The notes beneath the pieces were generated by a model. It was not told the origin of the DNA. It saw nothing but the letters and a program-made list of their open reading frames with translations, and searched no databases. From positions 36,594 to 100,593 of IMG/VR virus record IMGVR_UViG_3300020810_001160: a stretch of 64,000 bases of DNA, one strand, 5' to 3'. Within the stretch, counting starts at the first letter, position 1, and the number at the start of each line of letters is the position of its first letter. The position numbers and the translations under genes are program-made. The DNA is from a virus. Below are positions 1-64,000 of this stretch, in pieces.

Positions 1-28
1 GTGGATTGAAAGGAGATGGATTTATTTA

Positions 29-331
29 ATGACAGTTTATAATTCATCAAGTCCGTATGCTTCTACACAAATAGTTGATGATCAATATCTTGATCTGTTA
101 ACGATCAGACCAATTCCAGCCAAACCAGATGACATACTTTATACAGTAGAACCTCAATACAATCACAGACCAGACTTGTTGGCTTATGATCTTTACGGCA
201 ATCAAAAATTATGGTGGGTATTTGCTCAACGCAACATGGACACTATTTCAGATCCTGTATATGATCTCGTATCGGGCGTAGAAATTTATCTTCCTCAAGG
301 ACCTGCTCTTAGAGAATTACTAGGAGTATAA
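29..331 (+). CDS. 53: Baseplate wedge subunit gp53
   Basis: T4 gp53-like baseplate wedge protein of 100 residues. The central part has the family's hallmark: a Y-x-H-RPDLLAYDLYG stretch (about residues 44-56) followed by LWWVFAQRN (about 61-69), which matches the LysM-like core of gp53 proteins. In T4 gp53 joins the wedge to complete the hexagonal baseplate. The start has an AGGAG about 12 bases upstream. The next gene begins one base after the stop, so the two are probably co-translated. It opens the baseplate block, which agrees with its role. The call is firm on motif and context; no alignment was run. Confidence 0.88.
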   Translation: MTVYNSSSPYASTQIVDDQYLDLLTIRPIPAKPDDILYTVEPQYNHRPDLLAYDLYGNQKLWWVFAQRNMDTISDPVYDLVSGVEIYLPQGPALRELLGV

Positions 332-332
332 A

Positions 333-2798
333 ATGAGTTATCGAAATAAGTTCGACAAAAAAATAAAATCAACAAAGATCAATGATGCTGTAAAGGTAAT
401 TGACGGGGGAAAGCAAAAAAATTCCGCATTATGGGGATCAGGTAATGGAACTGCTGGTTCTATAGGTGCAGAAACAGAATATTATGTAGATGATAATAAA
501 AAAACAACAGACACAGATAAAAAGAAAAAGCATACAATTACAAATTTATTCACAAGAAATTATGTAAGAAATCCTCTGCATGATTTTCAATCATACAATG
601 TAATTTTTACAGTGGCGGCACTAACTTTGGAAGAAGTTAATTTTCCAGATGTACTTTATAAAAGAGCTCCGTTATTTCCAGTGGCTCAATCAGCAGGTAA
701 AACCGGACCAGAAGTTACATTTTATAAAGACGCAGGATTAAATCTTGAATATTTTGTAGATGATGTTGAAATAAATGCAGTGGTAGGACCATCCAAAAAG
801 AACAAGCACACTCAATTTACAACAATGACATTTAACATCAAGGAACCTTTCAGTATAGGATTATTTTTCCAAACACTTAATATACAAGCCGTAAAAGCAT
901 CTGGCGATGCAGATGTGAATTATCTTAAAGCACCATATGGTCTAATTGTGGACTTTGTAGGTGTAGATGCTGAAGGAAAAAGTTTCAATAATGAAGAATT
1001 AAGAAAAGTTATACCTTTTTATTTTAAGTCAGCACAACTTCGAGCAGATACATCAGGAGCGATATATGAATGTTCTGCAGTACCAGTAACCGAGTATGGT
1101 CTTTTAACAGTTAACAACGCAATTAAACACGATATTACACTGTCTGGTAAAACTGTTTATGAAATGTTACAACAAGGTGATCAAAGTTTAATGGGACAAT
1201 TAAACTTTAAAGGAGAGACCGATAAAAAAGCCAAGAAAAAAACAAAAGTAACCACAGTGCCTACTGATGATTATATTGTGTATTTTCCAAACAATCTTTC
1301 TAGAACAATCACTGAACAACAACGTAAAGTGATTACAGAAGATAGAGCAGTGATCGTTGCCGACAACGCAGAGTACAGCTCGAAATTTGAAACAGAGAAA
1401 AGAGACACCGCAGTAGAAACACTTTTAGGTAACGACGTTATAGTTACTAATGAATTCAACGGCACAGGTGGTAAAGGAATAAGAGTTTTTCAAACAGTAG
1501 AAGAAGATGCTGATTCAGGAACAACGTTTTTAGGAAACGAAATTGGAGAAGCCAAAATGGCTATCGCTCCTGGTAATATGGCTATTATAGGAAAAACGTT
1601 TCCAGAATTTGAAGAAAAATATGACAAAAGGAAAAAAACTTTCACTAGAGACAAAATTACTCTTGATTTGAAAAAAATGACTTTAAGTTTTGCCAAAGGG
1701 TCTTATATCACAGACATAATAGAAACAGTGATCTTGTTGTCAGAATACAGTTTAAATTTAACTAAAAACCCAGATGAAATTAAAAATAAGCCCAAAGGTG
1801 GTCATCCTTGGTTTAGAATTGTAACAAAGTGCTTTGAATTAAAAGATTCATACATACAGTCCTTAATAAAACAAAATCCCAAAGTGGCTGTTTACAGTGT
1901 TGTACCATATATTGTACCAGATGAACTGTTTATTGATCCAGGCACTTATTCAGAAGGAACCACACAGATTAGAAATAATATCATCAAAGGTTACAATTAT
2001 CTATACACAGGGTTGAATGAAGACATACTAGATTTTAGACTGGATTATAATTTTGCTTTTTATAATTCTGTTGTGCCTAAAATGGATAAAAGTTCAAATA
2101 CTTCTGCGGCAGGTAAAGGAAAAACTGCTGAAAACAATGCCACAGTAGAGGTAGAAAAGAATTATGTAATAGAGCCCAGACCAAATGAATTAAAAGGAGG
2201 GGGAGGCAGTCTAACAAACAGACCAGAAGATGATATAATTGCCGGAGAAGAAGGATCAGAAAATGAATCAATTGAATTAAAAATTGCTAGATCCATGAAC
2301 AAAAGAATTATTAATTCAAATGTGGATTTATTAAATTTAGACATGACAATTATAGGTGATCCATATTTTTTACCCAGCAGTGGTATGATGAACACTGATG
2401 AACCTGTGAGAACATATGTGGATAGGAGAGGATTTCGCAATGCGGACGGTTCACTTACAGCATCAGGATCTGTGTATGGAAACGGTAGAGGTGAACTTAA
2501 TTATGTGGACAGAATGTGCTACATAGAAGTCAATTTTCAAACGCCAATTGATGTGCAAACAGGAGGCAATCATATGATATTTCCTACCACGGGCGGATAT
2601 GTTAACGGTATGAACGAATCTGTGCGTTTGGGAGAATTCAGTGGTTTGTATAGAGTACAAAAAATTGTGAATTCATTCAGACAAGGAAAATTTGAACAAA
2701 CACTCACAGTGATACGAAGTGGCAATATGTCAGTGGATGCTAAAGAAGGATCCAATGAAAATAAAAAAACTATCACTGAAACTGAAGGATCAAACTAA
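333..2798 (+). CDS. Baseplate hub-like virion structural protein
   Basis: An 821-residue protein between gp53 and the gp5-like gene. There is no signal peptide or membrane segment. A lysine-rich N-terminus (about 1-75) precedes a beta-rich body. The C-terminal part (about 690-800) has the pattern of tail hub proteins of the gp27/late-control-D type: a 'DLLNLDMTIIGDPYFL' stretch, a 'YIEVNFQTP' strand and a closing 'YRVQKIVNSFRQGKFEQTL' stretch. I infer a baseplate hub or tail-tip component from this and from position next to the gp5-like spike. A low-complexity insert (about 590-660, Gly/Asn/Glu rich) separates the two halves. Its stop overlaps the next start (ATGG at 2798). It could instead be another large tail-tube-proximal protein; sequence recognition is only partial. 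Confidence 0.6.
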   Translation: MSYRNKFDKKIKSTKINDAVKVIDGGKQKNSALWGSGNGTAGSIGAETEYYVDDNKKTTDTDKKKKHTITNLFTRNYVRNPLHDFQSYNVIFTVAALTLEEVNFPDVLYKRAPLFPVAQSAGKTGPEVTFYKDAGLNLEYFVDDVEINAVVGPSKKNKHTQFTTMTFNIKEPFSIGLFFQTLNIQAVKASGDADVNYLKAPYGLIVDFVGVDAEGKSFNNEELRKVIPFYFKSAQLRADTSGAIYECSAVPVTEYGLLTVNNAIKHDITLSGKTVYEMLQQGDQSLMGQLNFKGETDKKAKKKTKVTTVPTDDYIVYFPNNLSRTITEQQRKVITEDRAVIVADNAEYSSKFETEKRDTAVETLLGNDVIVTNEFNGTGGKGIRVFQTVEEDADSGTTFLGNEIGEAKMAIAPGNMAIIGKTFPEFEEKYDKRKKTFTRDKITLDLKKMTLSFAKGSYITDIIETVILLSEYSLNLTKNPDEIKNKPKGGHPWFRIVTKCFELKDSYIQSLIKQNPKVAVYSVVPYIVPDELFIDPGTYSEGTTQIRNNIIKGYNYLYTGLNEDILDFRLDYNFAFYNSVVPKMDKSSNTSAAGKGKTAENNATVEVEKNYVIEPRPNELKGGGGSLTNRPEDDIIAGEEGSENESIELKIARSMNKRIINSNVDLLNLDMTIIGDPYFLPSSGMMNTDEPVRTYVDRRGFRNADGSLTASGSVYGNGRGELNYVDRMCYIEVNFQTPIDVQTGGNHMIFPTTGGYVNGMNESVRLGEFSGLYRVQKIVNSFRQGKFEQTLTVIRSGNMSVDAKEGSNENKKTITETEGSN

Positions 2799-4282
2799 TG
2801 GCAACACCGTCAAAAAGAAAATCATTTGCAGTAGATCCAAAGAAAGATAAAGGACCTTTTGAAGCCATTGTGAGGAATGTGTTGGATCCCAAATACAGCG
2901 GAGCAATTGAAGTTGAATTACTCAAAACACTGTCATCTGGCAATACCACAACCACAGGACAATTTGTCACTGCCAAATATTTAAATCCATTCTATGGCAC
3001 AACCTATGTGGGCGGCTTAACAAAAAACAAAGATCATAGAGACAGCCAACAGAGTTACGGTATGTGGTTTGTGCCACCCGATGTGGGCAACAGAGTACTG
3101 ATACAATTTATTGAAGGCAATATCAACAGAGCCTATTGGGTAGGATGTATTCCACAGGAACTGATGAATGTGATGATTCCAGGTTCTACACCTGCCATGA
3201 CCAACACTGACACAACAGATTCTGCACATCAAGAAGATCCTGCTGATGCAGATATCAGAGGCAAAAAAATGCCTGTGGGAGATCACAACAAATTAAAATT
3301 TTCCGACAAGCCAGTGGACAAACCATTACAGATCAAAAAGCCTATCAACAGATTATTCAAAGCAGTGTTAGAAACACAAGGCTTAATAGCAGATGAAACC
3401 AGAGGTTTAACCACATCAAGTGCTAGACGTGAAGTGCCTTCCAGTGTGTTTGGAATTAATACACCAGGACCAATAGACAAAGTATTCACACAAAATAAAG
3501 AAGTCGCCACAGCAAGATTGGGCGGAACATCATTTGTGATGGATGACGGTGATGATAAATTTATTAGAAAAACATCTGCAAAAACAGGACCTTTTGATTA
3601 TGTGAATGTTGAAACAACAGAAACAATCACCGAAGGCGAAAAGAATATTCCACACAATGAATTATTTAGAATACGTACTCGTACAGGACATCAAATACTG
3701 TTGCACAATTCAGAAGATCTTGTGTACATTGCCAACGCCAATGGTACAGCATGGATTGAAATGACTGCCAACGGCAAGATAGATTTCTTTGCCCAAGACA
3801 GTGTGAGCATTCACTCTCAAACAGATTTTAATTTCAAAGCAGACAGAGATGTGAATGTGGAGGCAGGACGCAGTATAAATCTTAAAGCAAGAAGCAGTAT
3901 CACAGAAGAATCTCTAGGCAGTCACACAGTGACAGTGGGAACCAATCAAACAATCACAGTTGCTAATTTACAAACTGTGTCGGTGGGAACAACCAATCAT
4001 TATGCCACAGGAAATATCAATCAGGATACTGGTGGAGTGATAAATCTAAACAATGGCTTTGCTGTTGAAACTCCTCCTACACCTTTGAGTACTCATGAAA
4101 ATCCAGGTGAGAGTTACGGTAATATCATGAAGAGGGTGCCTCAGCACGAACCATGGAGTCATCATGAAAATTATGATCCACAAGCAGTTTCTACGGCAAA
4201 AACAGATAGAACCACAATTGAACAAGTGTCTGTGAAAGAACCAAACAATATTCCTGACACATTTAAAAATGCGAGAACATAG
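2798..4282 (+). CDS. 5: gp5-like baseplate central spike (OB fold plus beta-helix)
   Basis: A 494-residue homologue of the T4 gp5/VgrG-type spike. The N-terminal third (about 15-130) is an OB-fold domain with the typical 'FEAIVRNVLDP..SG.IEVEL' opening and a 'GNRVLIQFIEGNINRAYWVG' strand pair. The C-terminal part (about 270-400) is a repetitive beta-helix needle: IxLHNSED, IEMTANGKIDFFA, VNVEAGRSINLKA, VTVGTNQTITVANLQTVSVG. The T4 gp5 lysozyme domain is absent from the middle; only a proline/serine-rich linker is there. The protein would form the trimeric membrane-piercing spike under the tail tube, capped by the PAAR protein encoded two genes later. The tail after residue 420 is polar and disordered-looking. 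The next gene starts after a GGAG-bearing gap of 11 bases. Confidence 0.8.
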   Translation: MATPSKRKSFAVDPKKDKGPFEAIVRNVLDPKYSGAIEVELLKTLSSGNTTTTGQFVTAKYLNPFYGTTYVGGLTKNKDHRDSQQSYGMWFVPPDVGNRVLIQFIEGNINRAYWVGCIPQELMNVMIPGSTPAMTNTDTTDSAHQEDPADADIRGKKMPVGDHNKLKFSDKPVDKPLQIKKPINRLFKAVLETQGLIADETRGLTTSSARREVPSSVFGINTPGPIDKVFTQNKEVATARLGGTSFVMDDGDDKFIRKTSAKTGPFDYVNVETTETITEGEKNIPHNELFRIRTRTGHQILLHNSEDLVYIANANGTAWIEMTANGKIDFFAQDSVSIHSQTDFNFKADRDVNVEAGRSINLKARSSITEESLGSHTVTVGTNQTITVANLQTVSVGTTNHYATGNINQDTGGVINLNNGFAVETPPTPLSTHENPGESYGNIMKRVPQHEPWSHHENYDPQAVSTAKTDRTTIEQVSVKEPNNIPDTFKNART

Positions 4283-4293
4283 AGGAGATTGAT

Positions 4294-5040
4294 ATGTCAT
4301 TTAGTATTCCATCATCTGTCACAGATAGTTTATCCGGTATGCAGGCATCTGCAGGTGATCTTACCAAAGTGGGAGGCGAAGCCTGTGATGTGATGGGCAC
4401 ACTGGGAGCCAGCGTTGGTGGAGACGCCATAGCCAAAGCCAGAGAAGCAGAACTTCAAATACAAGCCAACATTCCAAAACTCACTGCCAACGCAGGACTG
4501 ATGCAGACAGCGATTGCTGATTTAGGACCATTGTTAGAACAAGCAGATTCTTTAATTCCAACAGACTTTGGCGGTAATGCACTATCACCTCAGAACATAG
4601 ACGATGATCAGAGACAGATAATATCTGCGAATGCTCAAGCCATAAATGATGCCATGGCACAGTTTGGCAGTGTGGGAGCAAACATTTCAAGTTCGATGGC
4701 ATCATCAGTAACTGATATGTCGGCTTCTGTGGAAGCACTTAAACCTCAACTCAACGTTGCTGTGCAGACAATCTCAGCAGGAGGATGTAAAGGTGTAGAA
4801 AATCAATTGTCAGGCATAGCAGAAGGAGTGGCTCCACAACTGGACGCAATTAAAACTCAATTGGAGACAAAAACAATTCCCAGTCTAGAACCACAAGTGA
4901 ATGCACTATTAGATCAAGCCAAGGATACAGCCGCTCAGGCAGGCGCGGCATTTGAAGCCAATCAAGGAGCAATCACAGAAGCCGCAGATGCAATGAAGGC
5001 ATCAATCACTTCAGCATTACAAGGAGTACAATTACCATAA
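4294..5040 (+). CDS. Ala-rich putative virion structural protein
   Basis: A 248-residue protein of very biased composition (Ala, Gln, Ile, Ser, Asp), without aromatic-rich core motifs or catalytic signatures. Long stretches (about 50-110, 125-160 and 185-245) look like amphipathic helices and could form coiled coils; a single 'GGCKGVENQLSG' loop sits near residue 155. I do not recognise the family. It lies between the spike and PAAR genes with no gap on the right (one base to the next ATG), so a tail-tip or hub role, for example a tape-measure-chaperone-like or spike-associated role, is possible. That is inference from position only. The start has AGAGGAG about 7 bases upstream. Confidence 0.6.
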   Translation: MSFSIPSSVTDSLSGMQASAGDLTKVGGEACDVMGTLGASVGGDAIAKAREAELQIQANIPKLTANAGLMQTAIADLGPLLEQADSLIPTDFGGNALSPQNIDDDQRQIISANAQAINDAMAQFGSVGANISSSMASSVTDMSASVEALKPQLNVAVQTISAGGCKGVENQLSGIAEGVAPQLDAIKTQLETKTIPSLEPQVNALLDQAKDTAAQAGAAFEANQGAITEAADAMKASITSALQGVQLP

Positions 5041-5041
5041 C

Positions 5042-5365
5042 ATGGCAAGGGGAATAGCAAGAATTGGTGACAGAACAGATGGTACTTGTTATCATCCCAG
5101 TCATCTTGTGCCGCTAGCCACAGGAGGCACCATCATCACAGGATCCAGCAAAGTGGTGTGTGATGGCAATAGATTGGCGGCAACACTGGGAGATGAAGTG
5201 GAAACAGATTGTGGTCACATTGCTTATATTATTACAGCAACAGCCAAAGTGTTGATAGGACACAAGGCTCAATTTGTGGCAAGGCTGGGAGATCAGATTG
5301 ACGATGGCGCTCCCTACAAAGCCAAAATTGTCACGGCAAGCAATAAGACATTTCCACAAGGTTAA
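5042..5365 (+). CDS. PAAR-domain spike tip protein
   Basis: A 107-residue PAAR-family protein. Visible features are 'GIARIGDRTDG' at the N-terminus, 'GGTIITGSSKVVCDGNRLAATLGDEVETDCGH' in the middle and 'GHKAQFVARLGDQID' toward the end, the three-repeat pattern of PAAR proteins. A histidine/cysteine set (C17, H18, H21, C58, H60) is suited to the metal site that sharpens the cone. PAAR proteins sit on the blunt end of gp5/VgrG beta-helices in phage tails and type VI secretion. The spike gene lies just upstream, which agrees. Length is typical. No strong Shine-Dalgarno lies directly before the ATG, so translation may be coupled to the preceding gene, which stops one base earlier. Confidence 0.85.
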   Translation: MARGIARIGDRTDGTCYHPSHLVPLATGGTIITGSSKVVCDGNRLAATLGDEVETDCGHIAYIITATAKVLIGHKAQFVARLGDQIDDGAPYKAKIVTASNKTFPQG

Positions 5366-5373
5366 ATATCAAT

Positions 5374-5814
5374 ATGGCACATAAAAAATTATACAAAGAG
5401 ATCACAGTAGGACCGAGTATTAGTCCCAAACAACCACCTAGCCAAAGAATTTATAGAGGGATCAGCACAGTTAATCCAGACAACACAAATTTTGCTCTTA
5501 ACGATATTGGTTTAATCAAACAAGACTTATTAAATCATTTTCATATCAGTCAAGGCGAAAAGTTGGAGAATCCAGAGTTTGGCACAATCATTTGGGATTT
5601 GATACATGATCCTATGACACCAGACCTACAAGAAGCAATTAAACAAGATGTGGTGAAAATTATAGAAAATGATCCAAGAATTAGAGCTGATTCTGTGATT
5701 ATTACTCCATTTGAAGCAGGCATACAGATTGAAGTTGAATTAACATATGTCAAATATAATGTGTCTGAAAAATTAAGACTAACATTTGACGAGAATAATG
5801 GATTACTGAATTAA
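5374..5814 (+). CDS. 25: Baseplate wedge subunit gp25
   Basis: A 146-residue gp25/GPW-family protein. The N-terminal 45 residues are polar. The family core follows: 'DLLNHFHISQGEKLENPEFGTIIWDLIHDP' then 'AIKQDVVKIIENDPRI' and 'IQIEVELTYV', matching gp25, whose EPR-like motif is here replaced by 'NPEFGT'. gp25 forms the wedge core with gp6 and gp53 and nucleates the sheath. Its gene directly precedes gp6, the usual order in T4-like phages. A 49-base gap after the stop carries a late-type AATAAATA box before the gp6 gene. Recognition is strong. Confidence 0.9.
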   Translation: MAHKKLYKEITVGPSISPKQPPSQRIYRGISTVNPDNTNFALNDIGLIKQDLLNHFHISQGEKLENPEFGTIIWDLIHDPMTPDLQEAIKQDVVKIIENDPRIRADSVIITPFEAGIQIEVELTYVKYNVSEKLRLTFDENNGLLN

Positions 5815-5834
5815 ATGCTCACATTATACAAACA

Positions 5835-5842
5835 AATAAATA
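5835..5842 (+). promoter_or_regulatory. T4-type late promoter box (AATAAATA)
   Basis: AATAAATA lies in the intergenic gap 21 bases before the gp6 start codon. T4 late promoters have TATAAATA as their only conserved element, and T4-like cyanophages use a relaxed NATAAATA form. The same box at the same distance occurs before three other virion genes here. In an AT-rich genome this octamer can arise by chance, so the consistent spacing is the main support. Confidence 0.5.
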
Positions 5843-5863
5843 ACACTATTAAAAAGGAAACCA

Positions 5864-8800
5864 ATGTCATCCACAGATAGACAAAATAGATTATTGTTAG
5901 CAGAAGACTGGAAAAGAGTTTATCAGTCATATAAAAATGCGGAATTCAAAAGTTACGACTTTGATACTATCCGTAGAACAATGATTCAATACATAAGACA
6001 GAACTATCCAGAAGATTTCAACGATTACATTGAATCATCAGAGTATCTAGCACTGATAGATTTGGTAGCGTTCCTAGGACAAAACTTGGCTTTCAGAACA
6101 GATTTAAATGCTAGAGAAAATTTTTTAGAAACTGCTGATAGACGTGATTCAATTTTAAGATTAGCAAGACTTATCAGTTACAATCCTACTAGAAATCAAT
6201 GTGCAAATGGTTTGATGAAAATCGTAGGAATAAGCACAACGGAAGATATTGTAGATAGCAATAATTTAAATTTAAGCAATCAAACAATCAGTTGGAACGA
6301 TGCAAGTAACCCAAATTGGTACGAACAATTTGTAAAAGTTTTAAATGCTTCACTTGCCGAAAATGAAAAATTTGGTAGCCCAGTTAAGTCATCAAACATA
6401 GATGCTATACCAACCAGTCAATACAGAGTCAATGCTAACAACACAGATGTTCCTGTTTACTCTTTTACAAAATCTGTAAACGGACAAAGTTTACCTTTTG
6501 AAATTGTTTCAACATCGTTTGACAACGGTGCTATCATGGAAGAGGCTCCGTTAGTAGGTAGACGTTTCAGTTTACTTCATAGAGACGATGGTAAAGGCAA
6601 TGCTTCAAACAATACAGGATTTTTTGTTCATTTTAGACAAGGTGTATTAGATCAAGGTAATTTTTCAGTTGATGTTCCAAGCAATAATCAATCAGTATCT
6701 ATTGAGGCTAGCAATATTAACAATACAGATGTTTGGTTATATCAATTAGATGTGGACACAGGATTAGAAGATACACTTTGGACAAAAGTTGATTCTGTTA
6801 CAGGTAATAATGTAATCTATAATTCAACAGCAAAAAGTGTTAAAAATATTTACACAGTATTGAGTGACACAGACGATTCAATCAGTTTAAAATTTGCTGA
6901 CGGTATATTTGGAAATCTTCCACAAGGAAATTTTAGAACTTACTACAGAAGAAGTAAAAATCAAAATGTTAGAATTGTGCCTGCAGATATGCAGAATGTT
7001 CAAATTGATGTTCAATATGTTTCTGCTAACAATCAAATTGAAGTTTTAACTTTAACAATGGGTCTTCAGTACACAGTGGACAATGCTACAACTTCTGAAA
7101 CAAACAACAACATTAGATTAAACGCTCCAGCAACTTATTACACACAAAATAGAATGATAACAGGAGAAGATTATAATGTTGCTCCGTTGGGAACTAATCA
7201 AGAAATTATAAAAGTAAAAGCAGTTAATAGAACTTCTAGCGGAATTTCAAGATATTATGATTTGATAGATTCAACAGGCAAGTACAGCAACACAAATATT
7301 TTTGGTGCTGATGGATCAATTTACAAAGAAGAAACAGAAAACTTAGATACATTTAGTTTTTCTACACAAACAGATATAGAAGGTGTTATTATTAATCAAT
7401 TGGAACCTTTGTTATCAAAAAATCAAACAAGAAATTATTACATTGAAAAATTCCCTAAAATATTTTTAAATGATTTGAATCCTGTATGGCAACAGGTTAC
7501 TAAATCAACCAATGAATCAACAGGAAAATTAATCGATGCTGTAAACGTTTTAGATTATCAAGTGGGAACATTCACAGCCAGTCAATTGAAATATGTTGAA
7601 CCAGGTGCTATGATTAAGTTTGTGGCTCCCGCAGGACAACATTTTATGGCTGATAATTCATTGATGACAGGTGTAGCGGATCATCCAGGCGCTAAAGATT
7701 ATATTTGGACATCAGTTGTTAGTGTGTTGAATGATGGTGTTGCTAATTCAAGCACAGGAGAAGGTGCTATAAAATTTAACGATGTTATTCCAACAGGTGC
7801 TATTGCTATACAGATATTACCAAAATTTGCAAAACAGTTCACTAACGATATCAAAACAATCATAATAGATCAAGCATTTGCTTATAATAATTTTGGAATA
7901 AGGTATGATGTTGCTAGTAGATCATGGCAAGTGATTGATGAAAATAATTTAGATGTTTACGGTACATTTAGTACAGGTAAAACAGGCGACACATCAAACC
8001 AACAGTTGGACAGCAGTTGGTTAATCAAATGTATTACAAATGGTGCAACATACACCATCACATACAGAGGATTAAGATATGTGTTTGAAAGTAAAAGAGA
8101 AGTAAGATTTTTCTATGATAGTGCTGACAGAAACTTTAATGCTCAAACAGGAGTTACATTACAAGATAAAGTTTCTGTGTTATCGATCAACACAAAACCT
8201 GATGTTGTAGCATCATTTACAAATGATATCAACTTTGCTGTATCAACAGAATACAGAACTTTGAGTGGATATGTAGACAGTTCTAAATTAGAATTAACAC
8301 AGTTTGATTCTGATCAAGATGGTATTGTTGATAATCCAGATGCATTTAACCTTGTTGTAGATCCAGCAACTAATTCTAGCACAAAATATGTTTTCCAAAA
8401 ACTTGTGAGTGAATCAGATGGAACACAAAGATATCAATATGTTAATGCTACAGATGAAAAAATTTATATTAGACAAACTTCAGTAGGTGCTATTGGAGAT
8501 TACACAAACGGATCGATTGTTTACCTGATTGACAGTGACAGTTTCAAACAAATAAACTCCACAACTAATACAACATCAAACATTACAAATTATGTGGCTC
8601 ACGTGGGTAGAGATAATATCAAATTCCAATATGTTCACACTGTGGATGGTAACACAAGATTGGATCCAAGTTCATCTAACATAATAGATATGTATGTTTT
8701 AACAAGAACATATGATATCAATTTTAGATTATGGTTAGCAGGTGTAACAACTACTAAACCTTTATTGCCTAGTAATGATTCGTTATACACAAATTATAAC

Positions 8801-9274
8801 ACACCATTAGCAAAAATTAAATCCATCAGTGATACAATAATATATCATCCTGTCAAATACAAAATATTATTTGGTACACAGGCAACCACTGATGTACAAG
8901 CAACATTCAAAATTGTAAAAAATTCTGATCAAGTTACGAACGATAGTGATATTAAAAGTAGGGTGATTCAAGCAATCAACGAATTTTTTGCTTTAGAAAA
9001 TTGGGATTTCGGTGATACATTTTATTTCACAGAATTAAGCACATACGTGATGAATGAACTAGCACCTGATATCACTACTTTTGTGGTTGTTCCGAAAGAA
9101 GGCACAAAAGCATTTGGCAGTCTTTTTGAAGTTAAATCAGAAAATGATGAAATTTTTATTAGTGGAGCCAAAGTATCTGATGTTGAAATTATTGATGCGG
9201 TGACTGCCTCTAAATTAAAAGCCGACGGTACTATTACCACAAGTTCAACCAGCACTAACACATTGAGCGAGTAG
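5864..9274 (+). CDS. 6: Baseplate wedge subunit gp6
   Basis: A 1136-residue gp6-type wedge protein, longer than T4 gp6 (about 660 residues) but typical of marine T4-like phages. The N-terminal 110 residues carry the family signature: 'YIRQNYPEDFNDYIESSEY', 'DLVAFLGQNLAFRTDLNARENFLETA' and 'RRDSILRLARLISYNPTR'. A baseplate-J-like region follows, with 'AYNNFGIRYD' near 690 and a C-terminal segment (about 1000-1090) with 'KSRVIQAINEFFALENWDFGDTFYF', the strand-helix element of gp6/gpJ C-termini. It forms the dimeric ring that holds the wedges together. The RBS is AAGGAAA before the ATG. The giant structural gene follows after 24 bases. Confidence 0.88.
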   Translation: MSSTDRQNRLLLAEDWKRVYQSYKNAEFKSYDFDTIRRTMIQYIRQNYPEDFNDYIESSEYLALIDLVAFLGQNLAFRTDLNARENFLETADRRDSILRLARLISYNPTRNQCANGLMKIVGISTTEDIVDSNNLNLSNQTISWNDASNPNWYEQFVKVLNASLAENEKFGSPVKSSNIDAIPTSQYRVNANNTDVPVYSFTKSVNGQSLPFEIVSTSFDNGAIMEEAPLVGRRFSLLHRDDGKGNASNNTGFFVHFRQGVLDQGNFSVDVPSNNQSVSIEASNINNTDVWLYQLDVDTGLEDTLWTKVDSVTGNNVIYNSTAKSVKNIYTVLSDTDDSISLKFADGIFGNLPQGNFRTYYRRSKNQNVRIVPADMQNVQIDVQYVSANNQIEVLTLTMGLQYTVDNATTSETNNNIRLNAPATYYTQNRMITGEDYNVAPLGTNQEIIKVKAVNRTSSGISRYYDLIDSTGKYSNTNIFGADGSIYKEETENLDTFSFSTQTDIEGVIINQLEPLLSKNQTRNYYIEKFPKIFLNDLNPVWQQVTKSTNESTGKLIDAVNVLDYQVGTFTASQLKYVEPGAMIKFVAPAGQHFMADNSLMTGVADHPGAKDYIWTSVVSVLNDGVANSSTGEGAIKFNDVIPTGAIAIQILPKFAKQFTNDIKTIIIDQAFAYNNFGIRYDVASRSWQVIDENNLDVYGTFSTGKTGDTSNQQLDSSWLIKCITNGATYTITYRGLRYVFESKREVRFFYDSADRNFNAQTGVTLQDKVSVLSINTKPDVVASFTNDINFAVSTEYRTLSGYVDSSKLELTQFDSDQDGIVDNPDAFNLVVDPATNSSTKYVFQKLVSESDGTQRYQYVNATDEKIYIRQTSVGAIGDYTNGSIVYLIDSDSFKQINSTTNTTSNITNYVAHVGRDNIKFQYVHTVDGNTRLDPSSSNIIDMYVLTRTYDINFRLWLAGVTTTKPLLPSNDSLYTNYNTPLAKIKSISDTIIYHPVKYKILFGTQATTDVQATFKIVKNSDQVTNDSDIKSRVIQAINEFFALENWDFGDTFYFTELSTYVMNELAPDITTFVVVPKEGTKAFGSLFEVKSENDEIFISGAKVSDVEIIDAVTASKLKADGTITTSSTSTNTLSE

Positions 9275-9298
9275 ATAGAATAGAGGAAATGAATATTA

Positions 9299-12200
9299 AT
9301 GGCATACGATAATGATCAAAAAGATTTCGAATTGCCCGCAGGCAAAGACAATGGTAAAAGAAAGTCTGCTGAATTCTTACCTAAATATTTTAGAACTCCA
9401 GTAAATCAAAAATTTTTACACAGCACACTTGATCAATTAATTTCTCAAGGAACTCTTGAAAAGTTAAATGCTTATTACGGAAGAAAAGTTACAAGTGCTT
9501 ACACTTCAGGTGATTTATATGTGCCTGAAATAAGTGCTGATAGAGAAAACTATAAATTTGAACCATCTGTTGTTCAAAAAGATGATCTAGGAAATGTAAA
9601 TTTTTATTCAGATTATATCGATTTTGTAAATCAAATTGCCAACTATAATGGCGACACATCTAATCACAGTGTTTTGAATGCTCAAGAATATTATGCTTGG
9701 TCTCCTAAAATAGACTGGGACAAGTTTGTAAATTACAGAGAATATTTTTGGATGCCATATGGTGCATCTACAGTATCTATAAACGGACAACAACGAAATG
9801 TTGTCAGCACATACACAGTTACAAAAAGTGATCAAGGTGACAACTATGCTTACATTTTTACTCCAGATGGTTTAACGGCGAATCCTACATTAAAATTATA
9901 CAAAGGACAAACATACAAATTTGAAATTGATGCTGAAGGATTACCTTTGGTTTTTAGAACACAAAGAATATTAGACGAAAGTTATAATTTCAATGATGGT
10001 ATAGATGTTCAAGCAGTTGAAAAAGGCATAATAACTTTTCAGGTAAAAGATTCAACACCTGAAAAATTATATTATGGTTCATCAAATGATATCAATGCTT
10101 GGGGATTAATCCAAGTGTTTGACATTGAAGAGAATTCAGCCATCGATGTTACCAATGAAGTATTAGGTAAGAAAAATTATACCACTGCTGACGGAGTTGC
10201 TCTTTCTAATGGAATGAAAGTTAATTTCAAAGGCACAGTTACTCCAGCACAATATGCCGAAGGAGATTACTATGTAGAGGGTGTAGGCGAAGCAATTCAA
10301 CTTATTAATTCTCAGAATTTAGAAGTGGTCAGTAGTTTTACAAACAGTGTGCCCATTCCATTTGATTCCCAAAATTTTGATACAGTGGGTTTTGGAACAG
10401 CAACATCATATGCTGTCAATAAAGACTATGTGGTCATTAATAGATCATCACCAGAAGGAAGTCCATGGACAAGACACAATAGATGGATACATCGTTCAGT
10501 TATTGAAGCCAGTGCCAGTGCAAATGGTCAAGTTGCAGACATAGATCAAACTTCAAGAGCACGTAGACCTATTATAGAATTTGAAGCAGGTATTAAACTA
10601 TACAACTTTGGAACATCGAGCAAAGGCAATGTAGATTTAATAGACACAGTGACTAAAGATGTAATGAGCGACATAGAAGGATCTGAAGGATTCTACGTTG
10701 ATGGTATTGCTGTTACAAATGGTTTAAAAATATTGTTTACAGCAGATACAGATCCGTTGGTGAAAGATAAAATTTATCAAGTAAAATTTATAGACCTTGA
10801 ACTAAATGGAATAAAAACCAACCAAGTAAGTTTAGTAGAAGTTGCAAATGCTTCACCGAAAGAAGGTGAAACAGTTTTAGTTACTAATGGTGTAAAAAAC
10901 CAAGGCAAATGGTATCATTATAACAATGGTTGGAAAACATCACAAGCGAAAACAAAAACTAATCAAGCACCATTGTTTGATCTTTTTGATAGCAATGGCA
11001 ACAGTTACACAGATGATATATTATACCCAAACAGTTCGTTTCGGGGAAATAAAATATTTTCATATGCAGTCGGAACAGGCACTAACGATACTGAATTAGG
11101 ATTTCCATTAACTTATCAAAACGTTGAAAATGTTGGCGATATTGTTTTCAACTTTGATTTATTAAATCAATCATATGTGTATGAATCACAAACATTAAGT
11201 GGAACACTTGCTTCAGAAACAGCATTTTTAAAAAAATACAATGCTCAAGGACAATTTGCCACAGTGAATGGTTGGTCTAAGGCACCAACAAAAAGTTTTC
11301 AAAAAGTAAACAGACAATATGTAGCCAGCACTAATCAATTGAACGATTTTGCTGTAGACGTGTATGACAAAAGTGGTGATTTAAATGATTTAGGAGTAAA
11401 AGTTTTTGTTAACAACAAAAAGAAAACACAAAACGTTGATTGGTATATTTTAAGAGTAGATTCAGTTGCTTATGTAAAATTTTACACAAATCTAAAAGCC
11501 AATGATGTTGTTTTAATTAGAACAACCAGTGCCACTGACAAAAATGCTAATGGACATTATGAATTTCCAACAAATTTACAGTCTAATCCATTAAATGACA
11601 AAGTAGTTACATTCACAGTTGGACAAGTGACTGATCACGTAAAATCAATCACTAATGAGTTGACAGATATACAAGGTGTCACACCAGGAGTAAGCAATTT
11701 AAGAGATTTTCCAAATGCTACATTGTATGGAAGAAAATTTTTACAACACAGTGGACCAATGGTGTTGTCTTCATATTTGTTGAATAACAAAGAAGTCAAT
11801 TTAATTTCGGCAATATCACAAAGTCAAACAGACTACTACAAATTTAAAAGATCATTTGTGAGTGCTATGGACGATTTGGGATTTGACGGTACATCAGTAC
11901 AAATAGTTGATAAAATTTTAGAAAAACTTAATAAAGACTCCAACGATAATCTTCCTTATTTTCAAACAGATATGTTTGGAGTAGGTGCATATATTAGCAC
12001 AACACACGAAGTATTAGATGTAGACAGTAAATTTTTTGCTTTAAAAAACAGTCATAATCTTTCTACTCTATCAAATAAAGCAGTGTATGTGTATCTGAAC
12101 GGTGATCAATTACTTCACGCACATGACTATATTTTTACTGATGGTTTTGTTCAAGTAACTAAAACTTTAACTTTAGATGACACTATTGTTATTAATGAAT

Positions 12201-15200
12201 TTGAAACAACTAACGGAACATATGTACCACCTACACCGACTAAATTAGGATTATATCCAAAATATGTTCCTAAAAAATATTCAGACACAACCGCTTTAGA
12301 GCCAGTTAATGTTATTCAAGGACATGACGGTAGTATCGTTGTTGCATACAATGATTTTAGAGATGATGTTATTTTAGAACTAGAAAAAAGAATTTACAAT
12401 AATATAAAAGTTGTTTTTGATGAAAATTTATTTGAAATAAAAACTTTTATACCTAGAGCAAATTCAATCAACGAATTTACTGAAGCATCTATCAATAAAA
12501 CATTATTGGGCGATTTTAATGATTGGTTAACATTTATTGGAAACGAAGATTACACAGCCAACACTTACCAGTCTGATGAAAACAGTTTAACTTGGAATTA
12601 TTCTAACATGGTGTCACCGCAAGGGACTAAATTATCAGGATACTGGAGAGGTGTGTACAAATATGCTTATGACACAGACAGACCAAATATTACTCCTTGG
12701 GAAATGTTGGGGTACACAGAAGAACCATCTTGGTGGTCAACAGTGTACGGACCAGCACCATACACCGGAGACAATCTTGTGTTATGGCAGGATTTAGAAA
12801 AAGGAATTGTAAGAGAACCTAATAAAAAAATTATAATCAAAGACAAATATAAAAGACCAGGATTGACATCGCATATTCCAGTGGACAGTAATGGAAATAT
12901 AAAAAGTCCATTTGATAGTGCTTATGCCAGAGGTGCTGTATTACAATTAACTAAAGGAAACTTTAAATTTGGCGATCACGCTCCAATTGAAAATGCTTGG
13001 AGAAGAAGTGCTCATTATCCATTTGCTCTATTAAAAAGTTATATTTTACATAGACCTAATCAAGCAGTTGGTATTGGATTAGACATCAGTAGAACAAAAA
13101 GAAATGCAAGTGGTCAAATTGTTTATAATTCTTTAACAGCAATTAGACCTAAAGACATTGTATTTCCAAGCAGTATTGCAGATAAAACAATAAACTTAAC
13201 AGCAGGATTAATAAACTATATTTTTGAAGTGGTAGAAAACTCACTAACCACCAACTATGCTTCTTACAAAAAACAACTTACTGAATTAACAGTACAGATT
13301 GGATTTAAAATTAGAGGTTATAGCAACAAAAATAATTTCAAATTATTAATTGATAGTAAGACTCCGCTAAACAGTACGTCGTTGTTTGTACCAGATGAAA
13401 ATTATCAATTAATTTACAACGTTTCGGCACCTATCGAAATTTTAACTTATAGTGGACTGATCATAGAAAAATTAGCCAGCGGTTACAGTATAAAAGGTTA
13501 TGATAGAGATGACCCTTATGTAAGATATCACGCAGTGTATGAACAAACCAGTGATCCTGCAATTACAGTGGGAGGCATAAGTGCATCATTTGTAAATTGG
13601 AGCGAAAATAAACGTTACGATAGAGGTGCTTATGTAAAATATTCTGATGAGTTTTATGCTGTAGACGAAACACACGTTTCAGGATCAACATTTGATCTTT
13701 CTAAATTTTTAAAATTAATTGATCTGCCAACAGAAGGTGGCAGAACTGCAATCCTTAGAAAAAAATTCTTAACTGATGCTGTGGTAGAAATTCCATACGG
13801 TACTGTGTTTGATACAATTCAATCAGTTGTTGATGTAATTCTTGGATATGAATCATATCTAAAATCAAAAGGATTTAAATTTGATCAGTTTGATAGTCAG
13901 ACGGAATTAGTATCCAACTGGCAATTAAGTATGAAAGAATTTTTATTCTGGACTACACAAAATTGGGATGAAGGTGCAGTAATCAGTTTAAGTCCAGCCA
14001 GTAAAAAACTTGTATTAGAATCGAAATACTCTACAACTGACAATGTTGTGGATAATTTCTATTCATATGGTGTATTAAAAGAAGATGGAAAAAATTTAGA
14101 CAAAGAAAATTTAAGAATTACTAGAGAATCAAACACATTTGAATTGTTTACAAAAAACACTGTTAATGGAATTTACTTTGCTAAAATTCCTTTAGTACAA
14201 AAAGAACACGTGTGTTTAGTGGATAACTCAACGGACTTTAATGATTTAATCTACGATCCAGCAAGTGGTTACAAGCAAGATAGAATTAAAATGCTTGGTT
14301 ACATCACAGAGTGGGACGGCAGTTTAAATATTCCAGGATTTATCTATGACGAAGCCAAAGTAGTTGAATGGCAACCATACACAGATTATGCTATGAGCGA
14401 TGTGGTTAAACACAAAGAATTTTATTACACAGCCAATACAAAACTTAAAGGCACACAAGAATTTAATGACAATGACTGGCGAAGATTGGATGATAAACCA
14501 CGAAGTAGTTTATTGTCAAATTTTGATTACAAAACTAATCAGTTTGCTGATTTTTATGATCTTGACACAGACAACTTTGATAGTCAACAACAAAAACTAG
14601 CACAACATTTAATTGGGTATCAACCAAGAGAATATTTACGTAATATCATTAACGATGATGTGAGTCAATACAAATTTTATCAAGGTTTTATTAGAGAAAA
14701 AGGAACATCAAATGCTCTTAATAAATTATTTGATGCTTTAGCAAGTGCTGATAAAGAGAGTTTAGATTTCTATGAAGAATGGGCAATACGAAAAGGGCAA
14801 TATGGTGCTGTAGATACATTTGACGAAATAGAATACAATCTTGATGAATCTAAGTTTAGATTGAACCCACAACCTATTTTGTTAACAGATGACTCGGCAA
14901 ACACAGCATCTGATTTGGTTTATAGAATACAGTCTGGACAAACATATCTAGCACCCAAGGATTATACACACACGCCTTTTGCCATTAAGTATGACAAGAA
15001 TACTTACATTAAGACAGCAGGACCAGTTAATCCAATAGATATTTCTCTCACATTATCTCAGTATGAAGATATATTAACAAATTCTAATGTTAAAAATTTA
15101 CTTGAAGGACAATATGTTTGGATTGGAAATTACAATAAAAGTTGGACTGTTTTAAAATATACCAAAACAGAACAGCAAACAGTTTCAGTAGTAAAAACTG

Positions 15201-18200
15201 GATCAACAATCACAGTTAACACATTGAACACTGCTGTTATGAATGTAGGCGAAATTTTTGTAGTAAGTATTGACGGTGAAGATTATGTATTAAAATGTAC
15301 AACAGCAAATTCAACAACAATTCAATGTGAAGATAAAGAAGGATTTGTTTCAATAGATCCAGGAGTTGGTTACATTACACGATTTATAGAATATAGATTA
15401 GGTTCTATTGATGACATCAACACAGTAATAAACAATCAAGGATTAACAGATAATGAAAAATTCTGGATTGATGAAAGTAATGATGGCAAATGGAAAATAG
15501 TGAACAATAAATTTGTTTATAAAACACACAATGAAATAAGTTCAACAAGTACATCAGGCGATGAAAGTTTTGGCACAGTTATAGCCGCTAATAAACAAAA
15601 TTCTATAGTATTAGTAAGTCAACCATCAGATGGTGATGGAAAAATTTATGTTTTTTCTAGAGGATCGGAAAGCGGTTCATTAAAATTATTACAGACTATT
15701 GAAGCACCAACATCAGATTTATTACTAAATTCAGACTTGTTTAGTTCAAACAGTAGTTTTGGAAAAGCAGTGGATATTTCACCAGATGGAAATTTTGTAA
15801 TTATTGGTGCTCCTAATGCCGGAGATTTGAAAACGGAATACAAAGGAGTATACAATCCTGCTTCAAATTACAATGTAGGTAATATTGTTCAATACAAACA
15901 ACAACTTTGGAGAGCAACTAATCAAATAGAAGGTGCAGTGGCATCTGATTTATTTTCAACTTTTGACGCTTCAGCATTTTACAAAGAAAATATTGGTTTC
16001 TCAACAACCTCGCTGTTAATAGGTGACAGTGTATTTTCAAACGAAACCACAGATCACTTACTAATTAGAGGATCAGCAGATCAGTATTCAGCAACAAAAA
16101 TTGGTGACAAATTAATATTAAAATATCTTGATTTCAGTACAGAATATCCTATTGATAGAAACAATTACAACAAATCTGCTAATCAACCATTCAATGGAAT
16201 AGGTGCTCCTACTATTAAAAACAATGTGTTTAGTGGTGCTGAAATTTCAATTCAAGCAAAAGTAGATGAAATACTTCAAGTATCATTGACACTCAGAGAT
16301 GCTCCAGTGTCCAGTGTTGTAAGTACAAGCACAGCACAAGGTACTGTTGTGTACTCGAGAAAAATAGCAGGAAAGACTTTATTGTATTTGAAAGATGTTA
16401 GAGGTGTATTTTCTGCCAGTGGTAGTTTGTTATTGGATACTTTACCGATAGGAGATTACACTAGAGTAAACACAGAAGATTATGATCATCTTGGTGGATG
16501 GTGGAAAGTTGGCATAGGTGCTAGTGTATCCACTGGTGCAGGTGCTGATATATCAACGAACGTTGTAATTCAAGATATTAAATTATTAAATGAAACTAGA
16601 GATAGCAATTTGTTTTTCAGTTCTTTTGAACAACCAATTGTTCCTATAACACCACAAACTCCTTTAGTAAAAGCACAGTTTGGGTTAGGAACATACTATC
16701 AAAGATATTACATTAATCCAGCAAATAATTCTTGGCAAAGTAATTCAACTCCACAAGGAATATTAAGTAACAAATGGTTTGTTAGAACAGGATATGATAT
16801 TGCTCATGATGGTGGACTAAATTCTAGTAATTCAGCCAACAATGTAAGTGTTTGGTTCAATAACGTGGATCAAAATGCATTTGATTTTTCTGGGTTAAAC
16901 ATTGACAGCGATGACACTAACGGTATAAAAGAAGTTGTAGACATTTGGGAAGGTTATATTGATATAGATTCCCAACCAGACAATAATGCAAATTATTATT
17001 ATCCGGAAGCAGGTGTACACACTATATATGATCCTATAAAATTTGTTCAAGCAGATGTTACATTTGTACAGTTTATTGCTTTAGAAAAAATAAGAGTTTA
17101 TTTTAGAAATGCTAGAAACACAGTGGATCCAAATGGTTCAACGTTGTTCAGTCTAGGATCGAATGCAGGACAATCTGCAACCATTCAAAGACTGGGAGGC
17201 GGAGTTGATAGATTAATAGGATCTATTGAACAAGCAGTTCAATCAGGACCCAATGATGGAGATATTTTAGTATTTGAACACACAACACCAATCACAGCAT
17301 CAGGTGATCCTGCCGCATACACTGTGAATGATATAGAGTACTGGATATGGGACGAGTTTGAAAATGTTGCAGGTATTCAGCAACTTGCAAATATTCCTAG
17401 CAGTCAAAATAGAGATTGGTTACAGGTACACAATATTCCTATTGGTGAAGGAACAGCCAGCGGATTAACAAACCAAGGTGCATTTTTAGTTTATAAAAAG
17501 AACACAGCAGGACAATATGCATACAATTCAGCATTCACAGTACCGGACACACAATCTGGATTACGTTTAGGTTCAAAAATTCAAATACGCGATGTTGGGG
17601 ACACAACAGTTGCATTTATCAGTGCTGAAGGAAATGGTTCAAACGCTTTACCAGGTAAAGTTTATTTTATCAAATACAGTTCTACTAAAAATTGGTGGTT
17701 AGGTGTAGATGAAAACTACATGGGGCAGTTTGATCAAGATGCTGATTATTTAAAAGACGAATTAGTAATTTATAATAATCAACTGTACAAGGCAAAAACA
17801 AATATTAGTTCAGGTGCATGGACCAGCGACGTTTGGGAGTTACAAGATAGTCATGCAGATTATTTAGGTTATGTGCCTAACGATAGCGGAATAGAATTAC
17901 AAGGAGATTCAACATTAGATCAAAGTAAATTAATAAAATTTGCAAACACATTTGATGTTGATACAAATGGAGTTAATTTAGTTGTAACAAATCAATACAA
18001 TGACTCGAAACAAGATGTTATTGTTTACAGATTAGATAACAATCATTACACATACAAACAAACTATTTTACCACCGCAAGACTCTACTCCTGTAATTGAT
18101 TTTGGTGCAGATATCAGTATATCAGAAGACGGCGAATTAATTGCTGTAGGATCTCCATTGAAAGATTTAACAAATATTGATATGGGTGTGGTTTATGTTT

Positions 18201-21200
18201 ACAAAAAAGCCAGCAACGATACAGGTCTATACAATCTAAATCAAACACTAGTCAGCCCAGACAAAGAAACATCAGAACAATTTGGAAATACACTGTCATT
18301 CAGTGGCAATGTACTTGCTGTTTGTTCGTTAAAAGGTGATCAACAGGTAGATGATGGATCTACAGTTTTAGATGAAAGATATGATGTTGGTTCTGTACAT
18401 TTATTTGAAAAATTTGAAAGCACTTTACTATATGCTGAAAAATTCAGTTATGACAATTCTTTTACTCAATTTGGTACAAATTTATTAGTCAATAAAAACC
18501 ATGTATACATAGGTTTACCTAAATTACAAATAAATGGAAAACAAATGGGTACTGTGGTTGATTTTAGAAAATCTCCATTAGAGAATAATTGGAACAGTGT
18601 GCATGAAAGCAGTGACGGAATAGATCAACCAGATTTATCAAAAATACAAGGAATTTTCTTATACAACAAACGAACAAATACACTGTTAACAAGATTAGAT
18701 TATGTTGATCCTGTATTTGGTAAAATACCTGGACCAGCAGAATCAGAAATTTATTACAAAACTAATTATGATCCAGCAGTATACAATTCAAATTCAGCAG
18801 TTGGAAATATTGATACAACAAATCATTGGAACAGCAATCAAATAGGAAGACTGTGGTGGAACATCAGCACAGCACAATATTATTATCCTTATCAAAGTAA
18901 TATAATCTTTAATAATTCATACTGGAACAAACTTTTTGTAGGTGCTAGTATTGATGTGCATGAATGGGTTGAATCGGTCTACACACCATCTCAATACAAC
19001 ATTATCAGTCAGTCAGAAGAAGGTGAAGCATTAGGTATTACAGGAACAGTTGTTAATCCAACTGATTATGTAACCACAAAAGTTTATGATGATGTTGCTA
19101 AAGTTTTATCAAACAAATATTATTTCTGGGTTAAAGGCAAAACCACTGTGCCTGAAATGGAATCACGAACATTAAGTGCCAACGCTGTTGAAAATTTAAT
19201 AAAAGATCCAAAAGGTCAAGGATACAAATATGTAACTATTTTTGGCAAAAACAAATTTGCTATTGTTAACTGTGATGAATTTATACAGGACAAAGATACA
19301 GTTATCAGTTTTAGAATCAAAAGAATTGATAGTAAAAATAATGTTCATAAAGAATATGCTTTATTAACTGAAGGTTTAGGAACAAGTACACTACCTAAAG
19401 AAATTGAAACAGTTTGGTTTAACAGTCTAATAGGATATGATGCTCAATACAATCCAGTGCCTGATCCAACATTGAGTGAAAAATTAAGATACGGAACACT
19501 GCAATATCCAAGACAGAGTTGGTTTATAAACAAACAAGAAGCACTAAAACAAACAGTGGAAAGAATTAATTCTGTTTTACTACAAAATCTAATTGTAGAT
19601 GAGGTTGATCTTTCATCGCTTACACAATCAGATCCTGCACCAAAAATAAACACAGGATTATTTGATGTTGCAATTGACACAGAAAAAGATTTAGATTTTG
19701 TAGGTGTTGGATCAGTAAAAACTGCTTCAATTAATATTACAGTTGAAAACGGAAAAATAATTAATGTAACAATCGCAGATCCTGGCAAAGGATACAAATC
19801 TATTCCAACGTACAAAATAAAAAGTATCACAGGAGAAGGTGCTGTAATTGGTTTGACTATAGATATAAATGGTTCAATCAACAGTGCTAGAATATTGTCG
19901 CAAGGTAAAAATTATGCAGATACTACAACAGTTGAAATTAGAAATTACAGTGCTCTTGTACAAGCAGACAGCACAGTTGATGGCAAATGGGCAATTTATA
20001 GTTACAGTGCAACTGATGGTTGGCAAAAATCAAAAATACAAGCCTACAATGTAAATTTATATTGGAACTATGCTGATTGGTATGCAACAGGATACAATCA
20101 ATTCACAGCAATAGACCATGTGATATCTCAAAGTTATGAAATAACCGCAATAGATGATACAATAGGACAAATAGTTAAGATTCAAAACATTGGAGCAGGT
20201 GGTTGGTTACTACTGAAAAAAATCGGTAATCAAGCAGATGTCGATTACACAGTTAATTATGAAACTGTTGGAAGACAAAACGGAACAATTCAGTTCACAG
20301 ATAAACTTTATGTTTACAGTGGAAATGTTGGATTTGATTCTAATAGTTTCGATATTCAATTGTACGATAGACAACCGATTCAAGAAACTAGAACAATATT
20401 AGAAACTGTAAGAGACAAAATATTTGTTGAAGAACTGGCAGTTGAATACAATAAATTATATTTTGCTGGCATTCATTACGCACTATCAGAAAACAAATTA
20501 AATGATTTTGTTTTTAAAACAAGTTTTGTAAAAGCACAACACAATGTGGGCGAACTGGAACAGAAAATAACATTTAAAAATGATAATCTATCTAACTATG
20601 AAGATTATGTTCAAGAAGTAAAACCTTATAAAACTAAAATTAGAGAATATGTAAGTTCATATCAAAAAACAGAACCTACCAATTCTGTAATCACAGACTT
20701 TGATTATCCACCTAAATATGTAAATGGTATAATCACACCGTCAAAAGTTACAGTTGTAAATGACACATTGGTTGGTGCTGAGAATGTTAAGACTTATCCA
20801 GATAAAAACTGGAAAGACAATGTTGGTTTTAAAATTACAGCAATTAATATAGCCAATCCTGGTACATTATATACTAACCCACCTACTGTTAATATTACAG
20901 GTGGCGGTGGAACAGGTGCAACTGCTAGAGCATACATCAAAAATGGTTCAGTGAACAGAATAGTTGTGATCAACACAGGATCTGGTTATATATCGGCTCC
21001 TACAATTACATTGAGTGGATCAACAACAGGCGTTACAGCCAAGGCAAGTGCTGTATTGGGTGAAAGTTTACCTCGTACTACTCACATTGGAATTAAGTTT
21101 GATAGAAACACTGGAACAACATTAATTAGTAATTTACAAAGAACAGAAACATTTGTTGGCAATAACAGTCAGTTAAAGTTCAAATTAAAATGGCCGATGG

Positions 21201-23950
21201 ACTTGCGTACTAATACAATATCAATTTTAATTAATAGTACTCAACAATTAAAAAGCACATTCACGTATGGCAATGAGAAAGATATATCTAAAACATATGA
21301 AAGACAGACAGGATATGTTCAATTTGTATTACCGCCAGCAAATTTATCTAACATTTCAATCACATACAAAATTAATGAAGATACATTAAACACTGCTGAT
21401 AGATTTGATTTATACAAACCTACTGCTGGTATGCCAGGTAAAGAACTTGCTCAAGTGATAGACGGAATTGATTACGGTGGAGTAGAAGTAAGAAGCATAG
21501 GATTTGAAGATACATCAGGCTGGGGTAACGAACCTTTCATGCAAGGTGAATGGGATACCTATGATGAAAGTTACGAAGATGAAGTTTTCTATTTAGACGG
21601 AAGCACACTCACGTTAAATCTTGCTAAAACATTAACACAAGGTGTGGAATACCATGTGTATCAAAATGGTATAAGAGTTGATGATCCTGCTTTTGATGTA
21701 GGAAATCCTACCAATGCGTTAGCACAAATGAATTCAATTGCTGGAGACGGTTCTACAAAAATTGTTGATATCAGTAATCTTGAAACAGAAGACGGTGACG
21801 TTATTATTGTAAGAAAATCCACAAGCGATGGATCATTTTTACCTGATCCAAATGCTGTTGATACATTGATTAAAGGTGGAGATTTAGCATACTCAACAGC
21901 ACAAGGACTTAACGCAGAAGACATCAACATAGATGGCGATGGATTTGTAACACCTACGTCTGCTAAAGGACCGGAGGAGTTTGTGCCAGGACAAGTATTA
22001 GACACATTAGACATTCAAGTTTACGATAGAGGTCCTAACACAGGATCGAAAATTAACAGTTACAATTACATAGGTGATGGAAACACTGTTGAATACTCTT
22101 TTGTTGATAATCCGCAAAGCAACACAGCAATATTTTTAAGTGTTAATAACATTTTAAAAGACAGTAATACATTCCAGGTTGATTATCAAAACAAAAAAAT
22201 AATATTCAATCAAGCACCATTAGTAGGTGAAAAAATAAACTTTATCACAATGGGCAACAATGGTGAATCTATTTTAGATGTTGATACATTTACAGGTGAC
22301 GGTAGCACAATTGAATATGTTACTAGAGCAAAATATACACAAGGAAACATTCAAACATTTGTAAAAGTAAATGGTGTAAATCAAGACTACACAGTGGTTG
22401 AGACTGATTCAGCGTATGCAGTTGCTAATAGAGTAGCAGTAAGATTTGATTCAGCACCTGCTCAAGACAGTGTGATCAATATTGTGGTTTATGAAAGTAC
22501 GTCACAGTCGTTCAGTGAAGTTACACAAAACACTTACACAGGTGACGGTAGTACAACACAATATCAATTGAACCCGACACCTTTTACACAAACACCTTTC
22601 ACAAACAATGTGATTGTTAAAGTTAACGATTCAGTTTTAAGAAGTGGTTTTCATAAAAAATTTACTGTAAGTGTTTTGAGAGAATACGAATTTGAAAATT
22701 GGCAAGTATTACCAGGCACAGTTAATACCACAGATGTAAGAGCATATCTAAACAAAATTGAATTGACATCTGCTGAATACACTTGGAACCCAGGCAATTC
22801 AAGTGTAACATTAACAGGCGGTATAGGAGTTGTTGGAGATGTGTTAGATGTTTATATTGCGAATGGAGAATATTCAGTAACTGATGCTGGTGTATTAAGT
22901 TTAAGTGTTGCTCCTGTTCAAGGTTCAACAATCACATCATATCAATTCAGCAAACACGATGTTCAAGATATAGATAGAACACAATATGATGTGGTGGCTA
23001 AATTATCAATCACAGTGAACACTGATGATTATTATCAGTACAATCAATTAACAAATGGTGTGGTTCAATTGAACAAGCCGGCAGTTGATGCCCAATATGT
23101 TTGGGTAAGTGTGAATGGTGATTGGTTAGCCCCTAGTATTGATTACACAGTTTCAAACAATCAGATGTATTTAAAAATTAATAGAACACTTTCACAAAAT
23201 GATACAATTGATGTGATTCACTTCACAGCACCATCGTTTGTAGGAAAATTTGCTTACCGACAATTTAAAGATGTTATGAACAGAACACACTTTAAGCGTA
23301 TTGGTGATGACAGACAATACTCTTTAGCACAAAATTTAAACTGGTATGACAAGGAAATTGTGTTGTCCGATGCCACAGGTATCACAGTACCGAGTGTTGC
23401 TTCGCAACTGCCAGGTATAATTTTTATAGATGGCGAAAGAATAGAATACTATCAAAAGGATGGCAACAGTTTACAACAATTAAGAAGAGGAACATTTGGA
23501 ACAGGTATTGCAGAAGTACATCTTGCTAATACAGATGTTTACGATCAAAGTGCTTTCCAAAATGTGCCTTATCAAGATCAGTTCATATCTGAGACATACA
23601 CTGGCGCAGATGTGGTAAACAATGTACTGAACATAGGCTTTGTGCCTAACAATGTGAATGAATTTGAACTGTTTGTTGGTGGTAAGAGATTGCGTAAAAA
23701 CGCAATCAGTGTGTACAATCCTACATTGGGACAAGATAGTCCTGAAGCAGATGCAACTGCACCTGCTGAATTCAGTGTGAACGGTACCACAGCCGCAATA
23801 ACATTCACAGTTACACCAGCCGAAAATGCCAAAATAGTGCTGGTACGAAAACAAGGAAGAATATGGCAATCAGGCACAAATCCACTCAGTCAGACGGAAA
23901 ATGATATAGCAAGATTCATACGTCAAAAAGAAGTGGCTTTGCCGCAATAA
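9299..23950 (+). CDS. Giant tail/baseplate structural protein (gp7-position), 4883 aa
   Basis: One open frame of 14.65 kb. The N-terminus (about 15-150, with 'AEFLPKYFRTPVNQKFLHSTLDQLISQG' and 'YYAWSPKIDWDKFVNYREYFWMP') resembles the very large virion proteins that follow gp6 in marine T4-like phages, in the place T4 has gp7. Visible modules: four CBM5/12-like 'Y..G..V.Y...-Y.A' repeats starting near residues 1434, 1688, 2181 and 2810; FG-GAP-like propeller blades near 2091, 2155, 2934, 2994 and 3057; glycine-rich 'NPG.GY..PTV.I' repeats near 3494, 3851 and 3892; and three 'YTGDGST..Y' repeats near 4256, 4329 and 4411. No transmembrane segment was seen. A role as a peripheral baseplate or receptor-contacting arm is inferred. 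No stop or frameshift was seen. The weak RBS is AGAGGAAATG. Confidence 0.72.
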   Translation: MAYDNDQKDFELPAGKDNGKRKSAEFLPKYFRTPVNQKFLHSTLDQLISQGTLEKLNAYYGRKVTSAYTSGDLYVPEISADRENYKFEPSVVQKDDLGNVNFYSDYIDFVNQIANYNGDTSNHSVLNAQEYYAWSPKIDWDKFVNYREYFWMPYGASTVSINGQQRNVVSTYTVTKSDQGDNYAYIFTPDGLTANPTLKLYKGQTYKFEIDAEGLPLVFRTQRILDESYNFNDGIDVQAVEKGIITFQVKDSTPEKLYYGSSNDINAWGLIQVFDIEENSAIDVTNEVLGKKNYTTADGVALSNGMKVNFKGTVTPAQYAEGDYYVEGVGEAIQLINSQNLEVVSSFTNSVPIPFDSQNFDTVGFGTATSYAVNKDYVVINRSSPEGSPWTRHNRWIHRSVIEASASANGQVADIDQTSRARRPIIEFEAGIKLYNFGTSSKGNVDLIDTVTKDVMSDIEGSEGFYVDGIAVTNGLKILFTADTDPLVKDKIYQVKFIDLELNGIKTNQVSLVEVANASPKEGETVLVTNGVKNQGKWYHYNNGWKTSQAKTKTNQAPLFDLFDSNGNSYTDDILYPNSSFRGNKIFSYAVGTGTNDTELGFPLTYQNVENVGDIVFNFDLLNQSYVYESQTLSGTLASETAFLKKYNAQGQFATVNGWSKAPTKSFQKVNRQYVASTNQLNDFAVDVYDKSGDLNDLGVKVFVNNKKKTQNVDWYILRVDSVAYVKFYTNLKANDVVLIRTTSATDKNANGHYEFPTNLQSNPLNDKVVTFTVGQVTDHVKSITNELTDIQGVTPGVSNLRDFPNATLYGRKFLQHSGPMVLSSYLLNNKEVNLISAISQSQTDYYKFKRSFVSAMDDLGFDGTSVQIVDKILEKLNKDSNDNLPYFQTDMFGVGAYISTTHEVLDVDSKFFALKNSHNLSTLSNKAVYVYLNGDQLLHAHDYIFTDGFVQVTKTLTLDDTIVINEFETTNGTYVPPTPTKLGLYPKYVPKKYSDTTALEPVNVIQGHDGSIVVAYNDFRDDVILELEKRIYNNIKVVFDENLFEIKTFIPRANSINEFTEASINKTLLGDFNDWLTFIGNEDYTANTYQSDENSLTWNYSNMVSPQGTKLSGYWRGVYKYAYDTDRPNITPWEMLGYTEEPSWWSTVYGPAPYTGDNLVLWQDLEKGIVREPNKKIIIKDKYKRPGLTSHIPVDSNGNIKSPFDSAYARGAVLQLTKGNFKFGDHAPIENAWRRSAHYPFALLKSYILHRPNQAVGIGLDISRTKRNASGQIVYNSLTAIRPKDIVFPSSIADKTINLTAGLINYIFEVVENSLTTNYASYKKQLTELTVQIGFKIRGYSNKNNFKLLIDSKTPLNSTSLFVPDENYQLIYNVSAPIEILTYSGLIIEKLASGYSIKGYDRDDPYVRYHAVYEQTSDPAITVGGISASFVNWSENKRYDRGAYVKYSDEFYAVDETHVSGSTFDLSKFLKLIDLPTEGGRTAILRKKFLTDAVVEIPYGTVFDTIQSVVDVILGYESYLKSKGFKFDQFDSQTELVSNWQLSMKEFLFWTTQNWDEGAVISLSPASKKLVLESKYSTTDNVVDNFYSYGVLKEDGKNLDKENLRITRESNTFELFTKNTVNGIYFAKIPLVQKEHVCLVDNSTDFNDLIYDPASGYKQDRIKMLGYITEWDGSLNIPGFIYDEAKVVEWQPYTDYAMSDVVKHKEFYYTANTKLKGTQEFNDNDWRRLDDKPRSSLLSNFDYKTNQFADFYDLDTDNFDSQQQKLAQHLIGYQPREYLRNIINDDVSQYKFYQGFIREKGTSNALNKLFDALASADKESLDFYEEWAIRKGQYGAVDTFDEIEYNLDESKFRLNPQPILLTDDSANTASDLVYRIQSGQTYLAPKDYTHTPFAIKYDKNTYIKTAGPVNPIDISLTLSQYEDILTNSNVKNLLEGQYVWIGNYNKSWTVLKYTKTEQQTVSVVKTGSTITVNTLNTAVMNVGEIFVVSIDGEDYVLKCTTANSTTIQCEDKEGFVSIDPGVGYITRFIEYRLGSIDDINTVINNQGLTDNEKFWIDESNDGKWKIVNNKFVYKTHNEISSTSTSGDESFGTVIAANKQNSIVLVSQPSDGDGKIYVFSRGSESGSLKLLQTIEAPTSDLLLNSDLFSSNSSFGKAVDISPDGNFVIIGAPNAGDLKTEYKGVYNPASNYNVGNIVQYKQQLWRATNQIEGAVASDLFSTFDASAFYKENIGFSTTSLLIGDSVFSNETTDHLLIRGSADQYSATKIGDKLILKYLDFSTEYPIDRNNYNKSANQPFNGIGAPTIKNNVFSGAEISIQAKVDEILQVSLTLRDAPVSSVVSTSTAQGTVVYSRKIAGKTLLYLKDVRGVFSASGSLLLDTLPIGDYTRVNTEDYDHLGGWWKVGIGASVSTGAGADISTNVVIQDIKLLNETRDSNLFFSSFEQPIVPITPQTPLVKAQFGLGTYYQRYYINPANNSWQSNSTPQGILSNKWFVRTGYDIAHDGGLNSSNSANNVSVWFNNVDQNAFDFSGLNIDSDDTNGIKEVVDIWEGYIDIDSQPDNNANYYYPEAGVHTIYDPIKFVQADVTFVQFIALEKIRVYFRNARNTVDPNGSTLFSLGSNAGQSATIQRLGGGVDRLIGSIEQAVQSGPNDGDILVFEHTTPITASGDPAAYTVNDIEYWIWDEFENVAGIQQLANIPSSQNRDWLQVHNIPIGEGTASGLTNQGAFLVYKKNTAGQYAYNSAFTVPDTQSGLRLGSKIQIRDVGDTTVAFISAEGNGSNALPGKVYFIKYSSTKNWWLGVDENYMGQFDQDADYLKDELVIYNNQLYKAKTNISSGAWTSDVWELQDSHADYLGYVPNDSGIELQGDSTLDQSKLIKFANTFDVDTNGVNLVVTNQYNDSKQDVIVYRLDNNHYTYKQTILPPQDSTPVIDFGADISISEDGELIAVGSPLKDLTNIDMGVVYVYKKASNDTGLYNLNQTLVSPDKETSEQFGNTLSFSGNVLAVCSLKGDQQVDDGSTVLDERYDVGSVHLFEKFESTLLYAEKFSYDNSFTQFGTNLLVNKNHVYIGLPKLQINGKQMGTVVDFRKSPLENNWNSVHESSDGIDQPDLSKIQGIFLYNKRTNTLLTRLDYVDPVFGKIPGPAESEIYYKTNYDPAVYNSNSAVGNIDTTNHWNSNQIGRLWWNISTAQYYYPYQSNIIFNNSYWNKLFVGASIDVHEWVESVYTPSQYNIISQSEEGEALGITGTVVNPTDYVTTKVYDDVAKVLSNKYYFWVKGKTTVPEMESRTLSANAVENLIKDPKGQGYKYVTIFGKNKFAIVNCDEFIQDKDTVISFRIKRIDSKNNVHKEYALLTEGLGTSTLPKEIETVWFNSLIGYDAQYNPVPDPTLSEKLRYGTLQYPRQSWFINKQEALKQTVERINSVLLQNLIVDEVDLSSLTQSDPAPKINTGLFDVAIDTEKDLDFVGVGSVKTASINITVENGKIINVTIADPGKGYKSIPTYKIKSITGEGAVIGLTIDINGSINSARILSQGKNYADTTTVEIRNYSALVQADSTVDGKWAIYSYSATDGWQKSKIQAYNVNLYWNYADWYATGYNQFTAIDHVISQSYEITAIDDTIGQIVKIQNIGAGGWLLLKKIGNQADVDYTVNYETVGRQNGTIQFTDKLYVYSGNVGFDSNSFDIQLYDRQPIQETRTILETVRDKIFVEELAVEYNKLYFAGIHYALSENKLNDFVFKTSFVKAQHNVGELEQKITFKNDNLSNYEDYVQEVKPYKTKIREYVSSYQKTEPTNSVITDFDYPPKYVNGIITPSKVTVVNDTLVGAENVKTYPDKNWKDNVGFKITAINIANPGTLYTNPPTVNITGGGGTGATARAYIKNGSVNRIVVINTGSGYISAPTITLSGSTTGVTAKASAVLGESLPRTTHIGIKFDRNTGTTLISNLQRTETFVGNNSQLKFKLKWPMDLRTNTISILINSTQQLKSTFTYGNEKDISKTYERQTGYVQFVLPPANLSNISITYKINEDTLNTADRFDLYKPTAGMPGKELAQVIDGIDYGGVEVRSIGFEDTSGWGNEPFMQGEWDTYDESYEDEVFYLDGSTLTLNLAKTLTQGVEYHVYQNGIRVDDPAFDVGNPTNALAQMNSIAGDGSTKIVDISNLETEDGDVIIVRKSTSDGSFLPDPNAVDTLIKGGDLAYSTAQGLNAEDINIDGDGFVTPTSAKGPEEFVPGQVLDTLDIQVYDRGPNTGSKINSYNYIGDGNTVEYSFVDNPQSNTAIFLSVNNILKDSNTFQVDYQNKKIIFNQAPLVGEKINFITMGNNGESILDVDTFTGDGSTIEYVTRAKYTQGNIQTFVKVNGVNQDYTVVETDSAYAVANRVAVRFDSAPAQDSVINIVVYESTSQSFSEVTQNTYTGDGSTTQYQLNPTPFTQTPFTNNVIVKVNDSVLRSGFHKKFTVSVLREYEFENWQVLPGTVNTTDVRAYLNKIELTSAEYTWNPGNSSVTLTGGIGVVGDVLDVYIANGEYSVTDAGVLSLSVAPVQGSTITSYQFSKHDVQDIDRTQYDVVAKLSITVNTDDYYQYNQLTNGVVQLNKPAVDAQYVWVSVNGDWLAPSIDYTVSNNQMYLKINRTLSQNDTIDVIHFTAPSFVGKFAYRQFKDVMNRTHFKRIGDDRQYSLAQNLNWYDKEIVLSDATGITVPSVASQLPGIIFIDGERIEYYQKDGNSLQQLRRGTFGTGIAEVHLANTDVYDQSAFQNVPYQDQFISETYTGADVVNNVLNIGFVPNNVNEFELFVGGKRLRKNAISVYNPTLGQDSPEADATAPAEFSVNGTTAAITFTVTPAENAKIVLVRKQGRIWQSGTNPLSQTENDIARFIRQKEVALPQ

Positions 23951-23953
23951 ATA
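23946..23953 (+). promoter_or_regulatory. T4-type late promoter box (AATAAATA)
   Basis: AATAAATA spans the stop codon of the giant structural gene and lies 21 bases before the next start, the same spacing as before gp6. It would let the fibre genes be transcribed separately from the 14.7-kb gene. Sequence evidence only. Confidence 0.5.
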
Positions 23954-23974
23954 CAATGGTAGAACGGAGCAAAA

Positions 23975-24586
23975 ATGAGTAAAATTAACGAAAACAGCGG
24001 TGTACTAATACAAGGACACATTAAGATACACGATCCAGAATCTAAGACGATTTTTGTAAACAAACGCAATGCTATTCATTATGAAAACATGAGTGTAGCA
24101 TTAGCAGAAAGTGTAGCCAACCAAGGTCAAGGATTTATTAATTCAATGGCATTTGGTAATGGTGGTACATCAGTTGATCCAACAGGAATTATCACATATC
24201 TAACTCCGAACAGTACAGGTACAAATGCTACACTGTACAATCAAACCTACAGCAAAATTGTTGATGACAGATCAGTTTCTAATTTGGATCCACAAAGAAA
24301 TAAAATTGAAACAAGACACGTGAATGGAACAAACTACACAGATGTACTGGTAACTTGTTTGTTAGATTACGGTGAACCAAATGGACAAGATGCTGTTGAT
24401 GCCGCAAGTGCTTCAAACAGTTTATATGTTTTTGATGAACTAGGACTTGTGAGTTATTCACCATCAGGCACAGGCAAATTACTAACTCATGTAATTTTCC
24501 ACCCTGTACAAAAAAGTTTGAATAGATTAATACAGATTGATTACACAGTAAGAGTACAAAGTTTGACAGGTTTTAACGAAGGGTAG
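23975..24586 (+). CDS. Putative baseplate/fibre-attachment structural protein
   Basis: A 203-residue beta-rich protein without signal peptide. 'GVLIQGHIKIHDPESKTIFVNKRNAIHYENMS' at the N-terminus and 'LTHVIFHPVQKSLNRLIQIDYTVRV' at the C-terminus resemble a conserved small structural protein that follows the giant gene in marine T4-like phages. By position it may replace T4 gp8 or gp9, linking wedge to fibre; this is inference because no T4 motif is recognisable. A GGAGC RBS lies 7 bases before the ATG. The next gene begins three bases after the stop. Confidence 0.6.
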   Translation: MSKINENSGVLIQGHIKIHDPESKTIFVNKRNAIHYENMSVALAESVANQGQGFINSMAFGNGGTSVDPTGIITYLTPNSTGTNATLYNQTYSKIVDDRSVSNLDPQRNKIETRHVNGTNYTDVLVTCLLDYGEPNGQDAVDAASASNSLYVFDELGLVSYSPSGTGKLLTHVIFHPVQKSLNRLIQIDYTVRVQSLTGFNEG

Positions 24587-24589
24587 TAA

Positions 24590-26617
24590 ATGGCATATAC
24601 AATAAGTTTTTCTGATGCTGTTAACAAAGGTACAATCACCATTGAAGACAACACAGTAAACAACGAAACCAGCATTAATTTTCCAGGTAAGAACACAACT
24701 TCTTATGGCACAGTTATTGCAGAAAACTTTTTACAAATATTAGAAAATTTTGCTAACAGTTCAGCACCTTTAAGACCAATCGAAGGACAACTTTGGTTTG
24801 ATACCACAGCAGGCGTTAATCAATTAAAAGTTTATGATGGTGCCAACTGGGTAGCATCGGGTGGTTTAAAGAAAGCATTGAATCAACCAAGTGCTTCTGA
24901 AAGTATATCAGGTGACCTTTGGGTCGATACAAATGCTCAACAACTTTATTTGTTTACAGGATCAGGATGGACACTGATTGGTCCACAATACAGTAAAGGA
25001 TTAACCACTGGAGCAACTCCTGTTACAGCAACAGGAACAGATGATTTAACATACAGCATTGTTCAATTAGAAGTTGATGCTAAAGTGGTGGCGATCATTG
25101 CTAAAGATTCATTCACTCCAAAAATTAATATTCCAGGATTTTCACAATTAAAACCAGGTGTTAATATTAGTTCTACAAATTTTGGATCAGCCATTAATAA
25201 AGTTTACGGTATTTCAGAAAAAGCAGAAGCACTACTTGTTGGAAACACAACAGTAGCCGCAGGTAACTTTTTAAGATCAGACACTACATCACTCACTGAC
25301 TTTCCAATTAAAGTAAAAACAGATGATGGTATCGAAGTTGGAGCCGCTGGCTCTTTCAAAATGTTTGTGGAAAATCAAGCAGGTATTATTCAATTAGGAA
25401 CTTTAGATGAAGAAATAGATTTTAGATTAAACAATCAAGGTTCAACAACCACAGTGATGAGAATCAGTTCTCAGAGACAAGTAGGAATAAACAAAACAAA
25501 TCCTACAGAAGCATTAGATGTATCTGGAAATATTTTATCATCAGGCACAATTACTTCCAACAGCACTACTCCGTCGATCAATGTAGGTTCAGGTGCAGTT
25601 GTTTCTAAAGGTGGATTAGGTGTAGCATTAGATGCCAACATTGGTGGATCGGGTACGTTTGGAGGCAACATAACAGCAAACACAATAACTCCGTCACAAA
25701 ATTTAACTTATAATTTAGGATCATCTTCAAATAGATACGCAACTGTGTGGGCAAATCAAATTCAAGCCAGCAGTGTTATAACAGACAGTATTACAGGAAA
25801 TGCTTCAACAGCCACACAGGCTAATAGACTTGCTCAGGCAACAACATTTAGAATGACGGGCGATGTTACAGCAACAGATGTGTCTTTCAGAGGTGACGAT
25901 ATAACACCAAGAACTTTTACAACCAGTATTAGCAACACATTCATTGGCAATCAAACACTGACAACAACCAGCGAAGTAAGTGATGAAATAATTATTAACA
26001 GGACTGCTGGTATCACAGGAATTTACAAAACAACAGTTGGTGCAATTACAAATTCAATTCCAACACCACCAGTAGGATCAATGATGGCGTTTGCTGGAGC
26101 AACTGCTCCTACAGATTGGTTATTCTGTGATGGTGCTGAAGTGCAAAGAGCAGTTTACAATACTTTATTCCAAGTGATTGGAACACAGTATGGTACTCCT
26201 TCAAATTCGTCAGTATTCAAACTGCCTGATTTAAGAGGAAGATTCCCATTAGGTAAAGACAATATGTCTAACCCAGGTTTAGGACAAGGTTCAGCAGATA
26301 GAGTTACATCACCAACAGCAGATGGTTTAGGTCTAGGTGCAGGCAATGAGAAGAAAACTATTACGAAAGAAAATTTACCTAATCACGAACACACATTAAA
26401 AGCAAACAATGGTGATCAATTCTTTGCCGCAAGAAATATTGCAGGTGCTTCTACAGATCCAGAAGTTACCACAACAAGTGGTCCAGATTTAGCAAACACT
26501 AATGGTGCTCAACAATTGCCTAATTCAGGTGGAATTGACGGCACAATAGGACAAGCAATGGATGTGATGAATCCATACTTAACATTGAATTACATAATTT
26601 ACACTGGAGGAGCGTAA
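24590..26617 (+). CDS. Tail fibre protein with tail-collar domain
   Basis: A 675-residue fibre protein. Residues about 27-90 are a module shared with the next two genes ('NFLQILENFANSSAPLRPI.GQLWFDT...LKVYDG'). The middle (about 230-420) is a repetitive stalk of short beta strands ('ALDVSGNI', 'ITANTITPSQNLTYNLGS'). The phage tail-collar domain is at about 492-550: 'PPVGSMMAFAGATAPTDWLFCDG', 'FKLPDLRGRFPLGKDN'. The C-terminus 'NHEHTLKANN...PYLTLNYIIYTGGA' closes with the short-tail-fibre type HxH motif that in T4 gp12 binds metal along the trimer axis. It is probably the short tail fibre or a receptor-binding fibre. Its stop overlaps the next start. Confidence 0.82.
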   Translation: MAYTISFSDAVNKGTITIEDNTVNNETSINFPGKNTTSYGTVIAENFLQILENFANSSAPLRPIEGQLWFDTTAGVNQLKVYDGANWVASGGLKKALNQPSASESISGDLWVDTNAQQLYLFTGSGWTLIGPQYSKGLTTGATPVTATGTDDLTYSIVQLEVDAKVVAIIAKDSFTPKINIPGFSQLKPGVNISSTNFGSAINKVYGISEKAEALLVGNTTVAAGNFLRSDTTSLTDFPIKVKTDDGIEVGAAGSFKMFVENQAGIIQLGTLDEEIDFRLNNQGSTTTVMRISSQRQVGINKTNPTEALDVSGNILSSGTITSNSTTPSINVGSGAVVSKGGLGVALDANIGGSGTFGGNITANTITPSQNLTYNLGSSSNRYATVWANQIQASSVITDSITGNASTATQANRLAQATTFRMTGDVTATDVSFRGDDITPRTFTTSISNTFIGNQTLTTTSEVSDEIIINRTAGITGIYKTTVGAITNSIPTPPVGSMMAFAGATAPTDWLFCDGAEVQRAVYNTLFQVIGTQYGTPSNSSVFKLPDLRGRFPLGKDNMSNPGLGQGSADRVTSPTADGLGLGAGNEKKTITKENLPNHEHTLKANNGDQFFAARNIAGASTDPEVTTTSGPDLANTNGAQQLPNSGGIDGTIGQAMDVMNPYLTLNYIIYTGGA

Positions 26618-28821
26618 TGAGTTATAAGTTAAACAAAACAGATGGTAGTTTACTTGTAGATTTAGTTGATGGTCAACTGGATACTTCTTCCAGCGACTTA
26701 ACACTGATCGGCAGAAATTATTCTGGATTTGGAGAAGTATTAAATGAAAACTTTATTCAATTACTAGAAAATTTTGCCAACACATCTGCTCCTATTAATC
26801 CTATCAGAGGACAGTTATGGTATGATACATCAGAAAATAGATTAAAAGTTTATAACGGTTCAGCATTTACATCATCAGGCGGAACAACAGTTGCTTCGCA
26901 ACAACCAAACATGGTATCAGGAGACCTTTGGATTGACAGTACAAAAAGTCAAATGTATTTCTTTGACGGTATTAGACTTCAGTTAGTTGGTCCGGATTAT
27001 TCAACAGCACAAGGAACATCAGGTTTTCAAGTTGACAGCATTATCGATACACAAAACATCACGCAGACTGTGGTTAAAATGTATGTGGGAGGCAATCTTG
27101 TCGGAGTTCACTCTAATGCTCAGTTCACACCAATTGCTACAGAAAGAATCAATGAATTAGTAACAAATGCTAATCCATTAGGAACATTACAAAAAGGTTT
27201 CAACACTGTAGGTGTAGATTACAAATACGTTGGCACATCGACTATTGCTCAATCTTTAATTGATGGAAATGGTGTTGTAAGAACAGCAGATCAATATTTG
27301 GTTTCCAACACTGACGATACAACTGTAGGTGCTCTTACAATTCAAAACAATGCTGGTTTGACAATAGGATTAAACAATAACACAAAATTACAATTTACTA
27401 ACAACGCATTCACAATAGCAAATCAATTATCAAATCAAGATGTAGAAATCAAAGTGAGAACACCGGCTGAAGTTTCAGCATTTAAGATTGATGCTTCTGC
27501 TAACGCAGTAGGAATTTACAAAGCAAATCCAACAGCAACATTAGATGTTGGTGGAAATGTTAATATTGATGGAAATTTAGTTGTCGGCGGAACAACCACT
27601 TCTATTGATACTGTTAATTTAAGAGTAGAAGATAAAAATATAGAATTAAACATCACCAGCTCTGGTGTAACCACAGATGATGCTGGAGCAAATGGCGGAG
27701 GAATCACTTTAAAATCTGCAGATGGTGATAAAACTTTTTCTTGGTACAATGGTACTGATGCTTGGACAAGTTCAGAATGGTTAGACTTTGCTGTGGGCAG
27801 AGGTGTTAAAATTAATACAAACACAGTATTGACTGAAACAGCGTTAGGTGGCACAGTAGTTCAATCATCATTAACGTCAGTAGGTACATTAGGCAATTTA
27901 GATGTTGATGATGTAAATGTAAATGGATCAACAATAACCAGTCAAAATGGACAATCTTTAAAAATAACATCAGCAACAAATGTTATCGAAGTCACAGGCA
28001 ATAAAAGAATCACAGGAGTTGCTACTCCGGTAAATGCTTCAGATGTTGCCACAAAAGAATACACAGATGGTTCTACAATCATCAGTTTACAATTAGATGT
28101 TTCTAACTTTACACAAAACGCAGTGGGCAATAACTATTTGAACACAAGAGAAGTGCTAGAAAAATTATATCCTGTGGCAGGATACAATTCAGGTTCTGCA
28201 GAACCACCATTATTAGTTCCAGGCAGTGTGATACCAGCAAGAAATCAAGGAGCATTAGCAAGAGTACTCACAGTTAATTACGGTGCAGGCGGTGGATTTA
28301 CTATTCCTACTTTAGATTTCTCAACATTGAAAAATTTTACTCAGGTGGATCAAACAATCACTGTACAACAGAGAACAATTTCTTCAGTAACATTTGGTGC
28401 ACAAGATCCAAGTCTTGGTGCTACAACAAAAATTACTACAACCGCCTCTCATTTCTATGAAGGTTTACAACAGATTGTAATCACAGGTACTACTGTGGTT
28501 AATGGTGTAACAGCAAACATTGACGGAAACTACATAATACAGGCGGCAGAGTTTCCAGCAGAACAACCAAACTATGTGAGTTTCACAATAAATTTAGACA
28601 CATCAGCGGCAGGATGGTTAAGTGCTACTTGTACTGTAGGTACAGTGGAAAGAACACCGATAGTGGGTGCGTCAAACAGACAGGTAATAGAAGATTTATC
28701 AAATGCGACCAACATAACAGGTACAATTAATTTTGCTCCTACAAGACAATTATTACAATTTGTGGTGAACAACGGTGCTTGGGCATTTGATAGAGAAATT
28801 ACATTATCACTAACACCATAG
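26617..28821 (+). CDS. Tail fibre-like structural protein, paralogue 2
   Basis: A 734-residue protein with the same N-terminal module as the genes on both sides (about residues 30-90, 'NFIQLLENFANTSAPINPIRGQLWYDTS...LKVYNG'), and a second short strand unit 'SGDLWIDSTKSQMYFFDG' near 105-120. The middle has stalk-type repeats: 'TLDVGGNVNIDGNLVVGGTTTSIDTVNLRVEDKNIEL' near 310-345 is a common fibre segment. The C-terminal 230 residues are unlike the neighbours, with no collar domain, which suggests a different distal tip. No chaperone or catalytic motif was seen. It overlaps the upstream stop by one base (TAATG) and is followed by a late-type box. Fibre identity is firm; receptor specificity is unknown. 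Confidence 0.75.
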   Translation: MSYKLNKTDGSLLVDLVDGQLDTSSSDLTLIGRNYSGFGEVLNENFIQLLENFANTSAPINPIRGQLWYDTSENRLKVYNGSAFTSSGGTTVASQQPNMVSGDLWIDSTKSQMYFFDGIRLQLVGPDYSTAQGTSGFQVDSIIDTQNITQTVVKMYVGGNLVGVHSNAQFTPIATERINELVTNANPLGTLQKGFNTVGVDYKYVGTSTIAQSLIDGNGVVRTADQYLVSNTDDTTVGALTIQNNAGLTIGLNNNTKLQFTNNAFTIANQLSNQDVEIKVRTPAEVSAFKIDASANAVGIYKANPTATLDVGGNVNIDGNLVVGGTTTSIDTVNLRVEDKNIELNITSSGVTTDDAGANGGGITLKSADGDKTFSWYNGTDAWTSSEWLDFAVGRGVKINTNTVLTETALGGTVVQSSLTSVGTLGNLDVDDVNVNGSTITSQNGQSLKITSATNVIEVTGNKRITGVATPVNASDVATKEYTDGSTIISLQLDVSNFTQNAVGNNYLNTREVLEKLYPVAGYNSGSAEPPLLVPGSVIPARNQGALARVLTVNYGAGGGFTIPTLDFSTLKNFTQVDQTITVQQRTISSVTFGAQDPSLGATTKITTTASHFYEGLQQIVITGTTVVNGVTANIDGNYIIQAAEFPAEQPNYVSFTINLDTSAAGWLSATCTVGTVERTPIVGASNRQVIEDLSNATNITGTINFAPTRQLLQFVVNNGAWAFDREITLSLTP

Positions 28822-28825
28822 GAAC

Positions 28826-28833
28826 GATAAATA
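28826..28833 (+). promoter_or_regulatory. T4-type late promoter box (GATAAATA)
   Basis: GATAAATA in the 30-base gap between two fibre genes, ending 18 bases before the start codon. It fits the NATAAATA pattern. Spacing matches the other boxes in the virion block. Confidence 0.5.
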
Positions 28834-28851
28834 TAACAAACAAAGGGTATT

Positions 28852-30321
28852 ATGGCATATATTGTTAACAAATTTGATGGAACACTGATAGCAACCGTGG
28901 AAGACGGTACTATTGATAGTACAACAAACCTACGTTTTATAGGTAAAAATTACGCTGGATACGGTGAAATTCAAAACGAAAACTTCTTACATTTATTAGA
29001 AAACTTTGCTAGTGGCAGTCAGCCTTCAAGACCCATCAGTGGACAGATATGGTTTGATACATCCAACAGCAAATTAAAGTTTTATGATGGTACAAAATTT
29101 AGAACAACAGGTGGCGCTGAAGTAAGCGGAACTGCTCCGGCAGGTTTAACAACAGGGGACTTTTGGTGGGACAACGCAAACAATCAATTGTATGCTTGGG
29201 ACGGCACAAGTTTTATTCTTGTAGGTCCACAAGGTGTAGGTGCAACAGTTACTCAATTTGTTTCAAGACAGATTAAGGATACTTTAAATGCTAACCAAGT
29301 AATCATCGAAGGTAAAGTTAACAACACAACAGTGATGGTGTTCAGTTCAACAGCATTCACTATTGGTACATCAGATCCTAGCAACACAATCACAGGATTT
29401 GACGTTGTCAAAAAAGGTATCACACTAATAAACACACAGGCTTCGACCAACGGTGTAACATCAGATGATCATAGATTTTGGGGTACAGCATCAAACTCAG
29501 ATAGATTGGGCGGATATCTAGCATCAGATTTTATTAGAGCAGGCTCAAGTGCATTTTCAAGCATTGTTAGATTTGGAGATGTAGGATTCACAGTAGGTGA
29601 TTCGAACGATTTAAAAGTTTCAATCGAGAATGGTAGCGATGGTTCAATATCAAATGAAATCGGAAACAAAATTTCTTTAAAAGTAAATGACGGCGGCGCA
29701 ATAACTGAAATAGCGTATGTTGGTACAGATGGAATCATTCCAGGATTAGGTAATAAAAATTTAGGTATTACCACTGACAAATGGTATGAAGTACACGCAA
29801 ATTATTTCAAAGGTTTGGCAGATAATGCATCAGGTATATATTTTGGTAATCAAAGTTATTTAGGTGCAACCACAGCCGTTAACAACACAGTAGCATTAAG
29901 AGACGCCACTGGTAAAATTACAGCAAATACATTTGATGGTGTTGCAACAAGTTCACAATATGCTGACTTGGCAGAAGTTTATACAACAGATAAAACTTAT
30001 GAAGTTGGAACAGTGATGGCAATAGGCGGAGATGCTGAAACAACAGCATACTTTGATGGTGGGTCAGTGTTTGGAGTTATTTCAGAAAATCCAGGATTTT
30101 TAATGAACAAAGAGGCTGACGGACAAGCGATTGCTTTTGTAGGACGTGTACCAGTAAAAGTAAAAGGTCCTGTTGAAAAAGGAAATAGAGTTTGGGCGGC
30201 AGATTACGGTATAGGAACAACTACCAAAAAAGGTGAATTGATTGGTTTCGCTCTTGAAACAAATCTAGATGAATCCATAAAGTTAGTCGAGGTGGCACTA
30301 AGGTTAATAAATAAATTGTAG
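28852..30321 (+). CDS. Tail fibre-like structural protein, paralogue 3
   Basis: A 489-residue fibre protein with the shared N-terminal module ('NFLHLLENFASGSQPSRPISGQIWFDTSNSKLKFYDG', about 35-83). The C-terminal 110 residues ('YADLAEVYTTDKTYEVGTVMAIGG', 'GVISENPGFLMNKEADGQAIAFVGRVPVKVKG..KGNRVWA') form a compact domain found at the end of many phage fibre and appendage proteins, sometimes linked with autoproteolytic or chaperone C-termini. I see no certain catalytic residues. The RBS is AAAGGG, 8 bases before the ATG. The 3' end carries another late-type box. It is likely an accessory fibre; the exact position in the virion is unknown. Confidence 0.75.
   Translation: MAYIVNKFDGTLIATVEDGTIDSTTNLRFIGKNYAGYGEIQNENFLHLLENFASGSQPSRPISGQIWFDTSNSKLKFYDGTKFRTTGGAEVSGTAPAGLTTGDFWWDNANNQLYAWDGTSFILVGPQGVGATVTQFVSRQIKDTLNANQVIIEGKVNNTTVMVFSSTAFTIGTSDPSNTITGFDVVKKGITLINTQASTNGVTSDDHRFWGTASNSDRLGGYLASDFIRAGSSAFSSIVRFGDVGFTVGDSNDLKVSIENGSDGSISNEIGNKISLKVNDGGAITEIAYVGTDGIIPGLGNKNLGITTDKWYEVHANYFKGLADNASGIYFGNQSYLGATTAVNNTVALRDATGKITANTFDGVATSSQYADLAEVYTTDKTYEVGTVMAIGGDAETTAYFDGGSVFGVISENPGFLMNKEADGQAIAFVGRVPVKVKGPVEKGNRVWAADYGIGTTTKKGELIGFALETNLDESIKLVEVALRLINKL
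30306..30313 (+). promoter_or_regulatory. T4-type late promoter box (AATAAATA)
   Basis: AATAAATA inside the last codons of the preceding fibre gene, ending 20 bases before the next start. It is the fourth virion-gene box with 18-21 base spacing. Chance occurrence cannot be excluded because AT-rich coding sequence gives this octamer easily. Confidence 0.4.
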
Positions 30322-30333
30322 GAATAGAATTCA

Positions 30334-31200
30334 ATGGCTTTAGTAACTGCAAATAGATTTAACACATTAAGACAACAGATAGACAACGTACTAGGAAATG
30401 GTTCAGGTGATTCTGGCTATGGACAAACACTTGTTACTCAATCTGTACAGGTGGGAGATTTGATTGATGCAACAAACATCAACAATGCTTACGAAGATTT
30501 AAGAAAAGCATACAAACATCAAACAGGAGGTAATCCTGCCAATTCAGTTATTCAAGCAGTAAATCAAGGTGATCTGATCAAAGAAAATGACGGTGTAAGT
30601 TACACAGGTTGGGATCAGTATGAAGCACTAGCCAGTTTAGTCAGCACAAACAGATTGACGGTTGACTCTGCTCAACAAGACATACAAGCAACTCTTCCAA
30701 ATAATAGAAGTTCTTGGAACAGCACAATCACAATGATTGTTAATGTTAATTTTACAGATGCTGATGCTAGACGTCATTATTTTAATGCTGGAGGATTTAT
30801 TAGAATATCCTCAAACACAACTGATACTAGTTCAAAAGGAAATTCATGGAATACAGTAATGGGTGGTAATCTTGATTTTGGTGCTCACAGTACAACGTCA
30901 ACAGGCGGTGGAACAGTGGCAAGTGCCGTAGGAAATTATGAGTTGGATGGCACTGTTCAAAGAATTTATTCAAACCTAGATGCTGGCGGAGGAGCATATT
31001 CTGCCAATGATTACTATGTAGATGTACAGCAAACTGCGGCAAACCAAATTCAATTCACAATGACTTGGCGAGATGAAGCAGGCGGAAATCCGGATGAAAA
31101 TGTTTCGAATTTGAATTGCGATATCTATACTGCTACTGCTATCACAGACGTAATTGGTACAACACCCGGTGTAGTGCGTGGTTCTGGTGATAATTTCTAA
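30334..31200 (+). CDS. Putative virion structural protein (end of tail block)
   Basis: A 288-residue protein. The N-terminal 100 residues are helical and polar ('ANRFNTLRQQIDNVLGNGSGDSGYGQ', 'INNAYEDLRKAYKHQTG'). The C-terminal part is beta-rich with Gly/Ser/Thr loops and a 'HYFNAGGFIRISSN' strand, much like a conserved structural protein that ends the fibre block in marine T4-like phages. There is no signal peptide and no catalytic motif. It is the last gene before a sigma-70-like promoter and the enzyme island. Function in the virion is not known; a decoration or appendage role is a guess. Confidence 0.62.
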   Translation: MALVTANRFNTLRQQIDNVLGNGSGDSGYGQTLVTQSVQVGDLIDATNINNAYEDLRKAYKHQTGGNPANSVIQAVNQGDLIKENDGVSYTGWDQYEALASLVSTNRLTVDSAQQDIQATLPNNRSSWNSTITMIVNVNFTDADARRHYFNAGGFIRISSNTTDTSSKGNSWNTVMGGNLDFGAHSTTSTGGGTVASAVGNYELDGTVQRIYSNLDAGGGAYSANDYYVDVQQTAANQIQFTMTWRDEAGGNPDENVSNLNCDIYTATAITDVIGTTPGVVRGSGDNF

Positions 31201-31208
31201 TCAAAAAT

Positions 31209-31237
31209 TTGACTTCTACTCAAAAATCAGTTATAAT
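31209..31237 (+). promoter_or_regulatory. Sigma-70-type promoter at the island start
   Basis: TTGACT (31209-31214), a 17-base spacer and a perfect TATAAT (31232-31237) lie in the 49-base gap after the last tail gene. The predicted transcription start is about 6-8 bases downstream, just before the ATG at 31250. This is a near-consensus host-type (early) promoter, in contrast to the late-type boxes upstream, so the island is probably transcribed early and apart from the virion genes. Confidence 0.72.
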
Positions 31238-31249
31238 ATCTAATATATT

Positions 31250-31585
31250 ATGAATAATTCCTTAACCGAATCGCTCGAATTCGCAAATCGAATGAAACAG
31301 TACAATAACCAATTACGGTTGTTAAAAGAAAAATGTCTTGAGAACAATGTCTATTACACTCAAGGACATCAGTTCACAATCGATCTTGCCTTAATAAACT
31401 ATTGTTTAACATTCATTAATGTGAAAAAAACAAACGAAGCAATATTTTTAGATGATTATAATCTGCCTGTCAAAATTACAGATGTTCAAAATTTTTATGA
31501 CAACATTATTGATCAATATCAAAATAATCTCAACTCGTATTTTGTCGAATACAATCAATTGGTGAAAGACAAAGGTGAAATATAA
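31250..31585 (+). CDS. Hypothetical protein, first gene of the island
   Basis: A 111-residue soluble, helical protein rich in Asn, Gln and Leu ('LEFANRMKQYNNQLRLLKEKCLENN', 'NFYDNIIDQYQNNLNSYFVEYNQLVKDK'), probably a small helical bundle or coiled coil. I do not recognise the family. There is no clear Shine-Dalgarno; the start lies only about 12 bases after the promoter -10 box, so the leader is very short. Two bases separate it from the glycosyltransferase-like gene downstream, so it is in the same operon. It could be a structural leftover of the tail block (a linker or assembly helper), or an island protein. Confidence 0.55.
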   Translation: MNNSLTESLEFANRMKQYNNQLRLLKEKCLENNVYYTQGHQFTIDLALINYCLTFINVKKTNEAIFLDDYNLPVKITDVQNFYDNIIDQYQNNLNSYFVEYNQLVKDKGEI

Positions 31586-31587
31586 CA

Positions 31588-32397
31588 ATGTCAAAAGGTG
31601 TACTACTGTTTGCTCACAACAACAGCACTGTGGACTATGTTAAGCAGGCTGACTTTTGTGCTAAACAGATTCAAAAACATTTAAAACTACCAGTGTGTCT
31701 GATCACTTCCAATGAAGTGTGTGAACAAAATAATTTTAATCATGTTATTTTTGTAAAGTCTCCAGATCAAATACAAAAACGTTCATACTATGATGGCAAC
31801 GAGCATCACAAAGACTTCTGGAATAACCAGTCGAGACCAGATGCTTATAAGTTAACCCCATATGAAGAAACTATTGTGATGGATACTGATTATATTGTAT
31901 CCAACGACAGTTTGAACAAAGTGTTTGACAGTAAAGAAGATTTTTTAATTAATTACAAAGCACAACACGTAGATTTTAATTCTAAATACACAGACGAGAT
32001 GAAATACGTGAGTGACACAGGTATTGAAATGTGCTGGGCAACAGTTTTTTATTTTAAAAAAACTGAAAGAACACGAATACTATTTGAATTAATAGATCAC
32101 ATAAGGAACGAATGGGAATTTTATAGATTCAAATATCAAATCACAAACACAAATTATAGAAACGATTTTGCTTTTGCGATTGCTTTACACATGATGAATG
32201 GTTTTGCCGAATCCCAATGGCCCAAACAACTGCCTTGTAAGTTATTTTATGTTACTGATAAAGATGTTGTAGAATCATACAGTAATAATCAATGGCATTT
32301 CACATTGCAAAGCGGTTTAAAATGTAAATTACAAGATATGAATATTCATATCATGAATAAAATAGGTTTAAACAAAATAATAGAAGCACATGAATAA
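31588..32397 (+). CDS. Glycosyltransferase-like protein (GT-A fold, DxD), copy 1
   Basis: A 269-residue protein opening with 'KGVLLFAHNNSTVDYVKQADFCAKQIQKHL', like the nucleotide-binding first strand and helix of GT-A glycosyltransferases. A hydrophobic strand ends in 'VMDTDYIV' (about 97-103), a DxD-type metal/nucleotide-sugar site. It is a clear paralogue of the next gene (same opening 'KGIVLFVQQNSKTDYLKQA' and 'VLDVDMLV'). There is no membrane anchor, so it is cytoplasmic. The family resembles GT8-like and other uncharacterised phage glycosyltransferases. Donor and acceptor are unknown. It overlaps the next start by 8 bases. The glycosyltransferase class is inferred from motif spacing only. 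Confidence 0.6.
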   Translation: MSKGVLLFAHNNSTVDYVKQADFCAKQIQKHLKLPVCLITSNEVCEQNNFNHVIFVKSPDQIQKRSYYDGNEHHKDFWNNQSRPDAYKLTPYEETIVMDTDYIVSNDSLNKVFDSKEDFLINYKAQHVDFNSKYTDEMKYVSDTGIEMCWATVFYFKKTERTRILFELIDHIRNEWEFYRFKYQITNTNYRNDFAFAIALHMMNGFAESQWPKQLPCKLFYVTDKDVVESYSNNQWHFTLQSGLKCKLQDMNIHIMNKIGLNKIIEAHE

Positions 32398-33211
32398 AGG
32401 AATTGTATTATTTGTCCAACAAAACAGTAAGACTGATTATTTAAAACAGGCTGTGGCGTGTGCTTTGAGTATTAAAAAATTTAATCCAACAGAAAAAGTT
32501 TGTTTGATTACAGATATAGAAGTACCTAGCAAATATCAATCTGTGTTTGATGTTATAAAAGATATTCCAGGAGAGGATTTCGCTAAAGCAAGTGATTGGA
32601 AAGTGGAAAATAGATGTAAAATTTATGATATTGCTCCATTTCAAAAAAATATTGTGCTTGATGTTGATATGTTGGTGTTAGAAAATATAGAACATTGGTG
32701 GACAGCATTAGAAAACTATGAATTATATTACACAAACAAAGTTAGAACATATAGAAATGAATGGGTAACCAGCAATTATTATAGAAAAGTTTTTGAAGAG
32801 AATCAGTTGCCAAACGTATATTGTGGTTTTCATTACTTTATCAAGAATGAAAACAATAAAAAGTTTTATGATACTCTTAAAGAAGTTGTCACAAACTACA
32901 AACAGTTTGCTAATAAATTTACAATACATCACACACAAAAATGGTGCAGTATGGATGTGGCAACTGCTATTGTAGTGAAAATGTTAAACAAGGAACACCA
33001 AGTATTTTCAAATCACAAATTTTTAACATTTACACATATGAAGCCTAAATGTTTAAATTGGAAAAGTTCTGTAAATCATTGGAACGAACAATTAGATTAT
33101 ATGATGAATAAAAATTGTGAACTATTTGTAGGTAATATTAAACAACAAGGAATTTTTCATTATGTTGAAGACAGTTTTTTAACAGAAGAAATTATGGAGT
33201 GTTTAAAATGA
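32390..33211 (+). CDS. Glycosyltransferase-like protein (GT-A fold, DxD), copy 2
   Basis: A 273-residue tandem paralogue of the preceding gene. The DxD site is 'VLDVDMLV' (about 89-96). The C-terminal half has several conserved aromatic and histidine positions ('YCGFHYFIKNENNKKFYDTLKEV', 'KWCSMDVATAIVVKML', 'FTHMKPKCLNW'), consistent with acceptor binding. It overlaps both neighbours by a few bases, so all three are translationally coupled. The pair is likely to act on related substrates or as a heterodimer; the sequence cannot tell which. Confidence 0.6.
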   Translation: MNKGIVLFVQQNSKTDYLKQAVACALSIKKFNPTEKVCLITDIEVPSKYQSVFDVIKDIPGEDFAKASDWKVENRCKIYDIAPFQKNIVLDVDMLVLENIEHWWTALENYELYYTNKVRTYRNEWVTSNYYRKVFEENQLPNVYCGFHYFIKNENNKKFYDTLKEVVTNYKQFANKFTIHHTQKWCSMDVATAIVVKMLNKEHQVFSNHKFLTFTHMKPKCLNWKSSVNHWNEQLDYMMNKNCELFVGNIKQQGIFHYVEDSFLTEEIMECLK

Positions 33212-33804
33212 ACATCAGACCACCTTTAACATTTGATGTAATTAAACCTGATGTAACACATTACATACATTTTAACCCTGAAACGGGTATACCGACTGGG
33301 TGTAGTGTTGAACAAAAAGGACACAGTGTTAAAATATCTGAAGAACTTGCCATACAAATTAAAAAAGGATACAAAAATTTATTAGATTATAGAGTGAAAT
33401 TAGTAAACAACGAGTTTGTAGTTGAAACAAAAAATGCTTTACAAAATGTTACTCATAATCAAACGCACAGTAATTTGATAGAAAATAGAACAGTATATGA
33501 AATTAAAAAGAATAATAAAGATTCTTGTATAAGATTTGTATTAGATCTCAAACAAAAAGTTTGGAATGTAAGCATAGATACAGAACTAAAAAACAGTCTA
33601 AAAAATACGTTAAAGTCTCTAGATACTGTATATAAATTTTTTACAACATCAACAGACAATTCAGCATTGTTAGACTATGAATTTCTAATAGATATCAAAG
33701 AATTAATGTCTAAAGAAACATTAACTATGCCACATCAATCAGACAGTATACCAAGATTGTTTTGTAGAAAAGTTTACAACTATTCATATGAGGTACACCA
33801 ATGA
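33208..33804 (+). CDS. Hypothetical island protein (198 aa)
   Basis: The ATG at 33208 was chosen over an in-frame GTG at 33199 because GGAG at 33196-33199 is eight bases upstream of it and because it overlaps the previous stop as ATGA. The N-terminus has 'PPLTFDVIKPDVTHYIHFNPETGIPTGCS'; the rest alternates beta strands and lysine-rich helices. There is no cysteine motif, signal peptide or membrane segment, and I do not recognise the family. The N-terminal beta unit would suit a small virion- or carbohydrate-binding domain. It lies between two pairs of glycosyltransferase-like genes, so a partner role is possible but unproven. Confidence 0.55.
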   Translation: MNIRPPLTFDVIKPDVTHYIHFNPETGIPTGCSVEQKGHSVKISEELAIQIKKGYKNLLDYRVKLVNNEFVVETKNALQNVTHNQTHSNLIENRTVYEIKKNNKDSCIRFVLDLKQKVWNVSIDTELKNSLKNTLKSLDTVYKFFTTSTDNSALLDYEFLIDIKELMSKETLTMPHQSDSIPRLFCRKVYNYSYEVHQ

Positions 33805-34700
33805 TATTAAAAACATCAGATATGGATTTTATATTTTTAAGTTTAGATGAACCTAATGCAGATAAAAACTTTGCTGATCTAAAACGCAAAGTTCCATGGG
33901 CAAAACGTGTACACGGAGTAAAAGGATTTGATACTGCTCATAAACGTGCGGCTGAAATATCTGAATCAGAAAGATTTATAACTGTCGATGCTGATACGCA
34001 GATAGATGAAGAGTTTTTAAATGTGTTAGTAGACCTTAATTCGTTGGGAGTTGATGACACTTATCAATTTAGTTGGTGTGGTAGAATTGATCTTAATGGT
34101 TTAAAGTATGGAAATGGCAGTTTAAAATGCTGGACAAAATCATTTGTAAAAGATATGAAAACACACGAAAACCATGACGGTAAAAATAAAAACGTGATTG
34201 AATTTTGTCATTTTCCTAATTACTATCAATTTAATGAAAACTATTCTATCAGTTATATTGACGGATCACCTTATCAGGCTTGGAGAGCAGGATTCCGTGA
34301 AGGTGTTAAAATGAGTTTAGACAAAAATGTAAGACTGCCATTAAAACAGTTATGGTGGCAAAATTACCAAAGACTATTAGTTTGGATGTCAGTGGGCATG
34401 GATAATCCATTAGGAGTATATGCTATTCACGGAGCGAGAACAGGCTGTTATCTAACAACTTGTACAGATTGGGATTTTACTCAAGCAAATGAATATAGAT
34501 ATTTTGAAAAATATTGGAGATTTGAACTGCATGATGATAAAACCACAGATTTTTATAAAGATAGTATTGAACTAGGTAGGAAAATTACTGCCGAGCATGA
34601 AATTGAATTGTCTATTGAACCATTGAGTGCTGAACAAAGTAAATTTTTTAAACAAGTATATCTTAATACACCAAGAATATGGAAAAGGAGAACGCTGTAA
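33801..34700 (+). CDS. Glycosyltransferase-like protein, second pair, copy 1
   Basis: A 299-residue protein. 'DFIFLSLDEPNADKNFADLKRKVPWAKRVHGVKGFDTAHKRAAEIS' followed by 'RFITVDADTQI' (D62, D64) gives the order nucleotide-binding strand, helix, DxD site of GT-A enzymes. The latter half is aromatic-rich ('YIDGSPYQAWRAGFREGVKMS', 'LLVWMSVGMDNPLGVYAIHGAR'). The next gene repeats the whole plan (EPLADHNYKTL, VVDGDAV, AWKSAFRECVKLS, YGDFAMDGAQ). Similar proteins occur among uncharacterised phage genes; I infer a glycosyltransferase. It overlaps the genes on both sides (ATGA and TAATG). Confidence 0.58.
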   Translation: MILKTSDMDFIFLSLDEPNADKNFADLKRKVPWAKRVHGVKGFDTAHKRAAEISESERFITVDADTQIDEEFLNVLVDLNSLGVDDTYQFSWCGRIDLNGLKYGNGSLKCWTKSFVKDMKTHENHDGKNKNVIEFCHFPNYYQFNENYSISYIDGSPYQAWRAGFREGVKMSLDKNVRLPLKQLWWQNYQRLLVWMSVGMDNPLGVYAIHGARTGCYLTTCTDWDFTQANEYRYFEKYWRFELHDDKTTDFYKDSIELGRKITAEHEIELSIEPLSAEQSKFFKQVYLNTPRIWKRRTL

Positions 34701-35398
34701 TGTATGATATTGTGTTCATAAGTTATAATGAGCCATTGGCTGATCACAATTACAAAACATTGTGCGAACGTTTTCCTATTGCCCAAAGAGTTAATAACGT
34801 TAAAGGAATTCATCAAGCACATATAGAAGCCGCCAAGTTAGCATTAACAAAAATGTTTTGGGTGGTGGATGGAGATGCTGTGATAGAAAAAGATTTTATG
34901 TTTAATTATGCAGTGCCAGAAAAAGATTTAACAGCAGTTCATGTGTGGCGCAGTCGCAATCCAATCAACGATTTACAGTATGGATATGGTGGTGTTAAAT
35001 TATTACCAAGACGTATGACACTAGAAATGAACACAGATACCACAGACATGACAACCAGCATATCAAATAGATTTAGAGCAATGGAACAAGTTTCAAACAT
35101 CACAGCATTCAATTCAGATCCTTTTAGTGCTTGGAAATCAGCATTCAGAGAATGTGTTAAGTTGAGCAGTCGAGTGATTGATAGACAAGAAGATCAAGAA
35201 ACAGAAAAAAGATTGGATGCTTGGTGTACTCTTGGAGCAAATAGACCATACGGAGATTTTGCTATGGACGGTGCTCAGCAAGGTAAAAAATATGGTGAAC
35301 AGAACAAAAACAATCCTGCACAATTAAAGTTGATCAACGACTTCGATTGGTTGCAGAAATATTTCAAGGAGACGTGCAGTGTCAGTGAATATTACTAA
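34700..35398 (+). CDS. Glycosyltransferase-like protein, second pair, copy 2
   Basis: A 232-residue paralogue of the preceding gene. The start at 34700 is chosen because it forms a TAATG overlap with the upstream stop and has GGAG (34687-34690) nine bases ahead; an upstream in-frame ATG at 34679 would add seven residues inside the previous gene. The D-x-D site is 'VVDGDAV' (D57, D59). Conserved blocks shared with its partner are 'FISYNEPLADHNYKTL', 'AWKSAFRECVKLSSR' and 'LGANRPYGDFAMDGAQQG'. It is shorter than the partner because the C-terminal acceptor region is trimmed. Its 3' end overlaps the first radical-SAM gene. Confidence 0.58.
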   Translation: MYDIVFISYNEPLADHNYKTLCERFPIAQRVNNVKGIHQAHIEAAKLALTKMFWVVDGDAVIEKDFMFNYAVPEKDLTAVHVWRSRNPINDLQYGYGGVKLLPRRMTLEMNTDTTDMTTSISNRFRAMEQVSNITAFNSDPFSAWKSAFRECVKLSSRVIDRQEDQETEKRLDAWCTLGANRPYGDFAMDGAQQGKKYGEQNKNNPAQLKLINDFDWLQKYFKETCSVSEYY

Positions 35399-36464
35399 TA
35401 TACCTTTTGATAACATTGTGCGTTTTGGACAACAAACTATGCTTGATAGAAAATTGTTCAATGTGAGTTGGATATTGGGCAGATTCTGTAATTATAATTG
35501 TTCGTATTGTTGGCCATATGCTCACAGTAAAAATGTTGATCACAGACCATTACAGGTTTACAAAAATACTATTGATGAAATAAAATCCCAAGCAAGAGCA
35601 AACGGGTTTGATAGTTTTCATTTCAGTTTTTCAGGAGGAGAGCCCACAGCATACAAAAGATTTTTATCTGTTATTGAGCATTATGCCAACGACTCTATTG
35701 CAACATATCAAAGTTTACACATGACTACAAATGCTTCACCAGGATTCAAATGGTGGAACATTTGGCTCAAAGCCACAGAACGTCTTGCACGTAGAAGCAT
35801 CACAGCCAGTTTCCATCATGAGTTTGCTGACGAAGATGTATTTGGAGACAAATTACTAATGTTACAGGACTCAGCAGTATACGTCACAATTAATCAAGTG
35901 ATGGTACCACACTTATTTGATGAACTGTATGAACGATGTGATAGGTTGCATAAACGTGGTATAAACGTAACTTTAAAACCACAAAGCAATGAATCAGCCA
36001 GTGAAATAGTAGATGGATACAATGATGAACAAATCAAATTGATGAGAACAGGATTTCCTTTGAAATATAATGGAGTTTCGGCACAACAAATTCAGTTGAC
36101 TGACCACAAAGGTACAAGTTATAATATAGATCAAGCAGAACGTTTTAATGCTTTTGGATTCAATAAGTTTAAAGGCTGGAATTGTCATGCTGGATATCAA
36201 AGTTGTATCATAAGAGAACCAGGTGGAGAAATAAAAAGAGCATACAGTTGTCATGATGAACCGTTAGGAACTATAGACAAAGGTTTTAAATTGTTTTCTA
36301 AACCGAATGCTTGTATCACGCCATCTTGTGTTAGTTCTGCAGACAGTAAAATTCCTAAGTTTAGAAAAATGGACTTTTTAGAAAATGCTTTACAAGAACA
36401 AGAAATGTTGGAAATTAGTAGGCAACAATCTGTAAGAAATAAAAAGGAAAGAGCAAATGTATAA
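35379..36464 (+). CDS. Radical SAM protein (CX3CX2C), SPASM-like C-terminus
   Basis: A 361-residue radical-SAM enzyme. The [4Fe-4S] motif is C37-x3-C41-x2-C44 (CNYNCSYC), followed by 'HFSFSGGEPTAYKRF' (the GGEP SAM-binding motif). The C-terminal 'GWNCHAGYQSCIIREPGGEIKRAYSC' and 'CITPSCVSS' place further cysteines for an auxiliary cluster, as in SPASM/twitch enzymes. Two other proteins of this island (41358-42254 and 42244-43206) share this C-terminal pattern, so they are paralogues. The start is GTG at 35379 with AAGGAG eight bases upstream. The family includes peptide-maturing and sugar-modifying enzymes, so the reaction cannot be named. It overlaps the next gene by eight bases. Confidence 0.85.
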   Translation: MSVNITNIPFDNIVRFGQQTMLDRKLFNVSWILGRFCNYNCSYCWPYAHSKNVDHRPLQVYKNTIDEIKSQARANGFDSFHFSFSGGEPTAYKRFLSVIEHYANDSIATYQSLHMTTNASPGFKWWNIWLKATERLARRSITASFHHEFADEDVFGDKLLMLQDSAVYVTINQVMVPHLFDELYERCDRLHKRGINVTLKPQSNESASEIVDGYNDEQIKLMRTGFPLKYNGVSAQQIQLTDHKGTSYNIDQAERFNAFGFNKFKGWNCHAGYQSCIIREPGGEIKRAYSCHDEPLGTIDKGFKLFSKPNACITPSCVSSADSKIPKFRKMDFLENALQEQEMLEISRQQSVRNKKERANV

Positions 36465-37443
36465 GTTAACAGACATAAGAGATGTACACTTGGAAATAAC
36501 CAGCAAGTGTCAAGCCAAGTGTCCTATGTGTCCTCGTAGAATACAAGGTGGACCGTTAAATCCTTTTATACATTTGGATGAAATCACATTGGATAGATTC
36601 AAACAATGGTTTCCTGATAATTTTATACAGCAATTGGACAGTATGTTTATGTGTGGTAACTTGGGAGATCCTATTGTGAGCAAAGACACACTGGAAATAT
36701 ATCAACACCTAAGAACTGTAAACCCTAAAATAAGATTGGCGATGCACACCAACGGCAGTGCTAGAGACACAGACTGGTGGACTAAACTAGCAAAATTACA
36801 GGTAAAAGTAACTTTTGGTATAGACGGACTTGCAGACACTAATCATTTATATCGTGTATCCACAGACTTTGAAAAAATTATCGATAATGCCAAAGCATTT
36901 ATACAAGCAGGCGGGTTTGCCAAATGGCATATGTTGGTTTTCAAACACAATGAACATCAGGTGGAAACAGCAGAACAGATGTCAAAAGATTTAGGATTTA
37001 AAATGTTCACCACAAAACACACTTCAAGATTTAAAGGAGATTACCTACAAGTGATAGATGAGCAAGGTCGTCCCACACACAGATTGGAACCCACGCAAAA
37101 AAGTCGAGATATGATTCCATTGGTAGAACAATCACAGCAAGAAACAACACCTACCATTGTGTGCAAAGCAGTTAAGAACAAACAGATTTATGTGAGTGCT
37201 TGTGGTAATGTGTCACCTTGTTGTTGGTTGGATATGGAGTGGATACCACCCATGCAGGAGAGCAGAATAGACTATATGACTAGAATTGGCGAGTTTCCGA
37301 ATTTAAATACAAGTAGTCTAAAAGAGATATTTGAAAACGGTTATTTTGACAAGATTGAACAAACATGGAGTCACTCACCGCTACAAGAATGTGGCAAACA
37401 GTGTGGATCATTTGACAAACTAGGAGCTCAATTTGAGAATTAA
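36457..37443 (+). CDS. Radical SAM protein with SPASM domain
   Basis: A 328-residue radical-SAM enzyme. The cluster motif is C18-x3-C22-x2-C25 (CQAKCPMC) in 'LEITSKCQAKCPMCPRR'. The GGEP motif is replaced by 'MCGNLGDP', a known SPASM-subfamily variation. A C-terminal SPASM-type domain is present: 'CGNVSPCCWLD' near 250 and 'LQECGKQCGSFDKLG' at the end. SPASM proteins carry one or two extra [4Fe-4S] clusters and act on peptides, proteins or small molecules. The gene sits in the main plus-strand operon and overlaps both neighbours. The substrate is unknown. Confidence 0.85.
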   Translation: MYKLTDIRDVHLEITSKCQAKCPMCPRRIQGGPLNPFIHLDEITLDRFKQWFPDNFIQQLDSMFMCGNLGDPIVSKDTLEIYQHLRTVNPKIRLAMHTNGSARDTDWWTKLAKLQVKVTFGIDGLADTNHLYRVSTDFEKIIDNAKAFIQAGGFAKWHMLVFKHNEHQVETAEQMSKDLGFKMFTTKHTSRFKGDYLQVIDEQGRPTHRLEPTQKSRDMIPLVEQSQQETTPTIVCKAVKNKQIYVSACGNVSPCCWLDMEWIPPMQESRIDYMTRIGEFPNLNTSSLKEIFENGYFDKIEQTWSHSPLQECGKQCGSFDKLGAQFEN

Positions 37444-38047
37444 TATAAGAGATGTACTGTATTGGATGGATGCCATCAGACAATCTGATGACAGATATCG
37501 TACATTAGAAAGTTTCTGGAAAGGGCAGATCAACAGCAAAGTATGGCTGATTGACAACTTAAAGAATTATTTTCAAAGAGTACCGTACGAGATATTGATA
37601 TGTGGGGGTTGGAATGGAGTAATGTCAACATTATTGTTTAATAGTGAATTGGATATAGCAAGAGTAACATCAATGGATAAAGATCCTACTTGTGAGTCCA
37701 TAGCAAATACAATGAACAAAGAGTATGAAATACGCAGTCAATTTAAAGCAATCACTATGGATATGTTAGAGTATAGAAACTATCACAAACACAATTTGAT
37801 CATCAACACTGCTTGTGAGCATATGTCAAAAGAAGAATATGCCGAATGGATTTCATTACTGCCAAACAACACAAAAATTATAATACAGAGCAATAACTAT
37901 TTTGATCACAAAGAACACGTGAATTGTAAAGCAAGTTTAGAAGAATTTGAAAAAGATTGCGGATTAACTGTAAAATTTTCTGCTGAATTACCAACAGAAA
38001 AATACAAACGATTTATGATAATAGGAGCAAAAAATGATAATGACTAA
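37433..38047 (+). CDS. Class I SAM-dependent methyltransferase-like protein
   Basis: A 204-residue protein with a Rossmann-type SAM-binding pattern: 'YEILICGGWNGVMSTLLF' (motif I, about 50-67), 'RVTSMDKDPTCESIA' (motif II, acidic residue for the ribose) and 'HNLIINTACEHMSKEEYAEWISLLPNN' (motif IV/post-motif region). The target is unknown; small-molecule or sugar methylation would fit the neighbourhood. The start is TTG at 37433, supported by GGAG (37422-37425) seven bases upstream and by overlap with the previous stop; the first in-frame ATG is 33 bases later, at 37466. Confidence is moderate because motif I is slightly unusual (CGGWNG). Confidence 0.62.
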   Translation: MRINIRDVLYWMDAIRQSDDRYRTLESFWKGQINSKVWLIDNLKNYFQRVPYEILICGGWNGVMSTLLFNSELDIARVTSMDKDPTCESIANTMNKEYEIRSQFKAITMDMLEYRNYHKHNLIINTACEHMSKEEYAEWISLLPNNTKIIIQSNNYFDHKEHVNCKASLEEFEKDCGLTVKFSAELPTEKYKRFMIIGAKNDND

Positions 38048-38738
38048 CAAAGACATTGAAGAATATCATAATATCGGATTAGACACAGCAACAAAAGTTT
38101 TTAACAGATTTAAAGATGGCACATTGCCTTGGCTTGAACTAGACTTAGATTTTGGTGCGTACACAAATCATACAGAGTTTGCAAAAATTGAACCTTACTA
38201 TGTGCCGCACAGAGAAGATGAAACGCACAAAGGATGGGAAAGTTGTTGTCTTCATGGATTAGACATAGACAAAACCAGAGTGGCAAAGGAATACGGCTAT
38301 GATGATGAATTAAATGCTCCATACAAATGGACAGAACTTTCGGAGTTGACTCCAAATGCTAAACAGTTTTGGGACAAGTTTCCAGCAGAAAAATACAGCA
38401 GAATAAGATTTATGAAATTAAATCCAGGAGGAAAAATAGATTGGCACAATGACGATCCTGGAACACCGTTGCCAGAAGATTTATGCGAACATCTTATTCC
38501 CATTAATGTAGCAGTGATTAATCCAGGAATGTGTTATATGGAAATAGAAGATCATGGCATAGTACCTTGGAAACACGGCAAAGTATTTTTGATTAATATT
38601 TTAAAAAATCATACAGTGGTTAACAATGCTAATGTGGAAAGAATACACATGATTGCTCAAGCACATATAGGCAATCATAGAAAACAATTTAATGAGTTAC
38701 TTGAAAGGAGTTTAGAGAAAAATGGCATTTCAATTTGA
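38034..38738 (+). CDS. Fe(II)/2-oxoglutarate dioxygenase (Asp/Asn-hydroxylase-like)
   Basis: A 234-residue protein with the double-stranded beta-helix pattern of aspartyl/asparaginyl beta-hydroxylase-like dioxygenases: 'RFMKLNPGGKIDWHNDDPG' gives H138-x-D140, and 'NILKNHTVVNNANVERIHMI' gives the distal H193 and the oxoglutarate-binding arginine about eleven residues later. The reaction would be hydroxylation or desaturation of an amino-acid side chain, peptide or small molecule. Start: ATG at 38034 with AGGAG six bases upstream; a second ATG lies six bases on. It overlaps its neighbours at both ends, so it is co-expressed with the methyltransferase and the radical-SAM genes. Confidence 0.7.
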   Translation: MIMTNKDIEEYHNIGLDTATKVFNRFKDGTLPWLELDLDFGAYTNHTEFAKIEPYYVPHREDETHKGWESCCLHGLDIDKTRVAKEYGYDDELNAPYKWTELSELTPNAKQFWDKFPAEKYSRIRFMKLNPGGKIDWHNDDPGTPLPEDLCEHLIPINVAVINPGMCYMEIEDHGIVPWKHGKVFLINILKNHTVVNNANVERIHMIAQAHIGNHRKQFNELLERSLEKNGISI

Positions 38739-40110
38739 CGCACAAAACAAGAAGCACGATATAATTTTTATTTTGGAAACTAATTTCCATCAGATAAAGA
38801 ATGCTTCTGCTAAAGAACTGATACAAAATATTGCTGAATATCAAATAGGCAAACTTAATACTATGGGTTATGATGTTATGATATCCTTGGCAGAAGATTC
38901 TACACTTGCTAAAGCAGTTGACAAATATGATTATGCTGTGGTGTACAGTGCCGACACAGAGTTTCAAGGTGGTGCTTTTTTTAAACATTTACACAAACTT
39001 ATTGAACAGGATTTTTATATAGCAGGACATATTTTAGATCGTAAAGAAGGCTATTACGAACTGCATGAACAATGTTATGTTATTAATTTAAAAAAACACA
39101 AAGAATTTGAATGTCCTCCTATAGGAGAAATGAAGCGAGATGCCAAACATTTCACATCAGAGCCAATAAGAAGTGAAGAAAACTTTCACGATGATTATAC
39201 TCCTTTATGGATCAAGCCAGGAACAGAGTTAAAAAACTATACTCATAAGTGGCACGGTTGGAACATTATCACAGTCGCTTTGGACAATAAAGAAAATATT
39301 ATTGTGTTTGATGAAGATATTCGTCTAAGTAAACGATGTTACTATGCTAAACACGAAACAGATTTTATAGAACACAGCAAACAAATATATAAAAAATATA
39401 ATCAAAGTGCCAACAGATTGTTTTATCCTATCAATACAGAAGAACTTCAAACAATAAGCATAGCAGGTAATATAAAACAATTAATAATTCCTGCCAGCGG
39501 ATTTAACTGGTTAAAATATTTAGAAAAATATGGATATGATGAAGATACAGAAGTGATATTTTATGATTATAATCCAAATGCTTTATTCTATATGGAAGAA
39601 ACTATAAAAAATTTTGATGGAGGAGACTATCATAAATTTTTAAAGTCTAAAAATAGACACAAAACGCCTGACTGGTTAAACTCTAAATTAGAAATTGCTG
39701 AACATTTTCAAACAATCAGTCATCTATGGCACATAAAATCAAAAATAAAATTTAATTTTATCGAATGTGATTTATTAAATGAATTCACAATAAAACCTAA
39801 AAATCATAGCAACGTGATTTTACACATCAGTAACATATTTGGTTATGAACCTACTGTACCTTTTGTGCCTACTAAACAGAGAATAATGCAACAAAATCAA
39901 CTTATAAAACATCTTAAAGAAAAATATAATAAAATTCAGTTAATAGTTTCACAACACGCATGGGCAGGATTTGTTGAATATGATATAGATGCAGGACCAA
40001 TTGAAAAATTTTATGAAGTTGATTTAGAAAGTTTAAAAGCACCTATGTGGAGATTTGGAACAGAATGGAAAACACCAAAAGATTCAATGGAGGAACATGA
40101 CGAAGAATAG
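38722..40110 (+). CDS. Two-domain protein: GT-like N-half and methyltransferase-like C-half
   Basis: A 462-residue protein that I do not recognise as a family. The N-terminal 200 residues begin with 'DIIFILETNFHQIKN' and hold 'YAVVYSADTEFQGGAFFKHLHKLIEQDFYIAGHIL', like a GT-A-type strand with a D-x-E site, then 'YVINLKKHKEF'. After a short linker, about 250-420 has 'KQLIIPASGFNWLKYLEKYG', 'EVIFYDYNPNALFYMEETI' and 'NVILHISNIFGYEPTVPFVP', the order of SAM motif I, acidic motif II and motif IV of a class I methyltransferase. A fused glycosyl/methyl-transferase is inferred. It overlaps the next gene by 14 bases. Confidence 0.55.
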   Translation: MAFQFDAQNKKHDIIFILETNFHQIKNASAKELIQNIAEYQIGKLNTMGYDVMISLAEDSTLAKAVDKYDYAVVYSADTEFQGGAFFKHLHKLIEQDFYIAGHILDRKEGYYELHEQCYVINLKKHKEFECPPIGEMKRDAKHFTSEPIRSEENFHDDYTPLWIKPGTELKNYTHKWHGWNIITVALDNKENIIVFDEDIRLSKRCYYAKHETDFIEHSKQIYKKYNQSANRLFYPINTEELQTISIAGNIKQLIIPASGFNWLKYLEKYGYDEDTEVIFYDYNPNALFYMEETIKNFDGGDYHKFLKSKNRHKTPDWLNSKLEIAEHFQTISHLWHIKSKIKFNFIECDLLNEFTIKPKNHSNVILHISNIFGYEPTVPFVPTKQRIMQQNQLIKHLKEKYNKIQLIVSQHAWAGFVEYDIDAGPIEKFYEVDLESLKAPMWRFGTEWKTPKDSMEEHDEE

Positions 40111-41365
40111 TTGTACATTTTGTATGCACCCTTTTACGGGTTTGGCTACTAGAGAAGATGGCGCTATAAAAGTTTGCTGTCGTAGTCTTCCTATTGGCAA
40201 TATAAAAGATATGAGTTTAGAAGAAGCATGGAACTCAGACAAAATGAAAGAAGTAAGACGTCAAGTATTAAATGATGAACGTCCAGATGTGTGCGAACCT
40301 TGTTTTTATTTAGAAGATCAAGGTGTGCAAAGTTTACGTCAGCGACACATCACAGATGCTTCTCCAGAAAGCAGAATTAATTTATATCCAGATGTATTGG
40401 ATAAATTGGCAGATGATTATTCAATGCCGTTTGAGTTACCCACAATAGAAATTAAAATTAATAATCTTTGTAATTTAAAATGTCGTATGTGTAATCCTTT
40501 GGATTCTACACAATGGAAAGATTGGAATGCCATTGTGGATCATTACAAAAAAGAAGGCAACTATCTTGTGGATGCTGTGGAAAGTTTAGGACTTACACGA
40601 GCACCGTATGTGGGAATATTTGAAGACAAGGATCATTTTTGGGATAATTTGGAAAAACTATTACCACACTTTAAACGTGTTGAATTTGCAGGCGGAGAAC
40701 CTCTAATGGATCCTGTGCATTATAAAATATTAGACTTACTGTCTAAGAATGGAAAAAACATCGAAATAAAATATGCTACTAATGGTACAACACTGGGCAT
40801 CAAAGGTGGTAGAACTGTACACGATTATTGGCCCAAGTTTAAAAGTGTGGCTGTGAATGTTAGCATAGACGGGTTACACGATGTTTATGAATATATTAGA
40901 GGTAACGGTAAATTTTCAGATGTAGAATATAACATTAAAGAAATGAAAAAAATACCCACAGTAAGTAGAATAGTAGGAGCATTCACAGTACAAGCCAACA
41001 ACATATTACAAATAGACAAAGTGATAGACTATTTCTTACGTGAAATGAAGATTGTGTTTTATAGTCACAGAGTAAACTACCCAAGAGCACTGTCGGCACA
41101 GGTACTGCCCAAAGTATTAAAAGATCAAGTGATTGCTAAACTGGAAGCAATGAAACCTCGCATAAAAGATTACGACATAGTCAAAGAGCACCCTGTTTTA
41201 GAAAAGATCACACAACAACAAATACAAGACAATATAAACTTTTTACAAGCCAAAGACCTACATCAGTATTGGCAAGATTGTATAGACTTCAATAGAAAAC
41301 TTGATCTTACACGAAACCAAGGACCATTTGAAAAGATTAATCCGGAGTTTCAAGATTATGTTTAA
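40097..41365 (+). CDS. N-twitch radical SAM protein
   Basis: A 422-residue radical-SAM protein of the type with an auxiliary cysteine domain placed before the SAM domain. N-terminal cysteines: C6, C9, C27, C28, C66 and C69, in 'CTFCMHPFTGLATREDGAIKVCC..LPIGNI' and 'VCEPC'. The SAM-cluster motif is C125-x3-C129-x2-C132 (CNLKCRMC), followed by 'VEFAGGEPLMDP' (GGEP). This matches the layout known as 'twitch domain-containing radical SAM protein', common in marine phages and bacteria. The ATG at 40097 was chosen over one at 40055 because the SPASM/twitch cysteines begin right there and GGAGG is at 40089-40093. It overlaps the next gene by eight bases. Confidence 0.85.
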   Translation: MTKNSCTFCMHPFTGLATREDGAIKVCCRSLPIGNIKDMSLEEAWNSDKMKEVRRQVLNDERPDVCEPCFYLEDQGVQSLRQRHITDASPESRINLYPDVLDKLADDYSMPFELPTIEIKINNLCNLKCRMCNPLDSTQWKDWNAIVDHYKKEGNYLVDAVESLGLTRAPYVGIFEDKDHFWDNLEKLLPHFKRVEFAGGEPLMDPVHYKILDLLSKNGKNIEIKYATNGTTLGIKGGRTVHDYWPKFKSVAVNVSIDGLHDVYEYIRGNGKFSDVEYNIKEMKKIPTVSRIVGAFTVQANNILQIDKVIDYFLREMKIVFYSHRVNYPRALSAQVLPKVLKDQVIAKLEAMKPRIKDYDIVKEHPVLEKITQQQIQDNINFLQAKDLHQYWQDCIDFNRKLDLTRNQGPFEKINPEFQDYV

Positions 41366-42254
41366 AGTAGAACATTTATATCCACACATACAACAAAGTG
41401 TCAAAGTGGAATGGAATCTTGGCAAACGATGCAACTATGATTGCTCATATTGTCCTGCGGTGATTCATGACAATACCAGTCCGCACACCGACATTGAAAT
41501 ATTGAAACGTGCTGTGGATGAATTGGCCAAAATTAAAAACACAAGAATAAGTTTCACAGGTGGAGAACCTTGTGTACATCCAAAAATTTTAGAACTGCTG
41601 GAGTATGCTAAACCAAAAGTGACTTGGCTGAATGTTACCACCAATGGTACCAGAACAGCAGAATTTTACACAGACATTTTGGACAGATTGATCAACCATA
41701 TTGTGTTCTCTATACACTTTGAATATGATCATCAAAAGGTGATAGAAACCGTTTTAAACGTCTCACAGCAAACAAAAAATAAAAATATACTTGCACACGT
41801 AATGATGTTGCCAGGGCATTTAAACGACGTCTCTGACGCTTGTAGACGCCTAAAAGAAGCAGGTATTAACTATGCACTGCGTCCAATTCGCTGGACTGAA
41901 ACACACGATATTTTTGAGGATATGGAACGTTATTCTGAAGAAGAAAAACAGTTTTTGGTAACAGAAAATCACACACCACCACACAACACATTGATAGATG
42001 AAACTGAATCCTGCAACACCAATGATCTACTGATTGAGAAAACAAATCAATTCAAGGATTGGAAATGCAATGCCGGATTAGAAAGTTTAATGATTAATTG
42101 GGACGGTGAGGTTCACAGAGCCACTTGTAGAGTGGGCGGACCTATCGGCAACATTTATGAAGGCACTTTTGTTCAACCTAAAGAAGCAATTACTTGCACT
42201 AGACAATGGTGTACCTGCGCCGCAGATATCAACATAACAAAAATTAAAGTTTAA
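41358..42254 (+). CDS. Radical SAM protein (CX3CX2C), paralogue of 35379 gene
   Basis: A 298-residue radical-SAM enzyme with C25-x3-C29-x2-C32 (CNYDCSYC) and 'RISFTGGEPCVHPKIL'. The C-terminus has 'DWKCNAGLESLMINWDGEVHRATCRVGGPIGNI' and 'CTRQWCTCAADI', an auxiliary-cluster pattern close to the genes at 35379 and (minus strand) 42244-43206. ATG at 41358 was chosen (overlap with the previous stop, GGAG at 41344-41347) over an ATG at 41301 inside the preceding gene. The gene is the last on this plus-strand run and converges with the next gene, overlapping it by 11 bases at the stops. The substrate is unknown. Confidence 0.84.
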   Translation: MFKVEHLYPHIQQSVKVEWNLGKRCNYDCSYCPAVIHDNTSPHTDIEILKRAVDELAKIKNTRISFTGGEPCVHPKILELLEYAKPKVTWLNVTTNGTRTAEFYTDILDRLINHIVFSIHFEYDHQKVIETVLNVSQQTKNKNILAHVMMLPGHLNDVSDACRRLKEAGINYALRPIRWTETHDIFEDMERYSEEEKQFLVTENHTPPHNTLIDETESCNTNDLLIEKTNQFKDWKCNAGLESLMINWDGEVHRATCRVGGPIGNIYEGTFVQPKEAITCTRQWCTCAADINITKIKV

Positions 42255-43206
42255 ATTTATCCAACAAACTTTCAGGCTGACACATACAGGTGTTGCGTTT
42301 GTCACAGATTTTAGGTTTAATATCAGGATTGAATTTGTTCACAAAATCTTTATCATATATGTTGTAGTTTTCAAACAGTCTTGTTCTACAAGCACCTGTG
42401 ATTGTACCAGCAGGATCAATCATCATACTGTCCACGCCAATATTACACTGCCAACCAAAAAAATCATTCTGTTTGTTTAGCACTAGCCAATTACGATTCA
42501 CAGTTTTAATTTTGCCATCTGCAAATTTAACTTTAGGATTATCTTTTAGATGCATTCTATTTTTCCATATGTGCCACAAACTGGGTCTTCTTTTTGTTGG
42601 CTTGGCAACATATGCTCTTTGTTCTTCTGTGTAATTGATAGTTTCGTGCATCACTTCCATGGCACTGATAAACCAACTGTGTTTGCTTTTTTTGAACTGT
42701 TCAATTAGATCCAAACAGGTATTCCAAGCAGTGGGATCCATCAACACCATCACATTGGGACTTCTACCTATGCGATGCAGTGTGTCTGCCACTTCAATAA
42801 AGTGTGGCACATCTATCTGTTTCCAATGAGCACTCAACAATATTTTGTCAAACACTGTGCCAAACTTTTCCCACCAACGCACAGTTCTACTGCCGTTGGA
42901 ACTGATTGTGATGTATGAAGGAATTGTTTTTCGTATCTCAGTAACAAACTCTCCCAACTTGGGCCACAGCGTGGGTTCGCCTCCCACTATGTGCAATTCT
43001 AATTTCTTTTTGCCTATCTTCTTGTACTGTTCAAATAGATGTTTAAAATTTAACACCAATTGTTCCATGTCATCAGTCCAACGATGTGTGCCTTCGTGTG
43101 ATCCTTTAAAGCAATACCAACAAGAATAGTTACAGGTATTACCTATCATAAACTCTACACGCAATATATCTTTGGGCTGTGGATTGAATACTTGTACTAT
43201 GTTCAT
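42244..43206 (-). CDS. Radical SAM protein (CX3CX2C), paralogue on minus strand
   Basis: A 320-residue radical-SAM enzyme, third member of the subgroup with the genes at 35379 and 41358. C25-x3-C29-x2-C32 (CNYSCWYC) lies in 'MIGNTCNYSCWYCFKGSHEGTHRW'; 'ELHIVGGEPTLWPKLGEF' is the GGEP motif. C-terminal 'GWQCNIGVDSMMIDPAGTITGACR' and 'CDKRNTCMCQPES' bring auxiliary cysteines. Opening strands 'ILRVEFMIGN' match 'KVEWNLGK' and 'NVSWILGR' of the paralogues. It overlaps the upstream radical-SAM gene by four bases (ATGA). A dedicated role next to an N-twitch partner is suggested, since both strands show an N-twitch gene followed by this type. Confidence 0.84.
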   Translation of the reverse strand: MNIVQVFNPQPKDILRVEFMIGNTCNYSCWYCFKGSHEGTHRWTDDMEQLVLNFKHLFEQYKKIGKKKLELHIVGGEPTLWPKLGEFVTEIRKTIPSYITISSNGSRTVRWWEKFGTVFDKILLSAHWKQIDVPHFIEVADTLHRIGRSPNVMVLMDPTAWNTCLDLIEQFKKSKHSWFISAMEVMHETINYTEEQRAYVAKPTKRRPSLWHIWKNRMHLKDNPKVKFADGKIKTVNRNWLVLNKQNDFFGWQCNIGVDSMMIDPAGTITGACRTRLFENYNIYDKDFVNKFNPDIKPKICDKRNTCMCQPESLLDKFKL

Positions 43207-44621
43207 AACAAATGAGCCAACTCAGGAAAAACTGATTTAGCATCAACTCCTCTAATAGCATCTAATTTTGTTACATATTCCTTGAACCCTGGCAATAAGA
43301 ATGAGTGATCATTTTCGTTCATGTGTTTTAACACAGCCTCCCAACGTCTCCATCCATAAGGATTTGTTTTCCAGAAATTGTCATCCTGTCTGTAGTTTTG
43401 CCACAGCCAATCCTTAAATTCCATAAAACGCTGTTCAACTTCTTGTTTGTCTTCCTTGGGCAATATCTGTATGCTTAAGAATGTAGGAATGTACAGTAGG
43501 TGCATATTGACCAATCCGCCACCCATCTGTACTCCGCCAGGCACTGTGCCTGCATTTAATTTTTTAAAACCGCTCTGCACCTTCCACTTCATAAAGTCTG
43601 GCAAGTGTTTCACATTGAATATCTGTATGGCTGTTGCCAAACTGGTTTGTATATTGTCTGGTGTGTTGTCCAACATATGTAAATTCTTTTCCACTGTGTC
43701 CCAGTTGGTAGGAAAACGTATGTACTCATCACGTTTGCCCATGGCGTCCATACTCACAGCAAACTTAACTTTTTTAAATTTACTCCACAGTTCAATCAAA
43801 TCTTCATCTACCAATATACCATTTGAATTGTATCGCAATAATATCTTGTCTTGATAGCCTTGACGTATGATCTCTTCTATGAACTGTTTGTGTTCACGAA
43901 TCATCAAAGGTTCGCCACCGGCAAAGTAAACCTGTTTCAAGTTGGGAATCTGCTTGTACATCTCTTCCCAAAACTCAGGCTTCTCATGCCAGAAGTTGTT
44001 GAATTCTTTTTTGTCCCATTGCAGTTGTTGTTTAACATCTTTATTCTGTAATTGTGGCATCAACTGTTGCCAATCCTTAACCCATTTTGAACTGTCGTGC
44101 GGTGAACACATCACACATTTGATATTACAAGTGTGTCCCAATCTTAAATCCAAGTACATCAACTGTTCAGGCACTGTGCCATCTTCTTTGGTTTGACGTA
44201 TCAGTTCAGGAATGTCCACACCGTCCTTGTACCATGTGCCTGTTTCCCATATGCGTTTTGAAACTACTCCAACCTTTTCTTCTTGAAAACATTTACGACA
44301 ACTGTTAGGTATTTTACCATCCAACATTGTGGTACGCACACTTTTCATATAGTTGTTGTTCCAAGCAGTCATAGGTGTATCCTTGCCAAAGTTAGCAGGC
44401 TTGCCGTCCTCTTTTTTGACGAGGCCCACTTCGTGGTCGGAACCAGCGCCGCTGGCGTTCGCTGAACAGCACAGTCTCATATCACCATTGGGTCTAGTAG
44501 CAAAATGTATCCAAGGCAATATACAAAATGTGGAACTGCCTGCAACAGATTCTAATTCTCTCTGCCATTTGCCCAGTTCTGTGTCTTCTGGATTCATCCA
44601 GTATTCATTATGATCTGTCAT
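43203..44621 (-). CDS. N-twitch radical SAM protein with GC-rich insert
   Basis: A 472-residue N-twitch radical-SAM protein, paralogue of the 40097 gene. N-terminal auxiliary cysteines: C33 in 'STFCILPWIHFATRPNGDMRLCC' with a CC pair at 51-52, and 'SCRKCFQEE' near 110. The SAM-cluster motif CNIKCVMC is at about 165-172, followed by 'VYFAGGEPLMIREH'. Between the CC pair and 'FGKDTPMTAWNN' is an insert of about 20 residues ('SANASGAGSDHEVG...') with a DNA GC of 34 in 50 bases, far above the window. The last 60 residues include 'NPYGWRRWEAVL' and 'FPELAHLL'. It overlaps the SGNH hydrolase stop by 14 bases. Confidence 0.84.
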   Translation of the reverse strand: MTDHNEYWMNPEDTELGKWQRELESVAGSSTFCILPWIHFATRPNGDMRLCCSANASGAGSDHEVGLVKKEDGKPANFGKDTPMTAWNNNYMKSVRTTMLDGKIPNSCRKCFQEEKVGVVSKRIWETGTWYKDGVDIPELIRQTKEDGTVPEQLMYLDLRLGHTCNIKCVMCSPHDSSKWVKDWQQLMPQLQNKDVKQQLQWDKKEFNNFWHEKPEFWEEMYKQIPNLKQVYFAGGEPLMIREHKQFIEEIIRQGYQDKILLRYNSNGILVDEDLIELWSKFKKVKFAVSMDAMGKRDEYIRFPTNWDTVEKNLHMLDNTPDNIQTSLATAIQIFNVKHLPDFMKWKVQSGFKKLNAGTVPGGVQMGGGLVNMHLLYIPTFLSIQILPKEDKQEVEQRFMEFKDWLWQNYRQDDNFWKTNPYGWRRWEAVLKHMNENDHSFLLPGFKEYVTKLDAIRGVDAKSVFPELAHLL

Positions 44622-45231
44622 TTAGTATCCTATACATTTTGTCACTTAATAATTGATTACTTTCAATACCAGGGTGTAAATCGTCTGTGGCTTTGTCCAC
44701 ATATTCTATTCCGCTGTTGTAATAATTTTGAATATCTATAAAATCCAATTTGTGTGTGTCTAATTCTTTAGGCGTTGCAGGATAATGAATATATTTTACA
44801 CCTTGTTTTTGTAGATGCAAATCTGCGTGATGAATATGTAGCCAACTTTTCATAGCATAATCTTTTTCACTCAAATATTCTGCCCATTTTCTTTCTTGAT
44901 GTGTTTTTGCCCAAGGACCCAATCTATCTCTAAAGAATGGATATTTGTATGATACTGTAAACAACATATCTCTAACGTAATGAGTCCACATCACAACCAC
45001 AGTGTCGCCCCATTTATAATCGTATTTTAATATATTGTACATAATTTCTGTATTGCTGGATCCAGGAAAAGATTCATTCACCAGTTCGCAATTTAATTTT
45101 TCTGCCAACAATGCCGCCCAACCCATTTTACTTGGTTGTAAACTGTGTAATTTGTCAAACAGCCAATTACGACAGTCAGGTAATCCTGTGCCATAAGTGT
45201 AAGAACATCCGAAAGTGATTAATCTTGACAT
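44608..45231 (-). CDS. SGNH/GDSL-type hydrolase
   Basis: A 207-residue SGNH-family hydrolase. Block I is 'LITFGCSYTYG' (catalytic Ser10), with a 'GSSNTEIMYNIL' block II/III-like stretch (Gly, Asn) and block V 'ATDDLHPGIESNQLLSD' (Asp and His of the triad). The family removes acyl or ester groups from sugars, lipids and small molecules, so here it could trim an O-acyl group in the same pathway. Start: ATG at 45231 with GGGGAG seven bases upstream, preferred over the ATG at 45246 that lies in the previous gene. It overlaps the PP-loop gene by 13 bases. There is no signal peptide, so it is cytoplasmic. Confidence 0.74.
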   Translation of the reverse strand: MSRLITFGCSYTYGTGLPDCRNWLFDKLHSLQPSKMGWAALLAEKLNCELVNESFPGSSNTEIMYNILKYDYKWGDTVVVMWTHYVRDMLFTVSYKYPFFRDRLGPWAKTHQERKWAEYLSEKDYAMKSWLHIHHADLHLQKQGVKYIHYPATPKELDTHKLDFIDIQNYYNSGIEYVDKATDDLHPGIESNQLLSDKMYRILNDRS

Positions 45232-46040
45232 TTGCTTACTCCCCATTCTCGTTCTTTACACCAAAAACATTTACCACACACTGGCACGGGCGACCCTGGA
45301 ACATATGTCTTGTAATCTAAGTCTCCAAAGATTTCAGGATATGTTTCTCGGTCACCTTCGCAACTGCGTGTAAGATTGAATAGGTCCATTATGCCTAATT
45401 TTTTATATTGAGCAACTATCCAATCTTTTTGAACATATGCGAATGGGTGACAAGCGTAGCCGCCCATGTGTGCTTTGATTAGTTTGTCTAGTGTAGCATC
45501 TGAAAGACTGTCTGCGACAACATCTCTGTCCACTAAACGTTCATCAAACTGTTTGTCTGGATTCTTGGTTACTCCGCAGTACCAAGCATCTAACTTTTCT
45601 TTATGAGCCACATACTCTGCGTGTGCTCTTAATTCTATTTGATTTCCACTTTTTAATTTTCCATATTCATCTGTGATATTGGGTCCTACCGAACCCCATT
45701 CTAAATCAGGTGCAATAAAATTCTCATGTCTTTTAAACTGTATATTTGGAAATGCTGAGGACAACCAATTGTAAACATCTAAACTGTTTTGATGTTGCCA
45801 AGGTCTGGTTTTCCAACATCTCACATTGGTAATGATGTGTACTTTGGTATCTGTTTTAAGTTGTGATACAATACTACACAACAGCACACTCATCAAGGCA
45901 CTGTCGGCTCCTCCGCTTACACTGATACCAATATTTTTCCATTTAGGAGAAAACGGAAATATAACTCCATTTATGTCGTGGAGAATATCCTTATAGGTGC
46001 TGGATTGATAAATCGACTTTATTGTTTCTAAATTAGACAT
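45219..46040 (-). CDS. QueC-like PP-loop ATPase
   Basis: A 273-residue PP-loop adenylating enzyme. The ATP-binding loop is 'GISVSGGADSALMS' (SGGxDS, about 42-47). C-terminal cysteines C227, C255, C258 and C261 ('RSCEGDRETY', 'VCGKCFWCKEREWG') follow the zinc-site pattern of QueC (7-cyano-7-deazaguanine synthase). QueC turns 7-carboxy-7-deazaguanine, the QueE product, into preQ0; QueE and FolE genes are 17 kb away in the same window. It may instead be a QueC-like enzyme recruited to a different amide or nitrile step, because it is co-operonic with radical-SAM and hydrolase genes, not with queE. Length and SGGADS differ slightly from usual QueC (about 220-240 residues, SGGxDS). Confidence 0.6.
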   Translation of the reverse strand: MSNLETIKSIYQSSTYKDILHDINGVIFPFSPKWKNIGISVSGGADSALMSVLLCSIVSQLKTDTKVHIITNVRCWKTRPWQHQNSLDVYNWLSSAFPNIQFKRHENFIAPDLEWGSVGPNITDEYGKLKSGNQIELRAHAEYVAHKEKLDAWYCGVTKNPDKQFDERLVDRDVVADSLSDATLDKLIKAHMGGYACHPFAYVQKDWIVAQYKKLGIMDLFNLTRSCEGDRETYPEIFGDLDYKTYVPGSPVPVCGKCFWCKEREWGVSKCQD

Positions 46041-46054
46041 TTTATGGACAAAGA

Positions 46055-46062
46055 TATTTATC
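46055..46062 (-). promoter_or_regulatory. Late-type box (GATAAATA) before the QueC-like gene
   Basis: On the minus strand GATAAATA ends 14 bases before the ATG at 46040, in the 65-base divergent gap. It matches the NATAAATA boxes seen before virion genes, but the spacing is shorter. Support is weak. Confidence 0.3.
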
Positions 46063-46086
46063 GTTATTAAGTACGCACATTATAAT
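46058..46086 (+). promoter_or_regulatory. Possible sigma-70-type promoter for the 46106 operon
   Basis: A perfect TATAAT (46081-46086) is 20 bases before the ATG at 46106. Seventeen bases upstream is TTATCG (46058-46063), a poor -35. The -10 overlaps ATTATA, so the minus strand also reads TATAAT here. The gap is the only place for promoters of both divergent operons. Functional assignment is tentative. Confidence 0.4.
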
Positions 46087-46105
46087 TTACGATAAGTATA
46101 GTAAT

Positions 46106-46780
46106 ATGTTAGAAAAATTAGATACCAAAACTGATTCCAAAAAGTTATACGAATTGTTAAAACATTTACCAGAAGGTAAGAATGTACTAAACAAACCAAC
46201 TGGAAATTTTTTCTATGACCCTTGGGAGATAGTACCAGAATATAAAGACACTGTGTTGGATGAATTGTTACAGCAGTTGCCAGATCACGGAGAAGCCAGA
46301 CTGATTGTGATGAAGCCAGGCGAAAGTTATTCTGCTCACGCTGATATAGATGATAGATATCATGTGACCCTAGATGCCGAACACAGTTACCTACACGATA
46401 TAGAAAATGAAGTCATGTTTCCAAACCAAGCAGACGATTGTGTGTATCTAATGAATACAGGATTACTACATTCAGCATCTAATTATGGATACAAGAATAG
46501 ATATCAATTAGTGATACGTAAAAGATTAAAAAATAACTCAATGATGAAAGATCCAAGACAGGTGTTAATGACTGTAAAAAATCCTGTGTACAATATGAGA
46601 TATCTTTTCGATAGTTCATTTTCGAGAATGTTAAACAGATTTGTAAAAGAAGGAAAAGTGAATAATTTTGCTAGAATAAATGAAACCACAGTAAAATATC
46701 TTTGCGAAAACGACAGTATAAATGAAATATTAAAAATGCAACAGATATGTGGATTTGAAATTGATATTGTGTATGGCTAA
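46106..46780 (+). CDS. Fe(II)/2-oxoglutarate dioxygenase-like (Asp-hydroxylase type)
   Basis: A 224-residue protein. 'RLIVMKPGESYSAHADIDDRYHVTL' gives H78-x-D80; 'CVYLMNTGLLHSASNYGYKNRYQLVI' gives the distal H122 and the arginine about ten residues later. This is the metal and oxoglutarate triad of aspartyl/asparaginyl-hydroxylase-like dioxygenases. After residue 140 a helical C-terminal part ('NMRYLFDSSFSRMLNRFVKEG') has no known motif. It is the first gene of a plus-strand operon of six genes. The target, probably an amino-acid or peptide side chain, is unknown. Confidence 0.7.
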   Translation: MLEKLDTKTDSKKLYELLKHLPEGKNVLNKPTGNFFYDPWEIVPEYKDTVLDELLQQLPDHGEARLIVMKPGESYSAHADIDDRYHVTLDAEHSYLHDIENEVMFPNQADDCVYLMNTGLLHSASNYGYKNRYQLVIRKRLKNNSMMKDPRQVLMTVKNPVYNMRYLFDSSFSRMLNRFVKEGKVNNFARINETTVKYLCENDSINEILKMQQICGFEIDIVYG

Positions 46781-47393
46781 TTGGAATAATTTTTATAAAT
46801 TTAAAGGAGGACTTGCTGTTACAAATATGCTGTACGAACCTCTTGTGAGTAACAATAAAAAAATCTTTTGTATGAACTGGAACGCCAACAAATATTTTGA
46901 GAACAAGGAAATGACTGATGAACTTTACAACTATTGGTTTAATCAAGAAGTGAAATATCTGTTTAAATTAAAAAACAAAAAATATATTCCTGAAATTATT
47001 AATATAGATTATACAAAAAGAACAATTACTTTCCGTTGGTACGACAAAAGTCTACATTGGTTGTTAGAAACAAGACAAATCGACATTGTACCAAATTGGC
47101 AAGATAAAATAAAAGCCATAAAAGATGATTTAGAAAAGGACAACATATACAAAATCAATATGTATCCGCACACCTTTTATTTTGATGATGAAGATAATGC
47201 CTATATCATGGATCTATACGGTTGCACAGATGTTGATACAAAATTTTTAGATATAGAGTTTCTTAAACCTCTGATACGCAATGATAGATTTGATAAATTT
47301 ATACATAACAATCAATTAAACACACATGAATTATACAATGAAACAATCCGTACAAACTATGCTGAATGGCCAGGAGACTTTTTAAATGCTTGA
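46773..47393 (+). CDS. Kinase-like fold protein, copy 1
   Basis: A 206-residue protein starting at ATG 46773 (overlap with the upstream stop). I see 'FYKFKGGLAVTNMLYEPL' (glycine-rich opening), 'FRWYDKSL' (hinge-like) and 'IYKINMYPHTFYFDDEDNAYIMDLYGCTD', which resembles the catalytic-loop plus metal-binding DxD/DFG-like region of small aminoglycoside-phosphotransferase or protein-kinase folds, though the catalytic Asp is not convincing. The gene at 52236 is a paralogue ('WLDIDHK', 'IYKYSLHPSSYFVIDGELRTINYFFAYR'). Similar small proteins are scattered in marine phages. It may bind ATP or a nucleotide donor without being an active kinase. Overlaps the next gene by eight bases. Confidence 0.45.
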   Translation: MANWNNFYKFKGGLAVTNMLYEPLVSNNKKIFCMNWNANKYFENKEMTDELYNYWFNQEVKYLFKLKNKKYIPEIINIDYTKRTITFRWYDKSLHWLLETRQIDIVPNWQDKIKAIKDDLEKDNIYKINMYPHTFYFDDEDNAYIMDLYGCTDVDTKFLDIEFLKPLIRNDRFDKFIHNNQLNTHELYNETIRTNYAEWPGDFLNA

Positions 47394-47922
47394 GTTTGTA
47401 GGAAACTGTAATCATATCCTTAACTGGAATGAAATTATAAATGAAGTGAAAGATCAAGAAGGTAAATGTGCCTGCAAATATCTTCCGGTTTCAGAAGTTC
47501 CAGAATTAAAAGAAATTAATGATGCACTGGGAAATTATTGTGAAACATCTATAGAATGGATCAATTATTATCCTGGCAAAGAGTTTTCAATGGAAGTAGC
47601 AGAGAAGTTTGGCGAGTTTGTTGGAGCACCAAAAATGATTAAATGTTGGATATCTAAAGTTTATCCAGGTAAAACTGCTCCATGGCATTGGGATTGGGAC
47701 GTGGATTGGGAAAAGTATGTAGCACAAGGAAATCCTGTTAGATTCACAGCAATGATTAATAAGCCTGCACCAGGTCAGGTTTTTATAGTAGGTGATCAAG
47801 CACTTTACAATGAAAAACAAGGAGATGTTCATAAGTGGCCAGACTTTAAATCATATCATGGCGGAACCAATTGTGGACTTGAACCTAAATTTAATTTTAA
47901 TTACTTGGCATACGCAGAATGA
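47386..47922 (+). CDS. Cupin/dioxygenase-like protein, tandem copy 1
   Basis: A 178-residue protein with a 2-oxoglutarate dioxygenase-like metal site: 'YPGKTAPWHWDWDVDW' (H101-x-D103) and 'SYHGGTNCGLEPKFNFNYLAY' (distal H158; the usual arginine is here a lysine in 'EPKF'). Between them 'RFTAMINKPAPGQVFIVGDQALYNEKQGDVHKWP' gives the jelly-roll strands. The next gene has the same plan in 'APWHWDTQD' and 'WHAGSNCGQRPKYIFNFF'. Proteins of this kind are annotated as 2OG-Fe(II) oxygenases in cyanophages. The Lys in place of Arg may mean altered co-substrate binding. Overlaps the next gene by four bases. Confidence 0.62.
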   Translation: MLEFVGNCNHILNWNEIINEVKDQEGKCACKYLPVSEVPELKEINDALGNYCETSIEWINYYPGKEFSMEVAEKFGEFVGAPKMIKCWISKVYPGKTAPWHWDWDVDWEKYVAQGNPVRFTAMINKPAPGQVFIVGDQALYNEKQGDVHKWPDFKSYHGGTNCGLEPKFNFNYLAYAE

Positions 47923-48473
47923 AACAATACATAGGCAATTGCAGTGACGTGATAGACTGGACATCGGTTGTAGAATCTATAAAAAGTTCTAAACCAGCAT
48001 ATCAAGGACCAAGACACACCAAGGATGATGATCTACCAGGCATTAAAGAAATAAGTGAAGCGTGGAATAAAGCAGGGTATAAGTTAGCATCAGAAGGCGG
48101 AACTGTGGGTTGGGATATGTGTATACCTGAAACAAACTTTGATAAGAGTGTTGTGGACAAATTTGCTGATTATGTTGGTGTTGATTCATTAAGTTGTTGG
48201 GTAAGTGTGATACATCAAGGTTATCATGCTCCGTGGCACTGGGACACACAAGATAATGAAGAAGAATTACGAAAATTGAATAACATTGAAAGATTTCATG
48301 TACACATGGAAGACACACATCCAGGACACATATTAATTGTGGAAGATGAATTATACTATAATGCCAAAGCAGGTGATGTGTACAAATGGCCAGACAGAAA
48401 TGCTTGGCACGCCGGATCTAATTGTGGTCAAAGACCCAAATACATTTTTAATTTCTTTGGAACTAAAAGATGA
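47919..48473 (+). CDS. Cupin/dioxygenase-like protein, tandem copy 2
   Basis: A 184-residue paralogue of the preceding gene. H107-x-D109 ('APWHWDTQD') and distal H164 in 'AWHAGSNCGQRPKY' form the likely Fe(II) site, and 'NCGQRPKY' supplies the arginine for oxoglutarate, which the first copy lacks. The opening repeats the neighbour ('QYIGNCSDVIDWTSVVESIKSSK' compared with 'EFVGNCNHILNWNEIINEVKDQE'). One gene may have been copied and then have diverged in substrate. Overlaps the next start by four bases. The substrate is unknown. Confidence 0.65.
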   Translation: MKQYIGNCSDVIDWTSVVESIKSSKPAYQGPRHTKDDDLPGIKEISEAWNKAGYKLASEGGTVGWDMCIPETNFDKSVVDKFADYVGVDSLSCWVSVIHQGYHAPWHWDTQDNEEELRKLNNIERFHVHMEDTHPGHILIVEDELYYNAKAGDVYKWPDRNAWHAGSNCGQRPKYIFNFFGTKR

Positions 48474-49045
48474 ACAAAACATTAAAGTTTGATTACTTTC
48501 CTTTATTGAGATCAAATTATGATGCCAACGAATTGGTCACAGACGGTTTATTAGTGGATCAATTGAACGTGCATTGGAATGACAACAACATTTTTAAAGA
48601 CATTCAGTCCAGCAAAGAAACTGCCGAAAAAGGTTCCATCAATAGAACTATAGATATAGAAGTTAAAGATAGCAATAAAATGTTGTTACAAAACAAACAA
48701 GTTTGGAATGAAGACAGTATAGAACTTAAGGCTGAAATTGATTTAACATCAAAAGGAAATGATATATGGAACTTAAAGTTTGTGTATAACTTAACAACCT
48801 GTGCTGATCAAGATTATGAAAATTTTAACAAAAAGTTTGGCATTAATGATGAACTATTTCATTTCAAACTTAACGGAGAAGCCTTGATATACAATGAAGA
48901 AATTAGAGGCGGTAAAAATATGACAGCACAAAAAGATTTCTATTGGAGAGGGAAAAATCCTATATTGTTCGAACTAGAAGAATATGGCACAGGGATAGAT
49001 AGAGACAGTAGATTTATTCAAATAGTGAGATTTACAATTATATGA
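48470..49045 (+). CDS. Hypothetical beta-rich island protein
   Basis: A 191-residue protein with no recognised family. The N-terminus is 'LKFDYFPLLRSNYDANELVTDGLLVDQLN'. The rest alternates short beta strands with Lys/Asp/Asn-rich turns ('NRTIDIEVKDSNKMLLQNK', 'IELKAEIDLTSKGNDIWNLKFVYN'), like a single jelly-roll or lipocalin-type domain. There are no cysteines in conserved patterns, no signal peptide and no catalytic motif. It is placed between dioxygenase copies and an SDR gene in one operon. A small binding or substrate-carrier protein is possible; I cannot support more. Confidence 0.5.
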   Translation: MNKTLKFDYFPLLRSNYDANELVTDGLLVDQLNVHWNDNNIFKDIQSSKETAEKGSINRTIDIEVKDSNKMLLQNKQVWNEDSIELKAEIDLTSKGNDIWNLKFVYNLTTCADQDYENFNKKFGINDELFHFKLNGEALIYNEEIRGGKNMTAQKDFYWRGKNPILFELEEYGTGIDRDSRFIQIVRFTII

Positions 49046-49596
49046 AAATAGTAATAACAGGCAGTACATCACCAATGGGTAAAGCAGTGTACGAACATTA
49101 TTCAAAAGAACATGAATGCTTAGGAGTCAGCAGAAGCACAGGGTATGATTTAACTAACGCAGAAGATCAAAACAGATTGGTATCGGAGACATTGGCACGT
49201 GATGTATTTTTGAATATAGCCCACATTGGCACTGCTCAGTCTACGTTGTTATTGAAATTAAAACAACGGTGGTCTCCAGAAGCACCGCTGAAAAAAGTTA
49301 TCACAATAGGATCACTGGCAACCAAAGTACCCAAGAAATTATTAGATCAGGTGGGTATTGATAAACAATATCTCAGAGACAAACATCACATAGATGCCGT
49401 ACACAATTCGTTAGCCAATGAAATGCCTTTTGGTTCTCAATTACAATTCAGTCTTGTAAGAGTACTCAACTACGGAGAAAAAACTGGAGAACGATCTGGT
49501 GAACCCACTTGTACAGTTAAAGATATTGTACGTACCACTGATTATTTGATTAATGAACCTATGTATATTTCTACTCTAGACGTTCGACGTTTTTAA
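49042..49596 (+). CDS. Short-chain dehydrogenase/reductase (SDR)
   Basis: A 184-residue NAD(P)-dependent SDR-like protein. 'KIVITGSTSPMGKAVYEHY' is the Rossmann nucleotide-binding loop (TGxxxxMG, residues 6-13); 'VFLNIAHIGTAQSTL' corresponds to the NNAG-type strand; 'VITIGSLATKVP' supplies the catalytic serine region; 'KQYLRDKHHIDAVH' gives Y-x3-K near residue 110. It is shorter than classical SDRs (about 250), so the C-terminal substrate lobe is small. The gene at 54062-54652 on the minus strand has the same size and plan. It may oxidise or reduce a sugar or small-molecule intermediate. It converges with the next gene, the stops overlapping by four bases. Confidence 0.72.
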   Translation: MKIVITGSTSPMGKAVYEHYSKEHECLGVSRSTGYDLTNAEDQNRLVSETLARDVFLNIAHIGTAQSTLLLKLKQRWSPEAPLKKVITIGSLATKVPKKLLDQVGIDKQYLRDKHHIDAVHNSLANEMPFGSQLQFSLVRVLNYGEKTGERSGEPTCTVKDIVRTTDYLINEPMYISTLDVRRF

Positions 49597-50219
49597 AATA
49601 CAACATCTTTAAATAGAACAAGTGCGTCCTCAAATTGTATATGAGTATTGTCTTCTATTGTTAGTAAATGATAACTTAACGTCCAACGCGGTTCACTGGT
49701 ATTAAAATTATGTGTCGAATGTAATTGTCCTACATTAAGCAAACTAGGATGATTAATCACCGCTTCATGTACCACATCACAGTCTTCCACTTCCGCATGA
49801 TAAAATTTATCTACAGGAATATCGACATCTATGTCTTTAAAATAAACCTCTTTGTGATAATCTGTGTTATCTCGCTCTGTTTGTATTAGTGATTCGTCTT
49901 TAACTTTGTACCATCTTACAATACTGTCTTGTGGTCCCCATGTAAAATTAATGTTTGATGAATTGTTCAACGTAGGAGCGTCATTGTGCATTGGTAACCC
50001 GCCACCATTAGGACCATTATAAAATGCTTCACACACATTTGAAGGTTTTAATCCAAACCCCTTTAACCAATCAACAAATCTTTCGTCCCAATGTTCTCTT
50101 GTAGCACACCATTCATGCCAATTTTCACCACGCATATTTTCTGGCTTTGATTTGAAACAGTCTGGAAACTTATGCTCAAATGGCAATTTTACATAACGGT
50201 GATATATGTTTTTATTCAT
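49593..50219 (-). CDS. Fe(II)/2-oxoglutarate dioxygenase-like, tandem copy 1
   Basis: A 208-residue protein with 'GGGLPMHNDAPTLNNSSNINFTWGPQ' (H78-x-D80) and 'LLNVGQLHSTHNFNTSEPRWTLSYHL' (distal His and the oxoglutarate arginine in 'PRWTLSY'). This is the metal triad plus arginine of aspartyl/asparaginyl-hydroxylase-like dioxygenases. The opening 'YHRYVKLPFEHKFPDCF' is repeated in the next gene. It is transcribed toward the SDR gene and ends inside its stop. The substrate is unknown, as for the other dioxygenases of the island. Confidence 0.68.
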   Translation of the reverse strand: MNKNIYHRYVKLPFEHKFPDCFKSKPENMRGENWHEWCATREHWDERFVDWLKGFGLKPSNVCEAFYNGPNGGGLPMHNDAPTLNNSSNINFTWGPQDSIVRWYKVKDESLIQTERDNTDYHKEVYFKDIDVDIPVDKFYHAEVEDCDVVHEAVINHPSLLNVGQLHSTHNFNTSEPRWTLSYHLLTIEDNTHIQFEDALVLFKDVVF

Positions 50220-50823
50220 ATGTAACTTCCTTGAATATATTTAATGCTTTTTCAAACTGTAAATGTTTATAATCTTTATCAAGTAAAAAATAACACAACG
50301 ACCAACGCCCTTGTACGGGGTCTGGATTGTATGTAGAGTGCAGTTGTCCAACATTAATCAAACTGGGTTGATTTATGACTTTTTCACATACTAATTCACA
50401 TTGATCTTCACTTTCGCAAATTAATTCTTTGTGTACACCGTTGCTATCAAAATGATCCACAATGTCTGGTTTAACTGTTTCTGTTATGTGTGAACTATCT
50501 GTGATATCCGTTTTTAAATATGATTCATCTTTAACATTCCACCATCTTGTGGTGCTGGTATCCGGACCCCAAGTAAAATTAATTTTTGTAGCATTGGTTA
50601 TTGTGCTGGTATCATTGTGTATGTGCACCTTTCCTTGATTAGGAGGAGTATAGATACCTTCTGTAACATTAGAAACAATTACTTCAAAGGATTCAATCCA
50701 ATCTATTACTGATTGATCTAGATCCGTTTTGGGAACAAATATCACTTCCGATTGAGAAGGTTCATAGGAAAAACAAGATGGCTTTTTGTGTTCCTTAGGT
50801 ATTTTTACATATCTATGATACAT
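50212..50823 (-). CDS. Fe(II)/2-oxoglutarate dioxygenase-like, tandem copy 2
   Basis: A 203-residue paralogue of the preceding gene. 'GKVHIHNDTSTITNATKINFTWGPD' gives H69-x-D71, and 'LINVGQLHSTYNPDPVQGRWSLCYFLL' gives the distal His and the arginine. All metal ligands are kept. Openings match ('YHRYVKIPKEHKKPSCF'). The stop and the next start overlap by eight bases. This is one of three tandem duplications in the island, so repeated oxidation steps on similar positions, or on a family of substrates, are plausible. Confidence 0.68.
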   Translation of the reverse strand: MYHRYVKIPKEHKKPSCFSYEPSQSEVIFVPKTDLDQSVIDWIESFEVIVSNVTEGIYTPPNQGKVHIHNDTSTITNATKINFTWGPDTSTTRWWNVKDESYLKTDITDSSHITETVKPDIVDHFDSNGVHKELICESEDQCELVCEKVINQPSLINVGQLHSTYNPDPVQGRWSLCYFLLDKDYKHLQFEKALNIFKEVTYE

Positions 50824-50824
50824 T

Positions 50825-51631
50825 TTAATAATTGGATAAATGATCTATGCCTATCTGCTTTCTGAACTTGTCTGTGAATACACAATCAATACGTAGTCCG
50901 TATTCTTGTTCATTGCTGACATCACCACCATGCCAATCTTGATCATTCCAAAATGCCGCGTTGGCATTGATGTAGGTTTTGTTTTTTGCTTCAGGATTCC
51001 AAATATAGAATCCTCTTTTTGTGCTGTGCCTAATGTGTATGAATTCATTGCGATGATCAGTATAACCTTGATCATCACCGTGTTTGCCATCAAGGTCTCT
51101 GTGTTCAAATGGTTTACCATCATGTTCGCAGTGGAAAAATATCACTCTACCTATGCTTTCAATGATGCCCGTGTTTACTAATTCTTTGATCCAAGCAACC
51201 ACACCTGGAAAATATTTTGCTTCTTCTGTGATGTTTCGTTCAGCATTTCTATGATCCCAATCTCCTTCTTCCCAAAGGAAATAATATATGTAAGGATCAT
51301 TGGCTCCTAACACAGACTTCAAATATCTTGTGAATTGATTTCTGGTTTTGTAATCTTTAATATTGTTGTACAAGTCGTCACCATTTTTTCTAATAGGATG
51401 ATCCTGAGGCAGTGCTTTGTATTCTTCCAAAGCCATATAAATTGGTTTCCAATTCAGAGTGTAACTCATGTCTTTAGGATCAAATCCTGGTGACATCCAG
51501 GTGCCTTCTTTGGCATATTCTCGTGCGAGAGCAAAACCTCTACATATTTCTGGATGTAGTTGTTTGAAACTGTCTATGTCTATGTGGTCATCTAGACTGA
51601 TGTATGGTTTACCGCCAATTCCTCTAATCAT
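50825..51631 (-). CDS. Dioxygenase-like protein (HxD, jelly roll)
   Basis: A 268-residue protein when started at the ATG at 51631; an ATG at 51739 would run into the divergent gene at 51671 and the added N-terminal stretch looks non-coding. 'VIFFHCEHDGKPFEHRDLDGKHGD' supplies the H-x-x-D/H-x-D site, then 'EFIHIRHSTKRGFYIWNPEAKNKTYINANAAFWNDQDWHGGD' the second strand half and distal His, and 'YGLRIDCVF' the arginine. This fits a 2-oxoglutarate dioxygenase of a type seen in marine phages. The N-terminal 110 residues are helical with no motif. Start choice is inferred, as no clear SD was seen. Promoter elements in the 40-base divergent gap are weak. Confidence 0.58.
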   Translation of the reverse strand: MIRGIGGKPYISLDDHIDIDSFKQLHPEICRGFALAREYAKEGTWMSPGFDPKDMSYTLNWKPIYMALEEYKALPQDHPIRKNGDDLYNNIKDYKTRNQFTRYLKSVLGANDPYIYYFLWEEGDWDHRNAERNITEEAKYFPGVVAWIKELVNTGIIESIGRVIFFHCEHDGKPFEHRDLDGKHGDDQGYTDHRNEFIHIRHSTKRGFYIWNPEAKNKTYINANAAFWNDQDWHGGDVSNEQEYGLRIDCVFTDKFRKQIGIDHLSNY

Positions 51632-51670
51632 CAAAGTATTTACTTTTAAATACAGTACAAATAAATTATC

Positions 51671-52243
51671 ATGGCTTTTAAATTGGTACCATATTCTGAC
51701 GACTTGAATCTTGAAACATTTTATCAAACAGCCAAACAAAAAGGATTTGTCAACAACTCAACCAAAAAAATGTTGGTAGATTCTCTGTCCCGAGAAGACA
51801 GATATCAGGTTTGGATGCTGTTGTGGAATGACAGAGTGATTGGATCCACAGCGGCACATTCATTTCCTGAAATGGGTCCTGACAGTTATCGTATTGCTTG
51901 TCGTATCTGCACATTCACTGATGAACTGCCGAAAGAGTATCAAGTGGTGCGTACTAGAGACACCATAAGAAATCATCAAACTACCACGCAACAATTTTTT
52001 CAACCAGCAGGCATACGTTGGGCAGGTGAAAATAAAAATTACTATGTGACCACAAATGAAAACGCAGAAGGCACACAACGACTGGTACATTCTATTGTGG
52101 CTCCTACTCTGGAAAGTGTGGGTGTTTATACCAGAGTGAAAGATATGGATTACAGAGGTACACTTCAAACTGTGTGGCGTGTGAACGCTGATGTGTATTT
52201 TAAACAACTTGAACAAGTAAAACAATGGCCCACTTATGAGTGA
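51671..52243 (+). CDS. Possible GNAT-type acyltransferase
   Basis: A 190-residue protein. 'EDRYQVWMLLWNDRVIGSTAAHSF' resembles the beta-2/beta-4 strands of GNAT acetyltransferases, and 'ACRICTFTDELP' and 'VRTRDTIRNHQTTTQQFF' could be the acetyl-CoA-binding region, but the Q/R-x-x-G-x-G/A loop is not clear. It is a probable member of a conserved marine-phage family annotated only as hypothetical. The start at 51671 lies 40 bases from the divergent gene's ATG. It overlaps the next gene by eight bases. The functional call is weak. Confidence 0.4.
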   Translation: MAFKLVPYSDDLNLETFYQTAKQKGFVNNSTKKMLVDSLSREDRYQVWMLLWNDRVIGSTAAHSFPEMGPDSYRIACRICTFTDELPKEYQVVRTRDTIRNHQTTTQQFFQPAGIRWAGENKNYYVTTNENAEGTQRLVHSIVAPTLESVGVYTRVKDMDYRGTLQTVWRVNADVYFKQLEQVKQWPTYE

Positions 52244-52922
52244 TTTCAAATACTATTACAACAATGTGCCAGGCAAAGGACTGTGTAGAAACAATTTAAT
52301 TTATACCAGTCTAATCAACGAAGATGCCACAGAGTTTTGTATGTGGTTTCACAATGATTCAGAATATCATAAAGGTCACAATGAAGTGGTGGATCCTGCA
52401 CTGATGGAAATGAAGTACCATAGAGAAAAAGATTTCTTACTGTGGTTGGATATTGATCACAAACAGTTGATCCCTCGCACCACACGTTTTGATCCAGATG
52501 ATCAAAAGATATATTTTGAAATACAAGGTGTAGATTTTTGGGAACAAAGCCATGGCAAAACATATGCTGACGTATTGCCTAATTGGCAAGAGCAGATGCT
52601 GTACATAATGGAAACACACAAACAGTTGGGCATATACAAATACAGTCTACATCCTAGCAGTTATTTTGTTATTGATGGAGAATTAAGAACAATCAATTAC
52701 TTCTTTGCTTACAGAAAGGACGAAACACCCATCACAGTACAAGAACACATGAGTCATATTTCCAAAGAAAGACAAAAAGAACTGTTGCCTAAAATGAAAC
52801 AGATGGGTATAGAAATGGACAATACATATCCATTTGATCAACTACAGATACTGTGTCTGGAAAGTTTTAGAAATGTATACCCAGACAGTTTTATTGACAA
52901 GGCAATTTCACTCTATAAGTAA
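52236..52922 (+). CDS. Kinase-like fold protein, copy 2
   Basis: A 228-residue paralogue of the 46773 gene. Shared features are an N-terminal 'YYYNNVPGKGLCRNNLIYTSLI' (compare 'FYKFKGGLAVTNMLYEPL'), 'PNWQEQMLYIMETHKQLGIYKYSLHPSSYFVIDGELRTINYFFAYR' (compare 'PNWQDKIKAIKDDL...IYKINMYPHTFYFDDEDNAYIMDLYG'). The resemblance to small kinase folds is only local, and the usual catalytic Asp is missing in this copy. The two copies sit in different sub-operons of the island, which suggests a shared role. Function is unknown. Confidence 0.45.
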   Translation: MSDFKYYYNNVPGKGLCRNNLIYTSLINEDATEFCMWFHNDSEYHKGHNEVVDPALMEMKYHREKDFLLWLDIDHKQLIPRTTRFDPDDQKIYFEIQGVDFWEQSHGKTYADVLPNWQEQMLYIMETHKQLGIYKYSLHPSSYFVIDGELRTINYFFAYRKDETPITVQEHMSHISKERQKELLPKMKQMGIEMDNTYPFDQLQILCLESFRNVYPDSFIDKAISLYK

Positions 52923-52926
52923 TAGT

Positions 52927-54069
52927 ATGCAGGATACAAAAACCACAAGCCTATGCCACATATGTTATCGTCACTGTGAAGCAGAACGAGTGACCAAAAC
53001 TGATGGAGTATATTTGATAAAGACTTGTCCAGAGCACGGAACTTCAAGTTATTTGGTAGAACAAGACATAGATTTCTATAATTCATTGATTTATGATAAA
53101 TCAGGATATTCAATACCTCAAGGCATAATGATTGAAGTTACAGATAAATGTAATTTGAATTGCCCACACTGTTATCATAAACCAGACAACAAAACACAAG
53201 ATAAACCTGTAGAACAAATACTTTACCAAATAGAACATAGATTTAATGCTGACGCAGGTGCTGTGATATTAGCAGGTGCTGAACCAACTGTGAGAAAAGA
53301 TTTACCTGAATTAATTGTACAAATTAAAAAATTACTTAAAAAATTAGGAAGACCTGAAGATGTGTGTATTCTTACAAATGGTGTAAAACTCTCCGATAGA
53401 GCATGGGTTAAAAAAATTGCTGAAGCAGGCACAAACATGGTTATGATAGGTATGAATCATCACTCTTATCAAGGTAAGAAAGTACATGAGAAACAATTAA
53501 AAGGAATTGACAATTGTATTGCAGAAGGAATATTTGTCTACTATGTTGGATATACGTTGGAACACATTGACCATATGGAAGAAGTACTGGAAGAAATACA
53601 AGCATTAGGTAATCGTGCTTGGCAATATAGAATTAGAGCAGGTTCAGATATTGGCAGAGCACCAGATGAACCTCAATTCTTTTTGAGCAGACACGTTGCT
53701 AAGATAAAAGAAATTTGTGATCGCAAAGGTTGGACTTGGGAAAAGAAACCTGCTGATGATAATTTATATCACTTCATGGTAAACATAAATGGTATCACTC
53801 ATAGAATTATACAATGGAGTGATCCTAAAACAATTGATATGGAACAATTACAATGTGGTCCTTGGTGTGATTTTGTACCCGGCAAACCTGTTACAAATTT
53901 CTTACATCAAATCATGTTGCGTGATGCTGTGGTCAATGAAGGCCAGACTTTGCATGACACTGTGCCAAACAAATACTTGTTTCAACCTGAAAATGTTGAC
54001 TACGAAGTTACAGAGTGGACATTTAAGAGTTGGGACGATTCCAAACAAAAGCAGAAAAAAACTATTTAG
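52927..54069 (+). CDS. Radical SAM protein with N-terminal CxxC/CPEHG domain (Tes/MJ0619-like)
   Basis: A 380-residue radical-SAM enzyme. The N-terminal domain has C10, C13 and C17, then 'GVYLIKTCPEHG' (C34), the zinc- or cluster-binding leader typical of the MJ0619/Tes-like radical-SAM group. The main motif is C75-x3-C79-x2-C82 (CNLNCPHC), with 'ILAGAEPTVRKDLPELI' in place of GGEP. C-terminal 'CGPWCDFVPG' may hold another cluster. Members of this group join lipid chains (tetraether synthase) or methylate pterins; others are uncharacterised. ATG 52927 starts just before the first Cys motif; an in-frame ATG at 52834 lies inside the previous gene. It converges with the next gene. Confidence 0.8.
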   Translation: MQDTKTTSLCHICYRHCEAERVTKTDGVYLIKTCPEHGTSSYLVEQDIDFYNSLIYDKSGYSIPQGIMIEVTDKCNLNCPHCYHKPDNKTQDKPVEQILYQIEHRFNADAGAVILAGAEPTVRKDLPELIVQIKKLLKKLGRPEDVCILTNGVKLSDRAWVKKIAEAGTNMVMIGMNHHSYQGKKVHEKQLKGIDNCIAEGIFVYYVGYTLEHIDHMEEVLEEIQALGNRAWQYRIRAGSDIGRAPDEPQFFLSRHVAKIKEICDRKGWTWEKKPADDNLYHFMVNINGITHRIIQWSDPKTIDMEQLQCGPWCDFVPGKPVTNFLHQIMLRDAVVNEGQTLHDTVPNKYLFQPENVDYEVTEWTFKSWDDSKQKQKKTI

Positions 54070-54652
54070 GTTTGTAATCTAATTGTGTAGCATCAACAGT
54101 TACACTCTGAAAATACATAGTTTCACACAGTAACATTTTAATGATCCATTTGGAAAGTTCTTTAGGATCTATTTTATTTCCTTGTAGGTACTCACTAATC
54201 TGTGTGTCAGTGCATCCTAATATAACATTTAATATGTGTGGTCCATACACATTGATACGGTTTTCTATAATTCTATTTTGTTCTTTTTTAGCATTGCCAT
54301 AATTTTCCATAAAATCATTTGTATCTGAATTATTGTAACAAGACTTAGAACTTAAATTTAATATTTTTTTATCTTTATCGCCTTCCCAAACATTGATCAT
54401 TAATTTTAACATTTCTGTTTGTCCATTAAATTGATCTATCTCTGTCATAGGAAGATCACCGTCGGGCCAAGCACAATTGATGAATATGTCTGCGTGTTTG
54501 GATTGTTCTAAAATACTCTGTCTTGATTCGGCAATGCTGATATCAAATCCATTACTTCGGGAGAAACCTTGTACATCATGACCCGATTGAATAAGATCGT
54601 TATATAAACACTTGCCTATGCCTTTGGAGTGTCCAGTTATTCGGACTATCAT
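54062..54652 (-). CDS. Short-chain dehydrogenase/reductase (SDR), second copy
   Basis: A 196-residue SDR. 'IVRITGHSKGIGKCLYNDLI' is the classical TGxxxGIG cofactor loop (residues 6-13); 'ADIFINCAWPDGDLPMTEI' corresponds to the NNAG strand; 'ILNLSSKSC' holds the catalytic serine and 'NYGNAKKEQNRII' the Y-x3-K pair. It is better conserved than the SDR at 49042. It is the last island gene and ends within the radical-SAM stop. Four bases upstream of its start is the stop of the fibre-like gene, so it may be transcribed with it as well. Confidence 0.75.
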   Translation of the reverse strand: MIVRITGHSKGIGKCLYNDLIQSGHDVQGFSRSNGFDISIAESRQSILEQSKHADIFINCAWPDGDLPMTEIDQFNGQTEMLKLMINVWEGDKDKKILNLSSKSCYNNSDTNDFMENYGNAKKEQNRIIENRINVYGPHILNVILGCTDTQISEYLQGNKIDPKELSKWIIKMLLCETMYFQSVTVDATQLDYKPK

Positions 54653-54656
54653 TGGA

Positions 54657-55784
54657 TTATATTAGGTTAGCCCAACCGCCGTTTTCGTAACCTTGAAATT
54701 TATTATCGTCTGAGTTGTAAATGATCATTCCATTTGCAGGAGTTAAAGCATTTCTTTCAGCAGTTGTGAGTGAGCCAAACTGTACAAAGCCTGATGTTTT
54801 AATATTACCAACAACATCTAATTTTTCTGCTGGAGTTAAAATATTAACACCTAAATTACCATCTTTGTTTATTACAACAAACTTATTTGTTACACCATTG
54901 TCTGGAGTTGTTCCCATCACAATGTTTCCTGGAACAGCACCTGCTCCTACACTTGCTTGTGAATCAACACCTGCCACAATAAAACTTGATTGAACATATT
55001 GTGAACCGTCATGTCCGTAATTAATATAACCAAATAGCGAATCGTCTGCGGCATTGGCTGTTGGAGTTACAATTGAACCTTTAGATGTGTATGTTTCAAT
55101 TGAGTTGAATGTGTTAGCATTACCATCATCTGAATAAATTCTTAGTGCATTTCTGGCTGTGTGATCTGTGTTGTAAATTTCTAAACCAACACCTTGTGCA
55201 GAACTGTTTGTTCCTATTTGAATTCCGTTGCCTGATTGCAGTGTAATTACATTGCCATCAAAGTCTAACACACTGTTTGTGATTCTGTCTGAAGCGCCGT
55301 CTATTCTTAATGAGTTATCGTCAGCATTCACTGTGCCTTTGTGTACACCAACTGTGGTTGCTGTAACTGTTTTTGCTGTGTGATCAACGATAGTTGTATC
55401 ATCAGAAGCAAGTAAGTCACCTTTAGATGTTGCTGTAACTCTACCGTTACTAACATTAACTAATACTGATGAATCATTACCTACCACATTACCATTGATT
55501 GATACTGCTGTGATTTCTTCGTCTACTTGTAAACCTTGAAAATAACCTGTTCTCCATTTTGCTGATGTAGAACCAATGTCTCTTGAATTAGATGCGTCTG
55601 GAGTTATATTGCTTGGAACGGCTAGATATTGTGCTGATAATGTTGTGTCTACTTGATTTCCACCAGCAGTTACACCATCTCCAACATATAGTTTTTTTGT
55701 GTCTGTAGTATAGATTAATTCACCCGCTAAAGGTGTAATTCCTTGTCTTTCTGCGTCTGTTCCACGTCTAATTTGTAGTGCCAT
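54657..55784 (-). CDS. Fibre-like virion protein with Mtd-type N-terminal domain
   Basis: A 375-residue structural protein. 'LQIRRGTDAERQGITPLAGELIYTTDTKKLYVGDG' (residues 3-37) is the RRG...GE.xY.TDT..LYVGDG pattern of the major-tropism-determinant N-terminal domain, which anchors receptor-binding fibres. The middle is a repetitive beta stalk ('NGIQIGTNSSAQGVGLEIYN'). The end 'AEKLDVVGNIKTSGFVQFGSLTTAERNALTPANGMIIYNSDDNKFQGYENGGWANL' is a common fibre C-terminus. It has a late-type box and AGGAG upstream. It is the only virion gene on this side of the island, on the opposite strand from the main tail block. It could be a head or tail fibre. Confidence 0.74.
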   Translation of the reverse strand: MALQIRRGTDAERQGITPLAGELIYTTDTKKLYVGDGVTAGGNQVDTTLSAQYLAVPSNITPDASNSRDIGSTSAKWRTGYFQGLQVDEEITAVSINGNVVGNDSSVLVNVSNGRVTATSKGDLLASDDTTIVDHTAKTVTATTVGVHKGTVNADDNSLRIDGASDRITNSVLDFDGNVITLQSGNGIQIGTNSSAQGVGLEIYNTDHTARNALRIYSDDGNANTFNSIETYTSKGSIVTPTANAADDSLFGYINYGHDGSQYVQSSFIVAGVDSQASVGAGAVPGNIVMGTTPDNGVTNKFVVINKDGNLGVNILTPAEKLDVVGNIKTSGFVQFGSLTTAERNALTPANGMIIYNSDDNKFQGYENGGWANLI

Positions 55785-55816
55785 TTTGTGCTATGCTCCT
55801 AACATCTAATATAGTG

Positions 55817-55824
55817 TATTTATT
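55817..55824 (-). promoter_or_regulatory. T4-type late promoter box (AATAAATA)
   Basis: AATAAATA (minus strand) ends 32 bases before the ATG of the fibre-like gene. The RBS AGGAG (55796-55800) follows. It agrees with the late-type boxes of the other virion genes, although its distance is larger. Confidence 0.45.
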
Positions 55825-55847
55825 CCGCTTGATGAATTGCTGAGTTA

Positions 55848-56177
55848 CTATTTTCGCTTTTTAAGGAAGGATTTAGTACGTTTCTGTATATCTGCTTTGA
55901 CCTTGTTGGTATCTATCCTAAAATCCACGTTTTTGATGTCATTTCCGTAGTGTTCAAACAATTCTTTGATGTTGGTCTCCAGTTGTTTATTGGTTAATTT
56001 TTGACGGTTAGGTTTTACTTTGATTTCCCATTGTTTGCCATCCTTAAATTGCACTTTAAGTGCCAGCAAATATTGTACAGGGATAGAGTCAATGCGTAAG
56101 TCATTGAACACTTCAGGCCAATGAGCTACAACTTCCTTAGGCAGTTTCTTTTTAGTAAACTTGACCACAACAGACAC
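55848..56177 (-). CDS. Conserved phage hypothetical protein (109 aa)
   Basis: A 109-residue basic protein (about 22 lysines) with 'VVVKFTKKKLPKEVVAHWPEVFNDLRIDSIPVQYLLALKVQFKDGKQWEIKV' and an end rich in Lys/Arg ('KVKADIQKRTKSFLKKRK'). I recognise it only as similar to a small conserved protein near the late region of T4-like cyanophages. There are no enzymatic motifs and no membrane segment. The basic tail could bind nucleic acid. The gene is in a minus-strand run with the next two, ending eight bases before the next gene's stop. Confidence 0.6.
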   Translation of the reverse strand: MSVVVKFTKKKLPKEVVAHWPEVFNDLRIDSIPVQYLLALKVQFKDGKQWEIKVKPNRQKLTNKQLETNIKELFEHYGNDIKNVDFRIDTNKVKADIQKRTKSFLKKRK

Positions 56178-56185
56178 TTGATGCT

Positions 56186-56758
56186 TTACTTAGATTTCTT
56201 TGTTTTAGTTGGCGACAATTCTTCCGCTTCTGTGCGTAATCTAGCCGCTTCTTTGTACAAACGATCAGCATCACTTCTCATACGAGCCGCCAAGTCCTCA
56301 TCTGATAGAGGTTTCTCTGCAGATGGTATGTTAGCCACTTGTGATGTTGCCACAGGTGTTGCTTGAGCTGTTGGCTGAACTGCTAATTGATCCACAGTTA
56401 CACCTTTTTGTTTTGCAATCATTTCATTAAGTTCATCCAATGAAATCACTGTGTCAGTGTTTGGAATCATTTCAACTTCAGAAGTTGCAACTTTTCTAAA
56501 AGATCCACTCTGGTGAAATTTAACCAACATATTCTGACCGTCTGGTGTATTGCTTCTTTGAAGTGCTTCGTGCAGTTCAAAAGACGTTTGTCCACGATTG
56601 CTTTCGATCACACTGATTAAAGCGTCATGATCTGGAGCATCTAACTTTGTTGTTTCGATTACTAGTGCAGATGATGAATCTCCAGGAAGTGTTCTGTAAG
56701 CCACAGCCACTTTCGCTCTAGATTTTTTCATTCTGCCTACGTGTTTGATATCAGGCAT
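56186..56758 (-). CDS. Conserved phage hypothetical protein (190 aa)
   Basis: A 190-residue protein. The N-terminal half ('HVGRMKKSRAKVAVAYRTLPGDSSSALVIETTKLDAPDHDALISVIES', then 'NRGQTSFELHEALQRS') is compact. The C-terminal part is disordered, with a run of Thr/Ala/Pro and a helix 'EDLAARMRSDADRLYKEAARLRTEAEEL' that may form a coiled coil. It belongs to a family seen at this place in marine T4-like phages, function unknown. It overlaps the upstream gene by one base. A structural or assembly role is possible but unproven. Confidence 0.6.
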   Translation of the reverse strand: MPDIKHVGRMKKSRAKVAVAYRTLPGDSSSALVIETTKLDAPDHDALISVIESNRGQTSFELHEALQRSNTPDGQNMLVKFHQSGSFRKVATSEVEMIPNTDTVISLDELNEMIAKQKGVTVDQLAVQPTAQATPVATSQVANIPSAEKPLSDEDLAARMRSDADRLYKEAARLRTEAEELSPTKTKKSK

Positions 56759-57069
56759 TATTTTGTCTCCGCTGGTTTATCACCTGCTGGTGCTGATGAT
56801 TTGTTTGCTTCTTTTTGAGATTGTTCTACAATCTTTAAGAAAGTTTCTAGTTTGTTATAAGTTGCACCTACCATTGCCATTTCATTGGCTTTGAATGCGC
56901 CTCTTTGACTAGCAACGTCGATGATTGTTTTTAAAACGTTTAAGTCTTGAACAGTTAACTCTGCTCCAGCACCTGCTTGAGTTTTAGGTGCCTGACTTGC
57001 TCCGTCTTGTCCAACAACTTGATCCTGTGTAGGAGTCGTTGCTGTTTTGGTTTGATTTGTATCTGTCAT
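56758..57069 (-). CDS. Conserved phage hypothetical protein (about 103 aa)
   Basis: A 103-residue protein with a disordered Thr/Gln/Ala N-terminus and C-terminus and a helical core 'ELTVQDLNVLKTIIDVASQRGAFKANEMAMVGATYNKLETFLKIVEQSQKE'. Two ATGs lie in frame at 57075 and 57069. GGAG at 57079-57082 is 3 bases from the first and 9 from the second, so the second is preferred. This core motif is common to a small conserved T4-like marine phage protein often found beside the gene above. Function is unknown. Confidence 0.62.
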   Translation of the reverse strand: MTDTNQTKTATTPTQDQVVGQDGASQAPKTQAGAGAELTVQDLNVLKTIIDVASQRGAFKANEMAMVGATYNKLETFLKIVEQSQKEANKSSAPAGDKPAETK

Positions 57070-57089
57070 TTTCATGAGCTCCTTTTATA

Positions 57090-57103
57090 TTTGTATATAC
57101 AAA
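57090..57103. promoter_or_regulatory. 14-base perfect palindrome upstream of the 56758 gene
   Basis: TTTGTATATACAAA is a perfect inverted repeat about 20 bases before the start codon at 57069, between two minus-strand genes. It could be an operator for a dimeric regulator, but short AT-rich palindromes are common by chance. Confidence 0.3.
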
Positions 57104-57108
57104 AGTAT

Positions 57109-57396
57109 TTAATGACGTTTGATAAATGGGCAACTAAGATTGAATAAAGAAAGTTCTTTTGAGTTTTCGAATCCTACCAAAATATAATTTTGTATTTTTC
57201 CATCTCTATCCACATCAAGATGTTTACCAATATAGAATCTTCCTTTTAGGTTTTCCAAAATCCATTTCTCCAACAATTCTTCATTGTCGTTCCAGTCGTA
57301 ATTTAATTTTAGAAATTCTAAACCTTTTGGTTTTTTGGAAAATTTTCTACAATCGAAGTAGTTTAATGGATTTACTTGATTAGTTTTGGCAAACAT
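57109..57396 (-). CDS. Hypothetical protein (95 aa)
   Basis: A 95-residue protein with 'LNYFDCRKFSKKPKGLEFLKLNYDWNDNEELLEKWILENLKGRFYIGKHLD' and 'YILVGFENSKELSLFNLSC'. It has a small alpha/beta pattern similar to short T4-like phage proteins of unknown role that often sit with the MoxR/VWA pair. No metal or catalytic motif is certain. Its start overlaps the stop of the VWA gene upstream by one base (TAATG), so it belongs to that operon. Function is unknown. Confidence 0.55.
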   Translation of the reverse strand: MFAKTNQVNPLNYFDCRKFSKKPKGLEFLKLNYDWNDNEELLEKWILENLKGRFYIGKHLDVDRDGKIQNYILVGFENSKELSLFNLSCPFIKRH

Positions 57397-58646
57397 TATT
57401 CGTAATGTACCGTAGTACCAAAAGGTGCTTCCATGTTCTTATCATGATGACCATTTATCACAAACAGTGTGTCACAATAGTTTTCGTCGCCCCAAGTGTC
57501 CCAAGGATAACCATCTGTGAACATAATAAACTTCTTAGGTACTATGTCATTTTCTTTCATATAATTCCAGTTAGCCATAAAATCTGTACCACCGCCACCT
57601 TCTATTTTGTACGAATCCATAGATTCTCCTGATGCACCAAAGTCTTGTTCATTGTGTACTTCTGTATCAAAACACCATATTTTAATGTTATAATCTTTGT
57701 ATTGTTCCATAATACCTTGCACTTCACCTAGGAAATCTTGCACTTGTTCATTGTGTATTGAACCTGAAGTATCAATAGCAATACAGACATCAATAGTTTC
57801 ATCATAGTTTGTGCCTGGTAATATCACACCTGAGTGCCAACCTTTTCTGCTGGGTCTTGCAAATGTGTAATCATTTTTAATAACACTCTGAATCTGTTGT
57901 TGTAATAATTCTCTCCAGTTCATTTTAGGTTCTGTAAACTGTTGAATAATTCTTTCAATCTCTTTAGGCAGATTACCTGCACCAGCCGCCTGTGCCGCCG
58001 CCATCATAGACTCTTTTATTTCATTTTTAATTTGTTCTAATTCTTCTTTAGAGTAAGCAGGACCTTTACCTTTTTGTTTGCTGTTAGGGTCTTGTTTTGT
58101 TCCACCTGTGCTTTCACCTTTTTCCCAATCAATATGTTCATCAAGCAATTTACCTAACTGTTCCATTGCCTTCTTACCTTTTTTATAGATGTCATCATAC
58201 ACTGCCTCACTTGCCCAACCATCATATTTCCAATCTTGGAATATCTGCACATCCTTAGGTTTCTCACCAATGTTGTCTCTTACCAATGTGTTGTTAACAA
58301 TGTAATCACAAGCGATGTTATGTAATTGAGGATCTCTATCTTCACGTCTTGTCATGTGATCAAACACACAATGAAGTATTTCGTGTGCAATAACAAATTC
58401 AATTTCTTTGCTAGACATTTTACTAAAAAATTCTGTATTAAAAAATAAATTTCTGCCATCAGTTGCGGCAGTTGGACACCAGTCATCACATTCTTTAATT
58501 TGAAGTCTTGTTGCCATGTTACCGAAAAAAGGATGTCTCAACAACAGTCCAACTCTTGCAACCACAATTTTATCGATAACTTCTGCTCTTAATTGCTTTA
58601 ATTCTTCTGGACTTAATTCTTTCTTTTCTAAAATCTCTGTGCTCAT
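57396..58646 (-). CDS. VWA/metallopeptidase-like protein paired with MoxR
   Basis: A 416-residue protein. Near the N-terminus 'FVIAHEILHCVFDH' (HExxH at 88-92, third His 97) is a zinc-peptidase-like motif. A charged, disordered linker with 'SKQKGKGPAYSKEEL' follows, and the C-terminal half is a von Willebrand A-type domain: 'DVCIAIDTSGSIHNEQVQ' (MIDAS DxSGS near 292), 'IKIWCFDTEV', 'GGGGTDFMANWNYM' (TD) and 'PKKFIMFTDGYPW'. This is the DUF2201/VWA-like protein that accompanies MoxR AAA+ ATPases in phages and bacteria; such pairs are thought to remodel metalloenzymes or protein complexes. The next gene upstream is the MoxR. A TTGACT/TATTAT promoter lies directly before it. Confidence 0.82.
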   Translation of the reverse strand: MSTEILEKKELSPEELKQLRAEVIDKIVVARVGLLLRHPFFGNMATRLQIKECDDWCPTAATDGRNLFFNTEFFSKMSSKEIEFVIAHEILHCVFDHMTRREDRDPQLHNIACDYIVNNTLVRDNIGEKPKDVQIFQDWKYDGWASEAVYDDIYKKGKKAMEQLGKLLDEHIDWEKGESTGGTKQDPNSKQKGKGPAYSKEELEQIKNEIKESMMAAAQAAGAGNLPKEIERIIQQFTEPKMNWRELLQQQIQSVIKNDYTFARPSRKGWHSGVILPGTNYDETIDVCIAIDTSGSIHNEQVQDFLGEVQGIMEQYKDYNIKIWCFDTEVHNEQDFGASGESMDSYKIEGGGGTDFMANWNYMKENDIVPKKFIMFTDGYPWDTWGDENYCDTLFVINGHHDKNMEAPFGTTVHYE

Positions 58647-58652
58647 ATTATT

Positions 58653-58681
58653 ATAATACTTTCTTTTGGTAAATTAGTCAA
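58653..58681 (-). promoter_or_regulatory. Sigma-70-type promoter of the VWA gene
   Basis: On the minus strand TTGACT (58681-58676), 17 bases, then TATTAT (58658-58653). The -10 ends only 6 bases before the ATG at 58646, so transcription would begin at or next to the start codon. There is no Shine-Dalgarno between them, and a leaderless mRNA is possible. The same pair of hexamers with the same spacing is before the MoxR gene. Confidence 0.6.
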
Positions 58682-58692
58682 CCGTTTTTTGG

Positions 58693-58721
58693 TATAGGGC
58701 ACCGGTAAAGAGTGCCCTATA
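58693..58721. repeat. Inverted repeat (10-bp stem, 9-base loop) between MoxR and VWA genes
   Basis: TATAGGGCAC (58693-58702) and GTGCCCTATA (58712-58721) are perfectly complementary, with loop CGGTAAAGA. The stem has five G-C pairs and is in the 85-base gap after the MoxR stop. No U-tract follows on the minus strand (CCAAAAAACGG), so it is not a standard terminator; it could stabilise the MoxR mRNA end or weaken read-through. The AT-rich surroundings make it stand out. Confidence 0.6.
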
Positions 58722-58731
58722 TTCAACACTT

Positions 58732-59844
58732 TTATTTGATGCTTTGAGCGGCAGTAATATATTTGCCGTATTTTTCATGGAATTCATCAAAACATTTGAC
58801 TGCATCAGGATCAATCGGTAATTGATACTGAGTTAATGCCATCTTGATACCCATAACAACAAGTTCTGTATCGAAGTTGTCCATCATAAATCTAAGAAAC
58901 TTATTAACTTTGTCATTAAATTTCTTATCTTTTTTGTCATTTGCTTCTTTGAGTTCATAACATAACGAAACCGTAAGGGAGTACATTGCTGATATTTCTT
59001 TCGATTTCAGTTCTGTTATTTTGCCTTCAAGTATTTCTGAAGGATTAGGTAACTGTGAAGCCACCTTTCTATGAGCCATGAACTTGACTGCAAGTCCTTC
59101 GCCCACTGCACCACTGACCAAGTCGGTCACAGTGTTTTCATCTAAATCATCCGATAACAACTCACTTACGAATGACCAAGATCTTGGAGTAGCAAAAGAA
59201 CGACTTGGTGATCTAGGATCAAAGTCATACAAGTCCTTCTTGCTAAAAGTTAGATATCCAACAACGTCTTTACTGATGTTGTTAGCCACTGCCCATTCAA
59301 ACCAATCATCAAATTCTGGTTTCATTTCTAAATGGACGAATCTGTTTGCCAACGGAGCAGGCATTCTGTACACAACTCCTTTGTCAGCCTCTCTGTTACC
59401 AGCCGCAACAATTAATACATTGTCTGGTAATTCATATTGACCAACTTTTCTGTTTAGGATCAATTGATATGCCGCCGCCTGTACTGAAGGTGCCGCAGAA
59501 TTCATTTCATCCAAAAACAACACAATGTTCTTGTGTTTCTTTGCCATCTGTTCTGTAGGCAATTCTGATGGAGATGCCCAAACCATATTGTTTTCTTTTG
59601 AATTGTAGTATGGAATACCTTTAATATCTGTAGGCTCCCATAAACTTAATCTGATATCGATCACTTTGGCATCGATAGTTTTGGCAATTTGATGTATAAC
59701 ATCTGATTTACCAATACCAGGGCCGCCCCATAAAAATATTGGTCTCTTAATTTTTAATGCGTGTAATATGCTCGCCTTTGCTTTGTTAGGCGACAATTGT
59801 CTGGTTGTAATGCCAGTATCTTGTGTGCTTTTTTGTTTTACCAT
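58732..59844 (-). CDS. MoxR-type AAA+ ATPase
   Basis: A 370-residue AAA+ ATPase. The Walker A is 'LWGGPGIGKSD' (residues 40-47), and the Walker B is 'NIVLFLDEMNSA' near 105-115; sensor 1 is 'LIVAAGNREAD', with the MoxR insert 'MPAPLANRFVHLEMKP'. The C-terminal lid has 'ATPRSWSFVSELL'. MoxR ATPases act with VWA-domain partners, the next gene. The start has AAGGAG before the ATG, behind a sigma-70-type promoter. A DNA inverted repeat follows the stop. The partner gene and phage context are typical of T4-like cyanophages and pelagiphages. Confidence 0.88.
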   Translation of the reverse strand: MVKQKSTQDTGITTRQLSPNKAKASILHALKIKRPIFLWGGPGIGKSDVIHQIAKTIDAKVIDIRLSLWEPTDIKGIPYYNSKENNMVWASPSELPTEQMAKKHKNIVLFLDEMNSAAPSVQAAAYQLILNRKVGQYELPDNVLIVAAGNREADKGVVYRMPAPLANRFVHLEMKPEFDDWFEWAVANNISKDVVGYLTFSKKDLYDFDPRSPSRSFATPRSWSFVSELLSDDLDENTVTDLVSGAVGEGLAVKFMAHRKVASQLPNPSEILEGKITELKSKEISAMYSLTVSLCYELKEANDKKDKKFNDKVNKFLRFMMDNFDTELVVMGIKMALTQYQLPIDPDAVKCFDEFHEKYGKYITAAQSIK

Positions 59845-59878
59845 TTTGTACTCCTTAATAAATTGTTGTTATGTTTTA

Positions 59879-59907
59879 ATAATACATTCTGGCAATCAAA
59901 AAGTCAA
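59879..59907 (-). promoter_or_regulatory. Sigma-70-type promoter of the MoxR gene
   Basis: On the minus strand TTGACT (59907-59902), 17-base spacer, TATTAT (59884-59879). The predicted start is near 59872, giving a 27-base leader with AAGGAG before the ATG at 59844. A second TTGACT (59923-59918) lies 16 bases further upstream with only a poor -10. This is a likely early promoter. Confidence 0.7.
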
Positions 59908-59956
59908 TACCTAAAGAAGTCAAGGTTTATGCGGATTTTTAGGGTCTGTGGATAAC

Positions 59957-60346
59957 TTATTCGGGAGATTCTAGTCTAGAAAGTGCTTTATTCAAACCGT
60001 ATTTTCGTATATCACCAGAAAACAACATCAATTCCATTGCTTTCTTTTCATTGGTCACAATCACACCATCATCTGCTAGGTAGTATGGACAGTCTATATA
60101 TTTGTCTAAAAATATTATGGTTTGTGTGGTTAAATTGAAATCGTTCGGAAATGGTACATCGTATGTTTGAAGTTGCAGTTTATCTTTAATAAATGACAAT
60201 CCTTCATCTGTAAGACGCAGTCCACCTGAACCTTTGTTTCTACTGTTCTTCCACCATGTAGGCATATACTCCCTCATAGTATTTTCACCTATGCTGATAT
60301 TAGCCTGCTTTAAGAATATTTTGGTGTAGGTTTCTTTCCAATTCAT
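59957..60346 (-). CDS. Conserved phage hypothetical protein (129 aa)
   Basis: A 129-residue protein with 'KGSGGLRLTDEGLSFIKDKLQLQTYDVPFP' and 'TIIFLDKYIDCPYYL' followed by 'IIVTNEKKAMELMLFSGDIRKYGLNKALSRL' in general outline. It matches a conserved small family found between the MoxR and RNase H genes in marine T4-like phages; function unknown. No membrane segment or catalytic motif. It overlaps the upstream gene by four bases. The 110-base gap after its 3' end holds the MoxR promoter. Confidence 0.6.
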   Translation of the reverse strand: MNWKETYTKIFLKQANISIGENTMREYMPTWWKNSRNKGSGGLRLTDEGLSFIKDKLQLQTYDVPFPNDFNLTTQTIIFLDKYIDCPYYLADDGVIVTNEKKAMELMLFSGDIRKYGLNKALSRLESPE

Positions 60347-60633
60347 TTTTCACTGACAGTTTCACCCTGAGTCAATTTGACCACAGTGAATTCTTCAGTG
60401 TTGAACATGGTGTTCAATTTCTTGGCTAGATTGAATGCGTGTCCAGGATTTGAAAAACTTACTTTTTTGTATTTTGGACCCGGGTAATTGTTTAACTGAT
60501 TTGCTGATTTTAGGTTGAATGGTTTGTTCTGGTAAAACACTGCCCATATGCCTTCAGCCGCCAGAACTTGTTCGCTCTTATAAGTTTTGCGATCGGTGTT
60601 TTCTAGTAGTATAGTCGGTTTAGGTCTACTCAT
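60343..60633 (-). CDS. Conserved phage hypothetical protein (96 aa)
   Basis: A 96-residue protein with 'PTILLENTDRKTYKSEQVLAAEGIWAVFYQNKPFNLKS' and 'YKKVSFSNPGHAFNLAKKLNTMFNTEEFTVVKL'. It looks like a small alpha/beta protein of the T4-like marine phage core; the end resembles an RNA/DNA-binding wing only loosely. A 17-base palindrome overlaps its start codon and no Shine-Dalgarno is visible, so start accessibility may be regulated. Overlaps the next gene by four bases. Confidence 0.6.
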   Translation of the reverse strand: MSRPKPTILLENTDRKTYKSEQVLAAEGIWAVFYQNKPFNLKSANQLNNYPGPKYKKVSFSNPGHAFNLAKKLNTMFNTEEFTVVKLTQGETVSEK

Positions 60634-60644
60634 ATAATATGAGT
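60628..60644. promoter_or_regulatory. 17-base palindrome over the start codon of the 60343 gene
   Basis: ACTCATAT-A-ATATGAGT is a perfect inverted repeat with one central base. It covers the ATG at 60633-60631. In RNA it could hide the start codon, or in DNA bind a repressor. A GATAAATA box (60651-60644) adjoins it on the upstream side. No function is shown. Confidence 0.4.
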
Positions 60645-60651
60645 ATTTATC
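60644..60651 (-). promoter_or_regulatory. Late-type box (GATAAATA)
   Basis: On the minus strand GATAAATA, 10 bases before the ATG at 60633. It adjoins the palindrome. The distance is shorter than for virion genes and the gene is not clearly late, so this is weak. Confidence 0.25.
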
Positions 60652-60666
60652 TAAAATGAATCGGTA

Positions 60667-60906
60667 TTATAGATTACCGCCGTCTACTTTGACTTCTATT
60701 GTTTGAGCCTCTGTGCTGTCTTTTTGTGCTATTAGACCCTCATAGTCGCCCGCTAAACGGGCCAGCACTGTGGCTAGTGCATATGTGACTTGTTTGGCTG
60801 TATTGATGTCTAACCGCACTTCTTTTTGATTGCTGAGGTCAGCACCTTTCACTTGTTGAATAAATTGCTGTAAACTGGCTGTATTAATAGGGTCTTTTAT
60901 TGGCAT
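60667..60906 (-). CDS. Hypothetical protein (79 aa)
   Basis: A 79-residue mostly helical protein with 'PINTASLQQFIQQVKGADLSNQKEVRLDINTAKQVTYALATVLARLAGDYEGLIAQK'. It resembles the many small conserved proteins of marine T4-like phages that lie between RNase H and the MoxR gene. No motif or membrane segment. Its start lies inside the end of the next gene upstream (23-base overlap), so the two are coupled. Function unknown. Confidence 0.55.
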   Translation of the reverse strand: MPIKDPINTASLQQFIQQVKGADLSNQKEVRLDINTAKQVTYALATVLARLAGDYEGLIAQKDSTEAQTIEVKVDGGNL

Positions 60907-61381
60907 TGCTCAACTCCGTTTTCATTTCTAATGATGTTCTAAATGGACCTTTAAAAGGATAACTTTCCAATGTTAACAATTTGGGACAATAACTTCGTAC
61001 CCATCCTTTTTCAAACTTAATTATATAGTATCCAGCACAATATAAACTTTTGGATTTTTTACTCTTGTTAAACAATGGCAGTTTCTTTTTTACATCAAAT
61101 ACCATATTGTAAGGTTTAAACTTGCTCGGATAATCATACACAGAATTATCTTCATTTTCTTTTTCTTCTTTAGGCGCACTAACTGTGGATCCCCACATCC
61201 AATCTCCGTTGAAATTCTTTTGAAGTTGCTGTTGATTATCGAAGATTCTAGTACCGTCAGAACAACTGAACATATATCTTCTGTCTTCTTGTCTACAAAT
61301 TGTGCCTACTTTTTGACCATCAGATTCCAGTATCCAGAATCTATTTGCTAGTATAGGCTTCGCAAAAAATTTAGTTGTCAT
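60884..61381 (-). CDS. Conserved phage hypothetical protein (165 aa)
   Basis: A 165-residue protein. The N-terminal part has beta strands 'RFWILESDGQKVGTICRQEDRRYMFSCSDGTRIF', a charged linker follows near 70-85, then 'SKFKPYNMVFDVKKKLPLFNKSKKSKSLYCAGYYIIKFEKGWVRSYCPKLLTLESYPFKGPF'. The second half is a conserved block in T4-like cyanophages that is often encoded just downstream of RNase H. I cannot assign a function. It overlaps the RNase H stop by four bases (ATGA). Confidence 0.65.
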   Translation of the reverse strand: MTTKFFAKPILANRFWILESDGQKVGTICRQEDRRYMFSCSDGTRIFDNQQQLQKNFNGDWMWGSTVSAPKEEKENEDNSVYDYPSKFKPYNMVFDVKKKLPLFNKSKKSKSLYCAGYYIIKFEKGWVRSYCPKLLTLESYPFKGPFRTSLEMKTELSNANKRPY

Positions 61382-62376
61382 GCCATTACCTCTTCTTTCT
61401 GTTTGTATTTCGCATTTAATGGTTCAGCATAAGTTTGCGGGTATTCAGCAATTTTTTGCATATCCCATTTAGCACAAAATTTAATTAATTTTAATCCAAC
61501 CTGTTCTATTGTTTTAGGCTTAACGGAATTGATTGTTTCTTTAATAATACTTTTAATTTCTTCTGGTTGTGCTGTTAAATCACACAGTGTTACATTTCTT
61601 TGATAGTCATCCACAACTCTATGTTCTTCACCATTATGGTCCAACCAACGTTGTAACATCATATTGTTCCAGTTATATCCTTTGGAATTTCTATCTTCAA
61701 ATGCTTCAGTTAATCCAACTTTCTTTTTGGTACCTTTGGTCCTAACACCAGGATATGCAGAAAATACATTGTCAGCAGTATCACCTCTCATACATTTTTC
61801 AAACAACAACCATTCTGGATTTGGTGCTGGCTTATCTTCGCCAGTTTTCTTATCTTTGACTCTGTTACCTTTTGCGTCAAAATAGCCTTCATGTGTTATG
61901 GTAGTTTCTGTAATACCATTGTATTGACACACATTAGGAGCAATCAATTGAGCAAAATCGCCATCTGTGCTAATAATGATGTGATTATCATTAGGATGTG
62001 CTTGTACCCAACCAGCAATTAAATCGTCTGCTTCTAATTGAGAGTGTTGCAGTGTTGTACAATTTGTTTTTGTGTCTATAAATTCTTTAAAGTTGTCAAA
62101 AGTTTCCCAAAATATTGTATCTTCTTCCACTTCTTTTTCTGTTCTAGCCTCTCTAGCCTCACTTCTGTTTCTTTTGTATGGAGTATAGAAGTCTTTACGC
62201 CAACTTCTTCCTTCCAAACAGAATACCACGTGATCTCCTTTGAAGTCTTGCCATACTTTTCTAATACTGTTGAATGTGATATGTAGAGCCATACCTACTT
62301 TAGAATCCAAATCGCTCTGTATGGCGTGTTTGGCTCTAAAAAATGTATTGGCTGTGTCTACTAATATATAATTCAT
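61378..62376 (-). CDS. rnh: T4-type RNase H (5'-3' exonuclease)
   Basis: A 332-residue FEN-1-like nuclease. 'ILVDTANTFFRA' (metal-binding Asp7), 'VVFCLEGRSWRKDFYTPYKRNRSEAR' (the family's RxxxxxxYKxxR block), 'SQLEADDLIAGWVQ' (E-A-D-D metal site) and 'IIISTDGDFAQLI' (S-x-D-x-D) give the acidic residues of the T4 RNase H/5'-3' exonuclease group; 'CMRGDTADNVFSAYPGV' is the C-terminal H3TH DNA-binding region. It removes RNA primers during phage DNA replication. Its 5' end is close to the microprotein gene; the next gene overlaps it by four bases. Confidence 0.9.
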   Translation of the reverse strand: MNYILVDTANTFFRAKHAIQSDLDSKVGMALHITFNSIRKVWQDFKGDHVVFCLEGRSWRKDFYTPYKRNRSEAREARTEKEVEEDTIFWETFDNFKEFIDTKTNCTTLQHSQLEADDLIAGWVQAHPNDNHIIISTDGDFAQLIAPNVCQYNGITETTITHEGYFDAKGNRVKDKKTGEDKPAPNPEWLLFEKCMRGDTADNVFSAYPGVRTKGTKKKVGLTEAFEDRNSKGYNWNNMMLQRWLDHNGEEHRVVDDYQRNVTLCDLTAQPEEIKSIIKETINSVKPKTIEQVGLKLIKFCAKWDMQKIAEYPQTYAEPLNAKYKQKEEVMA

Positions 62377-62379
62377 ATT

Positions 62380-62478
62380 TTATAATTTTATAAACAAGTA
62401 ATACCACAAAACAATTAGAGCTCCACCTGATCCCAGTATCATTATTATTGCGGCGATTTCTTGTAAAATTGATATCAT
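62380..62478 (-). CDS. 32-residue single-membrane-segment microprotein
   Basis: A short gene read from sequence: ATG at 62478, TAA at 62382-62380. The peptide has 'EIAAIIMILGSGGALIVLWYYLFI' character, that is one hydrophobic segment covering about residues 8-30 with a lysine near the end, typical of a small membrane protein. GGAG (62487-62490) is eight bases before the ATG, and the ATG overlaps the previous stop as TAATG, so translation is coupled. It lies between RNase H and the 126-residue gene. Function unknown; similar tiny membrane proteins occur in many T4-like phages. Confidence 0.68.
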   Translation of the reverse strand: MISILQEIAAIIMILGSGGALIVLWYYLFIKL

Positions 62479-62858
62479 TAACTGATCTCCGATTTATCCT
62501 CACTTAAATTTTTTGTATTGATATATCCAGCACCTCTTGTGGGATCCATGCCTTCTTCTTGAAGAATGTTTCTTGCTATGGTTTTAAACCAAGCATCCAC
62601 AATCTGTTCATTGCTTTCACCTTTATAACCAGCATCCAACAGTTTTTCAATGAATTCATTATTCCAATCCAGTTCAAAGAAACCATTTTTGATATTGTCT
62701 TCATTTATTTTTGTGTCCAACACAGCCACCCAAGGTTCTCCTTTTGCTGTGGCTTGTTCTTTTTCTTTCAACAGTGCTTCTAATCTTGGATTAGATTCTT
62801 CAGTTGTTGTTTCTTTCTTTTTAACAAATATGTCTTTTACTTTTTTTATTATATCCAT
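62478..62858 (-). CDS. Conserved phage hypothetical protein (126 aa)
   Basis: A 126-residue protein with a basic N-terminal helix, 'KKVKDIFVKKKETTTEE', a charged central helix 'PRLEALLKEKEQATAKGEPWVAVLDTKI' and 'NGFFELDWNNEFIEKLLDAGYKGESNEQIVDAWFKTIARNILQEE'. The latter block is conserved in T4-like cyanophages, function unknown. It ends as TAATG into the microprotein gene. The start is separated by 57 bases from queE. Confidence 0.65.
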   Translation of the reverse strand: MDIIKKVKDIFVKKKETTTEESNPRLEALLKEKEQATAKGEPWVAVLDTKINEDNIKNGFFELDWNNEFIEKLLDAGYKGESNEQIVDAWFKTIARNILQEEGMDPTRGAGYINTKNLSEDKSEIS

Positions 62859-62915
62859 TTTCTTATCTCCGATATTTCTTTTAATCTTTGTTCTTCTCTA
62901 TCCTTCATCATCTCC

Positions 62916-63815
62916 TTAGGTACCCCAGGCATTTCCGAATATGTCGACATGGAGTCTTGGAGTGTATCTCCATCCTCTTTCCATTGCGAGCTCGGCGACC
63001 TTTCTTGTGTTGAGTGTGTATGTTTCGGATCTTCCACCCAGTGGCATAATATATACGGGAACGTTGATTCCAGCGTCACGAAACTCGGCAACTGCCTTCG
63101 TAACTTCATCCACATCGGTTGCATCAGCAACCACAAATTTAAAATACATTTGACTGCGAGGAATCCCATAATAAGACCTAGCAATCTCAGGCTTGATAGC
63201 AGTGTGCCAAGGTTCACCTGATACGGAAAGTTTTGGAGAGCAACTCCAAGTGACTTCGAATCTGTTTTGTTTTCTAAGATAATCTTCAAAATCCTTGTGT
63301 AAAATCTGCGTTGTATTTGTTTCGAATGTAACATTTTTCAAGTCTCCCATTTTTGGATGTTCAAATAGATCAATATAAAATCTTTGCCAACCTAGCAAAG
63401 GTTCTCCGCCTGTTAAGATAAAGTGTACGTCTTGTCCATTAGACATTGTCCATTTTCCTTCTGGCGTTAAAGATAGTATGTGTTCCACAACTTCATCGAT
63501 AGTTCTATCTTTCATATACTTTTTAAACTCTGGATATATGCTGGCGTAAGTATCACAACCTGTGTGTATGATTGGCAAGTCTTCAAATTGTTTAACTTTG
63601 TCCAATACTCCATCATCTAAAAGTTTTTTTACTTCTGGATTGTATTTGATGCCTTGTTTTAATTTTTCTTCTCTGTCTGGATGTCTATCCAATCCAAAGT
63701 TCATGCATCTAAAATTACAACCAAAAGTTCGTAAGAATACACTGGGTACTCCTACAAATCTTCCTTCTCCTTGTACAGAGTAAAATGCTTCTGAATATCT
63801 AAGTTTTTTAGTCAT
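62916..63815 (-). CDS. queE: QueE, 7-carboxy-7-deazaguanine synthase
   Basis: A 299-residue radical-SAM QueE. 'EAFYSVQGEGRFVGVPSVFLRTFGCNFRC' is the family opening, with the QGEGxxxGxP motif and C33-x3-C37; the third cysteine of the usual CX3CX2C is replaced here by F40. C87 in 'IIHTGCDTYAS' is a candidate replacement. 'HFILTGGEPLLGWQ' is the GGEP motif, and 'YFKFVVADATDVDEV' and 'VYIMPLGGRSE' are the substrate-binding C-terminal elements. QueE makes 7-carboxy-7-deazaguanine from carboxy-tetrahydropterin, en route to preQ0. The preceding gene, folE, overlaps it by eight bases, so both steps of the pathway are coupled. In phages the product often modifies DNA guanines. Confidence 0.86.
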   Translation of the reverse strand: MTKKLRYSEAFYSVQGEGRFVGVPSVFLRTFGCNFRCMNFGLDRHPDREEKLKQGIKYNPEVKKLLDDGVLDKVKQFEDLPIIHTGCDTYASIYPEFKKYMKDRTIDEVVEHILSLTPEGKWTMSNGQDVHFILTGGEPLLGWQRFYIDLFEHPKMGDLKNVTFETNTTQILHKDFEDYLRKQNRFEVTWSCSPKLSVSGEPWHTAIKPEIARSYYGIPRSQMYFKFVVADATDVDEVTKAVAEFRDAGINVPVYIMPLGGRSETYTLNTRKVAELAMERGWRYTPRLHVDIFGNAWGT

Positions 63816-64000
63816 GACCTTTCATACTCATACAGATATCATAAAACTCTTTCTTAAGTGGTGGGTGTTTATCAAACGCACCCAACATAATAGCAGTTGT
63901 CATATCTGATTGATGTTCTTTAACTCCTCTGTGTGTCATACAGTGATGTTCTGCTTTGATCAACACAGCCACGTTTGGAGTTTTAGCATATTTCTGTAAT
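63808..64000 (-). CDS. folE: GTP cyclohydrolase I FolE (3' part only)
   Basis: A partial gene: only its 3' end is in the window, read from the minus strand and not closed at the right border. The decoded C-terminus has 'AVLIKAEHHCMTHRGVKEHQSD' style FolE sequence, with the HxCM..RGV signature of the zinc/active-site region, followed by 'MTTAIMLGAFDKHPPLKKEFYDI'. The stop TAA at 63810-63808 overlaps the queE start. FolE turns GTP to dihydroneopterin triphosphate, the first step to preQ0 and folate. Recognition is good; the 5' part must be seen to confirm it is intact. Confidence 0.82.
   Translation of the reverse strand, partial: LQKYAKTPNVAVLIKAEHHCMTHRGVKEHQSDMTTAIMLGAFDKHPPLKKEFYDICMSMKGHD

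Follow-up and report, generated by a model that had tools for sequence, protein, structure and literature searches.

A fibre-locus island of glycosyltransferases, radical-SAM proteins and oxygenases in a marine jumbo phage, with virion fibre protein as a candidate target

Phages rich in radical-SAM (rSAM) genes, and gene cassettes at fibre loci, are already known. The Campylobacter phages CP220 and CPt10 encode 11–12 rSAM genes, five of them in an interchangeable cluster that was acquired as a block (PMC2853527), and a T4-like marine genome has 12 (PMC5332604). The host recognition cluster (HRC) of pelagimyophages holds glycosyltransferases, most commonly of family GT8, together with rSAM cassettes (PMC7029224), and polysaccharide and secondary-metabolite clusters, the latter with 2OG oxygenases, have been proposed in jumbo cyanophages (Iyer et al., PMC7824862). 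The island described here, located in a window of 64,000 nucleotides (the whole stretch of DNA that was first read), is a variation on these systems. It shares with CP220/CPt10 the many rSAM genes and a cluster gained as a block, but their rSAM cluster includes an amidinotransferase (PMC2853527); similarity of R1, R4, and R5 to the rSAM proteins of Campylobacter phage CP21 is remote only. The pelagimyophage HRC is likewise a hypervariable fibre-region island with GT8-type glycosyltransferases and rSAM cassettes that are gained and lost, but it belongs to T4-like SAR11 phages, its proposed target is the host O-chain, and no conserved rSAM/2OG core has been described for it (PMC7029224). In jumbo-cyanophage clusters, too, glycosyltransferases accompany 2OG oxygenases, cupins, and methyltransferases, but these clusters are built around a carbamoyltransferase/halogenase core, and the word "radical" is absent from the paper's text (PMC7824862). 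The cultured phages Atu_ph07 and Phosso carry several rSAM genes at the same locus, directly behind a giant virion protein and fibre genes, with a JmjC cupin in the Atu_ph07 block; their rSAM subfamilies are only remotely related to those of the island, and they have no match to GTa–GTd, to the kinase-fold pair, or to R3tw, R4, and R6tw as orthologues. A sequence-only reading of this DNA had stated that no phage pathway with such a gene content was known to it, a claim that needs narrowing given the rSAM cassettes of the Campylobacter, pelagimyophage, T4-like marine, and Atu_ph07/Phosso genomes. We found no product described for any rSAM-rich phage block.

Position and gene content of the island

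The capsid protein encoded in the 100,593-base source record is nearest to those of the jumbo phages PA5oct, Phosso, and Vibrio 2.275.O, and the baseplate protein gp6 is nearest to those of Phosso and Atu_ph07. On these sequence comparisons the phage is a marine jumbo myophage related to PA5oct, Atu_ph07, and Phosso; identity as a SAR11 phage or as a T4-like cyanophage, the group that the sequence-only reading drew on for comparison, is rejected on the same two proteins. About 30 soluble enzymes are encoded directly after the tail-fibre genes (24590–31200), at the fibre locus of PA5oct/Atu_ph07/Phosso-type jumbo phages, where PA5oct and Paride have no such genes. This location is a hypervariable fibre region inside the structural genes, and island content varies between relatives. 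The dense, overlapping arrangement seen at first was confirmed: genes overlap at 24 of the 29 junctions, noncoding DNA amounts to 114 nt in 23.4 kb, and the largest intergenic gap is 65 nt. No membrane segment was predicted in any island protein.

The genes fall into two modules. Module A (fib2-hypA-GTa-GTb-hypB-GTc-GTd) keeps a constant position downstream of the fibre genes (window coordinates):

fib2, 30334..31200, plus strand: virion fibre-locus protein, last fibre gene and module A anchor; HMM match to PA5oct gp360
hypA, 31250..31585, plus strand: small soluble protein, position conserved between fib2 and GTa
GTa, 31588..32397, plus strand: GT8/glycogenin-like glycosyltransferase; glycogenin profile E 7e-5, invariant DxD
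GTb, 32390..33211, plus strand: paralogue of GTa (hhalign 99.7%); glycogenin (GT8) match, invariant DxD
hypB, 33199..33804, plus strand: position conserved between GTb and GTc
GTc, 33801..34700, plus strand: GT-A-like glycosyltransferase, hhalign 100% to GTd
GTd, 34679..35398, plus strand: GT-A-fold glycosyltransferase; AlphaFold pLDDT 91, Foldseek to RmlT/WrtF

Fib2 matches PA5oct gp360 with E 9.7e-35, and the gp360 record carries the note ESI-MS/MS and is silent on modification. The four genes first described as DxD glycosyltransferase-like hold up as GT-A/GT8-like through the glycogenin profile, the GTd model (Foldseek E 2e-5 to RmlT/WrtF), and paralogy. GTd gave nothing significant against PDB sequence profiles.

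Module B contains rSAM proteins, oxygenases, methyltransferase-like, kinase-fold, GNAT, PP-loop, and SDR proteins, and travels as a block. Its rSAM genes are:

R1, 35379..36464, plus strand: radical SAM, module B core; PF04055 E 4e-13
R2, 36457..37443, plus strand: radical SAM with C-terminal SPASM (PF04055, PF13186)
R3tw, 40097..41365, plus strand: N-terminal twitch radical SAM; NF033640, 330 bits
R4, 41358..42254, plus strand: radical SAM, PF04055 E 3e-15; adjoins R3tw in nearly all relatives
R5, 42244..43206, minus strand: radical SAM, PF04055; related to R1/R4 (hhalign 100%)
R6tw, 43203..44621, minus strand: N-terminal twitch radical SAM; NF033640, 401 bits
R7, 52927..54069, plus strand: accessory radical SAM with HMPTM zinc ribbon; PF04055 E 3e-20, PF23545 E 2e-13

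A PF04055 search of the entire record returned exactly seven places, all inside the island and all above the curated cut-off, in agreement with the seven rSAM genes counted from the sequence. The curated cut-off of the twitch family NF033640 is 170 bits. The seven families together have 480 non-redundant relatives, every one of which retains CxxxCxxC. R6tw is the most conserved island protein (67–86% identity to ten diverse loci), and the similarity of R7 to TrsS/Tes is partial only. A viperin-like antiviral role for R1, R4, and R5 was considered and rejected (best scores 40–58 bits, NF038283 cut-off 180).

Seven proteins carry an HxD...H motif:

AspH1, 38034..38738, plus strand: Asp/Asn beta-hydroxylase family 2OG oxygenase; PF05118 E 1e-8
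AspH2, 46106..46780, plus strand: beta-hydroxylase-like 2OG oxygenase; profile match to 7v4f, E 1.2e-15
DoxA, 47386..47922, plus strand: oxygenase-like; invariant residues, weak link to AspH2
DoxB, 47919..48473, plus strand: oxygenase-like paralogue of DoxA, same family, invariant residues
DoxC, 49593..50219, minus strand: JmjC/cupin-type oxygenase-like, 42% to DoxD, same family
DoxD, 50212..50823, minus strand: JmjC/cupin-type oxygenase-like; AlphaFold pLDDT 90, structure match to NO66/MINA53
DoxE, 50825..51628, minus strand: invariant H176-D178-H233, start likely near 51628

All seven were described earlier as dioxygenase-like; the motif is present in each and, by a loose regular expression, in 136 of 136 non-redundant relatives. 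Fold or profile evidence extends to four: AspH1; AspH2, whose match 7v4f is a solved beta-hydroxylase and whose family keeps H78, D80, H122, and R132 invariant; and the DoxC/DoxD pair, through the match of the DoxD model to the JmjC hydroxylases NO66/MINA53 (E 1e-4). DoxA/DoxB are linked weakly to AspH2 (hhalign 79–90%) and DoxE is assigned by motif; PDB sequence profiles gave nothing significant for these three. A profile match of DoxC/DoxD to Tako8 (E 0.005) covers 41 residues and was set aside.

The remaining module B genes are:

MT1, 37433..38047, plus strand: methyltransferase-like by sequence pattern, conserved partner of R1/R2
MT2, 38722..40110, plus strand: two-domain protein, C-terminal part methyltransferase-like by pattern, conserved pair with AspH1
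SGNH-hydrolase-like, 44608..45246, minus strand: PF13472 E 0.005
PPlp, 45219..46040, minus strand: PP-loop ATPase with Zn-ligand-like CGxCxWC tail; invariant SGGADS and CGKCFWC
KinA, 46749..47393, plus strand: protein-kinase-fold protein, paralogue of KinB (hhalign 100%)
hypC, 48470..49045, plus strand: conserved in part of the relatives
SDR1, 49042..49596, plus strand: short-chain dehydrogenase-like, PF04321 E 0.011
GNAT-like (putative), 51671..52243, plus strand: conserved next to KinB
KinB, 52236..52922, plus strand: protein-kinase-fold protein, TTK kinase profile E 5e-5
SDR2, 54062..54652, minus strand: PF01370 E 1.5e-4

Several initial assignments became more cautious here. The two methyltransferase-like proteins are assigned by sequence pattern and have no profile match, including among PDB sequence profiles; the SGNH hydrolase and the two SDRs have the weak Pfam matches listed. 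The PP-loop ATPase keeps both motifs invariant, with a weak QueC-like PHROG match and nothing significant among PDB sequence profiles. As enzyme labels, MT1, MT2, GNAT, SGNH, and DoxE are weak. The two kinase-fold genes were absent from the earlier description, and their catalytic motifs are degenerate.

Conservation of the two modules in viruses and bacteria

The island has counterparts in hundreds of other viral contigs. GTd is its most widespread gene, with at least 596 viral relatives; among isolated phages, GTd, PPlp, and fib2 have no close homologues, and R6tw and R5 have remote matches only. Whether IMG/VR loci are anchored on R6tw, on R4, or on GTd, a non-rSAM gene, the module B core reappears in them. 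The 80 loci that surround R3tw and span 18 kb or more, counted without dereplication, contain R2 (79/80), R4 (76/80), R6tw (76/80), MT1 (74/80), AspH2 (71/80), and PPlp (69/80), and AspH1 travels with MT2 across relatives. Every gene tested shows purifying selection (dN/dS 0.06–0.16). With a conserved core and about 16 families traveling together, neither random reshuffling nor decay was seen, and module B very probably constitutes one co-functioning pathway.

The proposal of a joint pathway is supported, with the correction that the island joins fibre-locus glycosyltransferases to a movable rSAM/oxygenase block. In relatives of 364 kb and 270 kb, module B lies ~70–110 kb from module A with 16–17 gene families still together, and the view of a single fibre-tied unit was therefore replaced by that of two modules. 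The order fib2-hypA-GTa-GTb-(hypB)-GTc, with fib2 upstream of hypA-GTa wherever detected and hypA kept between fib2 and GTa, occurs in viral loci, in each of the two jumbo contigs, and in one Bdellovibrionales contig, where it lies next to pheT. In all nine records that contain gp6, GTc/GTd follow this baseplate gene at a distance of 24.5–30 kb and in the same orientation.

A bacterial counterpart, which the sequence-only reading had suggested seeking for the whole set, was found for the core: R1-R2-R6tw-GTd-MT1 is also present in genomes of the predatory-bacteria-like Bdellovibrionota (MAGs only) at ~33–58% identity, with R1 at ~50%, and R6tw occurs in 11 genomes of a 192-genome sample. These loci resemble the island in having GTc/GTd and MT1 beside the core, and larger ones have AspH1-, MT2-, and PPlp-like genes. 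Two other contigs with matches, from a Thermoplasmata MAG and from Rickettsiales MED657, are probably misbinned phage DNA because both group with viral entries.

Candidate targets of the pathway

We favor, with a probability of roughly 0.42, a two-module fibre-locus modification system that would make the fibre surface both hypermodified and diversifiable. We propose, tentatively, a virion protein as the main target. The fullest version, a previously undescribed radical-chemistry system in which a movable rSAM/2OG pathway of marine jumbo phages and Bdellovibrionota, together with fibre-locked glycosyltransferases, hypermodifies virion (and perhaps bacterial) fibre proteins, is possible and somewhat doubtful. 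We infer the substrate, chemistry, and purpose of the pathway as follows. Before assembly, the four cytosolic glycosyltransferases of module A would most likely glycosylate a fibre protein of the virion, with Fib2 as the probable acceptor, and module B would tailor either the side chains of the acceptor or the sugars attached to it, the rSAM proteins perhaps acting at unactivated C-H positions (epimerization, methylation, cross-linking, or oxidation) and the oxygenases by hydroxylation. The modification would be cytosolic, and phage receptor-binding surfaces would then bear chemistry invisible in sequence.

A fibre link is suggested by the membrane-free island, the fib2-hypA-glycosyltransferase order, and the constant distance from gp6; by the resemblance of GTa/GTb to glycogenin and of DoxD, AspH1, and AspH2 to protein or side-chain hydroxylase families; by the ESI-MS/MS note on the PA5oct homologue of fib2; and by the presence of rSAM blocks at the corresponding locus of Atu_ph07 and Phosso. 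The families of these oxygenases have small-molecule members too, and GT8 enzymes also include builders of LPS. Module B can be well away from the fibre genes, as in the 364-kb and 270-kb relatives, so its adjacency here does not show that the fibre is its substrate.

A less likely alternative is remodeling of the host-envelope glycan, in which the glycosyltransferases and rSAM/oxygenase tailoring would change the sugars of the LPS core or the O-chain during infection, a change that might, for instance, prevent superinfection. Pelagimyophage fibre-locus glycosyltransferase/rSAM cassettes have been interpreted in this way, and GT8, which GTa/GTb resemble, is commonest in those clusters (PMC7029224); polysaccharide clusters have been proposed in jumbo cyanophages (PMC7824862), and GT2 genes adjoin the core in one Bdellovibrionota locus. 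However, the island encodes no membrane protein; neither an O-antigen polymerase nor a membrane enzyme of the Gtr type was seen in it; a flippase (Polysacc_synt, PF01943) and sugar-nucleotide synthesis (NTP_transferase, PF00483), expected of an autonomous O-antigen or capsule cluster, are absent from five records, including the 364-kb and 270-kb relatives; and module A is locked to fib2-hypA.

Less probable again is that the product of module B is a soluble small molecule unrelated to the fibre (a modified sugar, amino acid, or nucleoside serving as cofactor, toxin, or signal). Its separability from the fibre locus and the resemblance of its enzyme classes to tailoring pathways are consistent with this, as is the 2OG-oxygenase secondary-metabolite cluster of jumbo cyanophages (PMC7824862), but no NRPS, PKS, or exporter is found among the island proteins, leaving a cytosolic product no visible exit, and the Bdellovibrionota copies again adjoin GTd/GTc. 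Maturation of a nearby-encoded ribosomal peptide is very improbable. Tailoring of RiPPs is typical of SPASM/twitch rSAM enzymes, and AspH-type hydroxylases are known from RiPP routes, but the gene packing leaves no room for a free-standing small precursor ORF, hypA aside, no island rSAM reaches the curated cut-off of any RiPP-maturase family, and no protease or transporter was found. Hypermodification of phage DNA, for example by a 7-deazaguanine route, is scarcely credible despite the weakly QueC-like PPlp, the weakly QueE-like R4 (PHROG), and PTPS in three related records, given that PTPS lies within only 2 of 104 module-B loci, that TGT/DpdA (PF01702) is absent from five records including that of 364 kb, a search that a divergent DpdA could escape, and that the genes occupy a fibre rather than a replication locus.

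The two modules and the cultured relatives make the target of phage rSAM islands approachable by virion mass spectrometry, with Atu_ph07 and Phosso carrying a block at the homologous locus and PA5oct and Paride lacking one. Virus contigs carrying 5 to 22 rSAM genes were met repeatedly.

Enzymes of the island

Across the whole 100,593-base record, the radical-SAM (rSAM) profile PF04055 matched at exactly seven sites, all above the cut-off and all inside the island (31209-54652), which bears out the seven rSAM genes (R1 to R7) counted in the sequence-only reading. R1, R4 and R5 form one paralogous family, R2 contains a SPASM domain, and R7 carries an HMPTM zinc ribbon and is only partially similar to TrsS/Tes. 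The remaining two are twitch proteins, listed below with two proteins left unclassified in that reading, which have the fold of a protein kinase and degenerate catalytic motifs. Related records encode 5 to 22 rSAM genes; the densest among those compared are two virus contigs of ~72 kb, G012 (L139) and G013 (L153), with 22 and 21 rSAM domains.

Twitch rSAM and kinase-fold proteins of the island
40097: R3tw, full-length NF033640 (N-terminal twitch rSAM family), 330 bits against a cut-off of 170
43203, minus strand: R6tw, full-length NF033640, 401 bits against a cut-off of 170
46749-47393: KinA, kinase fold
52236-52922: KinB, kinase fold

The HRD/DFG positions are degenerate in KinA and KinB (HPS/NYF in KinB), and the two are possibly pseudokinases or small-molecule kinases. 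All four proposed glycosyltransferases were recognized, GTc and GTd as GT-A fold enzymes and GTa and GTb as GT8/glycogenin-like. Among the seven dioxygenase-like proteins, AspH1 is a PF05118 member, AspH2 matches the profile of a solved beta-hydroxylase (E 1.2e-15), and the modeled fold of DoxC and DoxD resembles the JmjC hydroxylases NO66 and MINA53, whereas DoxA, DoxB and DoxE are putative oxygenases mainly by their invariant HxD...H residues. The island is tightly packed, with 24 of 29 gene junctions overlapping and 114 nt of noncoding DNA in total. No membrane segment was found in any island protein (hydropathy window below 1.6).

Two modules in jumbo phages

The major capsid protein shares 67-70% identity with those of Sinorhizobium phage Phosso (469 kb), Vibrio phage 2.275.O, and the PA5oct/Paride group, and capsids of a 364-kb and a 270-kb IMG/VR contig are 81-83% identical to it. 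Phosso and Atu_ph07 are the nearest relatives of the baseplate wedge protein, and a single giant ORF (9299-23950; 4,883 aa) has homologs among the giant virion structural proteins of Phosso, PA5oct, and Atu_ph07. Because these proteins match those of jumbo phages, the record probably represents only part of a jumbo-phage genome.

Related IMG/VR stretches numbered 110 with R6tw as anchor, 362 with R4, and at least 596 with GTd, a non-rSAM anchor. Their common order is the last fibre gene (fib2), hypA, GTa, GTb, hypB, GTc and GTd (module A; hypA encodes a small soluble protein and hypB a hypothetical protein), followed by R1, R2, the methyltransferase-like MT1, and R6tw, the latter four varying in order and orientation. 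R3tw adjoins R4 nearly everywhere, and AspH1 travels with MT2, also methyltransferase-like. In the GTd-anchored set (65 nonredundant loci), some rSAM gene occurs in 46 of the 50 loci with enough sequence and, where the flank allows, GTc lies upstream in 35/42 and a twitch rSAM downstream in 32/39, fractions that are descriptive because locus sets were picked by homology to one anchor and include fragments. GTc/GTd lie 24.5-30 kb downstream of gp6, co-oriented, in 9/9 records holding gp6. All genes tested had a median dN/dS in the range 0.06-0.16.

The fibre locus of the 364-kb and 270-kb contigs has module A, a single twitch rSAM and no other part of the island (in the 270-kb contig, the proteins at the fib2 and hypB positions diverge too far for the profiles to detect), and its right flank consists of homologs of window 55848-63815. 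The remaining block, module B, lies together ~70-110 kb away: R1, R2, R3tw, R4, R6tw, the PP-loop ATPase PPlp, AspH1, AspH2, DoxA, DoxB or DoxD, DoxE, KinA, KinB, a GNAT protein, MT2, and the dehydrogenase-like SDR1. That these genes keep together at a distance from the fibre genes is the best evidence that module B very probably constitutes one pathway, and for this module it supports the joint pathway proposed from sequence; the same separation makes it less compelling that a fibre has to be the substrate of the module. A PTPS/QueD-like gene is found near module B in two loci only (L146 and L137), and PTPS genes are also present in the 364-kb and 270-kb contigs.

Proposed function

Modification of a fibre protein is the most likely mechanism: the soluble enzymes would act in the cytosol, before virion assembly, a proposal that fits their solubility, the fixed link to a virion protein, the glycogenin-like transferases, and the protein-hydroxylase-like oxygenases. 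The main rival, remodeling of host-envelope glycans, is how the literature reads related loci (PMC7029224; PMC7824862). A complete polysaccharide pathway is disfavored by an island without membrane proteins and by records of up to 364 kb without a Polysacc_synt flippase or sugar-nucleotidyltransferases, but these absences do not count against alteration of a host-made glycan. Both 7-deazaguanine DNA modification and a RiPP pathway with its precursor in cis are unlikely. The function of the island is testable.

Cultured phages and Bdellovibrionota

In PA5oct, the giant virion protein gene is followed by gp357 (a homolog of 23975), gp358, gp359, gp360, and small genes; gp360 is homologous to Fib2 (30334; HMM E 9.7e-35), and its record carries the note ESI-MS/MS. 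Paride has the same arrangement, and the glycosyltransferase/rSAM block is absent from the homologous site of both phages. In cultured Atu_ph07 and Phosso the homologous site is occupied by three to four rSAM genes, adjoined in Atu_ph07 by a JmjC cupin, but the rSAM genes belong to other subfamilies than those of the island. In these alphaproteobacterial jumbo phages (L320 and L319), a conserved block directly 3′ of the fibre gene runs JmjC cupin (identified in Atu_ph07), rSAM, two unknowns, rSAM, small unknown, unknown, rSAM. The minus-strand gene at the island's right edge (54657-55784) encodes a protein with an Mtd_N (major tropism determinant N-terminal) domain. Vibrio phage K566 (L316; 254,938 nt), an isolate from a seawater and oyster mix, carries a number of twitch-rSAM-like genes close to one resembling pagP, at a different kind of locus.

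The R6tw alignment, run against ~85,000 species genomes, gave 23 loci, mostly in Bdellovibrionota metagenome-assembled genomes (MAGs), at 43-52% identity. There R1, R2, R6tw, GTd/GTc, and MT1 cluster again, and their neighbors (among them uvrD, an HPPD-type gene, and pheT) are ordinary genes of a chromosome; one genome (L186/L197) keeps the order fib2-hypA-GTa-GTb-x-GTc, with pheT on the same contig. Only 11 of 192 sampled Bdellovibrionota genomes contain R6tw. Chromosomal islands of Bdellovibrionota MAGs (L193/L194, G019:C1:746000-774000; L195/L196; L200) pack roughly twelve or more twitch rSAM genes into ~28 kb, together with genes resembling AspH1, MT2, PPlp, and SDR1, and seem to be an extensive cellular counterpart that is still unexplored. 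Viral and Bdellovibrionota rows are intermixed in the tree, with at least four label changes, two of the cellular rows being probable misbinned phage; transfer of the core between viruses and Bdellovibrionota is therefore likely to have happened more than once.

The sequence-only reading named no described phage pathway with this gene content; rSAM-rich phages have been reported: CP220/CPt10 with 11-12 rSAM genes (PMC2853527), a T4-like marine genome with 12 (PMC5332604), and pelagimyophages with rSAM cassettes (PMC7029224). Features that appear new within the open-access literature searched are a two-module architecture conserved in jumbo phages, a block of rSAM, 2OG and kinase-fold genes that travel together, and a core shared with Bdellovibrionota. 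A Thermoplasmata MAG contig (L170) and a Rickettsiales MED657 MAG contig (L183/L198/L199) group with viral rows and resemble misbinned phage DNA.
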